DNA from: a virus
Direction: 5' to 3' (one strand)
Length of the DNA: 54,905 nt
Virus record (IMG/VR): IMGVR_UViG_3300046517_000974
Coordinates: 1-54,905 of that record
Made by a program: the position numbers and the translations under genes. The number at the start of each line of letters is the position of its first letter. Position 1 is the first letter of the stretch. The notes beneath the pieces are model-generated. The model worked only from the letters and a program-made list of their open reading frames with translations. It was not told the origin of the DNA and ran no database searches. This document shows, one piece after another, positions 1-54,905 of the stretch.

Positions 1-2
1 CG

Positions 3-134
3 GCCTACGATGCTGCGACCAAGGACCAGCCCGGGGACCTGCGGGTAAAGCTTCTCAGGGCCGAGACCGCCAGCCAGAAGGACTGCCTGCGCCGCTACGC
101 GGCCGCACTTGCGGTCTGCCGCACCCTGCCGTAG
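3..134 (+). CDS. 3' end of small gene, probably C-terminal part of Rz1 spanin (partial)
   Basis: Open from the window edge in the frame beginning at base 3 (43 residues, stop TAG 132-134). The C-terminus has two Cys, in DCLRRYAA and VCRTLP, in a charged helical tail like the end of many Rz1-type outer-membrane spanins. The window ends in the first 32 codons of an Rz1-like lipoprotein, and a rightward terminator follows at 175-213. I infer that this is the other end of that gene, cut by the contig break. The two halves are one base out of frame if joined directly (GT + CG leaves four bases), so bases may be missing or the fragments may belong to different genes. Confidence 0.55.
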   Translation, partial: AYDAATKDQPGDLRVKLLRAETASQKDCLRRYAAALAVCRTLP

Positions 135-153
135 GATTCAGGCTTCGTTCAGC

Positions 154-405
154 TCAAGTCTTGCGCGCTTCCCCAGCCCCCGTGGGTCTTGCTCCCTCGG
201 GGGCTTTCATTTTCAGGTCCTGCTTCGCGGTGATCGCTTCGGCGAAGAGCACCAGGGTGGCGCGCGCCGCGCGCATGCGCTCGAGCTGCAGGTCTGCGGC
301 CTTCTGCGACATCTTTCCGGCGGCCACCCAGCGCGGGTAGACCTTCAGCCGCATCCCGATCTCGCGCTCGATCTCGGAAATTTGGTCCTCGATCTGCACC
401 GACAT
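154..405 (-). CDS. small phage protein of unknown function
   Basis: 83 residues starting MSVQIEDQI. I chose the ATG at 405 because GGGGGAG lies about seven bases upstream; an ATG at 441 would overlap the upstream gene and has no such site. The protein is a predicted helix with repeated charged heptads (EIEREIGMRLKVYPRWV, then LQLERMRAARATL). Small proteins of this pattern recur beside phage recombination genes, but no function is known to me. It is last in the leftward operon, after the NinG-like gene, and its 3' end overlaps the rightward terminator. Confidence 0.7.
   Translation of the reverse strand: MSVQIEDQISEIEREIGMRLKVYPRWVAAGKMSQKAADLQLERMRAARATLVLFAEAITAKQDLKMKAPEGARPTGAGEARKT
175..213 (+). 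terminator. Rho-independent terminator of the rightward late operon
   Basis: A 12-bp stem with one T-T mismatch (arms 175-186 and 194-205) and a 7-nt loop is followed by TTCATTTT (206-213). It is T-rich only on the rightward side, so it would end rightward transcripts coming off the lysis genes, about 40 bases after the first stop codon. It lies inside the 3' end of the opposing leftward gene 154-405, which codes Pro/Gly/Ala residues there. Confidence 0.8.
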
Positions 406-428
406 TATGTTCTCCCCCCATGTTTCGA

Positions 429-821
429 TCAGGAATGGCATTTCACTCTCTCCCCGTAGTGTTGAATCATGGCGAATAGATCAGCGCAGCTGTACTTCAC
501 TGGCCTGCGGCTTTGCGCCTCGAGGTCGGCGATGATGGCGTCACCGTACCGGCGCTCGAGATACCTCCTGTATGCGTCCGGGTTGCCGCGGAGTAGGTTG
601 TTGCACCGCGCGCACTGCGGATGGACGTTGCGATCCTCCCACCTGGTAGCGAGATGTACCCGACTGATGAAGTGACCAGCGTGCAGCCACTTCCAATGCG
701 AAGCCGCTCCGCAGGTCACGCACCGCGCTATTCCGCTCGGGCCGGCGCGCTGCGTCCTGACGAACTTGGAGAACACTTGGTCAAGCTTCGTTTTCAGCTG
801 CGCGTAGGACTTAGCCATCAT
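429..821 (-). CDS. ninG: NinG/Rap-like recombination protein
   Basis: 130 residues. The zinc-binding pattern of the NinG family is visible: C34xxC37, HAGH (47-50), the block ATRWEDRNVHPQCARCN with C70 and C73, then a Tyr/Arg-rich helix ending ERRYGD. Lambda NinG (Rap) is a structure-specific endonuclease that acts on recombination intermediates in the RecBCD and Red pathways, and this protein likely does the same beside the ERF and YqaJ genes. The start is ATGATG (821 or 818), overlapping the stop of the upstream endonuclease gene, which suggests translational coupling. It is shorter than lambda NinG (about 200 residues), so only the core domain is present. Confidence 0.85.
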   Translation of the reverse strand: MMAKSYAQLKTKLDQVFSKFVRTQRAGPSGIARCVTCGAASHWKWLHAGHFISRVHLATRWEDRNVHPQCARCNNLLRGNPDAYRRYLERRYGDAIIADLEAQSRRPVKYSCADLFAMIQHYGERVKCHS

Positions 822-1435
822 GGGGTCTGCAACGCGCGTTCAACCGACCATCCGAGATGATTTATGCGATGCCACAAAGATCCGACGAGCATCTTTTTCT
901 CTCTCGCCCATCGGCTCAACGTTTGAGTGCGTCCGTCGAGCGTCAACAATCTGGCTCGGCGATTATTAGAAGCCTGTTCCTCGCGCGATGCCCAACGACA
1001 GTTTCCTTTCCTGTAGTCGCCGTTGTTGTTCTTCCGATCCAGCGTCAGGCCGGCAGGGCAATCTCCCATGTCGGCATAGAAATTAGCAAACTTCAACCAG
1101 CGTCGACAGACCTTGATGCCGCGTCCGCCGTAATATTTGTATGCCCAGTTTTTGGGATCATTACATCTGTGAAGCATCGCGTTCCACACCCTGTAAAGTG
1201 GCGTTTTGCTCATGCCGTGGATCTTGCTGCGCTGGCCTTGGCGGCGTGCCGTTTCACGATGTAGGCAACCACAACTCCTGGTCGCGCCGCTGATAAGCGC
1301 ATCTCGCCTCACGACGCGACTGGCACCGCACTTGCATCGGCAGGTCCAGTAGGAGCCCCTCCCGGCGACGGTATGGTGAATCTTGAGCGCGATTAAGCGG
1401 CCAAAAATGCGGCCAGCAAGCGGCTTAGTTTTCAT
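818..1435 (-). CDS. zinc-ribbon HNH/AP2-like endonuclease 1
   Basis: 205 residues. The N-terminal zinc ribbon starts GRIFGRL and has C32, C34, C36 and C55xC57. It is followed by the typical block of phage-borne HNH-like proteins: HGMSKTPLYRVWNAMLHRC, YYGGRGIKVCRRWLKFANFYADMG, LDRKNNNGDY, NCRWAS. The C-terminus carries an extra segment (TLDGRTQTLSRWAR, WHRINHLGWSVERAL) that resembles the DNA-binding repeat of phage homing-type endonucleases. Likely a free-standing selfish or homing nuclease inserted between ninB and ninG. It overlaps both neighbours by a few bases, so the insertion keeps the operon coupled. Confidence 0.8.
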   Translation of the reverse strand: MKTKPLAGRIFGRLIALKIHHTVAGRGSYWTCRCKCGASRVVRRDALISGATRSCGCLHRETARRQGQRSKIHGMSKTPLYRVWNAMLHRCNDPKNWAYKYYGGRGIKVCRRWLKFANFYADMGDCPAGLTLDRKNNNGDYRKGNCRWASREEQASNNRRARLLTLDGRTQTLSRWAREKKMLVGSLWHRINHLGWSVERALQTP

Positions 1436-1808
1436 GCTCTAATATTACACCAAACTCTGTTATGGCATGTGTTTCAACCTGATCCATGAAAGAGTTCAGC
1501 TCCTGCTTGTTCATCTTGCTGGTCTGCGGGTAGACGATGATCTTGCGACCGTGGAACTCAGTTTCTTTCCCGGCGAGGAACATCGCCTTGTAACCGAGTT
1601 TCACGCTGTCAATGTCGCTCCCGGTCTCAAGCGCGACCTTCTGGAAGATCAAATGCAATCGGGCATTTTGCTGAAGGGTGCGGCGCGCGATGTACTTCCC
1701 GATGCGAATATCCCAGACCTCGCCGTCTTCGACCGGAAGCTTGCCGATGACCTTCAGCGCGTACTCGCGCTTTAGCGGCCGGTCGACGATGATGGTGGTC
1801 GGTTCCAT
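1425..1808 (-). CDS. ninB: NinB-like recombination protein
   Basis: 127 residues from ATG 1808, which forms an ATGA overlap with the stop of the YqaJ-type gene; a longer reading upstream is only a shadow of that gene. Family features: an N-terminal strand region with two Lys/Arg-rich hairpins, then RRTLQQNARLHLIFQKVA (ARR..QN motif), a helix around a G-D-I-D segment, and a C-terminal helix with FMDQVETHAITEFG. Lambda NinB (Orf) binds ssDNA and SSB and stands in for RecFOR. Its place between the exonuclease and NinG fits a phage recombination module. Confidence 0.82.
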   Translation of the reverse strand: MEPTTIIVDRPLKREYALKVIGKLPVEDGEVWDIRIGKYIARRTLQQNARLHLIFQKVALETGSDIDSVKLGYKAMFLAGKETEFHGRKIIVYPQTSKMNKQELNSFMDQVETHAITEFGVILEHEN

Positions 1809-2437
1809 CAGGTCTTGAACTTCCGCAGCCGCTCGACCAAGGCGTGGACCTCGGCGAGAAAGCCGAGCACCTCGGTTTCCATCTGGGCGATCTTTGCATC
1901 GTCGCGCTGGAAACGGACCCTGAAGAGTTGCAGCTCGTCCGAGAGCCGAGGATCGTAGGAGATGAAGTCGCACCACTTGCGCCCCGAGCAGGCCATCTGC
2001 CAGAGCATCTGCGGCTGGTACTTCGCCGGCACCTCGTCGTCGAGCAGGTACTGGAGATGCGTGGCCGTCTTCGGGCACTTGATCTCGCAAAGACCGTCGG
2101 CCCCGACCAACCCGTCAGGGGACGCGCCAGCGTCGGGGATCTTGTCATGCACGACGAAACCGACCTTGTCGACGAGGACGTTGGCCGAGGCTTCGTATGC
2201 TCCTCGGGCGTACTGCTCCTGGTCGAGGCCCCATTGCATCTCGGCGTTGATGTAGCCGTCGTCCTGCGGAATGCCGGTGAGGATCTCGGCGACCAGCTGC
2301 GTCCTGTAGTCCCTGCGCGCCGCGGCCTCGCCGGTCTTGATCTTGGCGAGGACGTGCGGCACGCACGAAGCGGTTACCTTGCCTGCGCGAGCGGCTTTCC
2401 ATTCAGTAGAGCCCTGGGGAAAGTCGATGATCTTCAT
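1808..2437 (-). CDS. YqaJ-like viral recombinase (lambda-exonuclease fold)
   Basis: 209 residues. Conserved motifs in order: GSTEWKAARAGKVTAS (9-24), a Glu in AEMQWGLDQEQYARGAYE, the PD-(D/E)xK core SPDGLVGADGLCEIKCPK with D108, E118 and K120, then QPQMLWQMACSGRKWCDFISYDPR. These predict a Mg-dependent 5'-3' double-strand exonuclease that makes 3' overhangs for the ERF annealing protein encoded just upstream in the same leftward operon. It starts at ATG 2437 inside an ATGA overlap with endonuclease 2. Length is normal for the family. Confidence 0.93.
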   Translation of the reverse strand: MKIIDFPQGSTEWKAARAGKVTASCVPHVLAKIKTGEAAARRDYRTQLVAEILTGIPQDDGYINAEMQWGLDQEQYARGAYEASANVLVDKVGFVVHDKIPDAGASPDGLVGADGLCEIKCPKTATHLQYLLDDEVPAKYQPQMLWQMACSGRKWCDFISYDPRLSDELQLFRVRFQRDDAKIAQMETEVLGFLAEVHALVERLRKFKT

Positions 2438-2907
2438 GCGCGTTTCCTCACATTTGACCTGTTTCTATTGCGGGTGAAATCGTCTGCCCATCGACAATTA
2501 CTGGGTCTGTAGTTGCCGTCGTTGTTAATTCTGTCGATGCCAAGTCCCGGTGGACGAATGCCCATATCTGATAGGAAATTTGCGAACTTCAGCCATCTTT
2601 TGCAGACCGTAATTCCGCGCCCACCGTAACGATCAAAATCCTTGTTATTCGCATTCAAACAACGCTGGAGCATGGACGCCCAGATATTGTAGGTGCTGGT
2701 CTTATGCAGCCCGTGGATCCTGTTGGCTCCTCTTTTGCGAGTTTCACTAAAAAGGCACCCGCAGGATTTTGTATGGCCAGTGCTAAGATCACACCCCATG
2801 ACGGTATGTTTTTTGCCGCAGTCGCAAAGACACTCCCAACGGCTACGGCCACGGAAACCGGACAGCCTCCTAACGACACGCAACCTGCCGAATCTACGCC
2901 CCTCAAT
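2434..2907 (-). CDS. zinc-ribbon HNH/AP2-like endonuclease 2, start codon unusual
   Basis: At least 149 residues, with the same architecture as the gene at 818-1435: ribbon (CDCG...SCGC), HGLHKTSTYNIWASMLQRC, YGGRGITVCKRWLKFANFLSDMG, DRINNDGNY, NCRWAD. The first standard start in frame is TTG 2883, but the reading frame continues upstream as EGRRFGRL, the conserved beginning of this family. No ATG, GTG or TTG exists between there and the end of the ERF gene (2922). Translation may use a rare start such as ATT (2907, used here as the boundary) or CTG, or the normal start was lost when the element inserted after ERF. Function inferred: homing-type nuclease. Confidence 0.7.
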   Translation of the reverse strand: MEGRRFGRLRVVRRLSGFRGRSRWECLCDCGKKHTVMGCDLSTGHTKSCGCLFSETRKRGANRIHGLHKTSTYNIWASMLQRCLNANNKDFDRYGGRGITVCKRWLKFANFLSDMGIRPPGLGIDRINNDGNYRPSNCRWADDFTRNRNRSNVRKRA

Positions 2908-2921
2908 AGCCAGAGCGTGGC

Positions 2922-3701
2922 TCAGGGTTTTGTCCCGAGGATTTGTTTCTTTGCGTCTTTGGCTTCCATAAATTTCCGCTGGCTTGGTTTATCGCGTACC
3001 TTCTGGGCTGCAGTATACGCCTTGCCGAACGCCTCGCGCAGGCTCGTTTCGTCGGAAGCCGCGTCGATCGCGGCCAGGTGGTCGACGACGACCTTCTCCT
3101 CCAACCCAAGATCGCCGTCGCCACCGTTGCCGTCCTTGTCATCTCCCTCCTCCGCAATCCCGCACACCGCCTTCAGGGTGTAGCGCTCGAGGTAGGTGAT
3201 CGTGCTCGCGCGCGCCTGGATGGCGTTCTTCGCGCCGCCGGCGTCCGGGGGGCCGTCGATCGTCACCGACTCGGAATGCCCGAGGACATGCTTCAGCGTA
3301 CAGGTGACGGCGATCAAATCCTTCTCGCTCTTCACATGCCACGAGTGACTGAGGCCATGCTTGGAAAGTAGCGGGGTCACCGCGTTCACCACGGAGAAGA
3401 GCTCGGCGTACCGTTTGCCCTTCAGCGGCCCGTCGGTGACGTCGCGGTTCTTCACCACGACGATCGCCTCGGCCTTGAAGTTGGAGAAAGCGACGTTGTA
3501 GGCCTTGCGCGCTTCGGTCGCTTCCCATTGGTCGCGCACCGCCAGAAGCTTCTCCAACTTGGCGACGTCGAAGGTCGGATCCATCGCCGCCCGGTCGATG
3601 ATCTTCATCAGCGAACTGGCGTCGCTTCCGACGGCCGGCACGGACTTTCGCGCCGACTCTGGCGCGACGATCAGCGACTGTTCTTTCTGGACTGCACTCA
3701 T
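2922..3701 (-). CDS. erf: ERF-family single-strand annealing recombinase
   Basis: 259 residues. ERF signatures: a helix with EATEARKAYNVAFSNFKAE, then GKRYAELFSVVNAVTPLLSKHGLSHSWHV, the CTLKHVLGHSES segment, and KNAIQARASTITYLERYTLKAVCGI, followed by an acidic EEGDDKDGNGGDGD stretch (about 187-200) and a C-terminal helical tail. P22 Erf-type proteins form rings on ssDNA and anneal complementary strands, working with an exonuclease; the YqaJ-type gene follows one gene downstream. ATG 3701 overlaps the stop of the upstream gene (ATGA). Confidence 0.92.
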   Translation of the reverse strand: MSAVQKEQSLIVAPESARKSVPAVGSDASSLMKIIDRAAMDPTFDVAKLEKLLAVRDQWEATEARKAYNVAFSNFKAEAIVVVKNRDVTDGPLKGKRYAELFSVVNAVTPLLSKHGLSHSWHVKSEKDLIAVTCTLKHVLGHSESVTIDGPPDAGGAKNAIQARASTITYLERYTLKAVCGIAEEGDDKDGNGGDGDLGLEEKVVVDHLAAIDAASDETSLREAFGKAYTAAQKVRDKPSQRKFMEAKDAKKQILGTKP

Positions 3702-4006
3702 GAATCCTCCCGTTGAAGTTCCTCGTAATCGCGCCGCAACTCTGCGGCTTCGTCCAGGACAAGATCAGGGTACTTGTCGAGGTAGTTATTGATCAGGCTT
3801 TCCATGTACTTCTCGGCCTGATCGTCCCTGCGGTAGTCGGGGTGGTCGCTGCCGAGAATGATGGACCACAGGGTCTCGAGCGCCGCACGGTAGTTCTGGT
3901 CAAGGTCGCTCTCGATCAAGCCATGCAGGTCGCAATGGCCAGCCTTCTTCCCCTGCTTCAATTTCTCGGTCAGCGCCTCGCGCGCTTGCTCTGCGAATGT
4001 GCTCAT
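3698..4006 (-). CDS. unknown phage protein, early leftward operon
   Basis: 102 residues, acidic and predicted all-helical (SLINNYLDKYPDLVLDEAAELRRDYEELQ at the C-terminus looks amphipathic). No family recognised. ATGA overlaps at both ends couple it to the gene before it and to erf after it, so a role in early DNA metabolism is likely but not shown. Confidence 0.75.
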   Translation of the reverse strand: MSTFAEQAREALTEKLKQGKKAGHCDLHGLIESDLDQNYRAALETLWSIILGSDHPDYRRDDQAEKYMESLINNYLDKYPDLVLDEAAELRRDYEELQREDS

Positions 4007-4392
4007 GATTGTCCTTTGCGCGCAACCAGCGAACGGAGCACCGATTTGGCGCGCTTGGTGATGCTGCGATGATCGCGGTTAAGGTAGAAACTCGCCGCTC
4101 GCCGCGCCGGATATGGATCGCCGTTGCGTAGCACTGGCAGCAGGTCGCGCAACGACTGGAGTTTGACGATCTTGATCACGGTATCGACTTCGACCGCGTT
4201 CCAGAGAGTGCGGCCCTTGCCGAACACGATGAAGGGACGGTAGTTGCGGTCACGAAGAACCTGAGGGGTGAAGGTAGTCATCGCTTCTCCTTGCGCTGAC
4301 TTGCCGTTCTTGGTGATGGTGGCATTCAGGCCTTGACCTTCGCGGCCGTTGAACGTCTTGATCTTGGTGACTGCGAACACATCGGTGGCCAT
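4003..4392 (-). CDS. unknown phage protein, first gene of leftward operon
   Basis: 129 residues from ATG 4392, with GGAG six to seven bases upstream. The N-terminus (KIKTFNGREGQGLNATITKNGK) resembles the opening of small early proteins seen next to phage recombination genes. The C-terminal half is basic (RRAASFYLNRDHRSITKRAKSVLR), so nucleic-acid binding is possible. First gene transcribed leftward from the divergent control region. No function assigned. Confidence 0.72.
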   Translation of the reverse strand: MATDVFAVTKIKTFNGREGQGLNATITKNGKSAQGEAMTTFTPQVLRDRNYRPFIVFGKGRTLWNAVEVDTVIKIVKLQSLRDLLPVLRNGDPYPARRAASFYLNRDHRSITKRAKSVLRSLVARKGQS

Positions 4393-4410
4393 CGGTATCT
4401 CCAGGTTCTA

Positions 4411-4429
4411 CGCCCGAGGGATTCGGGCG
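4411..4429. promoter_or_regulatory. inverted repeat in divergent control region
   Basis: Perfect 7-bp arms CGCCCGA (4411-4417) and TCGGGCG (4423-4429) around GGGAT, between the leftward operon start and the rightward promoter. No T-run on either side, so it is not an intrinsic terminator. It could be an operator, or a hairpin in the leader of the leftward mRNA. Confidence 0.45.
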
Positions 4430-4456
4430 CCACGCAAGCATTGGAGCATAGTTTCA

Positions 4457-4486
4457 TTGACAACGCAAGTATCACCAAAGCATAAT
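4457..4486 (+). promoter_or_regulatory. sigma70-type promoter, rightward
   Basis: TTGACA (4457-4462, six of six) and CATAAT (4481-4486, five of six) separated by 18 bp. This is the best host-type promoter match that I found in the window. The expected start point, 6-8 bases after the -10, falls at 4492-4494, on the ATG of the small gene at 4493. It would drive the replication genes and perhaps the sugar operon. Confidence 0.75.
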
Positions 4487-4492
4487 CCGGGC

Positions 4493-4633
4493 ATGAGAGA
4501 CAAACGCGGGACCAAGGCCCAGATTCGGGCATGGGCAAAGCAGGGAGGGCAAAAGAGGGCCAAGACCCTCTCCCCGGAGCGCCGGCGCGAGATCGCCAAG
4601 CGGGCAGCTGAAACTCGCTGGGCGCGGGCTTGA
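4493..4633 (+). CDS. small basic helical protein, possible early regulator
   Basis: 46 residues starting MRDKRGTKAQI. Very basic, with the pattern GGQKRAKTLSPERRREIAKRAAETRW, a short helix-turn-helix-like segment that recurs in small phage regulatory proteins. The longer reading upstream has no promoter or ribosome site. The predicted transcription start coincides with this ATG and there is no Shine-Dalgarno site, so the message may be leaderless, as for lambda cI from PRM. Its stop overlaps the TTG start of the replication gene. Repressor or Cro-like function is inference only. Confidence 0.6.
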   Translation: MRDKRGTKAQIRAWAKQGGQKRAKTLSPERRREIAKRAAETRWARA

Positions 4634-5541
4634 GCGTCAAGGTGATGGGTCTCGTGTGGGACTACTACCCTGAGGGCGGCGGAGAACTCACCGTGGCGCT
4701 CAAGCTTGCTGATCACGCCTCGCACGACGGCTCGAGGATCTGGCCTGCCATCAGCACCATCGCCGATCAAACGAACCAATCCGAGCGCACCGTGCAGCGG
4801 CAGATCCAGGCGATGCTGAAGCGGGGCTGGCTCATCGAGGTCAAGAAAGGCGGTGGCGGTCCCGGTAAAACCACCATCTACCGTATCCCTGCCGGTGAGA
4901 TCCAACGACAGGCAGTGGGTATGGGCGACAAAATGTCACCCATCCAGTTAAGGGTGACACCCGAGGTCGGAAAGGGTGACATCCACGACAAAAAGGGTGA
5001 CATAGCTATGTCACCTGAACCGTCAGTAGAAGCAATCAACAGAGAACCGGCGGGCAGGGCTGCGCCCTCCCCGGTCAGCCTCGCCTTCGCTTCTTATTCT
5101 GCAGGCATCAAGGCCAAGTACGGAGCCGACTACCCGCCGAGCGCGAAGGCGAACGGCCAGCTTGCCAACGTCGTCTCTCGAGTCGGTGCCGAGTCGGTGG
5201 TGCCGGTGATCGAGTACTACCTCGGGAGCGCGAACACCTTCTACGCCAAGGTCAAGCACTCGCTCGATTACCTAGTCCGCGACTGCGAGCGGATTTATCT
5301 CGACCTGCAGCAGGCGAGTGGTGGGTCCGCGAAACCAGCAACCCACGCCGACGTCTACCTCGTGAAAGACGACAGCGCGAAGCCGCGCAGGCTGCAGGAC
5401 TATCCGGTCGGGGATCCGAAGTTGATCGCCTCGCAGGCGGTCAAGGATTACGGCGGGATGATCCAGAAGACCTCGCCGCGGTACGTCGACGTGATCCTCG
5501 CCGGCGCGCGCAGTAGGTTTTCGATCGAGGAACTTCGATGA
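4630..5541 (+). CDS. lambda O-like replication initiator
   Basis: 303 residues from TTG 4630, which overlaps the previous stop (TTGA). This start keeps the family-typical opening MSVKVMGLVWDYYP...ALKLADHA; an ATG at 4645 would cut it. A winged helix-turn-helix follows (WPAISTIADQTNQSERTVQRQIQAMLKRGWL, about 38-68), then a flexible linker (about 95-145) and a C-terminal helical domain (SPVSLAFASYSAGIKAKYG to the end). The linker-coding DNA carries iterons and a palindrome (4923-5015), as lambda O does at its origin. It likely binds these repeats and loads host replication proteins. No helicase or helicase loader is encoded nearby, so host DnaB and its loader would be used. Confidence 0.8.
   Translation: MSVKVMGLVWDYYPEGGGELTVALKLADHASHDGSRIWPAISTIADQTNQSERTVQRQIQAMLKRGWLIEVKKGGGGPGKTTIYRIPAGEIQRQAVGMGDKMSPIQLRVTPEVGKGDIHDKKGDIAMSPEPSVEAINREPAGRAAPSPVSLAFASYSAGIKAKYGADYPPSAKANGQLANVVSRVGAESVVPVIEYYLGSANTFYAKVKHSLDYLVRDCERIYLDLQQASGGSAKPATHADVYLVKDDSAKPRRLQDYPVGDPKLIASQAVKDYGGMIQKTSPRYVDVILAGARSRFSIEELR
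4923..5015. other. candidate replication origin: iterons plus 20-bp palindrome
   Basis: The octamer GGGTGACA occurs directly at 4952-4959, 4974-4981 and 4995-5002 (21-22 bp apart, two helical turns), with a one-mismatch copy at 4923-4930. It is inverted as TGTCACCC at 4934-4941 and as TGTCACC at 5009-5015. The last pair forms a perfect 20-bp dyad, GGTGACATAG/CTATGTCACC (4996-5015). It sits in the linker-coding part of the O-like gene, the same place as the lambda origin. Confidence 0.75.
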
Positions 5542-5906
5542 TCTCCGTTCGCGCTCGCCGCAGCGATCCGGAAACCTCGCACCAGGCCGCGTTCGAATTC
5601 GAGAACAAGCAGGCGAAGGCACAGCGCAGCGTCGCCACGGTGGTCGAGCTCCTGCGTCGGCTTGGGCACCTGTCGGACTTCGACCTGCGTGATGCGTGGG
5701 AGTTGGCCTGGAAGGGGAAGTGGAGTTTCACGCTGCCGAGCAAGGCGCGGCACTGGGCGCGGCAGGCCGGGCTGGTACGTCACGACGGATTCACCACGCA
5801 CGAGGGCAGGAAGGTTCGCCTGTGGACCCTCGGACGGGATGAGGATTTCCTGACGCCGCCGGAAGTATGCCCGTGCTGCGGTCAGAGAAAAAGGGGAAGC
5901 CAGTGA
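5538..5906 (+). CDS. unknown phage protein, replication region
   Basis: 122 residues with ATGA overlap to the initiator gene. Opens RRSDPETSHQAAFEFE, a motif common in small phage proteins next to replication genes, then a winged-helix-like region (ATVVELLRRLGHLSDFDLRDAWELAW, KARHWARQAGLVRHDG). Ends with CPCCGQRK, a probable zinc knuckle. DNA binding is likely; the role is unknown. Confidence 0.75.
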   Translation: MISVRARRSDPETSHQAAFEFENKQAKAQRSVATVVELLRRLGHLSDFDLRDAWELAWKGKWSFTLPSKARHWARQAGLVRHDGFTTHEGRKVRLWTLGRDEDFLTPPEVCPCCGQRKRGSQ

Positions 5907-6043
5907 GAGAAGGCCGTTCGTTCTTCTACTGCCTTGGCAAAGACGGTTTCTGTGCCGCGGAAATCTGCTCGGATAGTTTGCAGAGGTCTGCCTTCCATGC
6001 ACGTTACAACAAACTCGGGAAGATTTACTGGAGGTGGTTGTGA
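5903..6043 (+). CDS. 46-residue protein of unknown function
   Basis: GTG 5903 overlaps the preceding stop (GTGA), with AAGGGGAAG upstream as ribosome site. The protein has Tyr/Phe/Trp and two Cys (FFYCLGKDGFCAAEIC, GKIYWRWL). Its own stop overlaps the GTG of the pseB-like gene, so it is translationally linked to the sugar operon. No family recognised. Confidence 0.6.
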   Translation: MREGRSFFYCLGKDGFCAAEICSDSLQRSAFHARYNKLGKIYWRWL

Positions 6044-6996
6044 GCACCGTGCTCGGCCCGTGGGTGAGGGGCATCTTGATCACCGGCGGTACCGGGTATC
6101 TTGGCCGGGCTCTCGCCAACGCCTGTCTCTACCAGACGCAGGCCGAGCGGATTTGTATCTTCAGCCGCAACGAGTACGCCCAAGCGACGATGCGCCAGTC
6201 GATCCAAGACGCCGACAAGCGGTTGCGTTGGTTCATCGGCGACGTCAGGGACAAGGACCGGCTGCGTCGGGCGTGCGAGGGGATTGACCTCATCATCCAC
6301 GCAGCCGCTCTAAAGCGCGTCGAGGTCGGCGAATACAACCCGCGCGAGATGGTGCTGACGAACGTGAACGGCGCCCTGAACGTGATCGACGCAGCGATCG
6401 ACAACAGGGTCCCAAGAGTAATCGCCGTGTCGACAGACAAGGCTTGTGCCCCATTGAACGCCTACGGCGCGACCAAGTTGACGATGGAGAAGTTGATGCT
6501 GGCGGCGAACAACACCACCGGCGAGAGCGGCCCAATATGCTCAGTGGTGCGCTACGGGAATGTCTCCGGCTCGACCGGCAGTGTGATCCCTACTTGGCGC
6601 GAGATGATCAAGAACGGCGCGAAGTCGGTCCCGGTGACGGACCCTCGCTGCAGTCGCTACTGGATGCGCGTCGACGAGGCGGTGGAGTTGATCCTCTGGA
6701 CGGCGCAGGAGATGGAGGGTGGTGAGCTCGTGGTGCCGCTCCTACCCGCGTATCGGATCGGAGATCTCGCCGATGCCATGGGCGTTGCGGTAGAGGTTAT
6801 CGGCATCGGCGCCGGCGAGAAATTGGACGAGCAGATGGTGTCGCTCCTCGAGTCTCCTGCTTTCCGCTGGGCCGACCCGCACCCCTACATCGTCGCCGGT
6901 GGATTCGCCCGGAATATCGAGCCGAACGTGGGCGGCATCAAGACGCACATCCTGTCGGTCGAGGAACTGCGCACGCTCCTCGAGGCCCTGCCGTGA
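6040..6996 (+). CDS. pseB: PseB-like UDP-GlcNAc 4,6-dehydratase/5-epimerase
   Basis: 318 residues from GTG 6040 (GGAGG five bases upstream, GTGA overlap). Extended SDR fold: the nucleotide-binding GGTGYLG is at 16-22, then FSRNEYAQ, FIGDVRDKDRLRRA, HAAALKRVEVGEYNP and TNVNGALNVIDAAI. The catalytic cluster is STDKACAPLNAYGATK with D133, K134, Y142 and K146, matching the Asp/Lys/Tyr set of FlaA1/PseB enzymes. SVVRYGNVSGSTGSVIP follows. The family converts UDP-GlcNAc to UDP-4-keto-6-deoxy-L-AltNAc, step 1 of pseudaminic acid synthesis, in the cytoplasm. Full family length. CapD-type dehydratases are the alternative, but pseF and pseI candidates downstream favour PseB. Confidence 0.9.
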   Translation: MSTVLGPWVRGILITGGTGYLGRALANACLYQTQAERICIFSRNEYAQATMRQSIQDADKRLRWFIGDVRDKDRLRRACEGIDLIIHAAALKRVEVGEYNPREMVLTNVNGALNVIDAAIDNRVPRVIAVSTDKACAPLNAYGATKLTMEKLMLAANNTTGESGPICSVVRYGNVSGSTGSVIPTWREMIKNGAKSVPVTDPRCSRYWMRVDEAVELILWTAQEMEGGELVVPLLPAYRIGDLADAMGVAVEVIGIGAGEKLDEQMVSLLESPAFRWADPHPYIVAGGFARNIEPNVGGIKTHILSVEELRTLLEALP

Positions 6997-7127
6997 CCTA
7001 CTACGGCTGGCAGGCGATCGTCGTGAGCCTGGTGCTCCTCGCCATGGGCGCAGGATATGTGGCAGTCGCTCTGATCGGTTTCAACCGCTGGCGGGGGAAG
7101 CAAGGTTTCCCGCCGCTGGAGTTTTGA
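6993..7127 (+). CDS. 44-residue single-pass membrane protein
   Basis: GTG 6993 overlaps the pseB stop (GTGA). One strong hydrophobic segment (AIVVSLVLLAMGAGYVAVALIGF) is followed by a basic patch (NRWRGK). Likely an inner-membrane peptide with its C-terminus inside. Role unknown; co-translated within the sugar operon. Confidence 0.6.
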   Translation: MTYYGWQAIVVSLVLLAMGAGYVAVALIGFNRWRGKQGFPPLEF

Positions 7128-7128
7128 C

Positions 7129-7311
7129 GTGAACGAAACGCTTCCGAAAGAACTCCCGAACACGGCATACTACATGCAACTTGCGATGGAACTTCTCGCC
7201 GTAAACGAGTACGAGGCCGTGAAGGTGAGCAAACTCGGATGGCATCGCCTTGATCTCTGGCGTTGGAGGATTGTGTACGTCGCAGGGCTAAAACCGACGG
7301 TGACGCGGTGA
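7129..7311 (+). CDS. 60-residue protein of unknown function
   Basis: GTG 7129 starts one base after the previous stop. The N-terminal half is acidic, the C-terminal half rich in Trp and Arg (LGWHRLDLWRWRIVYVAG). Its stop overlaps the GTG of the pseC-like gene. No family recognised. Confidence 0.55.
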   Translation: MNETLPKELPNTAYYMQLAMELLAVNEYEAVKVSKLGWHRLDLWRWRIVYVAGLKPTVTR

Positions 7312-7997
7312 ACCCCTACCAGGTTGTGAAGGACTTCGAACAGGCGCTGTGCGAGTACACAGGAGCACCGCACGCGGTCACCACCATGAGTTGCACAGCG
7401 GCGTTGCTGCTCGCGGTGGCTTGGCACCTGCGAAACCAAGTGAAGATCGAGGACGGTCGGGAATGGGTCGAGTACCGCCGCACGCCGATCGAAATCCCCA
7501 AGCGCACCTACATCAGCGTGCCGATGAGCATCATCCACGCCGGCGGGCGACCGACCTTCCGCGACGAGGTCTGGCGCGGGGCCTACCAGCTGAAGCCGCT
7601 CCCGGTCTGGGACTGCGCTAGGCGCTTCACGAGCGGCATGTTCCCGCAGATGCAGTGGGATGACGCCACGACCAGAGGCCCGGCCGCCGACACGCTGCGC
7701 CGGCAGATGCTCTGCATATCCTTCCACTGGTCGAAGATCCTCGGCATTCAGCAGGGCGGCGCGATCCTGCTCGATGACCCGGAGGCCGCAGCGTGGCTGC
7801 GCCGGGCGCGCTTTGACGGGCGCACCGAGGGCGTGGCACCCAAAGACGACACCTTCGACTTCGTGGGCTGGCATTTTTATATGTCGCCAGAGATTGCGGC
7901 GGAGGGGCTGCAGCGGATTGGCTTTATTCCTAAGCACAACGCAGACCTTCCAAATGACGACTATCCAGATCTCTCTAAATATGAAATCTTTCGCTGA
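7308..7997 (+). CDS. pseC: PseC-like PLP aminotransferase, shortened DegT family
   Basis: 229 residues from GTG 7308 (GTGA overlap). DegT/DnrJ/EryC1/StrS motifs are in order: ALCEYTGAPHAVTTMSCTAALLLA, RTYISVPMSIIHAGGRPTFRD, the cofactor-site PVWDCARRF, and CISFHWSKILGIQQGGAILLDD with the PLP-binding Lys (SK). PseC transfers an amino group from Glu to the 4-keto sugar made by PseB. The protein is about 150 residues shorter than cellular PseC. About 40 residues between the PTFRD and WDCAR blocks are absent, and most of the C-terminal small domain is missing. It is either a streamlined phage form or damaged at its 3' end, where an HNH gene starts inside it. Confidence 0.72.
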   Translation: MNPYQVVKDFEQALCEYTGAPHAVTTMSCTAALLLAVAWHLRNQVKIEDGREWVEYRRTPIEIPKRTYISVPMSIIHAGGRPTFRDEVWRGAYQLKPLPVWDCARRFTSGMFPQMQWDDATTRGPAADTLRRQMLCISFHWSKILGIQQGGAILLDDPEAAAWLRRARFDGRTEGVAPKDDTFDFVGWHFYMSPEIAAEGLQRIGFIPKHNADLPNDDYPDLSKYEIFR

Positions 7998-8313
7998 TCG
8001 ATTTTGGGCGAAGGTACGAAAGGGACGAGGCTGCTGGCTTTGGCGAGCGGCGCGTCTAAACTCTCCGAGGGGCGGGCAGAGTTACGGATGCTTCCACATT
8101 GGAAGCCGTCGCACTGTTCGACGGATGGTTCCGGCGCACCGCGTATCGTGGCAACTCAAATACGGTTCAATTCCTTCGGGAAAGAAAGTGCTGCACCATT
8201 GCGACAATCCAATCTGTGTTAGGCCGAGTCACCTTTTCCTTGGTACGCAGAAGCAAAACATCGCTGACATGATTCACAAAGGTCGCGGCTGGTGGCAGAA
8301 AGTTGGACAATGA
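7981..8313 (+). CDS. HNH endonuclease (HNH_3 type) 1
   Basis: 110 residues from ATG 7981, overlapping the last 17 bases of pseC. Family pattern: FWAKVRKGRGCWLWRAA, YGCFHIG, AHRVSWQLKYGSIPSGKKVLHHCDNPICVRPSHLFLGT, NIADMIHKGRG. The HNH core has HH (72-73), CDNP and H84. Likely a mobile nicking or homing nuclease placed between pseC and the next genes. ATG 7954 is an alternative start. Its stop overlaps an ATG (8310). Confidence 0.82.
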   Translation: MKSFADRFWAKVRKGRGCWLWRAARLNSPRGGQSYGCFHIGSRRTVRRMVPAHRVSWQLKYGSIPSGKKVLHHCDNPICVRPSHLFLGTQKQNIADMIHKGRGWWQKVGQ

Positions 8314-8360
8314 ACCGCGCAGCGCGAAGGGCTGCCGCGCGGCAAACGAGGAGGAGGAAG

Positions 8361-8552
8361 ATGGCGCAGGAACTCACATCCGGGCCGATCCAAATCGGCC
8401 ACGGCCACACCGACGAGCACGTCTTCGTGCAGTTCACACGTCCGACGAACGACCTCGTCCTTTCGATTGCCCAAGCCGAGGCCTTCATCAAAGCGATGCA
8501 GGAGTCGATCCAGCGGCTGAAGGTCCACATGGAGAAAAAGGCGGGGCACTAA
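8361..8552 (+). CDS. small conserved-looking phage protein
   Basis: 63 residues from ATG 8361, preceded by a strong GAGGAGGAAG. A longer reading from ATG 8310 (80 residues, ATGA overlap with the HNH gene) adds an Arg/Ala-rich tail and is also possible. The core, VFVQFTRPTNDLVLSIAQAEAFIKAM, resembles short beta-alpha proteins common in phages. No function known. Confidence 0.65.
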   Translation: MAQELTSGPIQIGHGHTDEHVFVQFTRPTNDLVLSIAQAEAFIKAMQESIQRLKVHMEKKAGH

Positions 8553-8911
8553 TGGCTGACGAGCGCGCACAGGACCTGTATGACCCGAGAGCTCTTCAAG
8601 GTGACGGGAAGACCGAGATGGTGATCTTCGCCCATCAAGGGAAGATCATCCAGCGCTTCCAACGGCCGATGCTCTTCGTCGCCTACGAGCCGACCAACAT
8701 GGGCGAGATCGTGAATCGGATCCTCGGAGCGGTGAAGGACTCCGGCGCCGAGGTCGTGATCAACATGCCGAAGAGGAAGATCACGAAGGCGCAGCGCGAC
8801 GCCCTGATCACCAGGGCGCTGCATGTCTACCGGAGCATGGGCGAGAAGAATCGACACCCGGCCGACATTGCCAAGCACGTCGTCGACTCCGTGATCTCGG
8901 CGATCGAATGA
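8552..8911 (+). CDS. unknown phage protein
   Basis: 119 residues; ATG 8552 overlaps the previous TAA. An alpha/beta pattern with MVIFAHQGKIIQRFQRPMLFVAYEPTNMGEIVNRIL, then a basic KRKITKAQRDALITRALHVYRSM helix. No family recognised. Position within the sugar operon is the only context. Confidence 0.65.
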   Translation: MADERAQDLYDPRALQGDGKTEMVIFAHQGKIIQRFQRPMLFVAYEPTNMGEIVNRILGAVKDSGAEVVINMPKRKITKAQRDALITRALHVYRSMGEKNRHPADIAKHVVDSVISAIE

Positions 8912-9093
8912 GCCGCCGCGCGAACTGGGGAAAGACGCAGCAGGTCAGCCGCCTCAAGCGGCGGACCCTGCACGATGGTGGAGATCACGGCTGGCAACCG
9001 TCTCTCGCTTCGCAACGACGCGCCGAGAGGCTGCGCACAGCACCTGACGGAACTCCATTGAGGAGGGAGACAAAGTGGGCCGCAAGCAGCTGA
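8908..9093 (+). CDS. small basic protein, doubtful
   Basis: 61 residues with ATGA overlap to the preceding gene and 19 bases of overlap with the next. Arg/Ser/Trp-rich, no recognisable domain. The gene-dense context favours a real gene, because without it 160 bases would be empty. Confidence 0.4.
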   Translation: MSRRANWGKTQQVSRLKRRTLHDGGDHGWQPSLASQRRAERLRTAPDGTPLRRETKWAASS

Positions 9094-9707
9094 GGGTGGC
9101 GATTCTGGGGAACGGGGCCGGCGCGAGCTCGTGGCTGATGTACGACGATACCTGGACCTTCTGGGGAATGAACTCCTGCCACCGACGCATCGAGCCGCCG
9201 CAGTGGGGTTTGATGGCGAACCTGCATCGATTCTCGCACCTTGAGCGCGACTGCGCCGAGTACGTCGACTGGGACAGCAACTTCTCCAGGCGCAACCCGA
9301 AGACGCCGATGCTGGTGGTCGACAGTTGGGGCCGTCTGCTGAAGAACCATGCCATCTACCCGCGCAAGGAAATCGCCAAGATGCCGCGCGGCGAGTACCA
9401 CGCCTCGAGTTTCGACATGCTGGTCGCTTACGCGATCCTTCTGAAGGCGAAGTACATCGACATTCACGGGGCCGGATTCGCGCTCGACAGTCCCAACGAG
9501 GAGCCGATCAGCGCACGCGCGTGCCTCGAGTACTGGTGCGGCTACGCGCAGGGCTTGGGGATAAAGGTCAACGCCTACAGGAGCAAGGGCCTCTTCCGCC
9601 AATTCCACCTTGTGATGACCGATACCTACTACGGCTTCGACGACGTGCGAATGGTCGATGAACCAATGAAATTATCAGAAACAATTCGCGGTTCGCTGCC
9701 ACGATGA
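9075..9707 (+). CDS. Maf/DUF115-like Rossmann protein, possible glycan transferase
   Basis: 210 residues from GTG 9075 (GAGGAGGGAG upstream). Opens RVAILGNGAG, a nucleotide-binding-like loop, then DDTWTFWGMN, SSFDMLVAYAILLKAKYIDIHGAGFALDS and a late segment ACLEYWCGYAQGLGIKVNAYRSKGL. The order resembles DUF115/MptE-like proteins, the fold at the heart of Maf flagellin-nonulosonate transferases, and of a protein encoded at 24839-26074 here. Its gene touches pseF (ATGA overlap). I infer a role with the activated sugar, perhaps transfer or sensing; catalysis is unproven. Confidence 0.6.
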   Translation: MGRKQLRVAILGNGAGASSWLMYDDTWTFWGMNSCHRRIEPPQWGLMANLHRFSHLERDCAEYVDWDSNFSRRNPKTPMLVVDSWGRLLKNHAIYPRKEIAKMPRGEYHASSFDMLVAYAILLKAKYIDIHGAGFALDSPNEEPISARACLEYWCGYAQGLGIKVNAYRSKGLFRQFHLVMTDTYYGFDDVRMVDEPMKLSETIRGSLPR

Positions 9708-10258
9708 ACGTCTGCATCATCCCGGCGCGTGGGCAAAGCCGCAGAATTCCTCGGAAGAACATCCGCGACTTCATGGGCAAGCCGGTCATCGCTTACAGCA
9801 TCGAGGCGGCGAAGGCGAGCGGTTTGTTCGACGATGTGTGGGTGAGTACGAACGATGAAGAGATCGCGCACGCGGTTCGTCCATACGGAGCGATGGTGAT
9901 GTGGCGCAGCGAGAGGCTCTCGCAGGACGAGATAGGGACGCAGGCAGTGATGAAGGATGCGCTGCTGACGCTGGTCGACGCGAAACAGAAGCATGATCAT
10001 GCCTGCTGCATCTACCCGTGTGCGCCGATGCTCCTGCCTATCGATCTCACGACCGCGTATGGGGTCTTAATGCGTGCGAAGAGTCGCTACGTGATGATCG
10101 AGGGACTGATCTATTTCGGTCGCAGCGCCGACTTCATCGCAGGGGCACCCCTTGAAGGGAACTCGGCCGTGATGGCCGGCAGCCAGCGCTACATCGACAT
10201 CAACGTCGAGGACGATTGGAAACGGGCGGAAGAACTTTACAAGGAGATGGCGACGTGA
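9704..10258 (+). CDS. pseF: PseF/NeuA-like CMP-nonulosonate cytidylyltransferase, shortened
   Basis: 184 residues with ATGA overlap. CMP-sialate-synthetase motifs: IIPARGQSRRIPRKNIRDFMGKPVIAYSIEAA (P-loop-like CTP site, about 5-36), DDVWVSTNDEEIAH, IYPCAPMLL, and C-terminal DINVEDDWKRAEELY. It would activate the nonulosonic acid with CTP to CMP-sugar. Cellular PseF is about 230 residues; the stretch between the AP block and the DIN block is about 40 residues shorter here and lacks the usual Arg-Ser-Gln region. Activity may be altered. Confidence 0.85.
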   Translation: MNVCIIPARGQSRRIPRKNIRDFMGKPVIAYSIEAAKASGLFDDVWVSTNDEEIAHAVRPYGAMVMWRSERLSQDEIGTQAVMKDALLTLVDAKQKHDHACCIYPCAPMLLPIDLTTAYGVLMRAKSRYVMIEGLIYFGRSADFIAGAPLEGNSAVMAGSQRYIDINVEDDWKRAEELYKEMAT

Positions 10259-10869
10259 ATACCAAGCAGGAGGAGATGTGGCGTGGACACTTCGGCGACG
10301 AGTATGCGCTTCGCTCGCCTGGGAACGAACTGTCGAACCGAGGGTTCTTCACCAGCGTCCTTCGCCAGAACGAAAACAAGCGCCTCGAGCTTGGCTCGAT
10401 CGTCGAGCTCGGTGCCGGGGTGGGGAGCAACCTTCGGGCGCTGCACTGGATGTACCCTGGCGCAGAACTCGCCGCGGTCGAGCTGAACGACTCAGCGGCC
10501 GGGAAGCTTCCGGCCTACGTCGATCTGCATCTCGGCTCGATCCTCGACTGGGAGCCGACCAAGAAATACGAACTCGCCTTCACTAAGGGCGTGCTGATCC
10601 ATATCAATCCCGATCACTTGGGCATGGCCTACGAGACCCTGCACCGCGCCTCAAGCCGCTGGATCCTGATCGCCGAGTACTACAACCCCACTCCGGTCGA
10701 GGTCCAATACCGAGGGCATGAGGGGCTCCTCTTCAAGCGCGATTTCGCCGGCGAGATGCTCGATCGGCACAAGGACCTGAAGATGAAGGGCTACGGCTTC
10801 GTCTGGAAGCGCGACCCGGACTTTCCCCAGGACGACATTACCTGGTTCCTGCTGGAGAAGCAGGCATGA
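10255..10869 (+). CDS. pseudaminic-acid-biosynthesis-associated methylase
   Basis: 204 residues from GTG 10255 (GTGA overlap with pseF). Class I SAM-dependent methyltransferase: EEMWRGHFGDEYALRS, the glycine loop VELGAGVGSNL, acidic VELND, then TKGVLIHINPDHL, ILIAEYYNPTPVEVQYRGHEG, FKRDFAGEML, DPDFPQDDITWFLLEK. This series is the signature of the pseudaminic acid biosynthesis-associated methylase family, found in nonulosonate loci. It probably methylates a sugar intermediate or the finished sugar; the exact substrate is not known. Confidence 0.9.
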   Translation: MNTKQEEMWRGHFGDEYALRSPGNELSNRGFFTSVLRQNENKRLELGSIVELGAGVGSNLRALHWMYPGAELAAVELNDSAAGKLPAYVDLHLGSILDWEPTKKYELAFTKGVLIHINPDHLGMAYETLHRASSRWILIAEYYNPTPVEVQYRGHEGLLFKRDFAGEMLDRHKDLKMKGYGFVWKRDPDFPQDDITWFLLEKQA

Positions 10870-11129
10870 ACCGCCGTGGCTTCCTCGCCGGCGTACTGGC
10901 ACTGCCGGCCGCGCCGCTGCTCGCCGCACTGCCTAAGCCGGCGCTCTATGGACAATCGGCGATCGCGGAAGCGATGCGCGACTTGCTGCTCCTACAGGCT
11001 GAGAGAATCGTCAACCCGCCAGTGATCATGATGCCTACGCCAGACGGAATGCAGTTTTATTCGCTGCAATTCATCGAGGAACGCGATGGGCGGCACGCGG
11101 TTATCTCAAGATTGAGTGGTGGCCTGTGA
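10866..11129 (+). CDS. small exported protein with twin-arginine-like signal
   Basis: 87 residues, ATGA overlap. The N-terminus MNRRGFLAGVLALPAAPLLAALP is a classic n/h/c signal with RRGFLAG, close to the Tat consensus; signal peptidase I cleavage is likely after residue 20-21. The mature part is about 65 residues with no recognised domain. Exported small phage proteins often change the cell envelope, which would fit the surface-sugar context, but that is inference. Confidence 0.68.
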   Translation: MNRRGFLAGVLALPAAPLLAALPKPALYGQSAIAEAMRDLLLLQAERIVNPPVIMMPTPDGMQFYSLQFIEERDGRHAVISRLSGGL

Positions 11130-12244
11130 TCCGCTGCAAATTGTGCGTTATCCCAGACACGCGCCCCGACACCGCCTTCGTCGACGGGGTGTGCGCAGCC
11201 TGCATCGCCTACGCGAAGCGGCCGCAGATCGACTGGGAAGCGCGCCGCGGTGAACTCGTGGCGCTGGTCGAAAGGATGAAGGACTACGCCAAGAGCCACA
11301 ACAACCCGTTCGACTGCATCGTCCCGAGCTCTGGCGGGAAGGACAGCACCTATCAGGTACTGACGTTGCTGGAGCTCGGCGCGCGGCCACTCGCGGTCAC
11401 TGCATCGACCTGCCACCTCACTCCGATCGGGCGCGAGAACATCGAGAACCTGAAACGCTACGTGACGACGATGGAAGTGAGCCCTCCGCGCATGGCGCGC
11501 GCAACGCTGAATCGGATCGGCCTCACCCACGTCGGCGACATCAGTTGGCCAGAGCACGTCAGCATCTTCACCACGCCGTTCAAGATCGCAATCGCTCTCA
11601 GGATCCCGTTCATCTTCTACGGCGAGAACCCGCAGAATCAATACGGCGGTCCTCTCGAGGAGCAGGAAGCGCGCATTATGACCAAGCGCTGGGTCTCGGA
11701 ATTCGGCGGCTTCCTTGGACTCCGCGCGCCTGATCTCGTTGGTGTCGAAGGACTGACCGAGAACAACATGGCCGATTACATTCAGCCCGACTGGGCCGAG
11801 GGAGTGAAGCTTGGTCTCGAGGCGCATTTCCTTGGGCAGTACATTCCGTGGGATTCCCAACACAACGCCGTGACCGCGGCGAACGCCGGGATGAAGTGCC
11901 AACTGCCGACCGCTGCAAACCTCTGGGCCTGCGAGAACTTGGACAACGCCCAGACCGGGATCCACGATCATTTCATGTACCGCAAGTATGGCTTCGGCCG
12001 TGGCGCCGCTCAGGCGAGCGTCGATGTCCGAGTAGGTCGATTGACGCGCTCCCAGGCGCTCGACTTCGTCGATAGCTGCGACGGAATGTTCCCTGAGCGC
12101 TACGCCGGCGTACACTTTCATGATGTGCTGAAGGGGATTGGCATGAAGGAGGAGGCCTTCTGGGACACTGTCGATCAGTTCACGAACTGGAAACTTTTCA
12201 AACCGTTCAATGGTGACGGTTATCGTCCGGAACTAAAGGCATGA
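11126..12244 (+). CDS. N-acetyl-sugar amidotransferase (PseA/WbpG family)
   Basis: 372 residues from GTG 11126 (GTGA overlap). Zinc-binding C4xxC7 and C23xxC26, then the PP-loop ATP-binding PSSGGKDSTYQ (SGGKDS 69-74) of adenylating amidotransferases, a central NPQNQYGGP segment and a C-terminal helical region. The family converts an acetamido group on a nonulosonate or uronate precursor to acetamidino using ammonia, usually supplied by a HisH/HisF-type pair. A HisF-like gene lies at 17194; no HisH is seen. In C. jejuni the PseA relative makes Pse5Ac7Am. Full family length. Confidence 0.9.
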   Translation: MIRCKLCVIPDTRPDTAFVDGVCAACIAYAKRPQIDWEARRGELVALVERMKDYAKSHNNPFDCIVPSSGGKDSTYQVLTLLELGARPLAVTASTCHLTPIGRENIENLKRYVTTMEVSPPRMARATLNRIGLTHVGDISWPEHVSIFTTPFKIAIALRIPFIFYGENPQNQYGGPLEEQEARIMTKRWVSEFGGFLGLRAPDLVGVEGLTENNMADYIQPDWAEGVKLGLEAHFLGQYIPWDSQHNAVTAANAGMKCQLPTAANLWACENLDNAQTGIHDHFMYRKYGFGRGAAQASVDVRVGRLTRSQALDFVDSCDGMFPERYAGVHFHDVLKGIGMKEEAFWDTVDQFTNWKLFKPFNGDGYRPELKA

Positions 12245-12492
12245 ACGAACAAGCGCGCATTCGAGTCGTCGATCTGGAGCACGGACAACTCTTCGGAAGT
12301 CTCACCGTCCTAAAGAAACTGCACCGCTATAACGGCGCAGTTCGCTACCGCGTCGGCTGCTCGTGCGGCAACAGCACGAACGTCGTGACCGTCAGTTCGC
12401 TGACGAGCGGCAGCAGAACTTCATGCACTCGATGCACGCGCGCCAAGGCTAAGTGGATAGACAACGCTATCGCCAACACTCACGTTTCATAG
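12241..12492 (+). CDS. stand-alone zinc-ribbon protein
   Basis: 83 residues, ATGA overlap with the amidotransferase gene. The pattern GQLFGSLTVLKKL, CSCG, SSLTSGSRTSCTRC matches the N-terminal zinc ribbon of the two endonucleases at 818 and 2434 but stops before any nuclease domain. Probably a decayed or truncated relative of those mobile nucleases, or a small DNA-binding protein derived from one. Confidence 0.6.
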   Translation: MNEQARIRVVDLEHGQLFGSLTVLKKLHRYNGAVRYRVGCSCGNSTNVVTVSSLTSGSRTSCTRCTRAKAKWIDNAIANTHVS

Positions 12493-12501
12493 GGGAAAAG
12501 G

Positions 12502-12684
12502 ATGAAGAAAACGAGAAAGCAACTAGAGCAGGCCGTAGTCGCGGCAGCAATGGCTCGCTATGTCGAGTGGGTCTACGAAGGCGGTCGCCCCGAGTCTGAG
12601 CAGAGGACGCGGAAGCTGCGCAACCTTGCCCACGCTTGCGAGGCGCTGCACGTCGCGGGCACCGCGCACGTAAAACCGTTCTAG
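12502..12684 (+). CDS. 60-residue protein of unknown function
   Basis: ATG 12502 with AGGGGAAAAGG upstream. Basic, helical (MKKTRKQLEQAVVAAAMARYVEWV). First of a run of short accessory genes lying between the amidotransferase and the HisF gene. No family recognised. Confidence 0.6.
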   Translation: MKKTRKQLEQAVVAAAMARYVEWVYEGGRPESEQRTRKLRNLAHACEALHVAGTAHVKPF

Positions 12685-12705
12685 GTACTCGGCGAAAGGA
12701 GAAAC

Positions 12706-13041
12706 ATGGACAAAGAACTGAAAGCGAAGTGGGTCGCGGCTCTTAGGAGCGGCGCGTACCAGCAAACCACGGAAACTCTCAAAGACCGTAGCGGCTTCTG
12801 CTGCCTCGGAGTGCTGCTCGACCTTTCCAAGATCGGGCAATGGGAGGAAGCGAGCTACGTTTACGACAACGACGGCGATATGCGCAGCAGCGAGGGCGAT
12901 CTTTGCTCTCTGCGCCACGCCCTCGCCATCCCGACGGAAGTAGAAGTCAAGCTGGTGGAAATGAACGACGGCTGCACGAAGAAAAACTTTCCCCGGCACT
13001 CGTTCGCCCAGATCGCCGACTACATTGAATCGACGCTGTAG
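12706..13041 (+). CDS. conserved-looking phage protein of unknown function
   Basis: 111 residues with AAAGGAGAAAC upstream. The pattern KWVAALRSGAYQQ...GFCCLGVLLDL, then LVEMNDG...SFAQIADYIESTL, recurs in small proteins of many phages. Cytoplasmic, no known function. Confidence 0.72.
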   Translation: MDKELKAKWVAALRSGAYQQTTETLKDRSGFCCLGVLLDLSKIGQWEEASYVYDNDGDMRSSEGDLCSLRHALAIPTEVEVKLVEMNDGCTKKNFPRHSFAQIADYIESTL

Positions 13042-13054
13042 GTAATCGCCACGC

Positions 13055-13240
13055 ATGAGAAAGCTGACTCTCTACCGCGACGACTCTACCGTGCAGGTAG
13101 TCTACGAGCGTGTCAAGGCGACGTTCTGGACAGCCGGGAACACGGTGTTCGTGATCTCGCAGTACATCGGCAAGGGGCCGGATCACCGCTACATCCACTG
13201 GCCGCGAGAGCGATTCTGCTGGTTCAAGGACGAACAATGA
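13055..13240 (+). CDS. 61-residue protein of unknown function
   Basis: Beta-rich with aromatic residues (FWTAGNTVFVISQYIG, HWPRERFCWFKDE). The gene ends in an ATGA overlap with the next. No family recognised. Confidence 0.6.
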   Translation: MRKLTLYRDDSTVQVVYERVKATFWTAGNTVFVISQYIGKGPDHRYIHWPRERFCWFKDEQ

Positions 13241-13425
13241 GTCGCGCGACTAGGCATCACCCAACGCTGAAGCCCGGGAATTTTGGGTCCGGTGTCGCTG
13301 CGGCTCACCAGATGGCCGAGTACGACGCGATGATGCAGGAGGACTACCTGTACGAAGAATACCGGGAGCAATGCCTCGTCGATGAGAAGCACCCCATGAG
13401 CATCGAGGAATGGCGGCTCTCTTGA
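13237..13425 (+). CDS. 62-residue protein of unknown function
   Basis: ATGA overlap with the previous gene. The C-terminal part is acidic and Met/Tyr-rich (MAEYDAMMQEDYLYEEYREQ). No family recognised. Confidence 0.58.
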   Translation: MSRATRHHPTLKPGNFGSGVAAAHQMAEYDAMMQEDYLYEEYREQCLVDEKHPMSIEEWRLS

Positions 13426-13517
13426 ACTACCCCACCTTCGCTCGCCACGCCCCATGGCTACCAGCCAAGAAGCGTCAGCCCCCGCCCTGGTTGCGGTGGC
13501 CGAAGGATTTTTCGTGA
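13410..13517 (+). CDS. possible 35-residue peptide, doubtful
   Basis: Open frame from ATG 13410 inside the end of the previous gene, product Pro/Trp-rich (AKKRQPPPWLRWPKDFS). GAGGA directly touches the ATG, a poor spacing. It fills an otherwise empty 130-base interval, which is the only reason to list it. Confidence 0.22.
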   Translation: MAALLNYPTFARHAPWLPAKKRQPPPWLRWPKDFS

Positions 13518-13555
13518 GTCTGACTGACCGGGTTGAAAAATCGAAAGGAGAAACG

Positions 13556-13921
13556 ATGGAAGCTCTCGATCTCAAGACGTATCCATGGCCCAAGGTGACG
13601 GGCCTAGACGTGGCCTTTCCTACCGCGAACACCGATCCGAAGCTGCTCGCGGAAGCGGATCGCAGGGGCTACAGCATGTACAGCGGTGGCAACGACAAGC
13701 CCGGCAACAAGATGTTCAGCACCCTTTGGGGTCAAGGGGGAAAGATCATCTTCCGCGACGACGTGCCAGAGGACTACCGGAAAAACGTCTACGCCTATTT
13801 GCGCTCGCTCATGGGTTCGTGGGCGCCCAAGCATGAGCACAAGTACGCGGTCTGCGCGATGTTGCTGGACGAGATCGCAACCGGCGTCGAGGAAGTCAAG
13901 AAGGACGCGAAGGCCGCATGA
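13556..13921 (+). CDS. unknown phage protein
   Basis: 121 residues from ATG 13556, chosen over an upstream ATG (13454) because AAAGGAGAAACG precedes it. Globular, with repeated Gly/Asn (MYSGGNDKPGNKMFSTLW) and a helical C-terminus ending EVKKDAKAA. No family recognised. Confidence 0.68.
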   Translation: MEALDLKTYPWPKVTGLDVAFPTANTDPKLLAEADRRGYSMYSGGNDKPGNKMFSTLWGQGGKIIFRDDVPEDYRKNVYAYLRSLMGSWAPKHEHKYAVCAMLLDEIATGVEEVKKDAKAA

Positions 13922-13948
13922 GCAACCGTTGCACGGAGGGGGTATCCG

Positions 13949-14854
13949 ATGACAAAAGATAGAGAACCGTCTGCCACAGGGGGTCGATTGACTAATAGCG
14001 AACGGGCTGCGCGAGGCGAGCCAGTGGCCTACGTCGTCCGCTCCTTCTCGGACGGATCAATCGGCTCAGAGATTGCCCCCGTCAACTACCTGTTGCACGA
14101 CCACGACCTGGAGAAGCTGAAGAACGATCCTTGGGTGGTCAATGGGAAAGCGGAGATCGTTCCGCTCTATTTATCGCCAGTTTCGGAGACATTACCGAAC
14201 CAACCACCGGAAGCTGCGCTTATCGCCATCGAGAAAGAAATGGCGTGGGAATACGATCCAGTTCACGAGGACGCAAAAATGATCTACAGCGCCATTTTGA
14301 AGGCGCTCCAATCTGCCACTCGGCCAACTGAACACACCAAGAGCGCGGAGCGGGTAGCGCAGTCCGCCGCCATCAAGGAGGACGGGCACACCGTGCGCTC
14401 GTCATCCGCTGAACGTGCCGACGATAAGCACGACGAAACGATGGGCGACGCAGCTCACGCTTTCGTGGAGGACATGGTGAAGCGCGAGAAGTACGACTAT
14501 CCGGCGGAGAACGCATGCGGCTGGGGCTACCTCTGGCACGGTTGGGCGCTGCGCGATGCCTTCTACGCTGGCGTGCGTTGGGCTGAGGCGCGGCCATCCG
14601 CAACACTCACGCCATTGGAGAAGCTGGCGCTCGACATGCTCGCCGCCTTCCGCGAGATCGGGATCGGCGACATTGACGGCGGATGGTTTCAGGACACAGC
14701 AGAGAAACTAGGCGTGCTGGTGCCTACGGAAGCGAGGGAGCCATGCGGCGAGGCTTGCGGGTGCGCTGAGTTGGGCGACTTCCCGCAAATCTGCTACCGC
14801 GACAGCGACGAGGTACATCAGAAGCGGTTGTTATACGTAGGGGGTAAGTTGTGA
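13949..14854 (+). CDS. unknown phage protein, 301 residues
   Basis: ATG 13949 with GGAGGGGG upstream. The N-terminal part starts GEPVAYVVRSF, the middle is a low-complexity linker (about 120-165), and the C-terminal part has WHGWALRDAFYAGVRWAEA and a Cys-rich CGEACGCAEL. The largest gene of the accessory island. Proteins with an EPVAYV opening and a DAFYAGW-like helix recur in phages without known function. Confidence 0.68.
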   Translation: MTKDREPSATGGRLTNSERAARGEPVAYVVRSFSDGSIGSEIAPVNYLLHDHDLEKLKNDPWVVNGKAEIVPLYLSPVSETLPNQPPEAALIAIEKEMAWEYDPVHEDAKMIYSAILKALQSATRPTEHTKSAERVAQSAAIKEDGHTVRSSSAERADDKHDETMGDAAHAFVEDMVKREKYDYPAENACGWGYLWHGWALRDAFYAGVRWAEARPSATLTPLEKLALDMLAAFREIGIGDIDGGWFQDTAEKLGVLVPTEAREPCGEACGCAELGDFPQICYRDSDEVHQKRLLYVGGKL

Positions 14855-15066
14855 AGCGGCTCTCGCTCCGACCGGACCCGTGGAATCGCTGGATCTACCA
14901 GAACGACCACCCGCGATACAACAGCGACGAGGCCAAGGATTTGCGCGAGCGGCACGGACGAGCGTTGCAGAGCGCTCCGCAGTGGATGCGGGACGAGGCG
15001 CTTGGCAACGACTATCTCGCCGACATGCAACGCCACGACATACATTCACCAGTGAGGAAGCCATGA
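14851..15066 (+). CDS. 71-residue protein of unknown function
   Basis: GTG 14851 overlaps the previous stop (GTGA). Arg/Asp/Trp-rich (LRPDPWNRWIYQNDHPRY). Its stop overlaps the ATG of the next gene. No family recognised. Confidence 0.58.
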   Translation: MKRLSLRPDPWNRWIYQNDHPRYNSDEAKDLRERHGRALQSAPQWMRDEALGNDYLADMQRHDIHSPVRKP

Positions 15067-15272
15067 CCTACGACTGGCAAATTCAGCCCGGAGACTTCGT
15101 GAAGGTGTTCCCCTGCGACAACAGCGACATCTTCTATCGCGGCGTGGTCAAGCACATGCCGCAGCAGACCGGCGAAGCTTGGATCATCGACAGCGACGGA
15201 GTGATCTCCTACCAGCAGACCTATAACCGCATCGTGCTGGTGAAGCGCGACGGTGGAGATTCGTCACGATGA
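15063..15272 (+). CDS. 69-residue small beta-barrel-like protein
   Basis: ATG 15063 within an ATGA overlap. The pattern IQPGDFVKVFPCDNSDIFYRGVVKHMP...WIIDSDGVISYQQ suggests a small SH3-like barrel. Unknown role. Confidence 0.62.
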   Translation: MTYDWQIQPGDFVKVFPCDNSDIFYRGVVKHMPQQTGEAWIIDSDGVISYQQTYNRIVLVKRDGGDSSR

Positions 15273-15580
15273 GCGACTGGCCGGAGGACCGCATTAAGCG
15301 GGTAGCGGCAGAGCGTGATGAGTGGAAGGCGCGTGCTCTGGCCGCTGAAGCGCGGCTACCGGAAGAACTAGTGCGAAAGCAAGGCCATTCCGCGCTGCGC
15401 GTTCGTGACGGCGAGCTAGAGGTCTATGACCCGCACCCGCCCGCCGACGTGAAGGCGGCTGCGGTGGCGTGGGAGCGCAGCTACCAAGTACAGCCCGTCC
15501 TACCGCCCAACGCTTACGAAGGGTTCCTTGCCGGCGCTGCATGGGCAACGCCATCCCCACCTCGGTTGATTGAGAAATGA
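15269..15580 (+). CDS. unknown phage protein
   Basis: 103 residues, ATGA overlaps on both sides. A charged N-terminal helix (RIKRVAAERDEWKARALAAEARL) and a C-terminal YEGFLAGAAWATP motif, common at the end of small phage proteins. No function known. Confidence 0.62.
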   Translation: MSDWPEDRIKRVAAERDEWKARALAAEARLPEELVRKQGHSALRVRDGELEVYDPHPPADVKAAAVAWERSYQVQPVLPPNAYEGFLAGAAWATPSPPRLIEK

Positions 15581-16056
15581 AACGCGGCCGAGACAAACCC
15601 TGCAAGCAGTGCGGCACGCCGTTCTATTGCCCACCGTGCCGTGACGAAGGCGGAGCGCACGTCAAGAAATACTTCTGCTCGAAGGCTTGCGACGTGAAGT
15701 ACCGGGCCAGCTCGACCGGCATCCAGGCGCGGTTCTGGTCCTACGTCGTCAAGCAGGAGGGCGGCTGCTGGCTGTACGAGAAAACCCTCGACGCTGACGG
15801 CTACGGGTACTTCCGCTACGGGCACCGGGGCGGACTGCGGCAATGGTTCGCCCATCGCTTCTCGTGGACCATAGCGAACGGTGACGTGCCGAAGGGTCTG
15901 TGCGTATGCCATACCTGCGACGTTCGCAACTGCGTGAACCCTGCGCATCTCTGGATCGGGACGCATGACGACAACATGAAGGACATGCACCGCAAAGGCC
16001 GTGGCAGCTTCGGGCGTAGGCCACCCCAACCTCAGCACTCCGAAAGGAAGCCATGA
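15577..16056 (+). CDS. HNH endonuclease (HNH_3 type) 2 with N-terminal zinc finger
   Basis: 159 residues. The N-terminal Cys cluster PCKQCGTPFYCPPC...FCSKAC binds zinc, probably DNA-targeting. The HNH part: FWSYVVKQEGGCWLYEKTLDADGYGYF, AHRFSWTIANGDVPKGLCVCHTCDVRNCVNPAHLWIGTHDDNMKDMHRKGRG. Related in domain type to the nuclease at 7981 but with an added finger. Likely a mobile nuclease within the accessory island. Confidence 0.85.
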   Translation: MKRGRDKPCKQCGTPFYCPPCRDEGGAHVKKYFCSKACDVKYRASSTGIQARFWSYVVKQEGGCWLYEKTLDADGYGYFRYGHRGGLRQWFAHRFSWTIANGDVPKGLCVCHTCDVRNCVNPAHLWIGTHDDNMKDMHRKGRGSFGRRPPQPQHSERKP

Positions 16057-16247
16057 GCGACCCCTTCAAGCCTTCGATCACCCTACTGGTGAAGCTCGGA
16101 TCAATCGCCGTCCACCTGGAGGAGATTCTGTCTCCGAGCGGGCACATCTTCGACCGGCACGCCCTGCAAACGCTGTGGGACGACGAAGAGGTAAAGGAAT
16201 GGCTCGCGCAGATGAACAAGATGGCGATGCTTCCGGTGAAGAGGTGA
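16053..16247 (+). CDS. 64-residue protein of unknown function
   Basis: ATGA overlap with the HNH gene. Helical; the middle (IAVHLEEILSPSGHIFDRHALQTLWDDEEVKEWL) is a pattern found in short phage proteins. Its stop overlaps the next GTG. Confidence 0.6.
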   Translation: MSDPFKPSITLLVKLGSIAVHLEEILSPSGHIFDRHALQTLWDDEEVKEWLAQMNKMAMLPVKR

Positions 16248-16393
16248 GGATTGTCCTGCACAACCGCTGGACTTCTCGCAAGGCGTTCTACGTGCGCTGG
16301 GCGCGCGAGTTCTTCTGGCGCACGACCAAGCACAAACAAACGTGGCTGAGGCAACGCGACGCCGCACACTCACGCTTGACGGAGGAGAAATGA
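16244..16393 (+). CDS. 49-residue basic protein of unknown function
   Basis: GTG 16244 (GTGA overlap). Rich in Arg, Lys and Trp (HNRWTSRKAFYVRWAREFFWRTTKHKQTWL), which suggests nucleic-acid or membrane-surface binding. No family recognised. Confidence 0.55.
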   Translation: MRIVLHNRWTSRKAFYVRWAREFFWRTTKHKQTWLRQRDAAHSRLTEEK

Positions 16394-16590
16394 GCCACAG
16401 CATCAGTTTCTATAGCAACTGGACGGTCCACTTCAACGGCGGATTCGACGGCGATGTTGAGTTCGTCGCCCCGGACGGAACGAAGCACGCGATTCCTTTT
16501 CATGCTGTCGAAGCGGTAGTGGCCGAGAAAATCAAACGGGATCGCATCTCCACGCTGGAAAACATGGACCCAAGGGACTTACTCAAGTGA
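16390..16590 (+). CDS. 66-residue protein of unknown function
   Basis: ATG 16390 with GACGGAGGAGAA upstream and ATGA overlap. Beta-rich first half (SISFYSNWTVHFNGGFDGDVEFV), helical second half. No family recognised. Confidence 0.62.
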   Translation: MSHSISFYSNWTVHFNGGFDGDVEFVAPDGTKHAIPFHAVEAVVAEKIKRDRISTLENMDPRDLLK

Positions 16591-16621
16591 CAGGCCACAC
16601 TACTCTGGATGGGGTATCCCA

Positions 16622-16852
16622 ATGAAGTTCTATCGCGTGCGTTATTCAGTCAATGGCGGCAACCACGGCGGCTTTAGCTGGCACACAGCGATGAGCGATG
16701 CCAAGGAATGCGCTGCGGCAGCCGTGGAGAACGACCCGGAGGAATACAAGGTCCTCGAACACCCGCCGATCCAGACCATCGAGATCGAGCCGACGAAGAA
16801 AGGCATCCTCAAGGCGCTCAGGCTGTACGCAGAGCACCCGGACAACGGATGA
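16622..16852 (+). CDS. 76-residue protein of unknown function
   Basis: Follows a 31-base gap with a weak ribosome site. Small alpha/beta protein (KFYRVRYSVNGGNHGGFSWHTAMSDAKECAAAAVEND). No family recognised. Confidence 0.6.
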   Translation: MKFYRVRYSVNGGNHGGFSWHTAMSDAKECAAAAVENDPEEYKVLEHPPIQTIEIEPTKKGILKALRLYAEHPDNG

Positions 16853-17040
16853 ACGCCGACTGGACCGAGGAGTATTTGACCATGATCGAAGACTGCGAGA
16901 AGCGCGAGCAAAAGCTGTCCGCGTGGGACGTGGACTTTCTTTCTTCGGTGAAGGACCGGCTGATCGACAAGAAACCGCTGTCGCAGAAGCAGATCGACTG
17001 CCTCGACGGCATTTGGGAAAGGGCAACGAAAAATGGTTAA
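16849..17040 (+). CDS. 63-residue protein of unknown function
   Basis: ATG 16849 (ATGA overlap). Acidic helical protein, with FLSSVKDRLIDKKPLSQKQIDCLDGIWERAT at the C-terminus, a pattern seen in small early proteins of other phages. No function known. Confidence 0.62.
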   Translation: MNADWTEEYLTMIEDCEKREQKLSAWDVDFLSSVKDRLIDKKPLSQKQIDCLDGIWERATKNG

Positions 17041-17164
17041 GGGCTACTACAAGGTTCCGTTCCGGCAGGTGTACTGCGAGACGCTGCGGCACTGGCTTGC
17101 CTCGGTGCTTCTGTGCCACGTCGTCTACTGTCTCGCCCCGCCGAAACTGCCGAAGATCGGCTGA
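17033..17164 (+). CDS. 43-residue protein with one hydrophobic segment
   Basis: ATG 17033 overlaps the previous stop by eight bases. WLASVLLCHVVYCLAPP could be a membrane segment. Last gene of the accessory island before hisF. Confidence 0.48.
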   Translation: MVKGYYKVPFRQVYCETLRHWLASVLLCHVVYCLAPPKLPKIG

Positions 17165-17193
17165 AGCATGCCGACCCTGAACGGTAACAACTG

Positions 17194-17949
17194 ATGCCGC
17201 TCGCCCACCGGATCATCCCCACCTTCCTGGTGAAGGACGGAAACTTGGTGAAGGGGAAACGATTCGCTGGAGATCGCGTGGTCGGGCACGCGCTGCAGGC
17301 GATCATGATCCAGGCCGCCCGCGGTGTCGATGAGATGGTTCTCCTCGACATCGGCGCGACGGCGCGCGGCAAGGGTCCGAATCTGGAGCTCGTGGGCAAA
17401 CTCACCGATAGATTGTTTTCTCCGCTCGCTGTTGGCGGTGGTATTTATTCTGTGGAAGACGTCCGTGCGGTATTGCGCGAGGGAGCCGACAAGGTCGTTC
17501 TTGGCTCCCTCGCGGTGGAGAGCCCGCGGCTGATGTATCAGATCGCTCGGGTGGTGGGGAACCAGGCCATCGTCGCCTCGCTGGATGTCAGGGCCGGCAT
17601 CGTATTCAGCCGCAACGGCAAGGTCGCGTCGACCGTCATCCCGAGCCCACACCCACCGACTATGGCAGCGATGCTGCAGGACCACGGCGCCGGCGAGATC
17701 CTGCTGCAGTCGATCGACAGGGATGGGATGATGTGCGGCTATGATCTGGACCTGATCGCGGATGTTCGCCAAGCGGTGACTCTGCCGATCGTCGCTTCGG
17801 GGGGATGTGGCACCTACGAGCACATGCTCGAGGCACTTGACGCAGGCGCGAGCGCGGTCGCCGCGGGCGCGATGTTTTTGTTCACCGATCAGACTCCAGC
17901 GGGCGCCGCCCGCTATCTGGCCGAGCATGGTGTGGAGGTTAGGCTTTGA
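17194..17949 (+). CDS. HisF-like amidotransferase partner for sugar modification
   Basis: 251 residues, a (beta/alpha)8 barrel of the HisF family: RIIPTFLVKDGNLVKGKRF, DEMVLLDIGATARGKGPN, PLAVGGGI, ADKVVLGSLA, IVASLDVRAG, GAGEILLQSIDRDGMM, PIVASGGCG. The first catalytic Asp of histidine-pathway HisF (D11 of the T. maritima enzyme) is Leu here, in TFLVKDG, while the Asp of ASLDV is kept. Loss of the first is what I expect for HisF homologues that feed ammonia to sugar amidotransferases (WbpG/HisF2 type). It likely pairs with the amidotransferase at 11126. HisH is not visible. Confidence 0.85.
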   Translation: MPLAHRIIPTFLVKDGNLVKGKRFAGDRVVGHALQAIMIQAARGVDEMVLLDIGATARGKGPNLELVGKLTDRLFSPLAVGGGIYSVEDVRAVLREGADKVVLGSLAVESPRLMYQIARVVGNQAIVASLDVRAGIVFSRNGKVASTVIPSPHPPTMAAMLQDHGAGEILLQSIDRDGMMCGYDLDLIADVRQAVTLPIVASGGCGTYEHMLEALDAGASAVAAGAMFLFTDQTPAGAARYLAEHGVEVRL

Positions 17950-18125
17950 AGAAAATCAATGCGGCGCGAGTAGCGTGGCTACAGACCTATCGGCGCATAC
18001 GAGTGGTGCGCCGCGAATCGCACAAAGCGAACCTTGATCTAGCCATGTACGGGACGGGCGTTATTCTCATGCCGTCGGATGGAGGAGATCCTCGGCACAT
18101 TCCTCTCCGGGAGGTAAGACTATGA
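17946..18125 (+). CDS. 59-residue basic protein of unknown function
   Basis: TTG 17946 overlaps the hisF stop (TTGA), and its own stop overlaps the next ATG. Arg-rich N-terminal half (AARVAWLQTYRRIRVVRRESHK). No family recognised. Confidence 0.5.
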   Translation: MKKINAARVAWLQTYRRIRVVRRESHKANLDLAMYGTGVILMPSDGGDPRHIPLREVRL

Positions 18126-18589
18126 GCCTGATCAAACTGCAAGGGGTGCCGCACCCGGATCTCAACGGTGGCAAGCCGCAGGCGGTCTACATCGACGCGA
18201 GTCGCGTGCTGCTCATCATCCAGGGGCACGTTTCCCACCCGAAGATCGGCAGCGTGGAGAACCAGCGCGATCTCTACGACCAGCTGCACGAGGCGAGTGA
18301 ACGGCTGAACCGCACGATCAACGAGTACATCCCGAACATGACCGACCCCGTCGCGGTGGAGTGGGTGAGAACCATCAATGGCATGGGAGCCGCCGTAAAC
18401 GACGCCTACCACCACTGGGGACAAGCGTATCGCCAAGGGAAATACCATCCCAGTGTCGACTGCACCGAGGTCCAGCTCGCCTGCGGAACGGCTCTCGAGC
18501 ACGGCGTGATGCTGACCAGGGTCTGGGTGAGCGACAGCGTCGAGGACGTTGCCTTGGCCGTCGCCAGGGCAACGCACACCTACAAGTGA
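18122..18589 (+). CDS. unknown phage protein
   Basis: 155 residues with GGGAGG upstream. Opens SLIKLQGVPHPDLNGGKPQAVYIDASRVLLI, a small beta region, then two helices. It shows none of the glycosyltransferase-like motifs expected of PseG, the missing pathway enzyme, so I do not assign that role. Function unknown. Confidence 0.68.
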   Translation: MSLIKLQGVPHPDLNGGKPQAVYIDASRVLLIIQGHVSHPKIGSVENQRDLYDQLHEASERLNRTINEYIPNMTDPVAVEWVRTINGMGAAVNDAYHHWGQAYRQGKYHPSVDCTEVQLACGTALEHGVMLTRVWVSDSVEDVALAVARATHTYK

Positions 18590-19086
18590 AACTCCTCGCC
18601 GTCTACGACGGCACCGGGATCCGGGTTGGTGCTCTGGAATTCCTCTACGAGCTCATGAAAGAGCGCGACCCAGAGATCAACATCAGCCACAGCACGCTGC
18701 CGACGATGGACCAGCATCGGGCATTCGTGACGAGCCGCCCATACCGCTTCTGGTACCTGCTCGAGGCCACGGACTTCCAGACCAAAAACCCAGAACGCGA
18801 CCATCCATGGATCGGCTACATCAGCGCGACGCGCGACAATGAGATCGGGATCGTGCTCCTGCGCGCCTGGCGCGGCCATGGCTTCGGCGCCCAGGCGGTC
18901 CAGGAAATGATGAGCACACACAAACCGAACCCAGCGGAGCCGAGCGTGCGCTCTGGCCATTGGCTCGCCAACATCGCCCCGGGGAACGAGTACTCGCGCC
19001 TGATGTTCCTGAAACTCGGATTCCGCAAGATCCAGGAGACCTACCAATTCAACGAGGAGGAACCACATGGCGTCCAAGACGCTTAA
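18586..19086 (+). CDS. GNAT acetyltransferase, PseH candidate
   Basis: 166 residues from GTG 18586 (GTGA overlap). GNAT acetyl-CoA motif A is clear (GIVLLRAWRGHGFGAQAVQEMM, with the R-G-H-G-F-G loop), and motif B follows (ANIAPGNEYSRLMFLKLGFRKIQETY). In pseudaminic acid synthesis PseH acetylates the C4 amino group made by PseC. The gene lies between hisF and pseI, which supports that role, but its substrate cannot be read from sequence. The first 60 residues do not look like typical PseH. Confidence 0.72.
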   Translation: MKLLAVYDGTGIRVGALEFLYELMKERDPEINISHSTLPTMDQHRAFVTSRPYRFWYLLEATDFQTKNPERDHPWIGYISATRDNEIGIVLLRAWRGHGFGAQAVQEMMSTHKPNPAEPSVRSGHWLANIAPGNEYSRLMFLKLGFRKIQETYQFNEEEPHGVQDA

Positions 19087-19591
19087 AAAAGCCGAGATAC
19101 ATCCGCTCGACGCTCTCGCCGCGAGTCCCGAAAAGGTGATGGCGCTCATGCTCTGGAAGGCCCGCCACCGCGAGCCGGATCTCTATGTCAAGATCGACGA
19201 GAACGACCTGAAGGGTTTCGACGACTGCGTGGCCTACCTCAAGGTCGAGCCCTTGGTGCTGATCAAGCGGCCTGCCGGCCTACCGGCGCAGGCAGGTATC
19301 CCTGCCACGCATAACCGTCGCGCGGTCCCCGGGCGGGAAGCCATACCTCCCAAGCCCTTCGTCATCGCGGCCCTGGTCGACAAGCAGACCAAGGACGCGA
19401 TCCGGCCGATCGAGAACAACGAGGGCGATTTCGACACCGCGGCGCAGGCCGCGGCCGTGCGCAAGGCCCGCGACCAAGCCCAGGATCTCGCCCAACGTCT
19501 TCTCCAGCAGGCCCGCAGCGGCGAGTACTCCCTCTCCGACATGACCGACTCTGCCAACGCTCTTATCACCATGGCGCGGGCGCTCGCGTGA
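19067..19591 (+). CDS. unknown phage protein
   Basis: 174 residues starting 20 bases inside the GNAT gene, with GAGGAGG upstream. A basic N-terminus, a Pro/Ala linker (RPAGLPAQAGIPA) and a C-terminal helix (AAQAAAVRKARDQAQDLAQRLLQQA), likely coiled coil. No family recognised. Confidence 0.65.
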   Translation: MASKTLKKAEIHPLDALAASPEKVMALMLWKARHREPDLYVKIDENDLKGFDDCVAYLKVEPLVLIKRPAGLPAQAGIPATHNRRAVPGREAIPPKPFVIAALVDKQTKDAIRPIENNEGDFDTAAQAAAVRKARDQAQDLAQRLLQQARSGEYSLSDMTDSANALITMARALA

Positions 19592-19722
19592 TGTGCTTTC
19601 GCTGGCCGATCGGTACCAAAAAGCCAGCGCGTTACGCGCTGACGTTCGGGTTTGTCTCCGGGGGCCTCTTGGTCAGCTGGTTCGACGGCAAGATTCACTG
19701 CGGGAGATTCTTCGTCCTGTGA
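19588..19722 (+). CDS. 44-residue protein with hydrophobic segment
   Basis: GTG 19588 (GTGA overlap with the gene before; its TGA overlaps the pseI GTG). A basic start (FRWPIGTKKPARY), then ALTFGFVSGGLLVSWF, which may span the membrane. Role unknown. Confidence 0.48.
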   Translation: MMCFRWPIGTKKPARYALTFGFVSGGLLVSWFDGKIHCGRFFVL

Positions 19723-20723
19723 AGGTCGTTGCCGAACTTTCCTGCAACCATCAGGGAACCCTAGAGCGGGCGCACGAACTCGTGCATGCCGCCGCGCTCG
19801 CCGGCGCGCACGCGATCAAACTGCAGACCTGGACCTCGGACACCATGGTCCTCGACAGGGCGGTGGTGCTCGAATCAGGCCCCTGGGCGGGCCACAACCT
19901 CTCCCAGCTCTACGCCGAGGCCCACACCCCATGGGAGTGGCACCGCCCTCTATTCGAAGCAGCCAGAGCTCACGGCATGGAGGCCTTCTCGAGCGTATTC
20001 GACCTGGACGCCCTTGAACTCCTCGAGGGGCTGGAATGCCCAAGGTACAAGATCGCCTCTTTCGAGCTCGTCGACATCCCCCTCATCAGGGCGGTGGCGA
20101 AGACGGGGAAGCCCATCATCCTGTCGACCGGCATGGCGACCCGCCCGGAAGTCCAAGACGCCGTTGAGGCTGCGCGAGACGGAGGAGCCAGAGACATCAC
20201 CCTGCTGCAATGCACCAGCGCCTACCCCGCCACCGGCGCCGATGCCAACCTGCGCACCATGCGGGACTTTCTCTCGCTGGGGTGCCAGATAGGTCTCTCC
20301 GACCACACTCCTGGGATCGGCGTCGCCTTGGTCGCAGCTGCCTGGGGTGCGACGATGATCGAGAAGCACTTCACCCTGTCGCGCGCCGCCGGGGGTCTTG
20401 ACGCAGCCTTCTCCCTCGAGCCCGATGAACTCGCCGCCCTCGTGCGCGAGATCCCCAACGTCGTGAACTGCCTCGGGAAGATGGAGTACGGCCCGAAACC
20501 TTCCGAGATAGCCCAGCGCGATCTGCGAAGAAGTCTCTACTTCGCCAAGGACATGCGTGCTGGCGCCTACGTCGGTAAGGAGCACGTCGTCACCGCCAGA
20601 CCTGCCTTGGGACTCCCTCCCAGGTTCTACGGCACCGTCCTAGGGTCCAAGTTGCTCGTCGACGTCCGCGCGGGTCAGCGCGTGACCTGGGAAGAGCTCG
20701 AGAAGCGCGAAGTGATTCAGTAG
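19719..20723 (+). CDS. pseI: PseI-like pseudaminic acid synthase (NeuB family)
   Basis: 334 residues from GTG 19719 (GTGA overlap; upstream codons are a shadow). NeuB-family barrel with AELSCNHQGTLERAHELV and the region WTSDTMVLDR, GPWAGHNLSQLYAEAHTPWEWH that is typical of PseI rather than sialate NeuB, then SSVFDLDALELLE, YKIASFELVDIPL, ILSTGMA, QCTSAYPA, GLSDHTPG, IEKHFTLSR. A C-terminal SAF (antifreeze-like) domain starts about residue 270 at RRSLYFAKDM. It condenses a 6-deoxy-AltdiNAc sugar with phosphoenolpyruvate to a nine-carbon pseudaminic acid. Near-normal length; last gene of the sugar operon. Confidence 0.93.
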   Translation: MKVVAELSCNHQGTLERAHELVHAAALAGAHAIKLQTWTSDTMVLDRAVVLESGPWAGHNLSQLYAEAHTPWEWHRPLFEAARAHGMEAFSSVFDLDALELLEGLECPRYKIASFELVDIPLIRAVAKTGKPIILSTGMATRPEVQDAVEAARDGGARDITLLQCTSAYPATGADANLRTMRDFLSLGCQIGLSDHTPGIGVALVAAAWGATMIEKHFTLSRAAGGLDAAFSLEPDELAALVREIPNVVNCLGKMEYGPKPSEIAQRDLRRSLYFAKDMRAGAYVGKEHVVTARPALGLPPRFYGTVLGSKLLVDVRAGQRVTWEELEKREVIQ

Positions 20724-20759
20724 CGCACAATAAACGGTAGTTAATCAAGGAGGTGCTGT

Positions 20760-21002
20760 ATGAAGTTCACCATCGTAGTGATGATCGCGCTGCTCGCCGG
20801 ATGCGCAAGCGGTCCTGTCATCGACCAGCGCGGGCTCGACCAGGAGAAGTACGCCTTCGACCTGAAGGAATGCGAGGCGCTGAGGCTCGAGGCCACGCGC
20901 ATCGCGGATGACAACCTTCTGATCGGCTTCGAGAACTGGACGAAGCGCGGAACCATCTCCAAGCGGTGCATGCAGGGCCGCGGGTACAACATCCTGAACT
21001 GA
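20760..21002 (+). CDS. small lipoprotein
   Basis: 80 residues with an exact AAGGAGGTG upstream. The signal MKFTIVVMIALLAGC ends in a lipobox LAGC with modification Cys15; the mature part is about 65 residues and ends CMQGRGYNIL, a pattern of small phage/bacterial lipoproteins. Likely anchored in the periplasm or outer membrane. A superinfection-exclusion role is possible but unsupported. Confidence 0.78.
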   Translation: MKFTIVVMIALLAGCASGPVIDQRGLDQEKYAFDLKECEALRLEATRIADDNLLIGFENWTKRGTISKRCMQGRGYNILN

Positions 21003-21466
21003 TGGCGGGAAGAAACGGCGGGAAGCGCGCTGGCGCCGGGCGAAAGCCTGGCGACGGACTATTCGTCCCGACCGATGAGCAGCGGCGCCTGGTCACCATC
21101 GCTTCTGGGGTGATCGGTGCTCCGGAGGACAAGATCCGGCTCCTGGTTATCAACCCGGAGACGAACGAGCCGATCGCGCCGATGACGCTCAGGAAGCACT
21201 TCCGCGGGGAGTTGGACGAGGGGCTTCGGGCTGCGGATGCGCAGGTCGCCATGGGCCTTTTCAAGAACGCGACCACGGGGACCGATACCTACCCAGGAGG
21301 GAATCCGATCTCGCAGATCTTCTGGCTGAAGTGCCGGATGAGGTGGCAGCAGGACCCGTCGAAGGTGATCGAGCCGCCGCCGCTCCTTCCTGATGGGAAG
21401 GAGGACATGATGGATGTCACCCGACGGCTTGCGTTCATGCTCGCCAAGGCCGACGCTGAGACCTGA
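21002..21466 (+). CDS. putative terminase small subunit or DNA-binding packaging protein
   Basis: 154 residues from ATG 21002, overlapping the lipoprotein stop (TGATG). The basic opening GRNGGKRAGAGRKPG and a helical region with TLRKHFRGELDEGLRAADAQVAMGLFKNA and FWLKCRMRW match small proteins annotated near terminases as DNA-binding packaging subunits. TerL lies about 5 kb downstream, further than usual, so the assignment is moderate. Confidence 0.55.
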   Translation: MAGRNGGKRAGAGRKPGDGLFVPTDEQRRLVTIASGVIGAPEDKIRLLVINPETNEPIAPMTLRKHFRGELDEGLRAADAQVAMGLFKNATTGTDTYPGGNPISQIFWLKCRMRWQQDPSKVIEPPPLLPDGKEDMMDVTRRLAFMLAKADAET

Positions 21467-21467
21467 T

Positions 21468-21496
21468 TTGCGCCTACGGTAGCCAACCGCTACAGT
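21468..21496 (+). promoter_or_regulatory. promoter with conserved downstream element, copy 1
   Basis: TTGCGC (21468-21473), 17-bp spacer, TACAGT (21491-21496). The bases after the -10, GCGTCCCGAGGCGGG, are nearly identical to those after the promoter at 50236. Predicted start about 21503, ahead of a small gene at 21535. Weaker than the second copy at the -35. Confidence 0.6.
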
Positions 21497-21534
21497 GCGT
21501 CCCGAGGCGGGGGATTGATCGAGGCCACGGGGCG

Positions 21535-21741
21535 ATGCCAGCTGGCAGCGTTGCAGGGAAGGTCGAGGGGCATCTCGCTGCGTCCGCGGCGAAGAAGCAC
21601 CTCACCGGCCGCCGTAAGGCGAGGTACATCTACGGCGCGATGAACAACAAAGGCCTGATGCACGGCAACCAGGTGACCGCGAAGGGCATGGAAAGGGCGA
21701 GTATCGCTTCCATGGCCCAGCGCAGAGCGAGACCGCGATGA
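21535..21741 (+). CDS. 68-residue basic protein of unknown function
   Basis: First gene after the promoter at 21468. Lys/Arg-rich (AAKKHLTGRRKARYIYGAMNNKGLMHGNQVTAKGMERA); the YIYGAMNNKGLMHGN core is a short motif found in small phage proteins near head genes. Role unknown. Confidence 0.62.
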   Translation: MPAGSVAGKVEGHLAASAAKKHLTGRRKARYIYGAMNNKGLMHGNQVTAKGMERASIASMAQRRARPR

Positions 21742-22073
21742 GACCTTTTGGCGCCCGAGGCGTAAACGACCACATTCCGATCCCGCCCGACACCGTGGGT
21801 TCGGTGATTATCTCGAGCGCCGGCGCGATCGTCGCGCAGGACTGGCCCTCGACCCAGGCGAATTACGTCCTTTTCTCAGGCACGGTCGACTTCTACGCCA
21901 ACTTCAACACCACGGCTGCGGCGATCCCGACCACGAACAGCACCGGGACCACGGCGAGCTCAGGCCTGAACGAGCTGAACCCGGGGCTGCGCCAGGTCAT
22001 GGGCGGGTCGACTGGCTACTCCATCACGGGCCCGAGCTCGGGGATCGTCACCGCCAGCTTCTGGCATAAGTAA
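21738..22073 (+). CDS. virion-like protein, possible decoration or tail component
   Basis: 111 residues, ATGA overlap. Beta-rich, Thr/Ser/Gly-rich (FNTTAAAIPTTNSTGTTASSGLNELNPGLRQVMGGSTGYSI) without Cys, like small head or tail decoration proteins. No family assigned. Confidence 0.62.
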   Translation: MRPFGARGVNDHIPIPPDTVGSVIISSAGAIVAQDWPSTQANYVLFSGTVDFYANFNTTAAAIPTTNSTGTTASSGLNELNPGLRQVMGGSTGYSITGPSSGIVTASFWHK

Positions 22074-22074
22074 G

Positions 22075-23913
22075 ATGTACGACACGCTGCTGCGCGGGCG
22101 CGGGCGCAAGCGGGGCATATTCCACCAGCGCATGAACCTCTTCGCGGGGCCGAGCAGCTCCAACGACTCTGACTTCGAGGTGCGCTTCTCCGACGCCAGC
22201 GCCGGTGGCGTCAACACCGCCGAGATCCTCGGCCGGGCGCTCGGGACATTCACGCGCGCGACAACGGGCTACACCTTCACCCGGGACAACCAGTACCTGC
22301 TGACGCCTGGCGCCGTTGGGAACTACGCCTCCGCGCCAAAGAGCGCGGCCAACACGCTGACCGGCATCCTCAGCCTGCGCTGGAAGGTGGCGCTGGTCGA
22401 CTGGACCCCGGCCGCCACCAACCAGCTTGGCGGGCGCTGGCTCATTACCGGCAATCAGCGGTCCTTCTCCACTTGTCTTCTCAATACCGGACGCATGCAG
22501 TTGCAAACTAGCGTGGATGGAATAACCAACACGCAAACCACCTCCACGGCTTCTCCGGCGGTCGTCGACGGTGCTGTTCTCTGGCTGCGCTTCGACTACG
22601 ACGACGGGTCGATCAGCGGGACGAGGCAGGCATTTTTTTACACGTCTACAGATGGCATCGCGTGGACGCAACTCGGCGCGGCCGTGGCCATCGCCACCGT
22701 CGGGCCGCTCTTCTCGGCCTCAACGGCGGTTTTTGAAGTCGGCTCTCAGTCGGCCGGGACGCAGCTACCATTGCAAGGCAAGATTTTCTACGGCGAGCTG
22801 CGCAACGAAACCGGCGCGATCGTGCAAATCTTCGACCCGCACAACGCCGCATACGGCGCGACCTCGTGGACGTCATCGACCGGAGAGGTTTGGACGGTCA
22901 ACCAAACAGCCCCGAACCCGGCGACGCTGATCCAGGCCGAGGCGATCTCGGTCGCGTCAGGCTCGCCGCGCTCCTACTACAGCTTCTCGCTCGGGACGTA
23001 CCTCGGCTATCTCGCCGAGGGCGCGAGGACGAATCTCTGCCTACAAGCGCGGGACCTCTCGACCACCTGGACGGCGCTCAACGCGACGCTCTTGAAGGAC
23101 CAGATCGGCATCGACGGCGTGTCCAACGCGGCATCCTCGATGCTGGCGACGGCGATCAACGCCTCCTGCCTGCAGACGATCACCGAGGCCGCAACGCTCT
23201 CGGCGCTCTCGCTCTACATCAAGCGCCTGGTCGGCACCGGGACGATCACGATCCAGCAGGGCGCGAGCACGCTCGACGTCACCGCCTTGGTCAACACCGC
23301 AACCTACACGCGGGTCGAGCTCGACGCGACGGTGCTGAACCCAGCCATCGGCATCGTGCTCGGGACCAGCGGCGACAAGATCGCGGTCGACATGGTGCAG
23401 TTCGAAAACGGCGCCTTTGCCTCGACACCGATCCCGACCACCACAGTCGCCGTGACGCGAAACACCGACATCCTCACCTACCCGGTGACGAGCGACGCGC
23501 AGGGCACGTCCTACGTGGAGTTCAACACCAACTGGGCCACGAGCGATCCAGTAGTGAATCACGGCGTCATTTCTTACAGAAGCGGATCGATATCGATGTT
23601 CCTGAACAACAATTCGCCGCCGACGCACTTCAGGATGAGCGACAGCACGACGAACGTCCAGAAAAGCGCGATCTCGAATGCCAACGGCGTGACGAGAAAG
23701 CGCGCCGTATCGTGGGGAGCGGCCGGGCAGTTCGTCACTGGCGACGGCGCAGCGTCTGCCACCGGAGCGTTCGATGGAACCTTCGGTTCCGCATCGACAG
23801 CGATTGGATGCGAGGCGGCGGGCGGAACTCCGCTTTTTGGCTGCTTCCTGCGGCACACCCTCTGGAAAACGCAGTACACCGACGGGCAACTCCAGGCGCT
23901 GACAAGTGGGTGA
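22075..23913 (+). CDS. fibre or adhesin with concanavalin-like domains
   Basis: 612 residues, almost all beta-strand and Thr/Ser/Ala-rich. The region around 75-260 (LSLRWKVALVDWTPAA, LWLRFDYDDGSISGTRQAFFYTSTDGIAWTQLG) has the lectin-like sheet pattern. A second jelly-roll-like region (about 380-460: ALSLYIKRLVGTGTITIQQG, DMVQFENGAFASTPIPTTT) resembles carbohydrate-binding modules of phage adhesins, and a third runs to the end. A head or tail fibre that binds a host glycan is likely. It lies before terL, away from the fibre genes at 48-52 kb. Confidence 0.7.
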   Translation: MYDTLLRGRGRKRGIFHQRMNLFAGPSSSNDSDFEVRFSDASAGGVNTAEILGRALGTFTRATTGYTFTRDNQYLLTPGAVGNYASAPKSAANTLTGILSLRWKVALVDWTPAATNQLGGRWLITGNQRSFSTCLLNTGRMQLQTSVDGITNTQTTSTASPAVVDGAVLWLRFDYDDGSISGTRQAFFYTSTDGIAWTQLGAAVAIATVGPLFSASTAVFEVGSQSAGTQLPLQGKIFYGELRNETGAIVQIFDPHNAAYGATSWTSSTGEVWTVNQTAPNPATLIQAEAISVASGSPRSYYSFSLGTYLGYLAEGARTNLCLQARDLSTTWTALNATLLKDQIGIDGVSNAASSMLATAINASCLQTITEAATLSALSLYIKRLVGTGTITIQQGASTLDVTALVNTATYTRVELDATVLNPAIGIVLGTSGDKIAVDMVQFENGAFASTPIPTTTVAVTRNTDILTYPVTSDAQGTSYVEFNTNWATSDPVVNHGVISYRSGSISMFLNNNSPPTHFRMSDSTTNVQKSAISNANGVTRKRAVSWGAAGQFVTGDGAASATGAFDGTFGSASTAIGCEAAGGTPLFGCFLRHTLWKTQYTDGQLQALTSG

Positions 23914-24220
23914 CGCAACCAAGAACGCTCTGGGCCACATCGGCTTCGGCCTGCTGCTCGTGCTGCCAGCGGCGATCGTCGCCTACGCCTTCACCCACAG
24001 TCTCACCACCGCAGCGTGGATCGGCTGGGCGGTGCAATCCGCCTACTGGCTCGGCCGCGAGCGCAGGGACCACGAGATCAAGGCGGGCCTGAACCCAGTC
24101 ACGCAGTGGTACCAGGGCTGGAACCCGTTCGCCTGGAGCGCCGACGGGCAGCGCGACCTCTTCTGGCCGGTCGCGGTGAACGCCCTCCTGCCGGCGCTCG
24201 TCACGCTCATTTGCCTTTGA
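23906..24220 (+). CDS. two-pass membrane protein of unknown function
   Basis: 104 residues from GTG 23906, overlapping the adhesin gene. Hydrophobic segments at about 12-30 (GFGLLLVLPAAIVAYAF) and at the C-terminus (VAVNALLPALVTLICL), with WAVQSAYWLGRERRDHEIKAGL and WYQGWNPFAW between. Holin or envelope protein cannot be decided. Confidence 0.62.
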   Translation: MGDATKNALGHIGFGLLLVLPAAIVAYAFTHSLTTAAWIGWAVQSAYWLGRERRDHEIKAGLNPVTQWYQGWNPFAWSADGQRDLFWPVAVNALLPALVTLICL

Positions 24221-24307
24221 TGCTAGGATTCGCGCCATCGAGGGTAGGGAGCGGCGCTCGGGACGTGCCCGGGACTCCAGCAGCCTCAAGGGCAAAGGAG
24301 AAGTAGC

Positions 24308-24781
24308 ATGGCTCAATCACTCGAAACGCTTCGCAGCAACAACATCACCTCGCTCTGGGGCCGTCGCCTCGGACTGCAGTTCGACGAGACTCTCTCCGGA
24401 ACCAAGGGCCTGAAGGAAGTCGTCCAGGACCTGACCTCGGCGAGCACCGCCACCGCGGTCAACAACTACGGCACCGTGGTCGCGCGCATCAGCGGCTCGA
24501 TGACCACCGCCACGGCGAACTTCCTGCTGTCGAACCCGATCCCCGGCGTGGACGTGCGCCTGTGCTACGCGCAGACCTCCCAAGCGGCGACCGCCGGCTC
24601 GACCGGAATCGCCTTCAGCCGCCCGACCACGGCCTTCTACATCCAGTCGAGCGATGGCTCGACCGGGGTCGCAGTGCTGCTCACGCAGGGCTCGGCCTGT
24701 ACGCTTCGCGGGCTCTCGACCGACGCCTATATGTTCGTCCGCCACGGCACGAGCGGCGCGGTGGTCACCGGCACGTCGTAA
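24308..24781 (+). CDS. virion-like protein, possible head decoration
   Basis: 157 residues with AAAGGAGAAG upstream, after an 87-base gap. The start AQSLETLRSNNITSLWGRRLGLQFDETLSGTKGLKE is followed by a Thr/Ser/Ala beta-rich body. Resembles small structural proteins encoded before podovirus packaging genes. No family assigned. Confidence 0.62.
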   Translation: MAQSLETLRSNNITSLWGRRLGLQFDETLSGTKGLKEVVQDLTSASTATAVNNYGTVVARISGSMTTATANFLLSNPIPGVDVRLCYAQTSQAATAGSTGIAFSRPTTAFYIQSSDGSTGVAVLLTQGSACTLRGLSTDAYMFVRHGTSGAVVTGTS

Positions 24782-24789
24782 GGTTTTGA

Positions 24790-24815
24790 CCAGCCGGGGA
24801 ATCGTCTCCGGCTGG
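24790..24815 (+). promoter_or_regulatory. intergenic hairpin
   Basis: Perfect 8-bp arms CCAGCCGG (24790-24797) and CCGGCTGG (24808-24815) with a 10-base loop, between two structural genes. No T-run follows, so it is more likely an mRNA processing or stability structure than a terminator. Confidence 0.5.
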
Positions 24816-24838
24816 AGTAACCCGAGGGGGAGAAGCGA

Positions 24839-26074
24839 ATGAAGATCGCAGTCCTAGGCTCCGCTGGGAGCTCGATTGGCCGTGCGCCGTTCAAGGACAA
24901 GCGCTACGAGCAGTGGACGGAAGGGAAACTCGAGGACATCCAGCGCGCTCACGACTTCGTGCCCGGAGACTTCCAGCTCTGGGGCTGCAGCCCGGGGTGC
25001 TGGGCGGTGGTTCCGAGGGCCACCCGGTGGTTCGAAGTGCATCGCTGGGAAGCGGGGGTCTCCTGGTTCAGCCCGCAGTACGTCAACTTCCTTCGCACCT
25101 TCAAGGGGCCGGTCTACACGGGCGGAGTAATCCCCGAGATCCAGAACCATCGCCCCTACCCGATCGACTACATCGAGTCGAAGTTCTCGAGCTACAACCT
25201 GACCTCCAGCCTTGGTCTCATGCTCGCGCTCGCCACCGATTTCATCGACGAGATCCGCGAGAACAGGAAGCGGAAGAAGGACGGCCGGCCCTTGATCAAG
25301 TACACCGCCGGCGGTCCCTGCGACGAGGCCGAGCTCGACAAGGACGACTCCGACGACGTCATCGGGCTCTGGGGCGTGGATATGGCGGCGGGCGACGAGT
25401 ACGCCTACCAAAGGCCAGGCTGCCAGAACTTGGTGATCGAGGCGATGCGCAGGGGCATCGGGGTCTACCTTCCCCCCGAGTCGGACCTCATGCGGCCGCT
25501 GCCCGTCTACGGAATCAGCGAATGGGACCACAACTACATCAAGATCACGAGCCGCGCGAAGGAATTGAGCGCGCGCGCAGCCGAGGCGCAGGCCGCGATC
25601 AACCAGCACACCCAGCAGCTCGCCGGGATCCAGGGCGAGCAGCACGCGCTCAACTACTTCGTGAGCACCTGGTCGAGCCCCTACGGCATGCAACCGGGCA
25701 TGGTGCTGCGCCAGGCCGAGGGCACCGGACTGGGAAGCGGCATCACCAGCTTCGATGGCCGCCCGATCGAGCGGATGAACATCGCCCCGAAGGAACTACC
25801 AGCGCCGGCTGCTGCGATGATGGAAGACCCGCTGCTCGCCGCGGCGCGCCAAGTCACTGCGCGCTACGCTCTTGAAACCGGCATGACCTCGGCCGAGAGC
25901 ACCAAGGTGCTCGATCTCATGTCGCAGGAGTCGAACACCGCGCGTATCGTGTCGTCCATGCTGCAGACCTACACAAGGCCAGGAGAGGCCACGAAGGACG
26001 CGCTGCTGCGCATCATCGGCACCGCGATCGGCAAGCGCGTGAAGAAGAAGGCGGCGAAGCGCCGGCGTGGCTGA
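24839..26074 (+). CDS. DUF115/MptE-like protein with coiled coil
   Basis: 411 residues. N-terminal Rossmann-like MKIAVLGSAGSSIGRAPF, then LMLALATDFIDE, an acidic linker, and the late motif GLWGVDMAAGDEYAYQRPGCQNLVIEAMRRGIGVYLPPESDLMRPLPVYG, typical of phage DUF115/MptE-like proteins. A coiled coil (about 238-275) and a basic tail (KRVKKKAAKRRRG) follow. It shares its N-terminal fold with the protein at 9075-9707. Found just before terL, where many phages carry such a gene; function unproven. Confidence 0.7.
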   Translation: MKIAVLGSAGSSIGRAPFKDKRYEQWTEGKLEDIQRAHDFVPGDFQLWGCSPGCWAVVPRATRWFEVHRWEAGVSWFSPQYVNFLRTFKGPVYTGGVIPEIQNHRPYPIDYIESKFSSYNLTSSLGLMLALATDFIDEIRENRKRKKDGRPLIKYTAGGPCDEAELDKDDSDDVIGLWGVDMAAGDEYAYQRPGCQNLVIEAMRRGIGVYLPPESDLMRPLPVYGISEWDHNYIKITSRAKELSARAAEAQAAINQHTQQLAGIQGEQHALNYFVSTWSSPYGMQPGMVLRQAEGTGLGSGITSFDGRPIERMNIAPKELPAPAAAMMEDPLLAAARQVTARYALETGMTSAESTKVLDLMSQESNTARIVSSMLQTYTRPGEATKDALLRIIGTAIGKRVKKKAAKRRRG

Positions 26075-27719
26075 TCCACTCGACGCTCTTCTCGCCAGGG
26101 TGAGCGGGCAGCCGGCGCCCGTGAAGAAGAAGATTGTCGAGGCGGTTCGTGAAGCGACTTCCACGATGCGCTGGGTGCCGAACCCTGGTCCCCAGACCGC
26201 TGCGTATCTCTGCAAGGCCGACATCCTGCTCTACGGAGGTCAGGCGGGAGGGGGAAAGTCTCAGCTCGCCCTTGGCTGGGGGTTCAACGAGGCCGACGCC
26301 GGGATCATCTTCCGGCGGGAATTGACACAGACCGACGGGCTCGAGGCCGACGGCAAAGCGATCACCGGAAATCAAGGCTGGAACGGCCAGGACCACGAGT
26401 GGACGCACGGCTCTGGTCGGTCGTTGAAGCTCGCCGGCATGAGGGAACCAGACTCGTGGATGGACCACGCGGGTCGTGAGCGCGACTTCATGGGCTACGA
26501 CGAGGCTGGCGAATTCCTCGAGGTGCAGGTCGGGTCTCTTTTCGCCTGGCTGAGAGCCAAGCCCGGAAAGAGAACTCGCATCGTGCTCGCGTCCAACCCG
26601 CCCCGGACTTCCGACGGGTACTGGATCATCGACTGGTTTGGCCCCTGGCTTGATGAAGCCCACCCGCTCTACCCGACCGAGCCCGGCGTTCTTCTCTGGG
26701 CCGTGTACATCGCCAAGAACCTGAAGGAACAACCAGGCCAGATGATGTGGGTCGAAGGCCCGGGAGAGTATCAGGTGAACGGCGAGACCTACACCGCGCG
26801 GAGCTACACCTTCATCCCCGCATCACTCGAGGACAACCCCTACCGCAACACGCCAGAATATCGAGCTCAACTGCAGAACCTTCCAGAGCCACTTCGAAGC
26901 CAGCTGCTGAAGGGCGACTTCAAAGCTGGACTGCAGGACTCGGCCTACCAGGTGATCCCGAGCTCGCATGTCCGAGCGGCGCAGCAGCGCTGGGAGAACA
27001 AGATCCCCGATTTCGACGGGGAGCCGATCCCGATGTGCGCCATGGGGGTCGACCCTTCCGGTGGTGGTGAAGACGATATGGTGATCGCCCCGCGGCACGA
27101 CTCCTGGTACGCGCAGCTGATCAAGATCCCCGGTAAGGAATTGCCGAAGAACCGGCTCGGGACGCACGGGGCAGGTCTCGTCATCAAGGAACGCCGGGAC
27201 GCGGCGATGCCGGTGATCGACATGGGCGGTGGTTACGGCAGTGGAATTTACGAGCACCTGACTACCAACGAGATCGAGTGCCTTGGCTACAAAGGCGCAG
27301 CTGGAACAACGCGAAGGACGAAGGACGGGAAGTTGAAGTTCAACAACATCCGCTCGGCGGCCTACTGGGGCATGAGGGAAGCTTTGGACCCTGACCAGCC
27401 TGGCGGGTCGAAGGTCTGCCTGCCACCGGACAAGCGACTCCTCGCAGGTCTCTGCGCTCCGACCTACACCGTCTCCGGGGACACGATCTCGATCGAGGCG
27501 AAGTCTCGGAACGAGGGCGGAAAGAAGGGCGTGGTCGAAAGACTCGGCTGGAGCCCGAACGAAGCTGACGCGGTGGTGATGGCCTGGTGGGGAGGTCCAA
27601 GACTCGCCGACAAGGCCCTCGAGTGGCTCGACAAAACCGTCGGAGCTCGGGCGAAGGGTCTTAGGGGCATGCAGCCGAAGGTCGTGCTCGGGCACGCCGC
27701 GGCGCGGCGCCGCAGATGA
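26067..27719 (+). CDS. terL: terminase large subunit
   Basis: 550 residues from GTG 26067, overlapping the previous gene by eight bases. The ATPase domain has Walker A GGQAGGGKS (57-65), Walker B MGYDEAGEF with D145 and E146, and coupling motif LASNPP (174-179). The C-terminal RNase H-like nuclease has catalytic Asp candidates D329 (GVDPSGGGEDD), D385 (VIDMGGGYG) and D501 (EADAVVMA). It packages DNA into the prohead through the portal encoded at 28796. Full length. Confidence 0.96.
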   Translation: MADPLDALLARVSGQPAPVKKKIVEAVREATSTMRWVPNPGPQTAAYLCKADILLYGGQAGGGKSQLALGWGFNEADAGIIFRRELTQTDGLEADGKAITGNQGWNGQDHEWTHGSGRSLKLAGMREPDSWMDHAGRERDFMGYDEAGEFLEVQVGSLFAWLRAKPGKRTRIVLASNPPRTSDGYWIIDWFGPWLDEAHPLYPTEPGVLLWAVYIAKNLKEQPGQMMWVEGPGEYQVNGETYTARSYTFIPASLEDNPYRNTPEYRAQLQNLPEPLRSQLLKGDFKAGLQDSAYQVIPSSHVRAAQQRWENKIPDFDGEPIPMCAMGVDPSGGGEDDMVIAPRHDSWYAQLIKIPGKELPKNRLGTHGAGLVIKERRDAAMPVIDMGGGYGSGIYEHLTTNEIECLGYKGAAGTTRRTKDGKLKFNNIRSAAYWGMREALDPDQPGGSKVCLPPDKRLLAGLCAPTYTVSGDTISIEAKSRNEGGKKGVVERLGWSPNEADAVVMAWWGGPRLADKALEWLDKTVGARAKGLRGMQPKVVLGHAAARRRR

Positions 27720-28171
27720 TCCTCGCCGAGGAAAGGGTCTCCGAGATCTGGGGCGAACTGATGCCGCTCCTCGAGCAGCATTGGGCGGAGATCGCCAGGT
27801 ACCTGGACATTCCGCTCGACCCTAACCGCGAGGCCTACGAGATGCTCGAGCGCGCCGGCGCGCTGCGCTGCTACACCGCGCGCGGCGTGGTGCCTCTGTT
27901 GTGGGGGTATGTGGTCTTTTTCGTGCAGCCCGCGATGCATTACAAGGGGTCCCTGCAGGCCTACCAGGACGTGCTTTTCCTGCACCCAGAGCACCGCAGT
28001 GGATTCGCTGGCGTGAGGCTCATCCAATACGCCGAGAAGCAGCTGAAAACGCTCGGCGTTCAGGTTGTGTACCATCACGCCAAGCGAACGAACAGGGTGG
28101 GGGAACTGCTCGAGCGCCTGGGCTATGAGTTCGTCGACGGACTCTACGCCAAGCGACTGGATCGGGGGTAA
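27716..28171 (+). CDS. GNAT-fold acetyltransferase-like protein of packaging region
   Basis: 151 residues, ATGA overlap with terL. GNAT pattern: WGYVVFFVQPAMHYKGSLQAYQDVLFLHPEHRSGFAGVRLIQYAEKQL (motif A R-S-G-F-A-G), then VVYHHAKRTNRVGELLERLGYEFVDGLYAKRL. GNAT-type genes occur between terL and portal in several podoviruses; the substrate is not known. Distinct from the GNAT at 18586. Confidence 0.8.
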   Translation: MILAEERVSEIWGELMPLLEQHWAEIARYLDIPLDPNREAYEMLERAGALRCYTARGVVPLLWGYVVFFVQPAMHYKGSLQAYQDVLFLHPEHRSGFAGVRLIQYAEKQLKTLGVQVVYHHAKRTNRVGELLERLGYEFVDGLYAKRLDRG

Positions 28172-28173
28172 CG

Positions 28174-28449
28174 ATGGGCGTCAACGCAGCTCTCTGGGTC
28201 GGTGCAGCAATCGCTGCCGGATCGGCCGCGAAAAACGCCGATGACACCCGCTTCGCCCAGCACAGTGCCGAGGACGAGGCAAAACGCCAAAGGGCCTTGA
28301 TGGACAAGCTCCAGAAGCCCCTCATGCCGGCGATCGATGACGCTCAGGCGACCCTCGAGAAGAGACGTTCCATCGCTTCGCAGTTCGCGCGCCGCGGCAG
28401 GGAATCGACGATCCTCACAGATCCGCTCGGCGGCGGAGGGCTCGTCTAA
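28174..28449 (+). CDS. small virion-region protein
   Basis: 91 residues with a hydrophobic start (ALWVGAAIAAGSAA) and a helical body, ending RGRESTILTDPLGGGG, a motif seen in small proteins before podovirus portal genes. Possible minor virion protein. Confidence 0.68.
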   Translation: MGVNAALWVGAAIAAGSAAKNADDTRFAQHSAEDEAKRQRALMDKLQKPLMPAIDDAQATLEKRRSIASQFARRGRESTILTDPLGGGGLV

Positions 28450-28799
28450 TGGCCTTCGGTCTCGGAGGTCTCAAGCTTCCCGAAATTCCGCAGCTCAGCG
28501 ACCTGACGGGCGGCAACTGGCTTAACCCGCCGCAGCCGCCGGGGAGCCCGACGGACATGGGCAACAGGCTCTCCGGCGGTAAATTCTTCGGCCCCGATAG
28601 ATACGGCCGCGACACACTTAATTTCGGCGGCATCCCCAGCATCACGCAACTCGCCCTCCTTCACCTCCAAAGCCAGCAGCCCATCTCCGACAACCGCGAC
28701 ATCGGGCGGCAGCAGCAACAGGGATCGATCATCGGGACGCTGAGACGCCAGCGCTTCAACCCTATCACGCCGATCACGCCCAACCCGCTGGGCTCATGA
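28449..28799 (+). CDS. unknown protein, packaging region
   Basis: 116 residues; ATG overlaps the previous TAA and the stop overlaps the portal ATG. Gly/Pro/Asn-rich, low order (LNPPQPPGSPTDMGNRL) with a central FGGIPSITQLALLHLQSQQP. No family recognised. Confidence 0.62.
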   Translation: MAFGLGGLKLPEIPQLSDLTGGNWLNPPQPPGSPTDMGNRLSGGKFFGPDRYGRDTLNFGGIPSITQLALLHLQSQQPISDNRDIGRQQQQGSIIGTLRRQRFNPITPITPNPLGS

Positions 28800-30454
28800 C
28801 GCCGAAGAAACTCCGCGAGCTCGGCGATAGCCTCTTCGGCAAGGTAGGGTCTCTCAGGTCGTTGCAGCAGGAGATCGCCGAGCAGTTCTACCCGGAACGG
28901 GCCGACTTCACCGTCCAACGCCATCTCGGGACCGACTTCGCGTCGAACCTGACCACGAGCTACCCGCTCCTCTGCCGACGCGATCTCGGTGATCAGATCG
29001 GGGTGATGCTTCGCCCCACGCAGAAGGCCTGGTTCCACATGGTGCCGAGAGACCTGCGGATTACGCGAGACCAGGAAGCAAGCCGCTGGCTCGAGTGGGC
29101 CGAGAGCGTTCAACGTCGTGCGATGTACGATCGGGATTCGCTTTTCACCAGGGCGACGAAAGAGGCAGACCACGACTTCGCCGCCTTCGGCAATACCGTC
29201 ATCTCGGTCGAGTTGAACAAGTACCGCCAGCACCTTCTCTACCGCACCTGGCACCTCCGCGATGTGGTCTGGCGCGAGGACTACGACGGGAAGATCGACT
29301 TCGTCGCTCGTCGCTGCAAGATGGCGATGCAGGACGTTCTCACCTATTTCCCGAAGGCGCCTCTCGACCCGAAGATCGCTCGAGCAGCGACGAAGACGCC
29401 GTTCGCCGAGATGGAGATCATGCACATCGTCTGCGCCGCCGAGCTCTGGGACGGCGAGGCAAGGGGCAAGCCAAGGATCTCGATCTACTACGACGCCACG
29501 CACGACAAGGTGATCGAGGAAGTCCCGATCTGGGGCAGGTTCTACATCATCCCGCGCTGGGGCACCGTCTCCGGAAGCCAGTACGGCTCGAGCCCGGCCA
29601 CCGTCGCTGCTCTTCCCGAGGGAAGGCTCCTCCAGGCGATGGTTCTCACCATCCTGGAAGCGGGGGAGAAGGCGGTCAACCCTCCGCTTATCGCAACCAA
29701 GGACGTCGTCAAGTCCGACATGCAGCAATTCCCCGGGGGGGTTACCTGGGTGGACATGGAGTACGACGAACGGCTGGGCGAAGCTTTGCGCGCGATGAAC
29801 ATCGACGTGAAGGGGCTTCCGATCACGCTCGAGATGATGAAGGACTCGAGAGCAGTTCTCTCGCAGTGCTTCTTCCTGAACAAGCTCCGAGCCTTCAACC
29901 CGACCACCGATCCCACGATGACCGCTTTCCAGGCGGGGCAGATCGTGCAGGAGTACATCCGCGGAGCTCTTCCTCTCTTCGAGCCGATGGAGATGGACTA
30001 CAACGGGGGTCTTTGCGAGGAGACCTTCGATCTCCTCTACCGCAACAGCGCCTTCGGCTCGCCGATGGACGTTCCGAGATCTCTGCGGAACGCCGACATC
30101 GACTTTCGTTTCGAAAGTCCCCTGCACGATGCGATCGAGTCGGCGAAGGGCACGAAGTTCCTGGAATTCGGCCAGATCGTCGCGCAGGCGGTGCAGCTCG
30201 ACCCGGATGCAATTCACATTCCGGATGCGAAGACCATCCTCAGGGACGTGGCGAACGGCATCAAAGTCCCGTCCACCTGGCTGCACACCGAGCAAGAGGT
30301 CAAGGCTTCCTCCGCCGCGGTGGCGAACCAGGTACAGCAGCAGCAGACCCTCGACACCATGCAGAAGGGCGCCGACGTCGCCCAGACCCTCGGTGCTGCG
30401 AAGAAAGACATGGCGCAGTCTGAAGTCGCTGCTGGCGCGCAGGCTCCGGCCTGA
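28796..30454 (+). CDS. portal (head-to-tail connector) protein
   Basis: 552 residues, ATGA overlap. Podovirus connector features: an N-terminal helix (LRELGDSLFGKVGSLRSLQQEIAEQFYPERADF), LRPTQKAWFHMVP, the long wing region with DHDFAAFGNTVISVE, a central SGSQYGSSPATVAALPEGRLLQAM, VKSDMQQFPGGVTWVD, and a Gln-rich C-terminal tail (VANQVQQQQTLDTM). It forms the dodecameric vertex through which DNA passes, next to TerL and scaffold genes. Confidence 0.92.
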   Translation: MTPKKLRELGDSLFGKVGSLRSLQQEIAEQFYPERADFTVQRHLGTDFASNLTTSYPLLCRRDLGDQIGVMLRPTQKAWFHMVPRDLRITRDQEASRWLEWAESVQRRAMYDRDSLFTRATKEADHDFAAFGNTVISVELNKYRQHLLYRTWHLRDVVWREDYDGKIDFVARRCKMAMQDVLTYFPKAPLDPKIARAATKTPFAEMEIMHIVCAAELWDGEARGKPRISIYYDATHDKVIEEVPIWGRFYIIPRWGTVSGSQYGSSPATVAALPEGRLLQAMVLTILEAGEKAVNPPLIATKDVVKSDMQQFPGGVTWVDMEYDERLGEALRAMNIDVKGLPITLEMMKDSRAVLSQCFFLNKLRAFNPTTDPTMTAFQAGQIVQEYIRGALPLFEPMEMDYNGGLCEETFDLLYRNSAFGSPMDVPRSLRNADIDFRFESPLHDAIESAKGTKFLEFGQIVAQAVQLDPDAIHIPDAKTILRDVANGIKVPSTWLHTEQEVKASSAAVANQVQQQQTLDTMQKGADVAQTLGAAKKDMAQSEVAAGAQAPA

Positions 30455-30759
30455 TGGCGAAGCGAACCGTCCGTCAGGTCCTGGATGATCACGCCCCGTG
30501 GCTGCCACCTCCGTTCGATGACCAGGACGCGGCAGCACTTCAGGCCCTTGCCAAGGGTTCTGCCTCGATCGACCAGCAAAAGAGGGTTTTGGAGTGGATC
30601 ATCACCAAGGTCTGCGGGACCTACGACCTCGCCTACCGTCCTGGCGGGGAAGACGGAGCGCGGGACACAGTTTTCGCTTTGGGCCGGCAGTTCGTCGGCC
30701 AGCAGATGGTGAAAGTCTTGAAGGTTAAACTCGGACTCCTGAGGAGGGACGTGAAATGA
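30454..30759 (+). CDS. unknown podovirus structural-region protein
   Basis: 101 residues between portal and scaffold genes, overlapping both. Helical, with KGSASIDQQKRVLEWIITKVCGTYDLAYRPGGEDGARDTVFALGRQFVGQQMVK. Genes of this size and position recur in podovirus head modules; function unknown. Confidence 0.7.
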   Translation: MAKRTVRQVLDDHAPWLPPPFDDQDAAALQALAKGSASIDQQKRVLEWIITKVCGTYDLAYRPGGEDGARDTVFALGRQFVGQQMVKVLKVKLGLLRRDVK

Positions 30760-31655
30760 GCACAGCAGCGGCACAGATCGTAGGCTCGAGCGGAGGCGGT
30801 CAATCGACCGGAGGTGGTGGCCAATCCACCGGCGGAGCAGCAGCCCCGTCCTGGGGTGATGACTGGCGGGTCAGGATGGCCGCCGGATCCACAGACCTCG
30901 AGAAGGACACCGCGCAACTCGCCCGGTATGAGTCTCCGGAGCAGATCTGGAAGAAGACCCGCGAGCTCGAGCGCAAGATGTCGAGCGGGGAATACCGCTC
31001 CCAGCTGCCGAAAGACGCTCGCCCCGACGAGGTGGCGAAGTGGCGGGTCGAGAACAACATCCCGCTCAAGGCCGAGGACTACAAGATCAACATGCCCGCA
31101 GGGCAGAAGCCGCCGGCCGAGGACGACGCCTTCCTTAAGGGGTTCCTGAAGACCGCGCACGATTCGCACTACACCCAGCCCCAGGTCGACAGCGCGATCA
31201 ACTCCTTCTACGCCGAGGTCGATCGGCAGCGCCAGGTGATCGGCGAGCAGGAGAAGGTCTCTACCGAGAAGTGCGAAGACGCGCTCAGGCTCGCCTGGGG
31301 CAACGACTACCGGCCGAACAAGGCGATGGAAGAAGCCCTTCTCGCGCGCGCGCCGGCGGGGTTTCGGGATCGGTTCTTCAACGGCTATCTCGCCGACGGG
31401 ACGAAGATCTCAGCGTCTCCTGAAGCCCACAAATGGCTCGTGCAGATGGAACGGGAGATCAACCCGGCCGCCACGGTGCTTCCGGCCTCCGGACCCGCCG
31501 CGGGGCAGAACCTCGAGACCGAGCTCGCCGGCCTGAAGAAGATGATGGGGGACGACAACAGCGCCTACTGGAAGGGCCCGGATGCTTCGAAGAACCAGGC
31601 GCGCTACCGCGCACTCGTCGATGCCGAAGGGAAGATGAAGGCGAAGGCGGCTTAG
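30756..31655 (+). CDS. scaffolding protein
   Basis: 299 residues, ATGA overlap. A disordered Gly/Ser/Gln N-terminus (SGGGQSTGGGGQSTGG), then highly charged helices rich in Lys/Glu (WKKTRELERKMSSGEYRSQLPKDARPDE), no Cys-based fold, and a C-terminal segment ending GKMKAKAA. Size, charge and position directly before the capsid gene fit a scaffold; sequence alone does not prove it. Confidence 0.75.
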   Translation: MSTAAAQIVGSSGGGQSTGGGGQSTGGAAAPSWGDDWRVRMAAGSTDLEKDTAQLARYESPEQIWKKTRELERKMSSGEYRSQLPKDARPDEVAKWRVENNIPLKAEDYKINMPAGQKPPAEDDAFLKGFLKTAHDSHYTQPQVDSAINSFYAEVDRQRQVIGEQEKVSTEKCEDALRLAWGNDYRPNKAMEEALLARAPAGFRDRFFNGYLADGTKISASPEAHKWLVQMEREINPAATVLPASGPAAGQNLETELAGLKKMMGDDNSAYWKGPDASKNQARYRALVDAEGKMKAKAA

Positions 31656-31664
31656 AATTTCGGG

Positions 31665-31739
31665 AGCAGGGTAGAGCAGCGGCAGCTTGTCGGCTCCATA
31701 GGCCGAAGGTCGGGGGTTCGAATCCCTCCCCTGCAACCA
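31665..31739 (+). tRNA. tRNA-Met (anticodon CAT)
   Basis: Cloverleaf folds by eye. Acceptor arms AGCAGGG and CCCTGCA pair six of seven (A1-A72 mismatch). D stem GAGC/GCTT with loop AGCGGCA. Anticodon stem TCGGC/GCCGA with 7-base loop TCCATAG (CAT at 34-36). 5-base variable loop. T stem GGGGG/CCCTC with loop TTCGAAT. Discriminator A and an encoded CCA (31737-31739). C instead of T at position 33 is unusual. Elongator Met, initiator-like, or CAT-reading Ile2 cannot be decided here. It sits between scaffold and capsid genes. Confidence 0.88.
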
Positions 31740-31945
31740 CCCGATTTGACAGCAGCGGAATAGGAGTGCCTAATCCGCGCACTGAGGGCACCCTGCGGCA
31801 CAAGCAGCCCCTCGGGCGGACAAGGGCACCGAAGCGAGGCCCCATCCGCTGGCCGCCGGCCCCCGAGAGGGACACCCCGGCCAACAGCATGATGGACACC
31901 CCGAGCGAAGGGTCGACAACTCGACTTTTGCGAAAGGAACCCATC
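31740..31945 (+). other. capsid leader, longest gene-free stretch
   Basis: 206 bases with no convincing gene. It holds the promoter at 31746, then GC-rich leader sequence with the word GACACCCC twice (about 31871 and 31895), a short GTCGA/TCGAC dyad (about 31912-31925) followed by TTTTG, and GAAAGGAA as the capsid ribosome site. Confidence 0.55.
31746..31774 (+). promoter_or_regulatory. promoter for capsid gene
   Basis: TTGACA (31746-31751, perfect), 17-bp spacer, CCTAAT (31769-31774, four of six). Starts six bases after the tRNA CCA end. Predicted transcription start about 31781 gives a leader of about 165 bases before the capsid ATG. A private promoter suits the most abundant virion protein. 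Confidence 0.68.
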
Positions 31946-32962
31946 ATGGGACGCCTCAAGAATTTCTTCACCCCGACCTACCAGCGGGACCTCGGCATGT
32001 CGGCAACGCCGATCGAGCTCCTCGCCTGGAAGATCTTCGGGCCGATCGTCAAGTGGCTGCTCGCGCCCTTCGGCGCCGGCGCCGGCCTCTCGAGCGTGGC
32101 GTCGATGGTCGACACCGCGTATCAGACGCAGTACAGGGACGAGTACATCGCCAAGTTCGAAGCGAAGCAGACCCTGCTCAGGGAAACGGTTACCACCGAA
32201 GCGGTGATGAAGGGGCAGCAGGCCGTGTTCCTCGTCGCAGGCTCCGGCGGTGAGACCGCGAAGACCCGCGGCGCGAACGGATTGATCCCGGCGCGCAACG
32301 ACGACAACACCCAGAACACCGTGATCCTGCAGGAATGGCACGACCTGGTGAGGAAGACCGGGTTCAACATCTTCGCCTCGCAGGGCAACCAGCGCCAGAT
32401 CATGCAGTCGACGTCGATGATGGTGATGAACCGCAAGATCGACGACCAGGTGATCACGGTGCTGAACACCGGCACGGTGACGGTCGGAGCGGCTTCCGCC
32501 ACGCCGACGGTGAGCCTCTTCCAGAACGCGCGCGTGAAGCTTTCCAACGCGAGCGTTCCCTGGGATTCGAACATCACCTTCTGCTGCCAGCCCTCCTTCC
32601 TCGCGTTCCTCGAGCAGGCGCCGGAGTTCTCCAACGCCGACTACGTGAACGTGAAGCCCTTCGGCGGCGCCGAGGGCGAGTCCGCCAACTGGCGCGACAA
32701 GCCGATGGCGTATCGCTGGAGGAACTGCCTGATCGTCGAGCACCCGAACCTTCCGGGCAAGGCGACGGCGTCGGAGAAGTCGTTCCTGTACCACAAGACG
32801 GCCGTGGGACACGCCGCGAGCACCGACTTCATCGCCACCGACGTGGGCTACAACGGCGAGCAGGACTACACCTACGCGCGCACCTCGGCCTTCATGAGCG
32901 CCCTTCTCCTGCAGAATGCGGGAATCGTGGTTCTCACGACCGACGGCACGGTCTACGGCTAA
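31946..32962 (+). CDS. major capsid protein
   Basis: 338 residues from ATG 31946 (GAAAGGAA upstream); the frame is open far upstream but that overlaps the scaffold gene and tRNA. N-terminal part with hydrophobic ELLAWKIFGPIVKWLLAPFGAGAGL, then a coat-like alpha/beta body: SMVDTAYQTQYRDEYIAKFEAKQTLLRETVTTEAVMKGQQAVFLVAGSG, WHDLVRKTGFNIFASQGNQRQIMQS, and a late segment GYNGEQDYTYARTSAFMSALLLQNAGIVVLTTDGTVYG. Position after the scaffold and before decoration/tail genes supports the assignment. Confidence 0.88.
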   Translation: MGRLKNFFTPTYQRDLGMSATPIELLAWKIFGPIVKWLLAPFGAGAGLSSVASMVDTAYQTQYRDEYIAKFEAKQTLLRETVTTEAVMKGQQAVFLVAGSGGETAKTRGANGLIPARNDDNTQNTVILQEWHDLVRKTGFNIFASQGNQRQIMQSTSMMVMNRKIDDQVITVLNTGTVTVGAASATPTVSLFQNARVKLSNASVPWDSNITFCCQPSFLAFLEQAPEFSNADYVNVKPFGGAEGESANWRDKPMAYRWRNCLIVEHPNLPGKATASEKSFLYHKTAVGHAASTDFIATDVGYNGEQDYTYARTSAFMSALLLQNAGIVVLTTDGTVYG

Positions 32963-32974
32963 GGAGAAATAGAC

Positions 32975-33307
32975 ATGGCCTATAAAGGAAGCACCGAACT
33001 TTCGAGCATCGCCAACCCGCCCCGCTGCATCACCGCGGGGATGTGGGGAATCCGCAGCACCACGGTCCTGCCCTCCTCGGTCGGGGGTCAAAACCTGTGG
33101 CTCTACAACACGACCGAGTCCTGCACGGACGCCGTCACGGCGAACTTCTTCCTGGATGCCTTCTACATCGGCATGCGCCAGGGCGACATCGTGATGGGCG
33201 CCTTTACCACCGGATCCTCGGTGAGCTGGTACGCCGGCATCATGGGCGCGGTCACGACCAACGGAGGTGCTTTCGCCTCCTCGGGCGCGCAGGTCCGCTC
33301 GCTGTAA
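32975..33307 (+). CDS. head decoration-like protein
   Basis: 110 residues, 12 bases after the capsid gene, with AAGGAG upstream. Beta-rich (GMWGIRSTTVLPSSVGGQNLWLYNTT, GSSVSWYAGIMGAVTT). Small protein right after the coat gene, as for decoration or cement proteins. Assigned by position. Confidence 0.65.
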   Translation: MAYKGSTELSSIANPPRCITAGMWGIRSTTVLPSSVGGQNLWLYNTTESCTDAVTANFFLDAFYIGMRQGDIVMGAFTTGSSVSWYAGIMGAVTTNGGAFASSGAQVRSL

Positions 33308-33315
33308 GCGAATAA

Positions 33316-33337
33316 GGCGAGGCCTTCGGGCCTCGCC
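33316..33337 (+). terminator. strong hairpin with TTCG loop after head genes
   Basis: Perfect 9-bp stem GGCGAGGCC/GGCCTCGCC closed by TTCG, nine bases after the decoration gene stop. No T-run follows, so it may be a partial terminator, an RNase block that stabilises the capsid transcript, or both. Very stable UUCG-type loop. Confidence 0.68.
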
Positions 33338-33373
33338 GGCTTCACCCCGATCAACGACGAGGAGAGGGCACCG

Positions 33374-33862
33374 ATGGAAAAAGACACCGAGAAGCAGATC
33401 CTGCAACTCGCTCCAGGGCAGTTGGAACTCCTGGACTACATGAGCTCGCGCTTCGATGTGCGCGTCCCGCTGGGGGTAACCCCGGAGAACCTGCTCGATC
33501 CGGCCTTCTGGGCGCACCACGGCGTGAAGCTGAAGCCCTTCGACGAGATCCGCGCGCGCTGCGACGACGGCACCTGGGTCGCCTACTACATCGTGCTCGA
33601 CTGCTCGAGGACCTGGGCGAGAGTCCAGCTCCTCACCAAGTACTCGCTCACCACCTCCGACGTTTCCTCGAGCCAGGCATCGGTCGAGGAATTCAAGGCG
33701 AAGCACAAGATCGTCCACCGCGGCCCGCACGGCTGGTCGGTGGTCAGGGAAATCGATAAGGCCGTGCTCGCGCAGGGGATGGCCGTGAAAGACGAGGCCG
33801 GCACCTGGCTCGACAAGCACGCGCGCGACGCCGTGGGCGTCCCTGCGCCGAGCGCCGGCTGA
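33374..33862 (+). CDS. unknown protein between capsid and tail genes
   Basis: 162 residues with GAGGAGAG upstream. Opens TEKQILQLAPGQLELLDYMSSRFDVRVPLGVTPENLLDPAFWAHHGVKLKPFDEI, a small-protein pattern found in podovirus head-tail regions. Ala/Lys-rich C-terminal helix. Role unknown, perhaps head completion. Confidence 0.7.
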   Translation: MEKDTEKQILQLAPGQLELLDYMSSRFDVRVPLGVTPENLLDPAFWAHHGVKLKPFDEIRARCDDGTWVAYYIVLDCSRTWARVQLLTKYSLTTSDVSSSQASVEEFKAKHKIVHRGPHGWSVVREIDKAVLAQGMAVKDEAGTWLDKHARDAVGVPAPSAG

Positions 33863-33879
33863 CCCGGTAAGGGGCGGCC

Positions 33880-34530
33880 GTGTCCACCGACCGTCTGAAG
33901 ATCTACAACGGGGCGCTGCTCATCTGCGATGAGCGGCAACTCGCCACGCTCACCGAAAACCGCGAGCCGAGGTTCCTCCTCGACTTGGTCTGGAACGACG
34001 ACGGAGTCAAGGCCTGCCTCGAGATGGCGCAGTGGCACTTCGCCATGCGGGCCTCACGCTTGGACTACGAGCCATCAATCACTCCGGACTGGGGATTCAC
34101 CAGAGTCTTCACGAAGCCCACCGACTGGGTGAATACGAGCGGAGTTTTTCAGGACGAGTTCATGAATACGCCGCTCGTTCGCTACGCGGACGAGATTGGC
34201 TATTGGTTCTGCGACCTCGACCAGATTTTCGTCAAGTACGTTTCGAACGATTCGACCTACGGCATGAATCTCTCGCGCTGGCCGGTGAGTTTCACGGACT
34301 ACGTTAAGGCCTACTTCGCAGAGCGGATCATCCGCAGGCTCCCCGGGGGGAAAGACAAGACCGAGGACGTCGAGAAAGTGCTGCAGAAAAACCTACTGAC
34401 CGCGAAGAACAAGGCGGCGATGAGCCAGCCTGTGACCTTCCCGTCGCGCGGTACGTGGGTTCAGGCACGTCTCGCCGGATCGCGTTTGGGACAATTCGAC
34501 GGCGGGAACCCCAACCGGCTGATCGGATAG
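33880..34530 (+). CDS. tail tubular protein A-like
   Basis: 216 residues from GTG 33880. Resembles T7 gp11-type gatekeepers: the start DRLKIYNGALLICDERQLATLTENREPRFLLDLVWNDDGVKACLEMAQWHFAMRAS, then FTRVFTKPTDWV, YADEIGYWFCDLDQIFVKYVSNDS, and a C-terminal helix (VLQKNLLTAKNKAAMSQP). The gatekeeper ring sits below the portal and links head to tail. The tail tubular B gene follows. Confidence 0.87.
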   Translation: MSTDRLKIYNGALLICDERQLATLTENREPRFLLDLVWNDDGVKACLEMAQWHFAMRASRLDYEPSITPDWGFTRVFTKPTDWVNTSGVFQDEFMNTPLVRYADEIGYWFCDLDQIFVKYVSNDSTYGMNLSRWPVSFTDYVKAYFAERIIRRLPGGKDKTEDVEKVLQKNLLTAKNKAAMSQPVTFPSRGTWVQARLAGSRLGQFDGGNPNRLIG

Positions 34531-34533
34531 CCG

Positions 34534-37239
34534 GTGCTCACCAAGGTATCAAAGCTCGCCTTCAACCGAGGGCTCGTCTCGCGCCTTGGTGTAGCTCGAG
34601 CGGACATCAAAAGACTCGCCCTTGCCTCCGAGATCCAGGTGAACTGGACCTCGAGGACCCTGGGCAGCATGATGATCAGGCCAGGCCTCGAGTACCTGGG
34701 GTCTTCGCAGTCGAACGCAAAAGCGAAGCACATCCCGTTCGTCTTCTCGCTCGAGGACAAGGCCTTGATCGAGCTCACCGACCTCACCATGCGGGTCTGG
34801 ATTCGGGATGCGCTGGTCACCAGAGTCGCAGTGACCACCACGGTGCTGAACGGCGACTTCACCACCGATCTCACGAGTTGGACGGACAACGACGAAGCGG
34901 GAGGAGTTTCAGCCTGGGTCGGCGGGTTCATGGGATTGACCGGGAGCGGATCAGCGGCGGCGATCAGGGACCAACAAGTTCCAATACTTCTCGTCGATAG
35001 TGGTCTCGAGCACGCGCTGCACATCGTCATCCAGAGGGGTCCGGTGATGTTGCGCGTTGGCTCTACCTTGGGAGATGACGACTACATCTCGGAGACGGAG
35101 TTGCAGACCGGAGTCCATTCCCTCGCGTTCACGCCGATCGGCGGGAGCGCTTTCATCAGGTTCTTCTCAAGGCTCGCGCGCATCGTCCTTGTCGACTCCT
35201 GCAACATCGAAGCGGCAGGGCCGATGATGATCGCGGCGCCGTGGATCGAGGCGGATCTAGATTTCGTGCGCTACGACCCATCCGGAGACGTGATCTTCGT
35301 CGCCTGCGATGGATTGCAGCAGCGAAGAATAGAGAGACGGGCTTCAAGGTCCTGGTCGGTGGTCAGGTACTACTCGAATGACGGTCCATACCTCACCGAG
35401 AACATCGGCCCGATCACCATGACCGCCGGGGCGTTGACGGGAAACACGCAACTCATCGCCAGTTCCGCCTATTTCACCGCCTTGAACGTCGGGTCTATTT
35501 TCAAGGTGAGCTCGGACGGTCAGGCAGTCACCGTCTCGGTCGCCGCGGCGAACGTCTTCAGCAATGCGATCAGGGTGGAAGGGGTAGGAAACCAGAGGAC
35601 CTTTACGATCGGTATCTCTGGCCTCACGGCGAGCGGCAGCACGATCACGCTGCAGCGGTCTCTTTCCAGTGCTACAGGCCCGTGGACCGATCTCGTGAAC
35701 TACGTGGCCGACACCGTGACCACTTTCGCTGACGGCTTGGACAACCAGATCGCCTGGTACCGCATCGGCTGCAAAGTGGGTAACTACGGTGCGGGGACAC
35801 AGGTATGTCAATTGACATACACCGTCGGGTCCATCACCGGGGTTTGCCGGGTCACCGCTTTCACTTCCTCGGTGAACGTCGACGTCGAGGTGATCACGGA
35901 CTTCGGTGGGACGACCGCGGTGCTCAACTGGGCCGAGGGCCGGTGGTCAGATCGAAGGGGCTGGCCGACCTCAACAGCTTTCCACGAGGGAAGACTTGGC
36001 TGGGCAGGACGAGATCGGTCTCAACTTTCGGTCTCGGATGCGTTCGACAGCTTCGACCCGGAAACCGAGGGAGATTCAGGGCCTCTCGATCGGTCGATCG
36101 GTTCAGGACCCGTCGACAACATCAACTGGATGCTCTCGCTCCAACGATTGATCCTCGGCGCGGAGATGGCGGAATTTTCGGTCAAGTCTTCAAGCCTGGA
36201 CGAGACCCTGACCCCGACCAACGTCAGCATCAAGAGCTCGAGCACCCAAGGGTCTGCCGCAGTGCAGGCGATGAAGATCGACCAGCACGGAGTCTTCGTG
36301 CAACGCGGTGGAACGAGGGTCTTCGAACTTGCCCTCGGAGGGAACGGAGTCGACTACGACGCGAGCCAACTCTCCGCCCTCGTGCCGGAGATTGGACAAC
36401 CCGGGATCGTTCGCATGGCCGTTCAACGTCAACCGGATACCAGGATCCACTTCGTGCGCTCGGACGGAACGGTAGCGATCCTCGTCTACGACAAACTGGA
36501 GCAGGTCACTTGCTGGTTCGAAGTCGAGACCGACGGCGAGATCGAGGACGTGGCGGTTCTTCCTGGTGACGAGGGCGACGAGGAAGACTTCGTCTACTAC
36601 AGCGTGAAGCGGGTGATCAATGGAGCCACGGTCAGGTACCTCGAGACCTGGGCGTTCGAATCAGAAGCAAGAGGCGGGCAGTTGAACCTCCTCGCCGATG
36701 CGTTCATCGACTACACCGTTTCTCCTGCGCAAACGGTTTTCGCCGCCGGGCATCTTCAGGGAGAAAACGTCTGCGTCTGGGCCGACGGGAAGGACGTTGG
36801 AACGGCAGCCGATGGAAGCCAGAGCTACACCGTCGACGGGTCTGGAAACGTGACCCTCACCACCGCAGCATTGAACGTGGTGATCGGTCTTGCCTACAGC
36901 GCCTCGTGGAAAGCAGCCAGGTTGGTCGAACTTCAGGAACAGCCCAACGGCAACATGCTCGATTTCCAGCAGATCAAAGCGTTGGGATTGATCCTCGCTG
37001 ACGTGCATGCGAAGGGCTTGAAGTACGGAGATAGTCTCGTCGAAGCGGACATGAGAGACCTGCCGGAGATCGAATCCGATGGTCCTGTGTCCGCCGATGC
37101 GGTGAGGACGGAGTACTCGACCGACATGCTCGCATTTCCCGGGCAGTGGTCGGTCGACGAAAGACTGTGTTTGCTTGCGAAGGCCCCGAGACCGTGTACC
37201 GTGCTCGCTGCCCTAGCGGAGGTCGAGAGCCATGGCTGA
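34534..37239 (+). CDS. tail tubular protein B-like
   Basis: 901 residues from GTG 34534. N-terminal FNRGLVSRLGVARADIKRLALASEIQVNWTSRTLGSMMIRPGLEYLG is typical of gp12-type nozzle proteins, then long beta-rich domains, with WTDLVNYVADTVTTFADGLDN, SIKSSSTQGSAAVQAMKIDQHGVFVQRGGTRVFEL and VYDKLEQVTCWFEVETDGEIEDVAVLPGDEGDEEDFVYYSVKR. Forms the tail nozzle of podoviruses. Similar in size to T7 gp12 (about 794 residues), with extra insert. Confidence 0.87.
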   Translation: MLTKVSKLAFNRGLVSRLGVARADIKRLALASEIQVNWTSRTLGSMMIRPGLEYLGSSQSNAKAKHIPFVFSLEDKALIELTDLTMRVWIRDALVTRVAVTTTVLNGDFTTDLTSWTDNDEAGGVSAWVGGFMGLTGSGSAAAIRDQQVPILLVDSGLEHALHIVIQRGPVMLRVGSTLGDDDYISETELQTGVHSLAFTPIGGSAFIRFFSRLARIVLVDSCNIEAAGPMMIAAPWIEADLDFVRYDPSGDVIFVACDGLQQRRIERRASRSWSVVRYYSNDGPYLTENIGPITMTAGALTGNTQLIASSAYFTALNVGSIFKVSSDGQAVTVSVAAANVFSNAIRVEGVGNQRTFTIGISGLTASGSTITLQRSLSSATGPWTDLVNYVADTVTTFADGLDNQIAWYRIGCKVGNYGAGTQVCQLTYTVGSITGVCRVTAFTSSVNVDVEVITDFGGTTAVLNWAEGRWSDRRGWPTSTAFHEGRLGWAGRDRSQLSVSDAFDSFDPETEGDSGPLDRSIGSGPVDNINWMLSLQRLILGAEMAEFSVKSSSLDETLTPTNVSIKSSSTQGSAAVQAMKIDQHGVFVQRGGTRVFELALGGNGVDYDASQLSALVPEIGQPGIVRMAVQRQPDTRIHFVRSDGTVAILVYDKLEQVTCWFEVETDGEIEDVAVLPGDEGDEEDFVYYSVKRVINGATVRYLETWAFESEARGGQLNLLADAFIDYTVSPAQTVFAAGHLQGENVCVWADGKDVGTAADGSQSYTVDGSGNVTLTTAALNVVIGLAYSASWKAARLVELQEQPNGNMLDFQQIKALGLILADVHAKGLKYGDSLVEADMRDLPEIESDGPVSADAVRTEYSTDMLAFPGQWSVDERLCLLAKAPRPCTVLAALAEVESHG

Positions 37240-37855
37240 ATACGATACCTTTCCAACCTACTCTTCGCCGCCGGCCGCGACGAACACCAACGCGGGCTGG
37301 CTCGGTGGAATTTCAGGCCTCATGCAGTTCATGGGCAGCATGTGGCAGGGGAAGGCTGCAGCCGCCGAAGCGAAACGACAAAAGGAATCCTCGGACTTCT
37401 CTGCGTGGCAGGCCGAAGAGCAGGCTGGTCTCGCCATCGCTTCAGCCCAGAGGAAAGCTTTCGAGGAGCAACGCCTCGGCAGACTTGCGTCTTCGAAGAT
37501 CCTCTCGATCGCCGCGGCGAGCGGCGGTGGGGCTTCGGACCCGACGATCGTGCATCTCATCGCCGCGCAGACCGCCATTTCAGGCTACCGCGCGAACGTC
37601 GCGGTATTCGAGGGTGATTCGAAAGCGCGGCAGCTGATGATGGAAGCCGGAGCGCAAAGGATCGCCGGCGCCCAAGCGACGGAAATCGGGGCCGAACGAA
37701 AGGCTGGCTACGAGCTCGCCGGCGAGGGAGCCCTGGCGAAGGGCGCGATGAGCCTTTACGCGAAGTACGGCTTTGACGGTTTCAGTCGCGGTGACAATGC
37801 CCTCATTTCCGATTACCGCTCAAGCAATCCTGGCGTGAATCCGAGGTTCAGGTAA
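37232..37855 (+). CDS. internal virion protein, small
   Basis: 207 residues overlapping the tail gene by eight bases. A hydrophobic start (GWLGGISGLMQFMGSMW), then Ala/Gln-rich helices (AAAEAKRQKESSDFSAWQAEEQAGLAIASAQRKAFEEQRLGR) with IAAASGGGASDPTIVHLIAA, a motif frequent in podovirus internal proteins. Likely ejected or core protein. Confidence 0.75.
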   Translation: MAEYDTFPTYSSPPAATNTNAGWLGGISGLMQFMGSMWQGKAAAAEAKRQKESSDFSAWQAEEQAGLAIASAQRKAFEEQRLGRLASSKILSIAAASGGGASDPTIVHLIAAQTAISGYRANVAVFEGDSKARQLMMEAGAQRIAGAQATEIGAERKAGYELAGEGALAKGAMSLYAKYGFDGFSRGDNALISDYRSSNPGVNPRFR

Positions 37856-40455
37856 TGGCGATCATCCGCGACCCAGCCGCTCAAGAGCAACCGACGCCGA
37901 TCGGAGTTCAGGGCATCGTCAAGCTTCCCGCCGCGGGTCCGAGCGAGGCAGCTGGGCGTGGCTTGGAGATCCTTGGAGCAAGTCTCGGTGTCGGGGCCGA
38001 TGAGATCTACCGGGCTCAGAAGATTCAGGAAGAAAGGGCCGACACGACGCAGGTCGAAGAGGCCTGGAACAACTACAAGAAGTCGACCCTCGACGTCACC
38101 ACCGGGCAGAACGGGACTCTGACCACGCAGGCCGGCGATGCGGTGAACGGAAAGCTGATTGAACGCACCACCGCTGCGATGGGAGAAACCCGCAAGACTC
38201 TCATGGCGGGACTTGCGAACGACGAGCAGAGGAGACGTTTCAACGCGCGCGCGGACGCGACCGACCTGCAGACGATGCACCAGACCCTTGTCCACCTCGA
38301 CAACGAGACCCGGAAGTACGCCGAGGTGACGATGGAGGGCTCTGCCGCTCAGGCCGGAGCGCAGGTCATCGCCGAACCTCGGGACCCGTTCGTGTGGGCG
38401 AATGCGAAAGACGCCCTTCTTCACCAGGCAGACGCCTACCTGAAAACCCACGGTGTTCTCGACCAGGGGAAGATCGACGACTACAAGGCGAAGCTCACCG
38501 ATGAGCTCTGGCGCAAAAGACTTGAGACGCTGGTCTACAAGGACCCGGTTTTCTCGCAAAAGCTTTTCCGCGAATTCGAAGGCGAGATCAAGAACCCTGA
38601 TTTGAAACTCAGGCTGAAGAATCTCACCGGCACGGCGGCTCTTTTCGTCGGCGCGACGAACGACGCGCAGGACGTTGTCAGGGAATTCCGTGACCGCGTT
38701 CCGCCGGCGAGTGCGAATCCTGACGTCGCTCGCGGTAACCAGAACATCAGCTTCCTGCAGCAAGCGATAAGCAATGCCCAGACAGAGGACGCGAGGGTTA
38801 CGCTGCAGCACGAGCTCGAGACCGAGACCAATCGAGTTTCCGACCTGCAGCGGGTGTCTTCATCCGGTGGCGTCATCGCTCCGAACACGAGTGGGTTGCC
38901 GAACTCGCGGGATGTCGCGGCGCAGTTGCCTTTGATCATGACCAAGGTAGAGGCGATGGCCACCGAGAGATTCGGCGCGAAGAAAGACGACCCAGACCGC
39001 GTCGCCTACGTAAAGGCGGTGACGCAGGAAATCCACGCGCAGATCTCGCACGACGTGCAGTACCTGAACGCGATCCAGAGAAAAGCCGAGGGGACGGTGC
39101 TCGACGCGGTGATGGGCCTCGCCCCTCCTGCGCCTGGATCAGCTCCCGGGATGACACAGGTCGGCGCAACGAAGGCCGGCGCGCAGAGCATGCTCATCAC
39201 CAGCTTCTCGCAGATACAAGGCAACCCGACTCTCTTCGCCGCATACAACCTCCTTGACCCGAGAACCAAGATCTCGGTCGACGCGATGATCGACAAGAAC
39301 ATGAGGGCGTCTGAGATGGGAGACCCGAAGCTCTTCCACGACCTCTGGGTGAGGGCAAACCTGCAGCCCGGCGACAAGGACCGGATCGAGTTCTTCAAGC
39401 AGGTCATGGACGACCCGGCGAATCTCAGCCGCCTGAGCGTGCCGCAGCTGCGCGAGCTCCAGTTGGAGATCAACCGCTCGACCACGATCGGCGGACGGAG
39501 TTACAGCCAGCTTCGCACTTCCGGAGACCACACCGCGGATCAGTATTTCCGCGCGGTGTTCAGCGGCCCGAATTTCATGGCGCAGAAAACCTTGAACCCA
39601 GAGGCGTACATCGACTGGAAGAACCGCTGGAACGAAGAGGTCGGAAAGAAGATCGACGAGTACGCCAACGCCGGGCAGTACGGAAAGATCCGCCAGATGT
39701 TCATGTCGGGGAATCCGGAGTCGGTGATCGACGCGAAGTATCTGCAGACCTTCGTGGGGAAACCGGAGGGCATGCAGGCCACCGCGCAGCAAGTCGCCGC
39801 CGGCCAGCAGCAGCCGGTCGCGGCGCAGACCGTGAAGCCTGCCGAGATGCCGAAGACGATCAAGACCGACGCCGAGCTAGACGCTTGGCTGAAGACCCTA
39901 CCGCCAGGGGTCACGACCTTCACGGTCAACGGGAAGACCATGCGGGTGCCAGTAGCGACTCCGACAAGCACCGAAGCGGCGCCAGCGCCAGCCCGCGAGC
40001 CGGTGCTGATGAACGAAGCCGGCAAGCTGGAAACTCCAGCGGCTCCTGCGATGCCGCAGCTCGTCACCAAGCTTACCCGGGCGAAGTCGGACCAGAATTT
40101 TCCCACCTGGATGGACGTCGGCACCGGCGCGGTGAAGGCCGTGAAGCAGGTCGAGGCAGCGCGGGAGAAGGTGGTGCAGAAGGCTGGTGCCGCGCTCGAG
40201 ACCGGGGTGGACGCCTCGGTCAGGGCGGCGAGCGCCACCGGCGAAGCCGTGATCTCCGGCGCGACGCGCGCCGGCGAGGCCGTGACCCCTCCGTCAGACC
40301 AGGAGAAGGCCGCGATGGCCTTCCGGCAGTTCGTGCGGATCGGGCAGTACACGCGCGCCAGCGCGCCGACCATCCAGCAGGCGATCGCTTCCGGCCTGCT
40401 CACCGGAGTCGAGCTCCAGATCGCCCGCGGCATGCTGCGCGAGATCGGCCGGTAG
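37855..40455 (+). CDS. internal virion protein, large
   Basis: 866 residues, mostly long helices (ETRKTLMAGLANDEQRRRFNARADATDLQTMHQTLVHLD). The C-terminal third carries a disordered Pro/Ala linker (about 640-740), then a helix-rich tail (AVKQVEAAREKVVQKAGAALE). Size, composition and place between the small internal protein and the giant protein fit a podovirus internal core/ejection protein (gp15-like position). No enzymatic motif seen. Confidence 0.75.
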   Translation: MAIIRDPAAQEQPTPIGVQGIVKLPAAGPSEAAGRGLEILGASLGVGADEIYRAQKIQEERADTTQVEEAWNNYKKSTLDVTTGQNGTLTTQAGDAVNGKLIERTTAAMGETRKTLMAGLANDEQRRRFNARADATDLQTMHQTLVHLDNETRKYAEVTMEGSAAQAGAQVIAEPRDPFVWANAKDALLHQADAYLKTHGVLDQGKIDDYKAKLTDELWRKRLETLVYKDPVFSQKLFREFEGEIKNPDLKLRLKNLTGTAALFVGATNDAQDVVREFRDRVPPASANPDVARGNQNISFLQQAISNAQTEDARVTLQHELETETNRVSDLQRVSSSGGVIAPNTSGLPNSRDVAAQLPLIMTKVEAMATERFGAKKDDPDRVAYVKAVTQEIHAQISHDVQYLNAIQRKAEGTVLDAVMGLAPPAPGSAPGMTQVGATKAGAQSMLITSFSQIQGNPTLFAAYNLLDPRTKISVDAMIDKNMRASEMGDPKLFHDLWVRANLQPGDKDRIEFFKQVMDDPANLSRLSVPQLRELQLEINRSTTIGGRSYSQLRTSGDHTADQYFRAVFSGPNFMAQKTLNPEAYIDWKNRWNEEVGKKIDEYANAGQYGKIRQMFMSGNPESVIDAKYLQTFVGKPEGMQATAQQVAAGQQQPVAAQTVKPAEMPKTIKTDAELDAWLKTLPPGVTTFTVNGKTMRVPVATPTSTEAAPAPAREPVLMNEAGKLETPAAPAMPQLVTKLTRAKSDQNFPTWMDVGTGAVKAVKQVEAAREKVVQKAGAALETGVDASVRAASATGEAVISGATRAGEAVTPPSDQEKAAMAFRQFVRIGQYTRASAPTIQQAIASGLLTGVELQIARGMLREIGR

Positions 40456-43400
40456 ATGGACCTTTCCCGTTTCGAAGAGGTGCAGGACCCTGCGGCCGTC
40501 GCCGCGGCGCCGCCGAAGGCACCTGGCGAGCAGACTGGTCTGAACCTCGACCGCTTCGAGGTCGTGCCACAGCCTGCCCCGGACGTCTCCTCCGTCGCGC
40601 CTGAGCCGCGCGGGCGCGAGGCAACCGACGTTGGCGAGCACTTCCAAGCCGGATTGCAGGCCTCGTCCATGGGCCTCGCCTGGCGCGGGAAACTACCGGA
40701 CCTCTTCGCCAAGGAGCACGCCACCTTCTGGGAGGGGCTGGCCGCTGGTGCAGGTCAGCTCGCCGGAGACCTGCTGCCGATGACCGCCGGGGCGTACCTC
40801 GGTACTCCTCTCGGGGCAGCGGCCGGAGCCCCATTCGGACCAGGCGCTGCGCTCGCCGGCGCTGCCGTGGGCGGCGGCGCTGGCATGGGTTTCGTCCCGG
40901 CTGTGATGCGCGAGAGCCTGACCATGGCCTACCGATCGGGCGAGATCTCGACTAAGGAGGAATGGTGGAACGAACTCCGGAAGGCCGCCGTACGCACCCT
41001 GACCGAGACTGGCGTCTCCGGCCTCACCTTCGGAGCCATGGCAGGCGCCGGCAGGCTCACAGGGCGAGCCATCGCTCCATTGATCGGGGAGTCCCTCGCC
41101 GTGCCAGTGCAGAAGGCGGGGGCGAAGGCGGTGGAGTCTGGCCTCGCCACCGCGGCGCTCGACAGTGCCGAGCTCGCCACCGCGATCCTGGCCTTTCCGA
41201 CCATCCCGGCACTCCTTGACCTTCGCCTCCCTGACCTCGAGGAGATCGGGCACTCGGCGATCATCATCGGTGGCCTGAAGGGGGCACATTTCACCGCCGA
41301 GCGCATCGCCAACGTCTTCGTGAGGACCGGAAAGACACCTCAGGAGCAGCTGGCAGACGCGAAGGCAGACCCCGCCGTGGCCGAGGACCTGGCGAAGCCG
41401 CCGGAGCCGGTTGTTCCACGTGGAACAACGGAGCCGACCATCCAGGAGTCGCTCTTTCGGGAAACCGCCAGACTTGGCGAACTCGAGGCGCGCGCCGCGC
41501 CGGCGGAAGAGATCGCGCCCCTCAAGGCGCGCATCGCCGAGCTCGAGAAGCAGGTCGCCGCAGTGCCGAGCGAGAGCGCCTTCGAAGCCAGCGCCAGGCA
41601 GGTCCACGAGGACGTGGTCAGGCAGATGGCCCAGACCGAGGAAGCGCGCAAGGGCGCCGGGCTGGCGCCGGTCGGGAATGAAGCCTACGCCCAGGCGGTT
41701 GCCGCTCTGGTGGCGAATCGCGCGCGCGCGCGCGCGGCGCGCACGGGGAAACTACCCTTTGACGTCTACTCCGCCGACCCGCTGACCATCAGGGACGCGA
41801 CCGAGATCGAGGCACCGAAGCCGGCGGCGGTAGATATGTTTGGTGCGCCGATCGAAGCCGACCTGCCGCGGCTCGCCGTGGAAGGGGTGCCGACCACCGA
41901 GGTTCCGGTCGAGAAGCTGACCCTGTCGAAGGAGGTACCGCAGTTCAAGGGTGCCGCCAACGAGGAGGGGGTCGTCGTGCCCTTGGGCGGGAAGTTCGAC
42001 CGCGTGGGTGTTGCCCCGATCCAGGTCTGGGAAAGGACCGACGGCCGTCTCGAGATCATCTCCGGGCGTCATCGTTTCGACCTCGCGCGCAGGTCAGGCG
42101 AGACCACCATCCCCGCGCAGATCCACCGCGAGTCTCAGGGATTCACCGCGCGCCAAGCAGCGACGCTTGACGCGCATCTCAACATTCGGGAAGAACAGGG
42201 GAGCGTTGCCGACTATGCCCAATACTTCAAAGACGCTGGGGTCACCGAAGAAGCCGCCCGCGAGTCGGGACTTCTGGCGCGAGCCAAAGGTCGAGCCGGG
42301 TTCGCCATCGCAAGGGACGCGAGCCCCGATCTCCTTGCCGCGCATCGTGCCGGTCTCCTCTCCGACGAAGCCGCCCTCTCGATAAGCATCGCTGCCCCGG
42401 GAGTAGATCGACTTCAGGCTTTGGGCATAGCCATGGTGAACGAGGGGAAGTCGCACCTCATCGCCGTGAATACGATGAAGGCGGTCGGGGTGATGGCCGC
42501 CGAACGTACTGCAGCCGGTAACCAGGGCGACATCTTCGGCTTCGATGACTCGGCGATGCGCGAAGCCTCGATCATGGCGAAGCGCGCCGCGAGCATGCAG
42601 CGCCAGATTAGCGAGCAGATCGCTGCTGTCTCCGGGGCTTCGAAACGCCCCGAGCTCGCGCGCCGGCTCGGCGTCGATGTACGAGACCCCGCCGAGATTC
42701 AGCGAAAGATCGTGTCGCTTCGTCAGGAGCAGGTCCTCTGGGACAACTGGCCGCAGCATCCGGATCTCGTGCAACGGCTGCGCCAGGACATCACCGGCCG
42801 CGAGTCAGATCTTGCGCAAGGGCCAGTCCCGCCGGTCTACATCGCAACCGGGGACGGAGCGCCCACGCTGCATGGAAAGGACGTTCAGCTCGTAGAGCCG
42901 AAGGAATTCGGACGGGAAGGAAAAACGACCTTCTGGGAAAACACGGTGGTCGACGCCGCAGGGAAGCCAGTCGGGCTCGTGGCTCTTGGCTGGAAGGACG
43001 GCAAGGTGAGCGAACTTGTGAACATTCACACTTTCGCCACCGAACGCAAGCAGGGAGTAGCCAATAGGGTGCTCGCGGCGGTACTATCTCATAACCCGCC
43101 TGGCGCGGAACTGCTGGTCAGATACATCCAGCCCGAAGCACGGCAGTTCTGGGTCAACCGCGGGGTGCGGATTTTCGAGAGCGAGGGAAGCGAAGATGGC
43201 GTCCTCACAAGAGAAGATTTCGAAAGAACGACTGCCGCTCGAGCAGGTCAAGGCGATCAGGCTCAAGCAGGCGAAGCAGGCGGAAAACCCGCCGGAGAGT
43301 CTCTCGCCGGAGGGACTCAAGCAGAGTCAGGCGCTACTCGAGGCGGCGAAGCAACCACAGTAGTCACGCCGGTCGAGTTCGACCTCAAGCCGGAAACCCC

Positions 43401-46400
43401 AGCAGAACTTGCAGCGCGAAACGCCGAGGCGACAGCGGCCGCGCGGCGCGCGCTCGCGGCCGAGCCTAAGAAACCCGGACCAGGCCTCACGCCGCAGGAG
43501 CAGAAGGCGCAGGCAGACCTGTTCGCAACGCAGGGCACCCTCTTTCAATCGAACTGGTGGTACTCGGCTCTTCGCCGCCGCATTGGTGAAGCAACGATGG
43601 AGCAGGCGCCGGCGAAGGGCTGGAAGGAATACCTGAAGGGCCTCGCATCGAAGGGCGTGAAGGCCGACGAGATCAAGTGGTCCGGTGTCGAGGAATGGCT
43701 CGACATGCGCACCGATGCCGCAGCCGAGAAAGGCCCTGACGGCGAACCTCTCGCCAAGCGCCTCGTCACCAAGCAGGAAGTGCAGGCCTTCCTCGAGCAG
43801 AACGGCGTGAAGGTCACCGAGACGCAACTGGCCGGGGTGTACGCACCGCAGAAATCTGCCGCAATTCAGAACGTCGGTCGCCTCGAGGCGCAGGCCGAAA
43901 CTTATTGGCGCCAAAATATTGAAACCGTCATCCCACCGATCAGCGGCGTCGACCGAGCCAACCTACCTTGGTGGGCTATTGACATGGTGGACCCGCAAGG
44001 ATCAATCGCTTCAAGACGCGAAGCCGAATCCAAGGCGATAGAGGCTGGTCTCACGCCGAGCGAAATCAGGCTGCTGAAAGAGTACGGAGAAAGGCGCGTG
44101 GATGTGATCCGTGCAAGGGAGGAAATGCAACGTCTGCAGGACGCAGAATCCGGCACGAAATATGGTTCGTACGTTCTTCCTGGCGGCGAGAACTACCGCG
44201 AGCTCCTGCTGACGCTGCCGGAACGCTCGAAAGGCGCGCCAGCGACATACGAAGCATTCAGCGATGCCACCGAAGCCGACACCGGCGTACCGGCCTCGCG
44301 CGGTGAATATGCTCAGTACTTGCGCGCTTATAGGGCCGGTGAAGCACTGCCGGGCACGAATTTCGTTTCGAGCCACTTCGACCAGCCGAACATCCTCGCG
44401 CACATCCGCTTCGATGAGCGTTACGGCAGTGCCGATGGAACGTCTTACACGCCGCCGCAGAAAATCCTCTTCGTCGAGGAGATTCAGAGCGACTGGGCGC
44501 AGCAGGGGAAGAAACAGGGGTTCTCCATCGCGGGCGCTGCCGAGCGACTGAAAGAGATCGAGGTTGAGTCCGCCCGCATGGGGGCTGATCGCTTGCCGAA
44601 TAATGTGATGCGAGAGGAAGCGCGCTGGCATGAACTGATGCGCGAACGCGATGCGCTACGCCAAAATGATCGTGGCACACCATCCGCCCCCTTCGTCACC
44701 AAGACCGAAGCCTGGGTCGCGCTCACCATCAAGCGCCTGATCGCCTACGCCGCGGAAAACGGCTTCGACAAGGTGGCGTGGACCACCGGCGCGCAGCAGG
44801 CCGAGCGCTACACCAGCCACCTCCGCAAGGCCGTCGACACCATCGAGTGGACGAAGACGAAAGAAGGCGTGCAGATCGTCGGATACAAGGGGAGCACGGA
44901 AAGCCGTTCTTTTGCGGAGAGGTCGCGTCTGGAGAATGACGCGAATGACGCGCGTCGCCTAGCGATGCAATCAATCCGCGCGAACGACAATCTCGGCTTC
45001 GATACCACCGTAGATGCTCTGGCAGCGATCTGGACGGATCGCGCTGACTGGGCCGACAGATGGGGGGATATTACCCAGCCGGAACGAGATCGAATTCAAG
45101 CGTGGATTGACAAGCGGGAAGAATATGCCAAGGCGGAGAGAGGGAAGCCCACCAAGGTCGTCGACACCACCGAGAAAGAGAACGCGCTCTCCGACGCGAT
45201 CGGCAAAGCGATGGCCGAGAAGATCCTCTCCGACCCGGCGCAGTCCGGAACCATCAGCGGCGATGGCATCATGGTCTCCGACACCGGCATGGCGTCCTTC
45301 TACGACCGGATCGTGCCGAACATCGCCAACGATGTGCTGAAGAAGCTAGGCGGCGGGAAGGTGGGGAATATCCAGATTGGTGGCGCGGCGAATCTTGAGC
45401 GCTTCGACATTCAAAACACAGGGAGTCGGTGGCAACTTGTTGACCGTTCTACTGGAGAACGAGTCAAAGGAAGCCCGGCATTCACCTCTGGCGCAGACGC
45501 TGAAAAATGGGTTGCTGACAATACGAACGTCAAGCAGCAGGGCTTCGACGTCACGCCAGCGATGGTCGAGAAGGCGAAGTCAGGTCTTCCGCTCTTCCAA
45601 GAGAACCGCGGCAGCTTCCAGATCGCCGAGAAGATCATCACCACCATGCAGAACGCCGACAAGTCGACGATCGTGCATGAGCTCGGGCACTCGTGGCTCG
45701 AGGAAATGAAAGCGGATGCCTCGGAACCAGGTGCCAATCCTCAATTGAAGGCCGACTGGGAGACCCTGCGCCGTGAACTCGCCATCCCTGAATCAGGAGA
45801 GATCTCCCGCGGCAGCCACGAGCACTTCGCGCGCACGGTCGAGCGATACCTGGCAGAGGGTGAAGCACCGTCGCTCCAGCTGCGAGCGGCTTTCGAGCGC
45901 TTTCGCGCTTGGCTCCTCGAGATCTACAAGACCGTCACCTCCTTCGGGGTCGAGATCAATCCGGAGATGAAGGCGGTGCTCGACCGCATGGTGGCAACCG
46001 ACGAAGATCTAGCCGCGGCGCGGGAATTGAACGTGCCCAGGGCCTACGTCTCTGAGGCGAAGGCGACCGAGGCGAGAAAGATCGTCCCTGGGTTCAAGGC
46101 AGAGCAGATTTCGATGGAACCCTACGCTGACGAGCTCCCCGGAGGAGCCGGAGACGCGGCCGGCTCGCACGTCAACTACGCCTACATCAATTCATCGCTC
46201 GACGTGAAGCTCGCCATGCAGAAAATGGCCGAGATCGACCAGGCCGAGATCCAGAAACGACGCCAAGGGACGAAATCATGGGAAGAGGCGAACGCCGAGC
46301 AGGCTCGTTACGTGAACGGCATCCTCGGCGGGTCTGAGGACACGCTCAGGCTTCTTTCCCCTGATCCGAAGGCTCCCGGACCAGACGTCAAGCTCGGGGT

Positions 46401-48519
46401 GCTGAAGAAACTGGCGATCGGAGCGATGAAGGACTCCGCGCGGCTGCGGGACGTCGTACTCACCGCAGGTCATGACGCCACCGTCAAGCAACAACTCGAG
46501 TACATGGGCTCGATCGAGCGCGCGCGGATGATCCAGGCGGAGTTTCTGGGCGAACGCGCCGGCGTCGCGCGGGCATTGAACGCTCTGAAGGACGTCACCG
46601 AAGGCTCGGGCGAGATCGCCAAGATGCTGGACGCGATCGGCTACGGGGACGCAGCTGCTCGGGAACTTTTCCAGAGCCCGAAGACGCCGGCCGAGGAGCA
46701 GGCCTACATGAAGGCCCAGCTCGACGAGATCATGCAGAAGTACCGCGGGAAGACGGTGCTCGACATCGCCAAGCTGCACAAGGAGATCGGGACGCTGAAA
46801 GGAAGTTACGAATTCACGCGGAAGCTTGAGAAGGCGACGAGTTGGGAGATGCTGGTCGAGGGCTGGAGGTCCGGACTTCTCTCTGGACCTGTTACGCACA
46901 CCACGAATCTCTTCGGCACCGGGATTTTCCAAGCGATGCAGCCTGCTGTGGACACCCTGGCCGCGGTGATCGGAATCGCTCGAGGCGCGAGTCCCGGGAT
47001 GGGCGAATCAGACCGCGCGAGCATGAGCGAGGGCGTTGCCAGGCTCACCAGCTGGCTGATGGCCGCACAGGAGGGATTGAAGGTCGGCTACCACCAATTC
47101 ATGACCGGCGAGACCACCGGAAAATCGGAAAGCTTCCGCCAAGCCATTCCTGGGCGTGCCGGGGAAATCATCCGCATTCCGATGAGGCTGATGGGCGCCG
47201 AGGATGCGATGGCAACCACGATGTACAGCCGCGGCGAGCTCGCGGTGCGCGCCATCCGACAGGCTTTCGATGAGGGGATGAACCCGAGCACGAAGGAATT
47301 CGCCGAGCGTGTCGATTTTCTGAAGGACAACCCGACTCCGGAGATGCAGGTCGCGGTCGACACTACCGCGACCAGAATGACCTTCAATGCTCCGCTTGGC
47401 GAGAAGGGTCAGGCCCTTCAGAACTTCGTGAACAAGTGGAACCTGCAGTGGATGATGCCCTTCGTGAGAACGCCGATCAACATCACGAAGGAATTCGGCC
47501 GGATGAGTCCCTTTGCCCCACTCGTCGGGGAGTGGAGGGCAGACATCGCCAAAGGTGGGGCAACGAGAGACCGCGCGCTCGCCGAGATGGCGATCGGTGG
47601 CGCGATCATGGTCACCACCATGGCGATGAGTTTCTCAGGTCAACTTTCCGGAGCGGGGTCTCCAGATCAAGGGAAGAACCGAGGGAAAGCCGGAGTCTGG
47701 CAGCCCTACAGCCGGCTGATCGGCGACACCTGGTACGAGTACGGCCGCATCCAGCCGATGGGCACGCTGATCGGACTTTCAGCCGACCTCGCCAACATCT
47801 GGGACCACCTGAACGACGAGGAGAAGGACAAGATCCCGAAAATGCTCGCGGTCGCGTTCGCCAATGCGGTGACGAACCAGACCTTCCTGCAGGGCATCAC
47901 GACTTTCGTGAACGCAGCCTCTGACCCGACGAGAGCGGCTCCGCGTTTCCTGCAGCAGTTCGCAGGCTCGATGGTGCCGAACATCATCGGCCAACCGACC
48001 ACGATGGCTGATCCGGTGGTGCGCGAGGTGAACGGAATGATGGACGCGGTCTACGCCCGGCTTCCTGGTTTCAGGCAGGAACTCCTGCCCAAGCGCGATT
48101 GGCTCGGCGAAGCGGTGCAGACGAAGGAACGGCTGGGCGGGATCATGCCCGTGCGCGAGCAGAAGGTTTCTGAGGACAAGGTCAGGCTCGAGGCCGCGCG
48201 CTTGGACATCAGCATGGCGGCGGCGCCGAAGAAGACCCACATCGGCAAAGGGACTGGAAAGCTGGGCGACGTCGAACTCACGCCGGAAGAGCGGGACAAA
48301 TTTGCGCGCGTCGGCGGCGAGATGGCGCACAAGATCCTCGGCAACATCGTCACCTCAGAGGGATATGAAGGAATTCCAGACCTGATCAAGCGGCGCATCT
48401 TCGCTCGGGTCTTGACCGCCTCGCACCAGGTCGCGGCCGCCGCAGCCCTGCCGGTGGAAAAGAGAGTCGCATACATCAATTCGATCTCGGAGAAGTTCCA
48501 AGCCGAGTTGAACCAATGA
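40456..48519 (+). CDS. giant 2687-residue polyvalent internal/ejection protein
   Basis: Starts right after the previous stop. Residues 90-290 are Ala/Gly-rich and hydrophobic. A ParB/sulfiredoxin-like segment (about 490-620) contains the basic loop SGRHRFDLARRSG (536-548). A GNAT-like segment lies at 795-905 (ATERKQGVANRVLAAVL). Large polyvalent-protein blocks follow: NWWYSALRRRIGEA (about 1030), LFVEEIQSDWAQQG (about 1339), and WVALTIKRLIAYAAENGFDKVAWTTG. A zincin-like VHELGHSWLEEM has HELGH at 1741-1745. The C-terminal third (about 2120-2687) has LLSGPVTHTTNLFGTG and hydrophobic runs. It is probably injected with the DNA to breach the envelope and blunt host defences (inference). No transglycosylase motif was recognised by eye. 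Confidence 0.85.
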   Translation: MDLSRFEEVQDPAAVAAAPPKAPGEQTGLNLDRFEVVPQPAPDVSSVAPEPRGREATDVGEHFQAGLQASSMGLAWRGKLPDLFAKEHATFWEGLAAGAGQLAGDLLPMTAGAYLGTPLGAAAGAPFGPGAALAGAAVGGGAGMGFVPAVMRESLTMAYRSGEISTKEEWWNELRKAAVRTLTETGVSGLTFGAMAGAGRLTGRAIAPLIGESLAVPVQKAGAKAVESGLATAALDSAELATAILAFPTIPALLDLRLPDLEEIGHSAIIIGGLKGAHFTAERIANVFVRTGKTPQEQLADAKADPAVAEDLAKPPEPVVPRGTTEPTIQESLFRETARLGELEARAAPAEEIAPLKARIAELEKQVAAVPSESAFEASARQVHEDVVRQMAQTEEARKGAGLAPVGNEAYAQAVAALVANRARARAARTGKLPFDVYSADPLTIRDATEIEAPKPAAVDMFGAPIEADLPRLAVEGVPTTEVPVEKLTLSKEVPQFKGAANEEGVVVPLGGKFDRVGVAPIQVWERTDGRLEIISGRHRFDLARRSGETTIPAQIHRESQGFTARQAATLDAHLNIREEQGSVADYAQYFKDAGVTEEAARESGLLARAKGRAGFAIARDASPDLLAAHRAGLLSDEAALSISIAAPGVDRLQALGIAMVNEGKSHLIAVNTMKAVGVMAAERTAAGNQGDIFGFDDSAMREASIMAKRAASMQRQISEQIAAVSGASKRPELARRLGVDVRDPAEIQRKIVSLRQEQVLWDNWPQHPDLVQRLRQDITGRESDLAQGPVPPVYIATGDGAPTLHGKDVQLVEPKEFGREGKTTFWENTVVDAAGKPVGLVALGWKDGKVSELVNIHTFATERKQGVANRVLAAVLSHNPPGAELLVRYIQPEARQFWVNRGVRIFESEGSEDGVLTREDFERTTAARAGQGDQAQAGEAGGKPAGESLAGGTQAESGATRGGEATTVVTPVEFDLKPETPAELAARNAEATAAARRALAAEPKKPGPGLTPQEQKAQADLFATQGTLFQSNWWYSALRRRIGEATMEQAPAKGWKEYLKGLASKGVKADEIKWSGVEEWLDMRTDAAAEKGPDGEPLAKRLVTKQEVQAFLEQNGVKVTETQLAGVYAPQKSAAIQNVGRLEAQAETYWRQNIETVIPPISGVDRANLPWWAIDMVDPQGSIASRREAESKAIEAGLTPSEIRLLKEYGERRVDVIRAREEMQRLQDAESGTKYGSYVLPGGENYRELLLTLPERSKGAPATYEAFSDATEADTGVPASRGEYAQYLRAYRAGEALPGTNFVSSHFDQPNILAHIRFDERYGSADGTSYTPPQKILFVEEIQSDWAQQGKKQGFSIAGAAERLKEIEVESARMGADRLPNNVMREEARWHELMRERDALRQNDRGTPSAPFVTKTEAWVALTIKRLIAYAAENGFDKVAWTTGAQQAERYTSHLRKAVDTIEWTKTKEGVQIVGYKGSTESRSFAERSRLENDANDARRLAMQSIRANDNLGFDTTVDALAAIWTDRADWADRWGDITQPERDRIQAWIDKREEYAKAERGKPTKVVDTTEKENALSDAIGKAMAEKILSDPAQSGTISGDGIMVSDTGMASFYDRIVPNIANDVLKKLGGGKVGNIQIGGAANLERFDIQNTGSRWQLVDRSTGERVKGSPAFTSGADAEKWVADNTNVKQQGFDVTPAMVEKAKSGLPLFQENRGSFQIAEKIITTMQNADKSTIVHELGHSWLEEMKADASEPGANPQLKADWETLRRELAIPESGEISRGSHEHFARTVERYLAEGEAPSLQLRAAFERFRAWLLEIYKTVTSFGVEINPEMKAVLDRMVATDEDLAAARELNVPRAYVSEAKATEARKIVPGFKAEQISMEPYADELPGGAGDAAGSHVNYAYINSSLDVKLAMQKMAEIDQAEIQKRRQGTKSWEEANAEQARYVNGILGGSEDTLRLLSPDPKAPGPDVKLGVLKKLAIGAMKDSARLRDVVLTAGHDATVKQQLEYMGSIERARMIQAEFLGERAGVARALNALKDVTEGSGEIAKMLDAIGYGDAAARELFQSPKTPAEEQAYMKAQLDEIMQKYRGKTVLDIAKLHKEIGTLKGSYEFTRKLEKATSWEMLVEGWRSGLLSGPVTHTTNLFGTGIFQAMQPAVDTLAAVIGIARGASPGMGESDRASMSEGVARLTSWLMAAQEGLKVGYHQFMTGETTGKSESFRQAIPGRAGEIIRIPMRLMGAEDAMATTMYSRGELAVRAIRQAFDEGMNPSTKEFAERVDFLKDNPTPEMQVAVDTTATRMTFNAPLGEKGQALQNFVNKWNLQWMMPFVRTPINITKEFGRMSPFAPLVGEWRADIAKGGATRDRALAEMAIGGAIMVTTMAMSFSGQLSGAGSPDQGKNRGKAGVWQPYSRLIGDTWYEYGRIQPMGTLIGLSADLANIWDHLNDEEKDKIPKMLAVAFANAVTNQTFLQGITTFVNAASDPTRAAPRFLQQFAGSMVPNIIGQPTTMADPVVREVNGMMDAVYARLPGFRQELLPKRDWLGEAVQTKERLGGIMPVREQKVSEDKVRLEAARLDISMAAAPKKTHIGKGTGKLGDVELTPEERDKFARVGGEMAHKILGNIVTSEGYEGIPDLIKRRIFARVLTASHQVAAAAALPVEKRVAYINSISEKFQAELNQ

Positions 48520-48629
48520 CCGAAGGGCCAGCCGTGGAAGCTCGCCTGCCTTCGCTGAACCTCCTCCTCCTCGCAGTGGGGGTAGTCGGTGCGGAAGCGG
48601 CTGGTCCCGAGGTTTTGAGGGGGAGATGA
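48516..48629 (+). CDS. possible 37-residue hydrophobic peptide
   Basis: ATG 48516 overlaps the giant gene stop (ATGA). The product has LPSLNLLLLAVGVVGAEAAG and is thus membrane-like. No ribosome site of note, and it ends where the next gene starts. Real or spurious cannot be decided. Confidence 0.3.
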   Translation: MTEGPAVEARLPSLNLLLLAVGVVGAEAAGPEVLRGR

Positions 48630-48631
48630 TG

Positions 48632-48967
48632 ATGGAATACGACATGCACGCGCAACTCGCCGCGGCGATCAAGGACCTGGAGGTCGCAATCGCCAAGTCG
48701 GACAGGCTCGAGGAGCGCATCTCTGGTCTTCTGCAGGAACTCGCCAAGGCCCAGATCGCGCTCGCGGCCGCGCAAGGGACGCATGAAGGTCTTCGCGGTC
48801 AGCTCGAGACCGAAAGGCAGGCGAGAACAGCAATCACGGAAGCTTTCACGAAATACCAGCAGCCGGCTCCGACGCGCGAGACGCCGGCGTTCGAAGTCAT
48901 CGTCGGTGATCGTGATCTTAACGGCCGCATGCAGCAACTCACGATCCGGCCGAAGAAGGGAAGCTGA
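48632..48967 (+). CDS. coiled-coil protein of unknown function
   Basis: 111 residues from the third ATG of ATGATGATG (48632), the best spaced behind GAGGGGGAG; ATG 48626 is an alternative. One long coiled coil (AQLAAAIKDLEVAIAKSDRLEERISGLLQELAKAQIAL), then a small C-terminal part. Between the giant protein and fibre-type genes. Structural role likely. Confidence 0.68.
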   Translation: MEYDMHAQLAAAIKDLEVAIAKSDRLEERISGLLQELAKAQIALAAAQGTHEGLRGQLETERQARTAITEAFTKYQQPAPTRETPAFEVIVGDRDLNGRMQQLTIRPKKGS

Positions 48968-50046
48968 TGGCCACCGTCGGCATCCCGCTCACCGGATCTG
49001 GAGATTCAACCGCTTCTGTCGCCACCGACTTGATCGGCGGTGAGCATTATCAGCGCATGAAGCTATTCGACGGGGTCGAGGGCTCGACCCTCCCATTCAC
49101 CCTGAAAGCGACGACTCCAGGTGCCGCAGACCCCGGCCTCATCACGCGGCCGATCGGGAGCACTGCCTTCAACCAGGCGATTGTGGGCGCGGTCGGGATT
49201 ACCTCCGGCTCGAGCGCGGTCGAACTCACGAGCGCAGGATCAACCAGACTCGTGGGACGAGTCACGCTCGATAGCCCGAGCACCATATTCACGGTGAACG
49301 GTGCCGTGGATTTGACCAGCGCTGGTAGTACCAAGGTTGCCGCTCGGTTCACGATCGACAATCCGACCACTGCGGTGACGGTGAGCTCAGGGGTCGTTCT
49401 CGGCGCCGGCTCGAGCGCCAATATGCTCGGTCAGGTGTTTGCAAGCGGCACGACGAAGGTCGACGTTTCCTCTGGGGTGATTCTCGGCGCCGGCAGTTCA
49501 GCAAACATGCTTGGGCAGGTACAGGCGACGGGAACGACGAAGGTCGATGTCAGTTCCGGCGTGATCCTCGCGGCTGGCTCGAGCGCAAACACGCTCGGCT
49601 CTGTGGCGCTCGTCGCCGGCACGACATTGAATACCGTCGGCAGCGTTGCGCTTGTAGCTGGAAGTTCAGCGAACATCCTCGGGCAAGCGGTGCAAGGACC
49701 TGGCTCTTCAGCGAATGCTTGGTTCCAGCAATCGATCCCGTACAGCTCCGGAGGTCTCGCGCGAACAACCGCGAACACCTCGGTCGACGTTTCGGTCATC
49801 GCCGCGAATGCGAACCGGAAAGCTCTGGTGATCGCTAGTCTCTCCACCGCCCAGGTCGTGGCGCTCGGTCTTTCCACCGGCGCGGTGACAACCGCCCTTG
49901 GGAACGCCAATCTCTTCCTTTCCCCGAGCGGGCAGGTCACTTTCGGGATGCCCGGAGGAATGCCGTTCTTCACTGGCCCGGTGAGGGGGATCAACATCAG
50001 CTCCACCGCGATCGGCGGCGGGGTGTCGGTGATGGAATTCACCTGA
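48967..50046 (+). CDS. fibre-type structural protein with tandem repeats
   Basis: 359 residues, overlapping the previous gene by one base. Almost all beta-strand and Ser/Gly/Val/Thr. Residues 139-220 hold 28-residue repeats built on VSSGVILGAGSSANMLGQV, then shorter variants (LVAGSSANILGQ). The C-terminus (about 285-359) is a separate domain found at the end of small phage structural proteins (TSVDVSVIAANANRKALVIASLS). Likely a trimeric fibre or neck-whisker part. Confidence 0.7.
   Translation: MATVGIPLTGSGDSTASVATDLIGGEHYQRMKLFDGVEGSTLPFTLKATTPGAADPGLITRPIGSTAFNQAIVGAVGITSGSSAVELTSAGSTRLVGRVTLDSPSTIFTVNGAVDLTSAGSTKVAARFTIDNPTTAVTVSSGVVLGAGSSANMLGQVFASGTTKVDVSSGVILGAGSSANMLGQVQATGTTKVDVSSGVILAAGSSANTLGSVALVAGTTLNTVGSVALVAGSSANILGQAVQGPGSSANAWFQQSIPYSSGGLARTTANTSVDVSVIAANANRKALVIASLSTAQVVALGLSTGAVTTALGNANLFLSPSGQVTFGMPGGMPFFTGPVRGINISSTAIGGGVSVMEFT
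49381..49626 (+). repeat. 84-bp tandem coding repeats
   Basis: Units at 49381-49464 and 49465-49548 are full length. A third (49549 on) starts the same way and then diverges. The DNA copies differ mostly in third codon positions, so the repeat is kept at protein level. Repeat shape suggests a beta-helix or fibre shaft. Confidence 0.75.
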
Positions 50047-50047
50047 G

Positions 50048-50239
50048 ATGTCGCTCCTTCTCCTCTTCGGGCCGAAATCGAGCGCTGGGCCTGCGCCGCC
50101 GCCCGTCGTTGCGACGATCGAGCAGATCATTGGCACCGGAGGGACCGCAGGGTCGAGGCACGCCAGGGCTCGGGCAATTGAACTCGACGATGAGGACATC
50201 GCCACAGCCATCCTAGGGGTGATCAGCCGTGAATTTTGA
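50048..50239 (+). CDS. 63-residue protein of unknown function
   Basis: Starts two bases after the previous stop. MSLLLLFGPKSSAGPAPPP, then a helical acidic tail (ARAIELDDEDIATAILGVI). Its stop lies inside the -35 of the next promoter. No family recognised. Confidence 0.6.
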   Translation: MSLLLLFGPKSSAGPAPPPVVATIEQIIGTGGTAGSRHARARAIELDDEDIATAILGVISREF

Positions 50240-50263
50240 CCCCCGCGCCATCGCGCCTACAAT
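50236..50263 (+). promoter_or_regulatory. promoter with conserved downstream element, copy 2
   Basis: TTGACC (50236-50241), 16-bp spacer, TACAAT (50258-50263). The following GCGTCCCACGAGGCGGG matches the promoter at 21468 with one inserted A, and GTCCC/GGGAC arms (50266-50270, 50278-50282) can form a hairpin. It drives the fibre gene at 50294 and probably the lysis genes. Confidence 0.72.
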
Positions 50264-50293
50264 GCGTCCCACGAGGCGGGACAGGGAGAGTGC

Positions 50294-51913
50294 TTGAGCC
50301 AAGATGACCGTCTTCTGGGGGTGGTCGGAGGCGCCGCGATCAAGGTGCCGGTTCGCGCTGCCAGCACCGCCAACCTGACCCTGTCTGGGACCCAGACCGT
50401 CGACGGCGTGGCTCTGGTCGCCGATGACAGAGTCCTCGTCAAGGACCAGACCACCAACACCGAAAACGGCATCTATGTCGTCGACACCGGAGCGTGGTCG
50501 CGCGCCGCCGATTTCGATGGCCCGCTGGACGCTGTCTTTGGCACCCTCGTCAGGGTGAATTCAGGCACCACGCTTTCGGGGACATTCTGGTACGTCTCGA
50601 GCGCGACGCCGGTTACTTTCGGCACCGACGTCATCACCTTCGGCGCTTCCAGCTCGGTGCTCGCCACGCTTTCCGTCTTTACTCAGACCCTCACTCCGCT
50701 CACGACTGCAGCTGCGTGGCGAACGGCTCTTGGAGTTCCGTCGACCACCGAAGCGATCCTGCAGACGATCGGCACCACGAAGGGCGACATCATCGGTTTC
50801 TCGGCCGCCTCGACCTCGGTGAGAAAAGGCGTGGGCACCGACGGCTACGCGCTCGCCGCCAACTCAGGCGACACGGACGGGCTGCGCTACCTGCCACCCG
50901 GCGTGGGCTTCGCGCTCATCAACGGCTATCTCGACTGGACCGTCGCCGGCAACGCCTTGACCTGCACGCTGAAGGGCCTGGACGGCAACGCCCCGAGCTC
51001 CACGAACCCGGTGTACGCCTGGATCCGAAGCGCGACCGCCACGAGCGGCCTTCCGGCGCTGGCGAAGATCACGAGCGCGACGAGCGCATCGCTCTCGAGC
51101 GGCTCGACCGCAGGCACCAGGAATGCCGTGCCCTGCAACATCTGGGCGGTCCTCTTCAACGACGCTGGCACCTACCGCATCGGCCTCATCAACTGCCTCA
51201 CGACGGTCGCGGGAGCGGGATTTGGCAGCACTGTCACGGCGGTCTATCCGCTCGGACAGTTTCCAGTTGCCACATCCGTGGCGGAAGGTGGCGGTGGGGC
51301 GGCAGACTCTGCCCAGACCATCTACGCAGCCACGCTGGTTTCAGCGAAGGGCTACACCGTGCTCGGCTATGCCTACTTCGCCGCCGGGCAAGCGACCGCC
51401 GGGACTTGGGCGACTGCGCCGACTCGTCAGCATCTTCACATCGCCGGGAATCCACTCCCTGGTCAAGAGATTCAGAAAGTTCGCAACGACACTGGCGCCG
51501 TCGCAACCGGAGGTACGCAGATCCCCGCCGACGACACGATCCCGCAAATCAGCGAGGGCGATCAATACATGACGCAGGCGATCACGCCTTCGTCGGCCGC
51601 AAATGTGTTGCGCGTTAGAGCGCGCTCGATGCTCATCCAGAGCGGAGCGGGTGTTGTCTCTGCGGCGCTATTCCAGGACGCCACCCTGAATGCGCTTTTC
51701 GCCTACCAGGACGACACGCTCTCCGCGACCGGGTTTGCCAACGCCACGTTCGACGCTTTGATGCTCGCTGCCACCGTCGCCGCGACCACCTTGAGAATGC
51801 GCGCCGGCCCTGGTTCTGCGGTGACCGTCGGATTTAACGGTACATCCGGCGGCACGCGCAGATTCGGCGGGGTGTCTCACTCGTTCATGGAAGTACAGGA
51901 GATCCAGGCATGA
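50294..51913 (+). CDS. tail fibre protein
   Basis: 539 residues from TTG 50294 with GGGAGAG upstream. The N-terminal module (about 15-110: VPVRAASTANLTLSGTQTVDGVALVADDRVLVKDQTTNTENGIYVV) is the phage tail-fibre repeat domain that attaches to the virion. A linker (TTEAILQTIGTTKGDIIGFSA) and a beta-rich C-terminal region follow for receptor contact. Host receptor unknown. Confidence 0.88.
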   Translation: MSQDDRLLGVVGGAAIKVPVRAASTANLTLSGTQTVDGVALVADDRVLVKDQTTNTENGIYVVDTGAWSRAADFDGPLDAVFGTLVRVNSGTTLSGTFWYVSSATPVTFGTDVITFGASSSVLATLSVFTQTLTPLTTAAAWRTALGVPSTTEAILQTIGTTKGDIIGFSAASTSVRKGVGTDGYALAANSGDTDGLRYLPPGVGFALINGYLDWTVAGNALTCTLKGLDGNAPSSTNPVYAWIRSATATSGLPALAKITSATSASLSSGSTAGTRNAVPCNIWAVLFNDAGTYRIGLINCLTTVAGAGFGSTVTAVYPLGQFPVATSVAEGGGGAADSAQTIYAATLVSAKGYTVLGYAYFAAGQATAGTWATAPTRQHLHIAGNPLPGQEIQKVRNDTGAVATGGTQIPADDTIPQISEGDQYMTQAITPSSAANVLRVRARSMLIQSGAGVVSAALFQDATLNALFAYQDDTLSATGFANATFDALMLAATVAATTLRMRAGPGSAVTVGFNGTSGGTRRFGGVSHSFMEVQEIQA

Positions 51914-52557
51914 GCAAGATCCGCGTTATTTACGACAGCCAGGAACCAGCATTTCCTGCTACTGACCAGCATCCGGACGCGAAGCGCTCTTTCGTGTGGG
52001 GTGACGGTCGCGTTGTCTTGGCAACAGAGGAAAGCCAAGGCGAGAAGACCGTCGTCGATGGTCTCGATTACACCGCACGGCAGTTGCGACTTACCGCCGA
52101 TGAAACTCTGCGACGCGGCGAGGCTCTGCTGAAAGCCTGCGAGCGTGGGACGCTGGTCATCTCCGAGATGAGAGTGCGCGCAGCCGCGCAGGATCCGGAG
52201 GTGACGCCGACGCAGCCGGAAGTCGATGCGTTCCGCGACATCATGGCTCAGGCGGAGAAGGAGCGCGACGCGCTCGAGGTGCAGGCAGCGGAAGCGCTGA
52301 TGCTCGCCGCCAAACAGGCCCGCGACGCAGCACTCGCCGAAGCTTTGACCATGCCGGATGAGCAACGTCGTTATCTCGGCCGCGTCTCTGACCAGGATTT
52401 GCGCCGCAGTTTCATCGCCGGTACGAGGAAAGAACGCAGGAAGATTATGGAGGAGGGCGAAAAACCGTTCTACGTCGTCGACGCGATTGGGGAGCCGACG
52501 ATGGCGGAGATCGAAGCCTTTCTGAATCCCATTTTCCAACGTCAGGTGATCGCGTGA
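51910..52557 (+). CDS. unknown protein after tail fibre, fibre-associated
   Basis: 215 residues with ATGA overlap to the fibre gene. A beta start, then long Ala/Glu helices (MAQAEKERDALEVQAAEALMLAAKQARDAALAEAL). By position it could be a fibre chaperone or part; no family signature seen. Confidence 0.68.
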   Translation: MSKIRVIYDSQEPAFPATDQHPDAKRSFVWGDGRVVLATEESQGEKTVVDGLDYTARQLRLTADETLRRGEALLKACERGTLVISEMRVRAAAQDPEVTPTQPEVDAFRDIMAQAEKERDALEVQAAEALMLAAKQARDAALAEALTMPDEQRRYLGRVSDQDLRRSFIAGTRKERRKIMEEGEKPFYVVDAIGEPTMAEIEAFLNPIFQRQVIA

Positions 52558-52796
52558 GCCTTCAACATCCCGCGAGGAAGATGGCCTTCGACGGTGGGGT
52601 GCATTCCTTTCTCAGGCAGAAACTGGAGGAGGAGGGGCGCAAGTTCCAGCCAGCCTACGTTCGCACCGCGACCGACGCTATGAACGAAAGCCGCACGAGG
52701 AAAACTCGCCGTGAGCTAGAGGCGAAAATCGACGCGCTTCCGGCAGAGCAGAAAGCTTTGTTCGCGCAGTTTCTGCAGCTTATTGGAGGGGCCTGA
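52554..52796 (+). CDS. 80-residue helical protein
   Basis: GTG 52554 (GTGA overlap). Lys/Arg/Glu-rich (SFLRQKLEEEGRKFQPAY, KTRRELEAKIDALPAEQKALFAQFLQ). No family recognised. Confidence 0.6.
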   Translation: MSLQHPARKMAFDGGVHSFLRQKLEEEGRKFQPAYVRTATDAMNESRTRKTRRELEAKIDALPAEQKALFAQFLQLIGGA

Positions 52797-53074
52797 TGAA
52801 CAACAGCATCACCTACGACCGCACGAAGCAATTCGGCCAGATGACCGCCGAGCTCGTCACGGCAGTGGTAAATGCCCGGGATCTGGCGAACAGAATTCGC
52901 GCGAAACTCGACCAGATGGACGCCGGCAATACGCCGGGGAATATCGAGGGTGATGCGCTGTTTGGTGTAGCAGCAGGCCAAGGGGATGACTTCTATGTCG
53001 CGCTCGGGTACGTGCGAGACGGCCTGAACAACATCGCTGGCGACAAGCTTTCCGACCTGGACTACGGCGGGTGA
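52796..53074 (+). CDS. unknown protein before lysis genes
   Basis: 92 residues; ATG overlaps the previous TGA. NNSITYDRTKQFGQMTAELVTAVVNARDLANRIRAKLDQM, then GDALFGVAAGQGDDFYVALGYVRDGL. Compact helical, similar in style to small proteins beside lysis or tail genes. Function unknown. Confidence 0.65.
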   Translation: MNNSITYDRTKQFGQMTAELVTAVVNARDLANRIRAKLDQMDAGNTPGNIEGDALFGVAAGQGDDFYVALGYVRDGLNNIAGDKLSDLDYGG

Positions 53075-53472
53075 ACACCGAGACCGCCGCGCAGATCACT
53101 GCCGAGGGCGCGGCGGGTACGTCTGTAACATCAAGCGTGTTCTCATGGGTCCTTGAAGACCTTCCGGTCGCCCTCTTCGGAGTTTCCCTCTCGGTGGTGC
53201 TCGCCGGCTTTGCTGGCGCGATGGCAATCGTTTCTTTCCTGCCCGCATTCGAGACCCGAAGAAAGATGTGGAGCACTGTGATGATCTGCACGCTTGCGTC
53301 TTCGTATCTCACCAAGCTCGTGCTCCATTACGCGAGCCTCGACGGTGGCTTTGCCCTGGCCGTCGGGTTTGGCGTCGGTTTCGTCTTCCAACTCTTTGGC
53401 ACGGGCCTTGTCCAGTATGCCCCCCGACTCTGGGAGGCCGCTCTTGCCAGAATTCGCGGGAGTGGATCTTGA
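53071..53472 (+). CDS. holin candidate, three membrane segments
   Basis: 133 residues from GTG 53071 (GTGA overlap). Segments at about 32-57 (PVALFGVSLSVVLAGFAGAMAIVSFL), 67-84 and 93-115 (GFALAVGFGVGFVFQLFGTGLVQ), with a charged loop ETRRK between the first two. Three-helix class I holins have this size and sit directly upstream of the endolysin. Confidence 0.72.
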   Translation: MNTETAAQITAEGAAGTSVTSSVFSWVLEDLPVALFGVSLSVVLAGFAGAMAIVSFLPAFETRRKMWSTVMICTLASSYLTKLVLHYASLDGGFALAVGFGVGFVFQLFGTGLVQYAPRLWEAALARIRGSGS

Positions 53473-53774
53473 TTCTCGACATCGTCGGTTTTTTTGCTGG
53501 TCTCGTCCTCGTCTATCGCGCCGGGGCTCACATTGAGCACATGCGCTGGCGCACGAACCATGTGGTGCGGCTCGCCTATTGGGCGATCTCCATCGGCGGG
53601 GCCGCCCTCGTTTTTGCCCCTTTCAGCCAGTACGAAGGTGATTGGTGGCTGCAGGACATCGGCTGGTCCGCGGTGGTCGTCGGCGTTGCCGTGCTTTTCC
53701 TTTTCGATCGGCGAGACTATGCGCGCGAACGCGAACATGAGCGCAATGATCAGAAAAAGGGGTTGAAGGCTTGA
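53469..53774 (+). CDS. second membrane protein of lysis region
   Basis: 101 residues from TTG 53469 (TTGA overlap). Three hydrophobic stretches (ILDIVGFFAGLVLVYRAGA, LAYWAISIGGAALVFAPF, IGWSAVVVGVAVLFLF) and a charged tail (DRRDYAREREHERNDQKK). Could be a second holin or an antiholin; its stop overlaps the endolysin start. Confidence 0.68.
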   Translation: MILDIVGFFAGLVLVYRAGAHIEHMRWRTNHVVRLAYWAISIGGAALVFAPFSQYEGDWWLQDIGWSAVVVGVAVLFLFDRRDYAREREHERNDQKKGLKA

Positions 53775-54208
53775 TCGTAACCGATGAATACTTCCAGGCG
53801 AAGCCGCACTCTCCTGCGCAGGAGGAGATCGCCGCCGATATGCTCGAGCGCGTGAACAAGCTCTTGATCACTGCGGAGCAGGATGGGCAGTGGACGCGCA
53901 GGGTGTGCCCGAACACCGGCACCGAGATCTCCGGATCGAAAAACGGTCAGGGCGATGGCGGGTTCAGGCTTGGCAGTGCGACCACCGGCGCCGCGATGTC
54001 CTCCCACAAGGAAGCGAAGGCGGTCGACGTCTATGATCCCCGGGAGGAGCTCGACGCCTGGATCTCGCTGTTCGACTCAGAAGAGGGACGCAAAAACTCG
54101 CTCCTCGAAGCCCAAGGTCTTTACCGCGAGCACCCGGACGACACCCATGGATGGTGCCACCTGACGACCCGAGCGCCGGCGAGCGGCTGGCGCACCTACA
54201 AGCCCTGA
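53771..54208 (+). CDS. endolysin, peptidase M15-like
   Basis: 145 residues from TTG 53771 (TTGA overlap). Zinc-ligand pattern of M15/VanY-type D-Ala-D-Ala or cross-link peptidases: S78-H79, D86 in AVDVYD, and H126/H130 in HGWCHL. A single compact catalytic domain with no visible signal peptide, so release needs the holin. It cleaves peptidoglycan peptides; exact bond not readable from sequence. Confidence 0.85.
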   Translation: MIVTDEYFQAKPHSPAQEEIAADMLERVNKLLITAEQDGQWTRRVCPNTGTEISGSKNGQGDGGFRLGSATTGAAMSSHKEAKAVDVYDPREELDAWISLFDSEEGRKNSLLEAQGLYREHPDDTHGWCHLTTRAPASGWRTYKP

Positions 54209-54219
54209 AAGGAGTCCGC

Positions 54220-54411
54220 ATGACCCTCGCCACCGCCATCGTCATCATCACCGTCATCGTCATCATCGGCTTCGTCGCCTACTGGATCATCACCAAGTTC
54301 TTCACCGAGCCGATCAAGACACCGGCGCTGGTCGTGGTGGGGTTGATCCTTCTGCTGGTGCTGCTCTCGCAGTTCTTCCCCGGTCTGGGCAGCTTCCAGG
54401 TCTGGCGATGA
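54220..54411 (+). CDS. small two-pass membrane protein, holin-like
   Basis: 63 residues with GAAAGGAGTCC upstream. Two hydrophobic segments (TAIVIITVIVIIGFVAYWII and ALVVVGLILLLVLLSQFF), length and pattern like class II holins. Together with the two membrane genes before the endolysin this makes three holin/antiholin candidates. Confidence 0.68.
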   Translation: MTLATAIVIITVIVIIGFVAYWIITKFFTEPIKTPALVVVGLILLLVLLSQFFPGLGSFQVWR

Positions 54412-54872
54412 GGCGGCAGGCCGGCTTCCTCGGCCTCGAGGGGGCGGCCATGTACCTCGTGATCTCCATGGCGGTGCTGCTCGCCGCCAGCTGGGCCGGA
54501 TCCGGGGTGGCGATCTGGTACCTGGACGGCAAGGTTGAAGCGGCCAACGGGCGCGCCACGGCCGCTGCGGCTGCGCAGGCCAAGGAGGAGCAGTCCCGCA
54601 AGGGCTTCCAAGCCGCTGGAGAGGCCTGCAGCGCCTCTGTCGAGCTCCTCGAGCGCACCGCGGCAGATGCCCAGACCGAGGCGAACAAGCGCCGTGCCGA
54701 GTCCCAGCAGCTCGCCGCAGCGGTCCAGGGGCACATCAACGCCATGCTCAACCGGCCGCGCCAGGCAGGCCTCGACGAGTGCCAGGCCATAAAAAGGGAG
54801 CTCGACGATGAGATCGATTACCGCGCTGGCCGCCCTGCTGCTGCTCTCTGGGGCGAGTTGTCAGGCACCTAG
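54408..54872 (+). CDS. Rz: Rz-like inner-membrane spanin
   Basis: 154 residues from ATG 54408 (ATGA overlap); ATG 54450 just before the membrane segment is an alternative. One N-terminal transmembrane segment (MYLVISMAVLLAASWAGSGVAIWYL, about 15-38), then Ala/Gln/Glu-rich helices (ATAAAAAQAKEEQSRKGFQAAGEACSASVELLERTAADAQTEANKRRAE), the coiled coil expected for an i-spanin. Rz1 starts inside it (+1 frame), the usual arrangement of Rz/Rz1 pairs. Confidence 0.85.
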   Translation: MRRQAGFLGLEGAAMYLVISMAVLLAASWAGSGVAIWYLDGKVEAANGRATAAAAAQAKEEQSRKGFQAAGEACSASVELLERTAADAQTEANKRRAESQQLAAAVQGHINAMLNRPRQAGLDECQAIKRELDDEIDYRAGRPAAALWGELSGT

Positions 54873-54905
54873 CCCGCCCGAGGCCGTGGTGGTGAAGGTG
54901 GCGGT
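54808..54905 (+). CDS. Rz1: Rz1-like outer-membrane spanin lipoprotein (5' part, cut by window end)
   Basis: ATG 54808 with AAAAGGGAG upstream, nested in Rz in another frame. Signal MRSITALAALLLLSGASC with a lipobox around Cys18, then a Pro-rich start (QAPSPPEAVVV). 32 codons are visible. The missing C-terminal half is plausibly the fragment at bases 3-134 (see findings). With Rz it would fuse inner and outer membranes in the last step of lysis. Confidence 0.82.
   Translation, partial: MRSITALAALLLLSGASCQAPSPPEAVVVKVA

Follow-up and report, generated by a model that had tools for sequence, protein, structure and literature searches.

A replication origin placed inside the initiator gene is the textbook arrangement of lambda. 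The ori of lambda and of Stx phages lies within gene O (PMC7466680, PMC5043065), and the winged-helix Rep proteins of plasmids grip their iterons and, simultaneously, one strand of repeated DUE elements (PMC4081077). Here we analysed a window of 54,905 nt, the whole stretch of DNA of a virus record with terminase, head-tail adaptor, major head and tail genes, and found a repeat array within the coding sequence of an initiator gene (Table 1). Judged from its sequence, the array is very probably the site at which the phage starts its own replication, set inside the initiator gene in the manner of lambda.

Table 1. Coordinates of the initiator gene and of the elements of the putative origin in the window.
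Feature	Position	Strand	Remarks
Initiator gene, 303 aa, TTG start	4630..5541	+	N-terminal winged helix (HTH_36), low-confidence linker, helical C-terminal part
Iteron copy 1, GGGCGACA	4923..4930	+	one mismatch
Iteron copy 2, inverted GGGTGACA	4934..4941	-	exact
Iteron copy 3, GGGTGACA	4952..4959	+	exact
Iteron copy 4, GGGTGACA	4974..4981	+	exact; 22 bp after copy 3
Iteron copy 5, GGGTGACA	4995..5002	+	exact; 21 bp after copy 4; left arm of dyad
Perfect 20-bp palindrome, GGTGACATAGCTATGTCACC	4996..5015		closes the array; encodes GDIAMSP
Least stable 40 bp of the gene	5006..5045		proposed unwinding element; lowest 0.4% of the window
Iteron copy 6, inverted AGGTGACA	5009..5016	-	one mismatch as 8-mer, 7-mer core exact; right arm of dyad
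Second repeat, AACCGTCA	5018..5025	+	exact; 2 nt past the last iteron core, an offset that recurs in relatives
Degenerate second repeat, AAGCAATCA	5030..5038	+	by eye
Degenerate second repeat, AACCGGCG	5045..5052	+	by eye

The N-terminus of the encoded protein matches Pfam HTH_36 (4e-8, 33.3 bits against a curated cut-off of 25), and its PHROG matches fall in several 'replication initiation O-like' or primosomal families. No match to the Pfam lambda-O family was reported for the window initiator, only HTH_36 and other HTH families. The earlier note on this DNA, which had placed the repeats in the linker of a lambda O-like gene, was right about the linker and about the O-like assignment in PHROG terms, but the domain is HTH_36 and not Pfam lambda-O. 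In the structure model, residues 1-90, the winged helix, are confident and residues ~91-150, presumably disordered, reach ~46-56 pLDDT per block; it is the codons of this low-confidence stretch that carry the repeats. The model contains a single confident winged helix, unlike a two-winged-helix Rep protein. Neither sequence nor fold searches against solved structures went beyond generic winged helices, including the DnaD N-terminal domain and TubR; most fold matches are transcription regulators, and they give no clue to function other than the fold itself. The neighbours on the opposite strand are a NinG/Rap-like nuclease, a YqaJ exonuclease and an Erf annealing protein, and no helicase loader was recognised beside the gene, the next ORF (5538-5906) being without informative match in Pfam and PHROG. 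The window also holds a sugar-biosynthesis cassette at 6034-12244, with a nucleotide-sugar epimerase/dehydratase (6034-6996), a DegT-type aminotransferase (7263-7997) and a CTP_transf_3 cytidylyltransferase (9704-10258), whose make-up suggests a nonulosonic-acid-like pathway.

The array comprises, between 4923 and 5016, six copies of the 7-mer core GGTGACA or its complement, of which five are exact and one has a mismatch, and the whole 54.9 kb contains one further exact GGGTGACA, at 21415. The earlier note had counted six copies in 4923-5015, one with a mismatch, had given the spacing of direct copies as 21-22 bp and had seen a perfect 20-bp dyad formed by the last pair. The six copies and the dyad are borne out by the sequence; the single mismatch holds for the 7-mer core but not for the 8-mers, of which two of six are mismatched, and the spacing holds for the three main copies but not for the mismatched first copy, 29 bp upstream. 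A lambda-like layout built on a repeat unlike that of lambda is likewise supported by GGGTGACA and its ~21-bp spacing. The end at 5015, on the other hand, was drawn too early, as the feature extends 3' to ~5052 and takes in both AACCRTCA and the low-stability stretch described below. When the codons of the window gene were shuffled synonymously, keeping the protein and the gene's codons, five GGTGACA cores were reached in 4 of 5,000 shuffles. A palindrome of at least 20 bp appeared in 47 of 1,000, and the dyad is rejected as remarkable by itself; it is weak as lone evidence in this gene because the peptide GDIAMSP favours a palindrome. The GC skew of the window changes near 4 kb and, because this change coincides with a switch of gene strand, it does not count as independent evidence.

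The significance of the dyad lies rather in its recurrence in other contigs. A scan of both collections found the exact 20-mer in 18 other viral contigs and in 7 contigs of bacterial genomes that span several phyla (by title Bowmanella, Acidobacteriaceae, Pseudomonas, Bacillota, Stutzerimonas, Ignavibacteriales and Tersicoccus), and in 25/25 contigs it lies within an HTH O-like initiator ORF; the same letters in reverse, as a control, gave no match in viral contigs. A looser scan for two copies of GGGTGACA yielded at least 120 stretches and, among the matches listed, 60 of the 119 loci added in this way have an O-like ORF; the initiator HMM was built from the window initiator's own N-terminus and widened by iteration. 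The 52 non-redundant genes listed from the looser scan contain 109 copies of GGGTGACA beyond the two used for selection, against 31±5 in codon shuffles, and neighbouring direct copies are mostly 21, 22 or 23 bp apart. Redundancy in the gene sets was removed by shared k-mers and not with a tree. Pfam HTH_36 is present in 72/72 aligned proteins, five named-phage initiators among them, and the GGTGACA arrays persist while the identity of the HTH domain to that of the window ranges from 18 to 58% (34-sequence sample). On the possible loss of the repeats in relatives, raised in the earlier note, we find that distant relatives keep the array, and that the viral contigs contain no close relative of the window initiator protein. 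Searches of bacterial genomes with HTH_36 returned chromosomal regulators mostly, together with many phage-type matches that have arrays, some of them with AACCCTCA-like variants; plasmid records came to two, with partial matches, and gave no plasmid relative. Two further kinds of dyad were seen: GGTGACA-N3-TGTCACC (offset 10) at the 5' end of the array in L004, L007, L008, L011, L063 and L077 and, by inspection, a 7-6-7, 20-bp dyad (GGGTGCA-N6-TGCACCC) with the geometry of the window palindrome, which can close GGGTGCA arrays (L158, L188, L226 and others).

Directly 3' of the last iteron, the printed arrays of relatives contain a second repeat, AACCATCA or AACCGTCA (AACCRTCA), of which the window itself has a weak version with one exact copy. 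We counted it in 72 non-redundant genes chosen solely by iterons or dyad among the matches listed. Of the 52 copies in these genes, 51 sit no more than 60 nt 3' of the last iteron, where synonymous-codon shuffles give 5.9±2.2 (maximum 14), and 30 of the 72 genes have at least one copy, compared with 5.7 in shuffles (maximum 13). The copies form a comb after the last iteron, at +2, +11 to +15, +23 to +26, +35 to +37, +46 to +48 and +57, with gaps between successive copies of mostly 10-12 nt and a period of ~11-12 bp. A reciprocal scan of viral contigs for three AACCRTCA words was carried out without protein information, its yields being lower bounds. Among the matches listed, 102 of the 146 in added loci lie in sense within O-like ORFs, and of the remaining ones many are truncated contigs with the same layout and others are simple repeats. 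Across the entire collection the mirror-image pattern turned up at just 43 loci, none of them within an O-like ORF, and among Pseudomonas genomes the triple repeat occurs in 1/149, as an unrelated tandem repeat outside O-like ORFs. Among the matches listed, 64 of 69 non-redundant genes selected by AACCRTCA have an upstream repeat array that beats all 20 shuffles, and the words of these arrays vary (GGGTGCA, GGTGACA, ACCCCCG, ACCCCTC, GGGGCCA, TAGTAAA and others). The literature searched, mostly outside subscription papers, contained no description of AACCRTCA or the repeat words, and AACCRTCA is provisionally regarded as an apparently previously undescribed element.

These data bear on the explanation that the repeats merely mirror the protein, that is, a repetitive low-complexity linker (GD.., MSP, VTP, EPS) encoded by DNA that is itself functionless. 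The repetitive linker peptides and the palindrome that some shuffles of the window gene produce agree with it, but protein-preserving synonymous shuffles fail to yield the iterons or AACCRTCA, the iterons are found in both orientations, and AACCRTCA uses all three codon frames (115/57/56 in the 69 non-redundant genes, among the matches listed). We therefore reject this explanation on the codon-shuffle and frame tests and leave it next to no probability.

Several observations were made around the second repeat. L076 has iterons and a triple AACCRTCA and no O-like ORF by HMM, being either a broken gene or a case of a different initiator family; in L160 and L186, GAACCATCAGATTTTG apparently lies within the iteron, so that array and AACCRTCA merge. 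Runs like GAGAGAGCGCGCGAG follow the AACCRTCA repeats, 45-140 nt past the last iteron, in many O-like genes (e.g. L033, L035, L085), and in the region past AACCRTCA CGCGCGAG is present in 7 O-like genes compared with 0.7 in codon shuffles.

Duplex stability was examined with nearest-neighbour energies, and in the window the low-stability stretch is one-sided, lying at the array's 3' end. In the iteron-selected genes the stability minimum falls between 0 and ~+50 nt past the last iteron, below the synonymous null (t of ~-9 to -10), and the same dip is found around the first AACCRTCA in the AACCRTCA-selected set. We also inspected twenty-two named phages that had been picked by protein similarity alone. 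In most of them the linker region contains a repeat array, and their least stable 40-mer usually begins near the 3' end of the array. An exact AACCRTCA is found there in eight (Riah, PHB09, PotUPM1, Mvi-Yong1342-1, VSN-002, PMBT6, phi2 and Va_PF430-3_p42), and by inspection others have apparent variants: AACCAGTCA in S1249, AsXd-1 and BUCT708, AACCTATCA in Y8A, GATCCRTCA in SfII, KpF5 and Kp4866-6, and AACCAGTAA in Pavtok, Parlo and LASTA. With one mismatch allowed, 40 copies of AACCRTCA are counted over the named-phage genes, where ~13 are expected. Among named phages, Bifidobacterium phage PMBT6, with nine GGTGACA cores, comes nearest to the window's iteron class.

The repeats could instead form an operator, with the initiator acting on it as the repressor of its own gene or of the early operon. 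Inverted repeats close to their own genes are frequent targets of winged-helix proteins, the dyad is operator-like, and transcription regulators dominate the fold matches. Against this, the array lies ~290 bp into the gene and not at a promoter, low-stability DNA always follows it and AACCRTCA often does, and in several named relatives the genes that adjoin the initiator are annotated as replication protein P or helicase. An operator in place of an origin is thus improbable in our judgement, although the two roles are not exclusive and can coexist.

The reading as an origin raises the question of which protein contacts which repeat. In the 69 genes selected by AACCRTCA only (among the matches listed), a recognition helix of the form SERx(V/I/A)Q is found in 14 of 31 genes with GGGTGCA or GGTGACA iterons and in 3 of 38 with other iterons (Fisher p = 0.0005), which is suggestive of the HTH domain reading the iterons; the support is only suggestive because common ancestry was left uncorrected and the pattern was chosen after looking. 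DnaA-box-like 9-mers are ~2.5-fold in excess in two sets of initiator genes (16 vs 6.6±2.5 and 11 vs 4.2±1.7), and the window has none. Perfect DnaA boxes (TTATCCACA) were noted within the initiator genes of L002, L007, L082, L120 and L254.

Taken together, the array, the dyad, the low-stability stretch and the second repeat can be read from the DNA directly, in a layout that is kept under DNA-level constraint in many phages, and we consider it likely that 4923 to ~5052 is an origin within the initiator coding sequence that works as follows. The winged helix of the initiator would bind the GGGTGACA iterons, two helical turns apart, in an array that closes in a tight inverted pair, and the resulting complex would strain the adjoining low-stability DNA. 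The strained DNA would then open at the AACCRTCA repeats, where one of the opened strands would be held, and the C-terminal part of the initiator would bring in the helicase, directly or via a loader. We infer from the layout and the constraint that the initiator binds here, that the DNA opens at AACCRTCA and that one strand is captured and a helicase recruited, and with these steps the function of both iterons and AACCRTCA.

AACCRTCA is read here as the putative unwinding element of a broad family of phage origins, and the closest tested precedent for a protein that recognises such repeats is the binding of one strand of the DUE repeats by plasmid Rep proteins (PMC4081077). In an alternative account of the same origin, AACCRTCA would be a duplex site for a separate, widely conserved factor of host or phage that helps in helicase loading, and not single-stranded DNA read by the initiator. 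The constancy of AACCRTCA while iterons and recognition helices vary fits such a factor, as does a comb of 11-12 bp, near the helical repeat; it coincides, however, with the least stable DNA and stands at the place of the plasmid DUE repeats, whose single strands are bound by winged-helix initiators (PMC4081077), and we regard the separate factor as possible but rather unlikely. A broader proposal would make AACCRTCA and its close variants AACCAGTCA, GATCCRTCA and AACCTATCA a signal for unwinding or helicase loading that phage origins of a very large group have in common, and that stays the same from one bacterial phylum to another as the adjoining iterons are exchanged; we give it about even chances. 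If true, iteron recognition would be replicon-specific and the opening step shared, like the DnaA-trio of chromosomal origins, and a second element that stays constant while iterons change would reveal which step of origin opening is common. The lambda-like in-gene layout can be traced here through many diverged initiators, and it offers a rule for finding origins in uncultivated phages, namely a repeat array in the linker of an HTH_36 gene with AACCRTCA repeats immediately after it.

In comparison with the described systems, the lambda and Stx origins, like the window, have initiator-binding repeats mid-gene (candidate sites here) followed directly by a low-stability stretch at which the duplex is expected to open, and the window has its repeats midway along the initiator gene, where the linker is encoded, with the low-stability stretch on one side. 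Lambda, however, has 18-bp iterons where the window has GGGTGACA at ~21-bp spacing, it has a purine-biased AT tract where a repeated AACCRTCA element is found here, and the initiator here belongs to HTH_36, with no Pfam lambda-O match reported. The origins of PICIs have iterons that adjoin an AT-rich putative melting site, as here, but two iteron sets flank the AT-rich region and lie 3' of rep (PMC6092414); the window lacks this pair of flanking sets, its origin being in-gene and one-sided. Iteron plasmids (RK2 oriV with 13-mers, F oriS with 8-mers; PMC4081077) share with the window a winged-helix initiator, direct iterons about two turns apart and an adjoining repeated motif in the opening region, the repeated DUE being clear in relatives and weak in the window itself, whereas the origin here lies within coding sequence. 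The DUE motifs of RK2 and F also differ from each other, whereas AACCRTCA is common to replicons with unrelated iterons and is not strongly AT-rich. What appears to be new in the window origin, as far as its sequence and those of its relatives indicate, is the class of its iterons; its taxonomic spread is wide.

Follow-up and report, generated by a model that had tools for sequence, protein, structure and literature searches.

The stretch of DNA analyzed here, hereafter the window, comprises 54,905 nucleotides, positions 1 to 54,905 of the IMG/VR virus record IMGVR_UViG_3300046517_000974. PHROG assignments of a portal, a major head protein and two tubular tail proteins identify the record as a podovirus, and the nearest relatives of its large terminase subunit (TerL), among the matches listed, belong to phages of Limnohabitans, Caulobacter, Acidovorax and Bordetella at ~37-40% identity. 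Searches with NCBIfam, Pfam and PHROGs place PseB-, PseC-, PseF-, PseI-, Pse-methylase-, WbuX-, HisF2- and GNAT-type genes on one strand of this record, in agreement with an earlier note on this DNA (Table 1). Among them lie HNH endonuclease-like proteins, recognized by eye (~7960-8313 and 15577-16056), and a small conserved protein that has no Pfam or PHROG match and whose family occurs in 46 of 113 contig groups. The earlier note had bounded the module at 6040-20723, which is too narrow: the module reaches a transferase candidate that adjoins TerL on its upstream side and had been missed.

Table 1. Pathway genes and neighboring phage genes in the window
Feature	Coordinates	Strand	Basis or remark
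PseB-like UDP-GlcNAc 4,6-dehydratase (5-inverting type)	6034..6996	+	TIGR03589 top family
Short PseC-like PLP aminotransferase, 229 aa	7308..7997	+	PF01041; listed ORF from 7263
Small conserved protein between PseC and PseF	8552..8911	+	part of ORF 8303-8911
Second, shorter Maf/CstII-like family member	9075..9707	+	found with the profile of 24839-26074
PseF-like CMP-nonulosonate synthetase, 184 aa, shortened	9704..10258	+	TIGR03584 top family
Pse biosynthesis-associated methylase	10216..10869	+	TIGR03587 219.5 bits, cut-off 112.05 reached
WbuX/PseA-type N-acetyl sugar amidotransferase	11126..12244	+	TIGR03573 231.4 bits, cut-off 203.2 reached
HisF2/WbuZ-type ammonia-channel partner	17194..17949	+	WbuZ and AglZ/HisF2 profiles top
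GNAT acetyltransferase, candidate PseH	18589..19086	+	Pfam only, marginal; start inferred from homologues
PseI-like pseudaminic acid synthase	19593..20723 (start uncertain)	+	TIGR03586 over cut-off
Small protein rich in Ser/Thr (27% Ser+Thr), candidate glycan acceptor	24308..24781	+	neighborhood
Candidate nonulosonate transferase, Maf/CstII-like fold (residues 1-220), extended C-terminus	24839..26074	+	AlphaFold2 model
Large terminase subunit (TerL)	26067..27719	+	PHROG terminase
Portal / head-tail adaptor	28796..30454	+	phrog_332
Major head protein	32102..32962 (start inferred)	+	phrog_3437 from residue 223 of ORF 31433-32962
Two tail proteins, tubular type	33880..37239	+	phrog_394 and phrog_376

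Assignment of the pathway enzymes

Inspection of the profile rankings reveals Pse-type models at the top, although PseB, PseC, PseF and HisF2 score below curated cut-offs and the PseC is a short viral variant. The PseB-like protein reaches 337 bits with TIGR03589 (E 9e-101; NCBIfam cut-off 407.75), and its family profile, compared with the PDB, finds the UDP-GlcNAc C6 dehydratase 2gn4 best (367 bits), with CapE at 295 and WlaL at 179. In the aligned rows, the YxxxK motif retains its Tyr in 109/109 and its Lys in 110/110, and the TDK stretch its Asp in 93/110 and its Lys in 86/107. The PseI-like protein scores 398.7 bits with TIGR03586 (NCBIfam cut-off 340.25) versus 264 with NeuB, and the best PDB match of its family profile is the pseudaminic acid synthase 8h2c at 334 bits versus 183 for SiaC. 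This PseI model matches all 22 related virus records, 18 of them over the cut-off, where most records were chosen for carrying pathway genes. The PseF-like protein, for which NeuA 9ftb is the best PDB match, receives 164.6 bits from TIGR03584 (NCBIfam cut-off 205.7). CapD-, bacillosamine- and NeuB-type families rank lower, in line with the pseudaminic-type reading of the earlier note, and a pathway of any of these types was rejected from the profile ranking together with the PDB matches.

The PseC-like protein departs from its solved relatives in size. TIGR03588 is the top model for the listed frame 7263-7997 at E 2e-9, with 36.6 of the 423.5 bits set as the NCBIfam cut-off, and membership in the DegT/DnrJ/EryC1 family is given by PF01041 (57.6 bits, over its cut-off of 19.8). 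The AlphaFold2 model (mean pLDDT 92.3) superimposes on H. pylori PseC 2fni with a Z of 18.3 and 2.5 Å over 196 residues. The Schiff-base Lys and the PLP Asp are kept in 131/131 and 132/132 aligned rows, respectively, and the Ser column is also kept. At ~229 aa, the protein is shorter than solved H. pylori PseC (375 aa), other solved relatives (359-445 aa) and the usual range for the family, about 360-440 aa with a full small domain. The short form is shared: 94 of the 95 family rows outside the window measure 169-245 aa, some of them cut by contig ends, and the single longer row (378 aa) comes from a bacterial MAG.

The WbuX-type amidotransferase keeps its SGGKDS loop and four Cys in 104-106 rows, with one exception. 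Its HisF2-type partner scores 223 of 299.7 bits with WbuZ (TIGR03572) and 222.3 of 310 with AglZ/HisF2 (NF038364), and 192 bits with the histidine HisF model. The column that we take to hold the histidine-cyclase catalytic Asp carries Leu in 94 of 98 rows, and a role in histidine biosynthesis was rejected on these two observations. No HisH glutaminase was found in the 22 whole virus records, while the same search was positive in 14/14 control genomes; PseG UDP-sugar hydrolase was likewise found in 0/22, with the search positive in 5/14 controls. The pathway described earlier as near-complete holds eight enzyme types, with PseG and HisH not found. The GNAT protein, assigned as such by Pfam, is a candidate for the PseH step; none of four family members scanned matched a PseH model, and the family is present in 64/113 contig groups.

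Recurrence, selection and origin of the gene set

Single sugar genes in phages are known, and among 50,697 reference phage records a PseI-like sequence occurs in three and WbuX in none, consistent with the rarity suggested earlier. The pathway is not the single oddity it had been taken for but a trait common to many related contigs. All eight enzyme families occur together in 46 of 113 deduplicated contig groups, with identical gene order in 29 of these 46. Its recurrence across tens of related contigs shows that the gene set is no chance assembly, and a bacterial contaminant contig was rejected, since in many records this order is seen next to the genes for TerL, portal and head.

The pathway enzymes are under purifying selection. 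Median dN/dS is 0.10-0.19 for the eight enzymes and 0.20 for the transferase candidate, resembling the 0.15 of TerL, which rules out decaying genes. A genome-contig scan with two short-PseC patterns, which finds close relatives only, yielded two confirmed loci, a full-length one (378 aa) at 34% identity and another at 24%.

Trees were built from phage rows of at least 270 (PseI) or 300 (WbuX) aligned residues and cellular rows of at least 200. In the WbuX tree, a quick tree with a long-branch warning on the two rows outside or near the clade, 69 of 71 phage rows form one clade separate from the eight cellular rows (SH-aLRT 97). In the PseI tree, neither the phage rows (51) nor the cellular rows (11 of 12 cellular loci) form one side of a branch, with two changes each, and 21 of 59 inner branches are open. 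Since the cellular rows come from plasmid records and one MAG, these trees do not settle the origin of the genes.

A Maf/CstII-like candidate beside the terminase gene

The AlphaFold2 model of the transferase candidate has a mean pLDDT of 87.9 over residues 1-294. Foldseek by itself returned no PDB match at E 0.001, and the significant resemblance came from a second, aligned comparison, where Maf 5mu5 is the best match (Z 10.2, 3.1 Å, 155 residues), CstII/Cst-I sialyltransferase chains follow at Z 8.9-9.6 and the next unrelated fold stands at 4.5. Pterin and thiamin pyrophosphokinases, which share this fold, match nearly as well as Maf. In a viral structure library most of the matches lack a name, and MptE-like entries appear there at weak E-values. 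At the sequence level, PF01973 (Maf/MptE-like) matches four of 53 family members at E ≤1 (best 0.09) and not the window's protein, comparison of the family profile with phage PF01973 proteins gives a probability of 7%, and the shorter family member has no Pfam match by itself. That is to say, the predicted fold alone ties the candidate to Maf.

The candidate travels with both the packaging genes and the pathway. It ends no more than 1.5 kb from TerL in 80 groups, and it is present in 41 of the 42 TerL-bearing groups that were fetched by pathway proteins. Conversely, 24 deduplicated groups were fetched with the transferase as sole query and extend at least 8 kb upstream of it; 21 of them carry at least four pathway families. 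Four of 20 transferase-bearing contigs of at least 45 kb are without PseI, three of these four also being without WbuX. Eight of the 46 full-pathway groups are without the transferase in the fetched loci. For four of the eight, on contigs of 13-34 kb, a search of the complete record likewise found no transferase and no PF01973 protein. In three further phage records that bear the pathway, a PF01973 (MptE/Maf-like) protein is encoded near a major head protein gene.

The putative acceptor is encoded directly ahead of the transferase gene. In 70 of 71 groups, a member of this Ser/Thr-rich family has its start no farther than 1.6 kb upstream of that gene. No PHROG match marks it as a virion protein, and Ser/Thr-richness is also seen in other window proteins (21738, 22075, 32975, 48967, 50294).

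Predicted route, alternative readings and known systems

We moderately favor a reading in which the phage synthesizes pseudaminic acid in CMP-activated and probably acetamidino-modified form and attaches it to one of the structural proteins of its virion. What the analysis shows is which genes are present, their order and conservation, the retained active sites, purifying selection, the predicted folds and the neighborhood. PseB and the short PseC would convert UDP-GlcNAc to the 4-amino-4,6-dideoxy-AltNAc nucleotide sugar, which the GNAT protein may acetylate in the PseH role. UDP would be removed by a host or unrecognized enzyme, and PseI would then condense PEP with the sugar, giving a pseudaminic acid that PseF would activate with CMP. 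WbuX and its HisF2-type partner would turn one N-acetyl into an acetamidino group, drawing on free ammonia or on ammonia released by a host glutaminase, and the methylase may contribute a methyl group. The Maf/CstII-fold protein would then move the sugar onto Ser/Thr residues of a structural protein of the phage, the likeliest being the Ser/Thr-rich one encoded just upstream, giving virions a sialic-acid-like, partly charge-neutral coat. Here we infer the exact sugar, the PseH, PseG and HisH steps, the transferase activity, the acceptor and the benefit. Of the two options in the earlier note, virion decoration is the best reading, with transferase and acceptor taken as predicted. More tentatively, a widespread uncultured podovirus group may combine self-built acetamidino-Pse, a Maf-fold transferase, a dedicated Ser/Thr-rich virion acceptor and virus-specific short enzymes into a nearly self-sufficient sialic-acid-like coat.

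The other option, remodeling of host LPS or flagellin, drew no positive evidence, the transferase candidates found being encoded among packaging or head genes. In its broader form, acetamidino-Pse would alter host LPS, capsule or flagellin during infection or lysogeny and block superinfection, with the Maf-like protein or host transferases placing the sugar. We regard this as unlikely: the transferase adjoins packaging and structural genes, and tyrosine integrase, the integrase type searched, was not found in the window's record. In its favor, the fold resembles a flagellin transferase, seven of the 22 related records have a tyrosine integrase, and prophage-encoded enzymes are known to alter Pse in the A. 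baumannii capsule (PMC12053666).

It is quite unlikely that the phage enzymes boost or divert an existing host pathway, such that the host gives PseG and HisH and the phage supplies the other steps, thereby raising or altering a sugar made by the host. Failure to find PseG and HisH in 22/22 records fits this idea, but the phages keep PseB, PseC, PseI and PseF, the first and last steps, under purifying selection, which goes beyond what modifying a host sugar would require.

We give little credence to another 4-amino-sugar or a non-pseudaminic nonulosonate as product, with the Maf-like protein an unrelated nucleotide or pterin kinase: sub-cut-off PseB, PseC and PseF scores, the close pyrophosphokinase folds, a short PseC relative in a different sugar cluster of Flavobacterium phage immuto and the fetched stretches of the 95 PseC-family groups (15 with PseB as sole companion, 13 with none of the other seven families) are outweighed by PseI and Pse methylase scores over their cut-offs, a PseI closer to pseudaminic acid synthase than to sialic acid synthases and the co-occurrence of transferase and pathway. 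A role for the sugar in DNA modification was considered as well.

If the virion-decoration reading is true, some phages make sialic-acid-like virion sugars by a conserved, almost complete route from UDP-GlcNAc to CMP-nonulosonate, with a transferase and a probable virion acceptor, which raises ideas on how the particles adsorb, how stable they are and how hosts or grazers recognize them. The ~200-residue PLP aminotransferase and the shortened CMP-sugar synthetase would be new compact enzymes. A search of open-licence PMC text returned no phage-encoded Pse synthesis pathway.

The closest chemistry is that of bacterial CMP-Pse synthesis with Maf flagellin glycosylation in Aeromonas caviae and Campylobacter jejuni (PMC4065374, PMC13317340), which shares PseB, PseC, PseI and PseF, a PseA/WbuX-type acetamidino step, a Maf-fold transferase and Ser/Thr acceptor logic. 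In contrast, the phage set is virus-encoded, with PseC and PseF shortened, PseG not found and the GNAT protein unrecognizable as PseH, and its transferase sits in a packaging gene block with a probable phage protein as acceptor. WbuX-HisH-HisF2 systems, such as a Sphingomonas exopolysaccharide locus (PMC11340318), likewise unite WbuX- and HisF2-type genes in one cluster, whereas no HisH turned up in the 22 phage records. EpaA/EpaB of Acinetobacter prophages are also phage genes acting on pseudaminic acid, although they are two enzymes converting a host-made sugar (PMC12053666), whereas synthesis and transfer are predicted here. Mycobacteriophage Maravista likewise has phage transferases with proposed capsid decoration, and its abstract (PMC11256854), unlike the podovirus set, mentions neither a nonulosonate nor a sugar-nucleotide pathway of its own. 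Campylobacter phage Gp047 brings the same sugar class, acetamidino-Pse, into phage biology; it is reported to bind the host flagellar sugar rather than synthesize it (PMC4690887), whereas the podovirus set would carry out the synthesis.

Pathway enzymes and the genome that carries them

The window consists of a single virus record (54,905 bases) whose main genes run rightward from ~4.6 kb, with eight sugar genes between 6.0 and 20.7 kb; other features are collected in the table. PHROGs matches to a large terminase subunit, a head-tail adaptor, a major head protein and two tubular-type tail proteins identify the record as a podovirus, which bears out the source given for the sugar genes in the earlier note. 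A tyrosine integrase was not found in this record and is present in 7 of 22 whole virus records, most of them picked for carrying pathway genes.

NCBIfam top families for seven of the eight sugar genes are PseB, PseC, PseF, the pseudaminic acid (Pse)-associated methylase, WbuX, WbuZ/HisF2 and PseI, and Pfam assigns the eighth to the GNAT family. Curated cut-offs are passed by PseI, the methylase and WbuX and missed by PseB, PseC, PseF and HisF2. The set of Pse enzymes proposed in the earlier note holds up, with qualifications: the PseB, PseC, PseF and PseI models rank top and PseI passes, but the first three fall short and the GNAT matches no PseH model. Solved-structure matches agree with this ranking for four families, where PseB best matches the UDP-GlcNAc C6 dehydratase 2gn4 (367 bits vs 295 for CapE), PseI the pseudaminic acid synthase 8h2c (334 bits vs 183 for SiaC), WbuX an N-acetyl sugar amidotransferase and PseF NeuA. 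At E 0.001, PHROGs gives no match for the window's PseF, WbuX, PseI, methylase and transferase candidate.

The phage PseC is short: across 95 deduplicated rows outside the window, lengths are 169-245 aa, with some rows truncated at contig ends, bar a single 378-aa row that comes from a bacterial MAG. Its AlphaFold2 model (pLDDT 92.3) matches DegT-type aminotransferases, including H. pylori PseC (Z 18.3 over 196 residues). Flavobacterium phage immuto, which is in culture, also encodes a protein of this short type; it lies within another sugar cluster and is annotated as a transaminase.

By active-site retention and dN/dS, the pathway enzymes look alive. In family alignments that count overlapping loci more than once, the PseC PLP lysine is kept in 131/131 rows with a letter at that column and the PLP aspartate in 132/132, the SGGKDS loop of WbuX in 105-106 of 105-106, save for a single deviation at its final Ser, four WbuX Cys in 104-105 of 104-105, PseI Glu in 94/94 and PseI His in 92/93; the PseB TDK stretch is less strict (Asp 93/110, Lys 86/107). 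Median pairwise dN/dS, from non-independent pairs of 72-99% identity (pair numbers in brackets), is 0.10 for PseB (15), 0.13 for PseC (49), 0.13 for PseF (2), 0.18 for the methylase (3), 0.16 for WbuX (26), 0.19 for HisF (6), 0.11 for GNAT (1), 0.13 for PseI (7), 0.20 for the transferase (58), 0.18 for the Ser/Thr-rich family described below (23) and 0.15 for TerL (64).

Features of the window and of two other loci
Feature	Record	Coordinates	Strand	Remark
HNH-type homing endonuclease-like protein	window	818-1435	-	by eye
YqaJ-type recombinase and ERF single-strand annealing genes	window	1808-2437 and 2922-3701	-	leftward
HNH-type homing endonuclease-like protein	window	2434-2883	-	by eye
HNH-type homing endonuclease-like protein	window	~7960-8313	+	by eye; among sugar genes
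Small conserved protein	window	8552-8911		family in 46/113 groups
Shorter member of transferase family	window	9075-9707
HNH-type homing endonuclease-like protein	window	15577-16056	+	by eye; among sugar genes
Ser/Thr-rich protein, candidate acceptor	window	24308-24781	+	immediately upstream of transferase candidate
Transferase candidate	window	24839-26074	+	directly before TerL
Second GNAT-like protein	window	27716-28171		directly 3' of TerL; family in 12 loci
tRNA-Met (CAT)	window	31665-31739		between 30756-31655 gene and major head protein
Listed ORF	window	31433-32962		reads through tRNA-Met gene
2,687-residue protein	window	40456-48519		no Pfam match at E 0.001
Short aminotransferase, phage immuto	L261	7986-8630		214 aa; next to genes for pilin glycosylation and an epimerase
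Cellular sugar cluster, Azospirillum plasmid	L243	2380-8345		GNAT, NeuB-family synthase, asnB, N-acetyl sugar amidotransferase, methyltransferase

Recurrence in related viruses

A PseI query returned five related virus contigs. The same enzymes are present on four of them, and on three of those four they lie in a row with TerL and portal. The short-PseC profile matched 102 virus contigs (80 kept) and the WbuX profile 77, and merging of sequence-sharing loci left 113 groups, a number that counts the window and two contigs of bacterial MAGs. All eight families occur in 46 of the 113, and many of the other groups are truncated or short loci. In 29 of these 46 the genes run PseB-PseC-PseF-methylase-WbuX-HisF-GNAT-PseI; the remaining 17, with their genes on a single strand, are arranged differently or, for two of them, give an incomplete series in the best locus. 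The pathway is hardly present in reference phages, where PseI-like sequence appears in 3 of 50,697 records (26-33% identity), short PseC has seven matches, and WbuX and the transferase have none.

In 15 of 95 PseC-bearing groups (among them loci L058, L059, L060, L066 and L071), on virus contigs as long as 215 kb, the fetched stretch holds PseB and short PseC as a pair and none of the other six families. Such pairs perhaps serve other 4-amino-sugars.

A candidate transferase and acceptor

The product of the gene before TerL has no Pfam match, and Foldseek of its AlphaFold2 model (pLDDT 87.9) against the PDB gave no significant match. In an aligned structure comparison the top match is the Maf glycosyltransferase 5mu5 (Z 10.2, 3.1 A, 155 residues); CstII-type sialyltransferases score Z 8.9-9.6 and a human sialyltransferase 6.5. 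Archaeal pterin pyrophosphokinase (Z 9.5 and 8.7) and thiamin pyrophosphokinases (7.1-8.8) score nearby, and the next fold is at 4.5; values below 8 may reflect a common arrangement, and the best rows exceed 8. CstII takes CMP-sialic acid as its substrate. Maf is described as placing nonulosonates on flagellin (PMC4065374, PMC13317340). Given these substrates, the gene's linkage to CMP-Pse synthesis points towards a transferase, although the predicted fold by itself does not settle the matter.

That linkage was examined with a transferase-only search, which avoids selection by pathway (109 matches, 80 kept). At least four pathway families are carried by 22 of the 25 fetched loci whose upstream sequence spans 8 kb or more (21 of 24 groups after deduplication), the other 55 having too little upstream sequence; the record of L226, one of the three exceptions, has PseI, and another of its loci carries five pathway families. 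Conversely, among the 42 groups that were fetched by pathway proteins and include TerL, 41 have the transferase; over all fetched loci the count is 82 of 83, a figure inflated by loci fetched via the transferase itself. PseI occurs in 16 of the 20 contigs of at least 45 kb listed by the transferase search. The four records without it differ: that of L217 has PseB, HisF and WbuX, that of L036 has short PseC and lacks WbuX, and those of L182 and L230 have neither PseI nor WbuX. Fetched loci hold the transferase in 38 of the 46 full-pathway groups; for the remaining eight, a transferase or PF01973 protein is present in the records of L128, L008, L014 and L155, and neither in those of L025, L026, L033 and L088 (13-34 kb). 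Fourteen further records gave five transferase profile matches and five to PF01973 (union eight), and a major head protein gene lies near the PF01973 gene in three of four PF01973 loci read. With these exceptions, coupling of transferase and pathway is strong, not absolute.

An ORF of the Ser/Thr-rich family (~155 aa, median 26% Ser+Thr, Ser/Thr runs conserved) starts at most 1.6 kb upstream of the transferase in 70 of the 71 groups with enough sequence. Since other window proteins reach 21-25% Ser+Thr and PHROGs gives no informative match for the family, its candidacy as glycan acceptor is a hint, not proof.

Missing steps and known systems

PseG and HisH are each found in 0 of the 22 whole records, which may be incomplete, against PseI in all 22. 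The hydrolase and glutaminase may be supplied by the host or by an unrecognised phage protein. We consider it highly probable that these genes encode a pseudaminic-type pathway, with options for acetamidino and methyl groups, as a glycosylation module conserved among the phages. Granted that pathway, the virion is its likely target; the joint reading, that such a module serves the virion, is one towards which we lean slightly.

Searches of openly licensed literature turned up no account of a phage that encodes Pse synthesis. Phage enzymes altering host Pse are known (PMC12053666). In A. caviae the system comprises five synthesis genes and a single maf gene (PMC4065374). The cellular cluster of the Azospirillum plasmid resembles part of the phage gene set.
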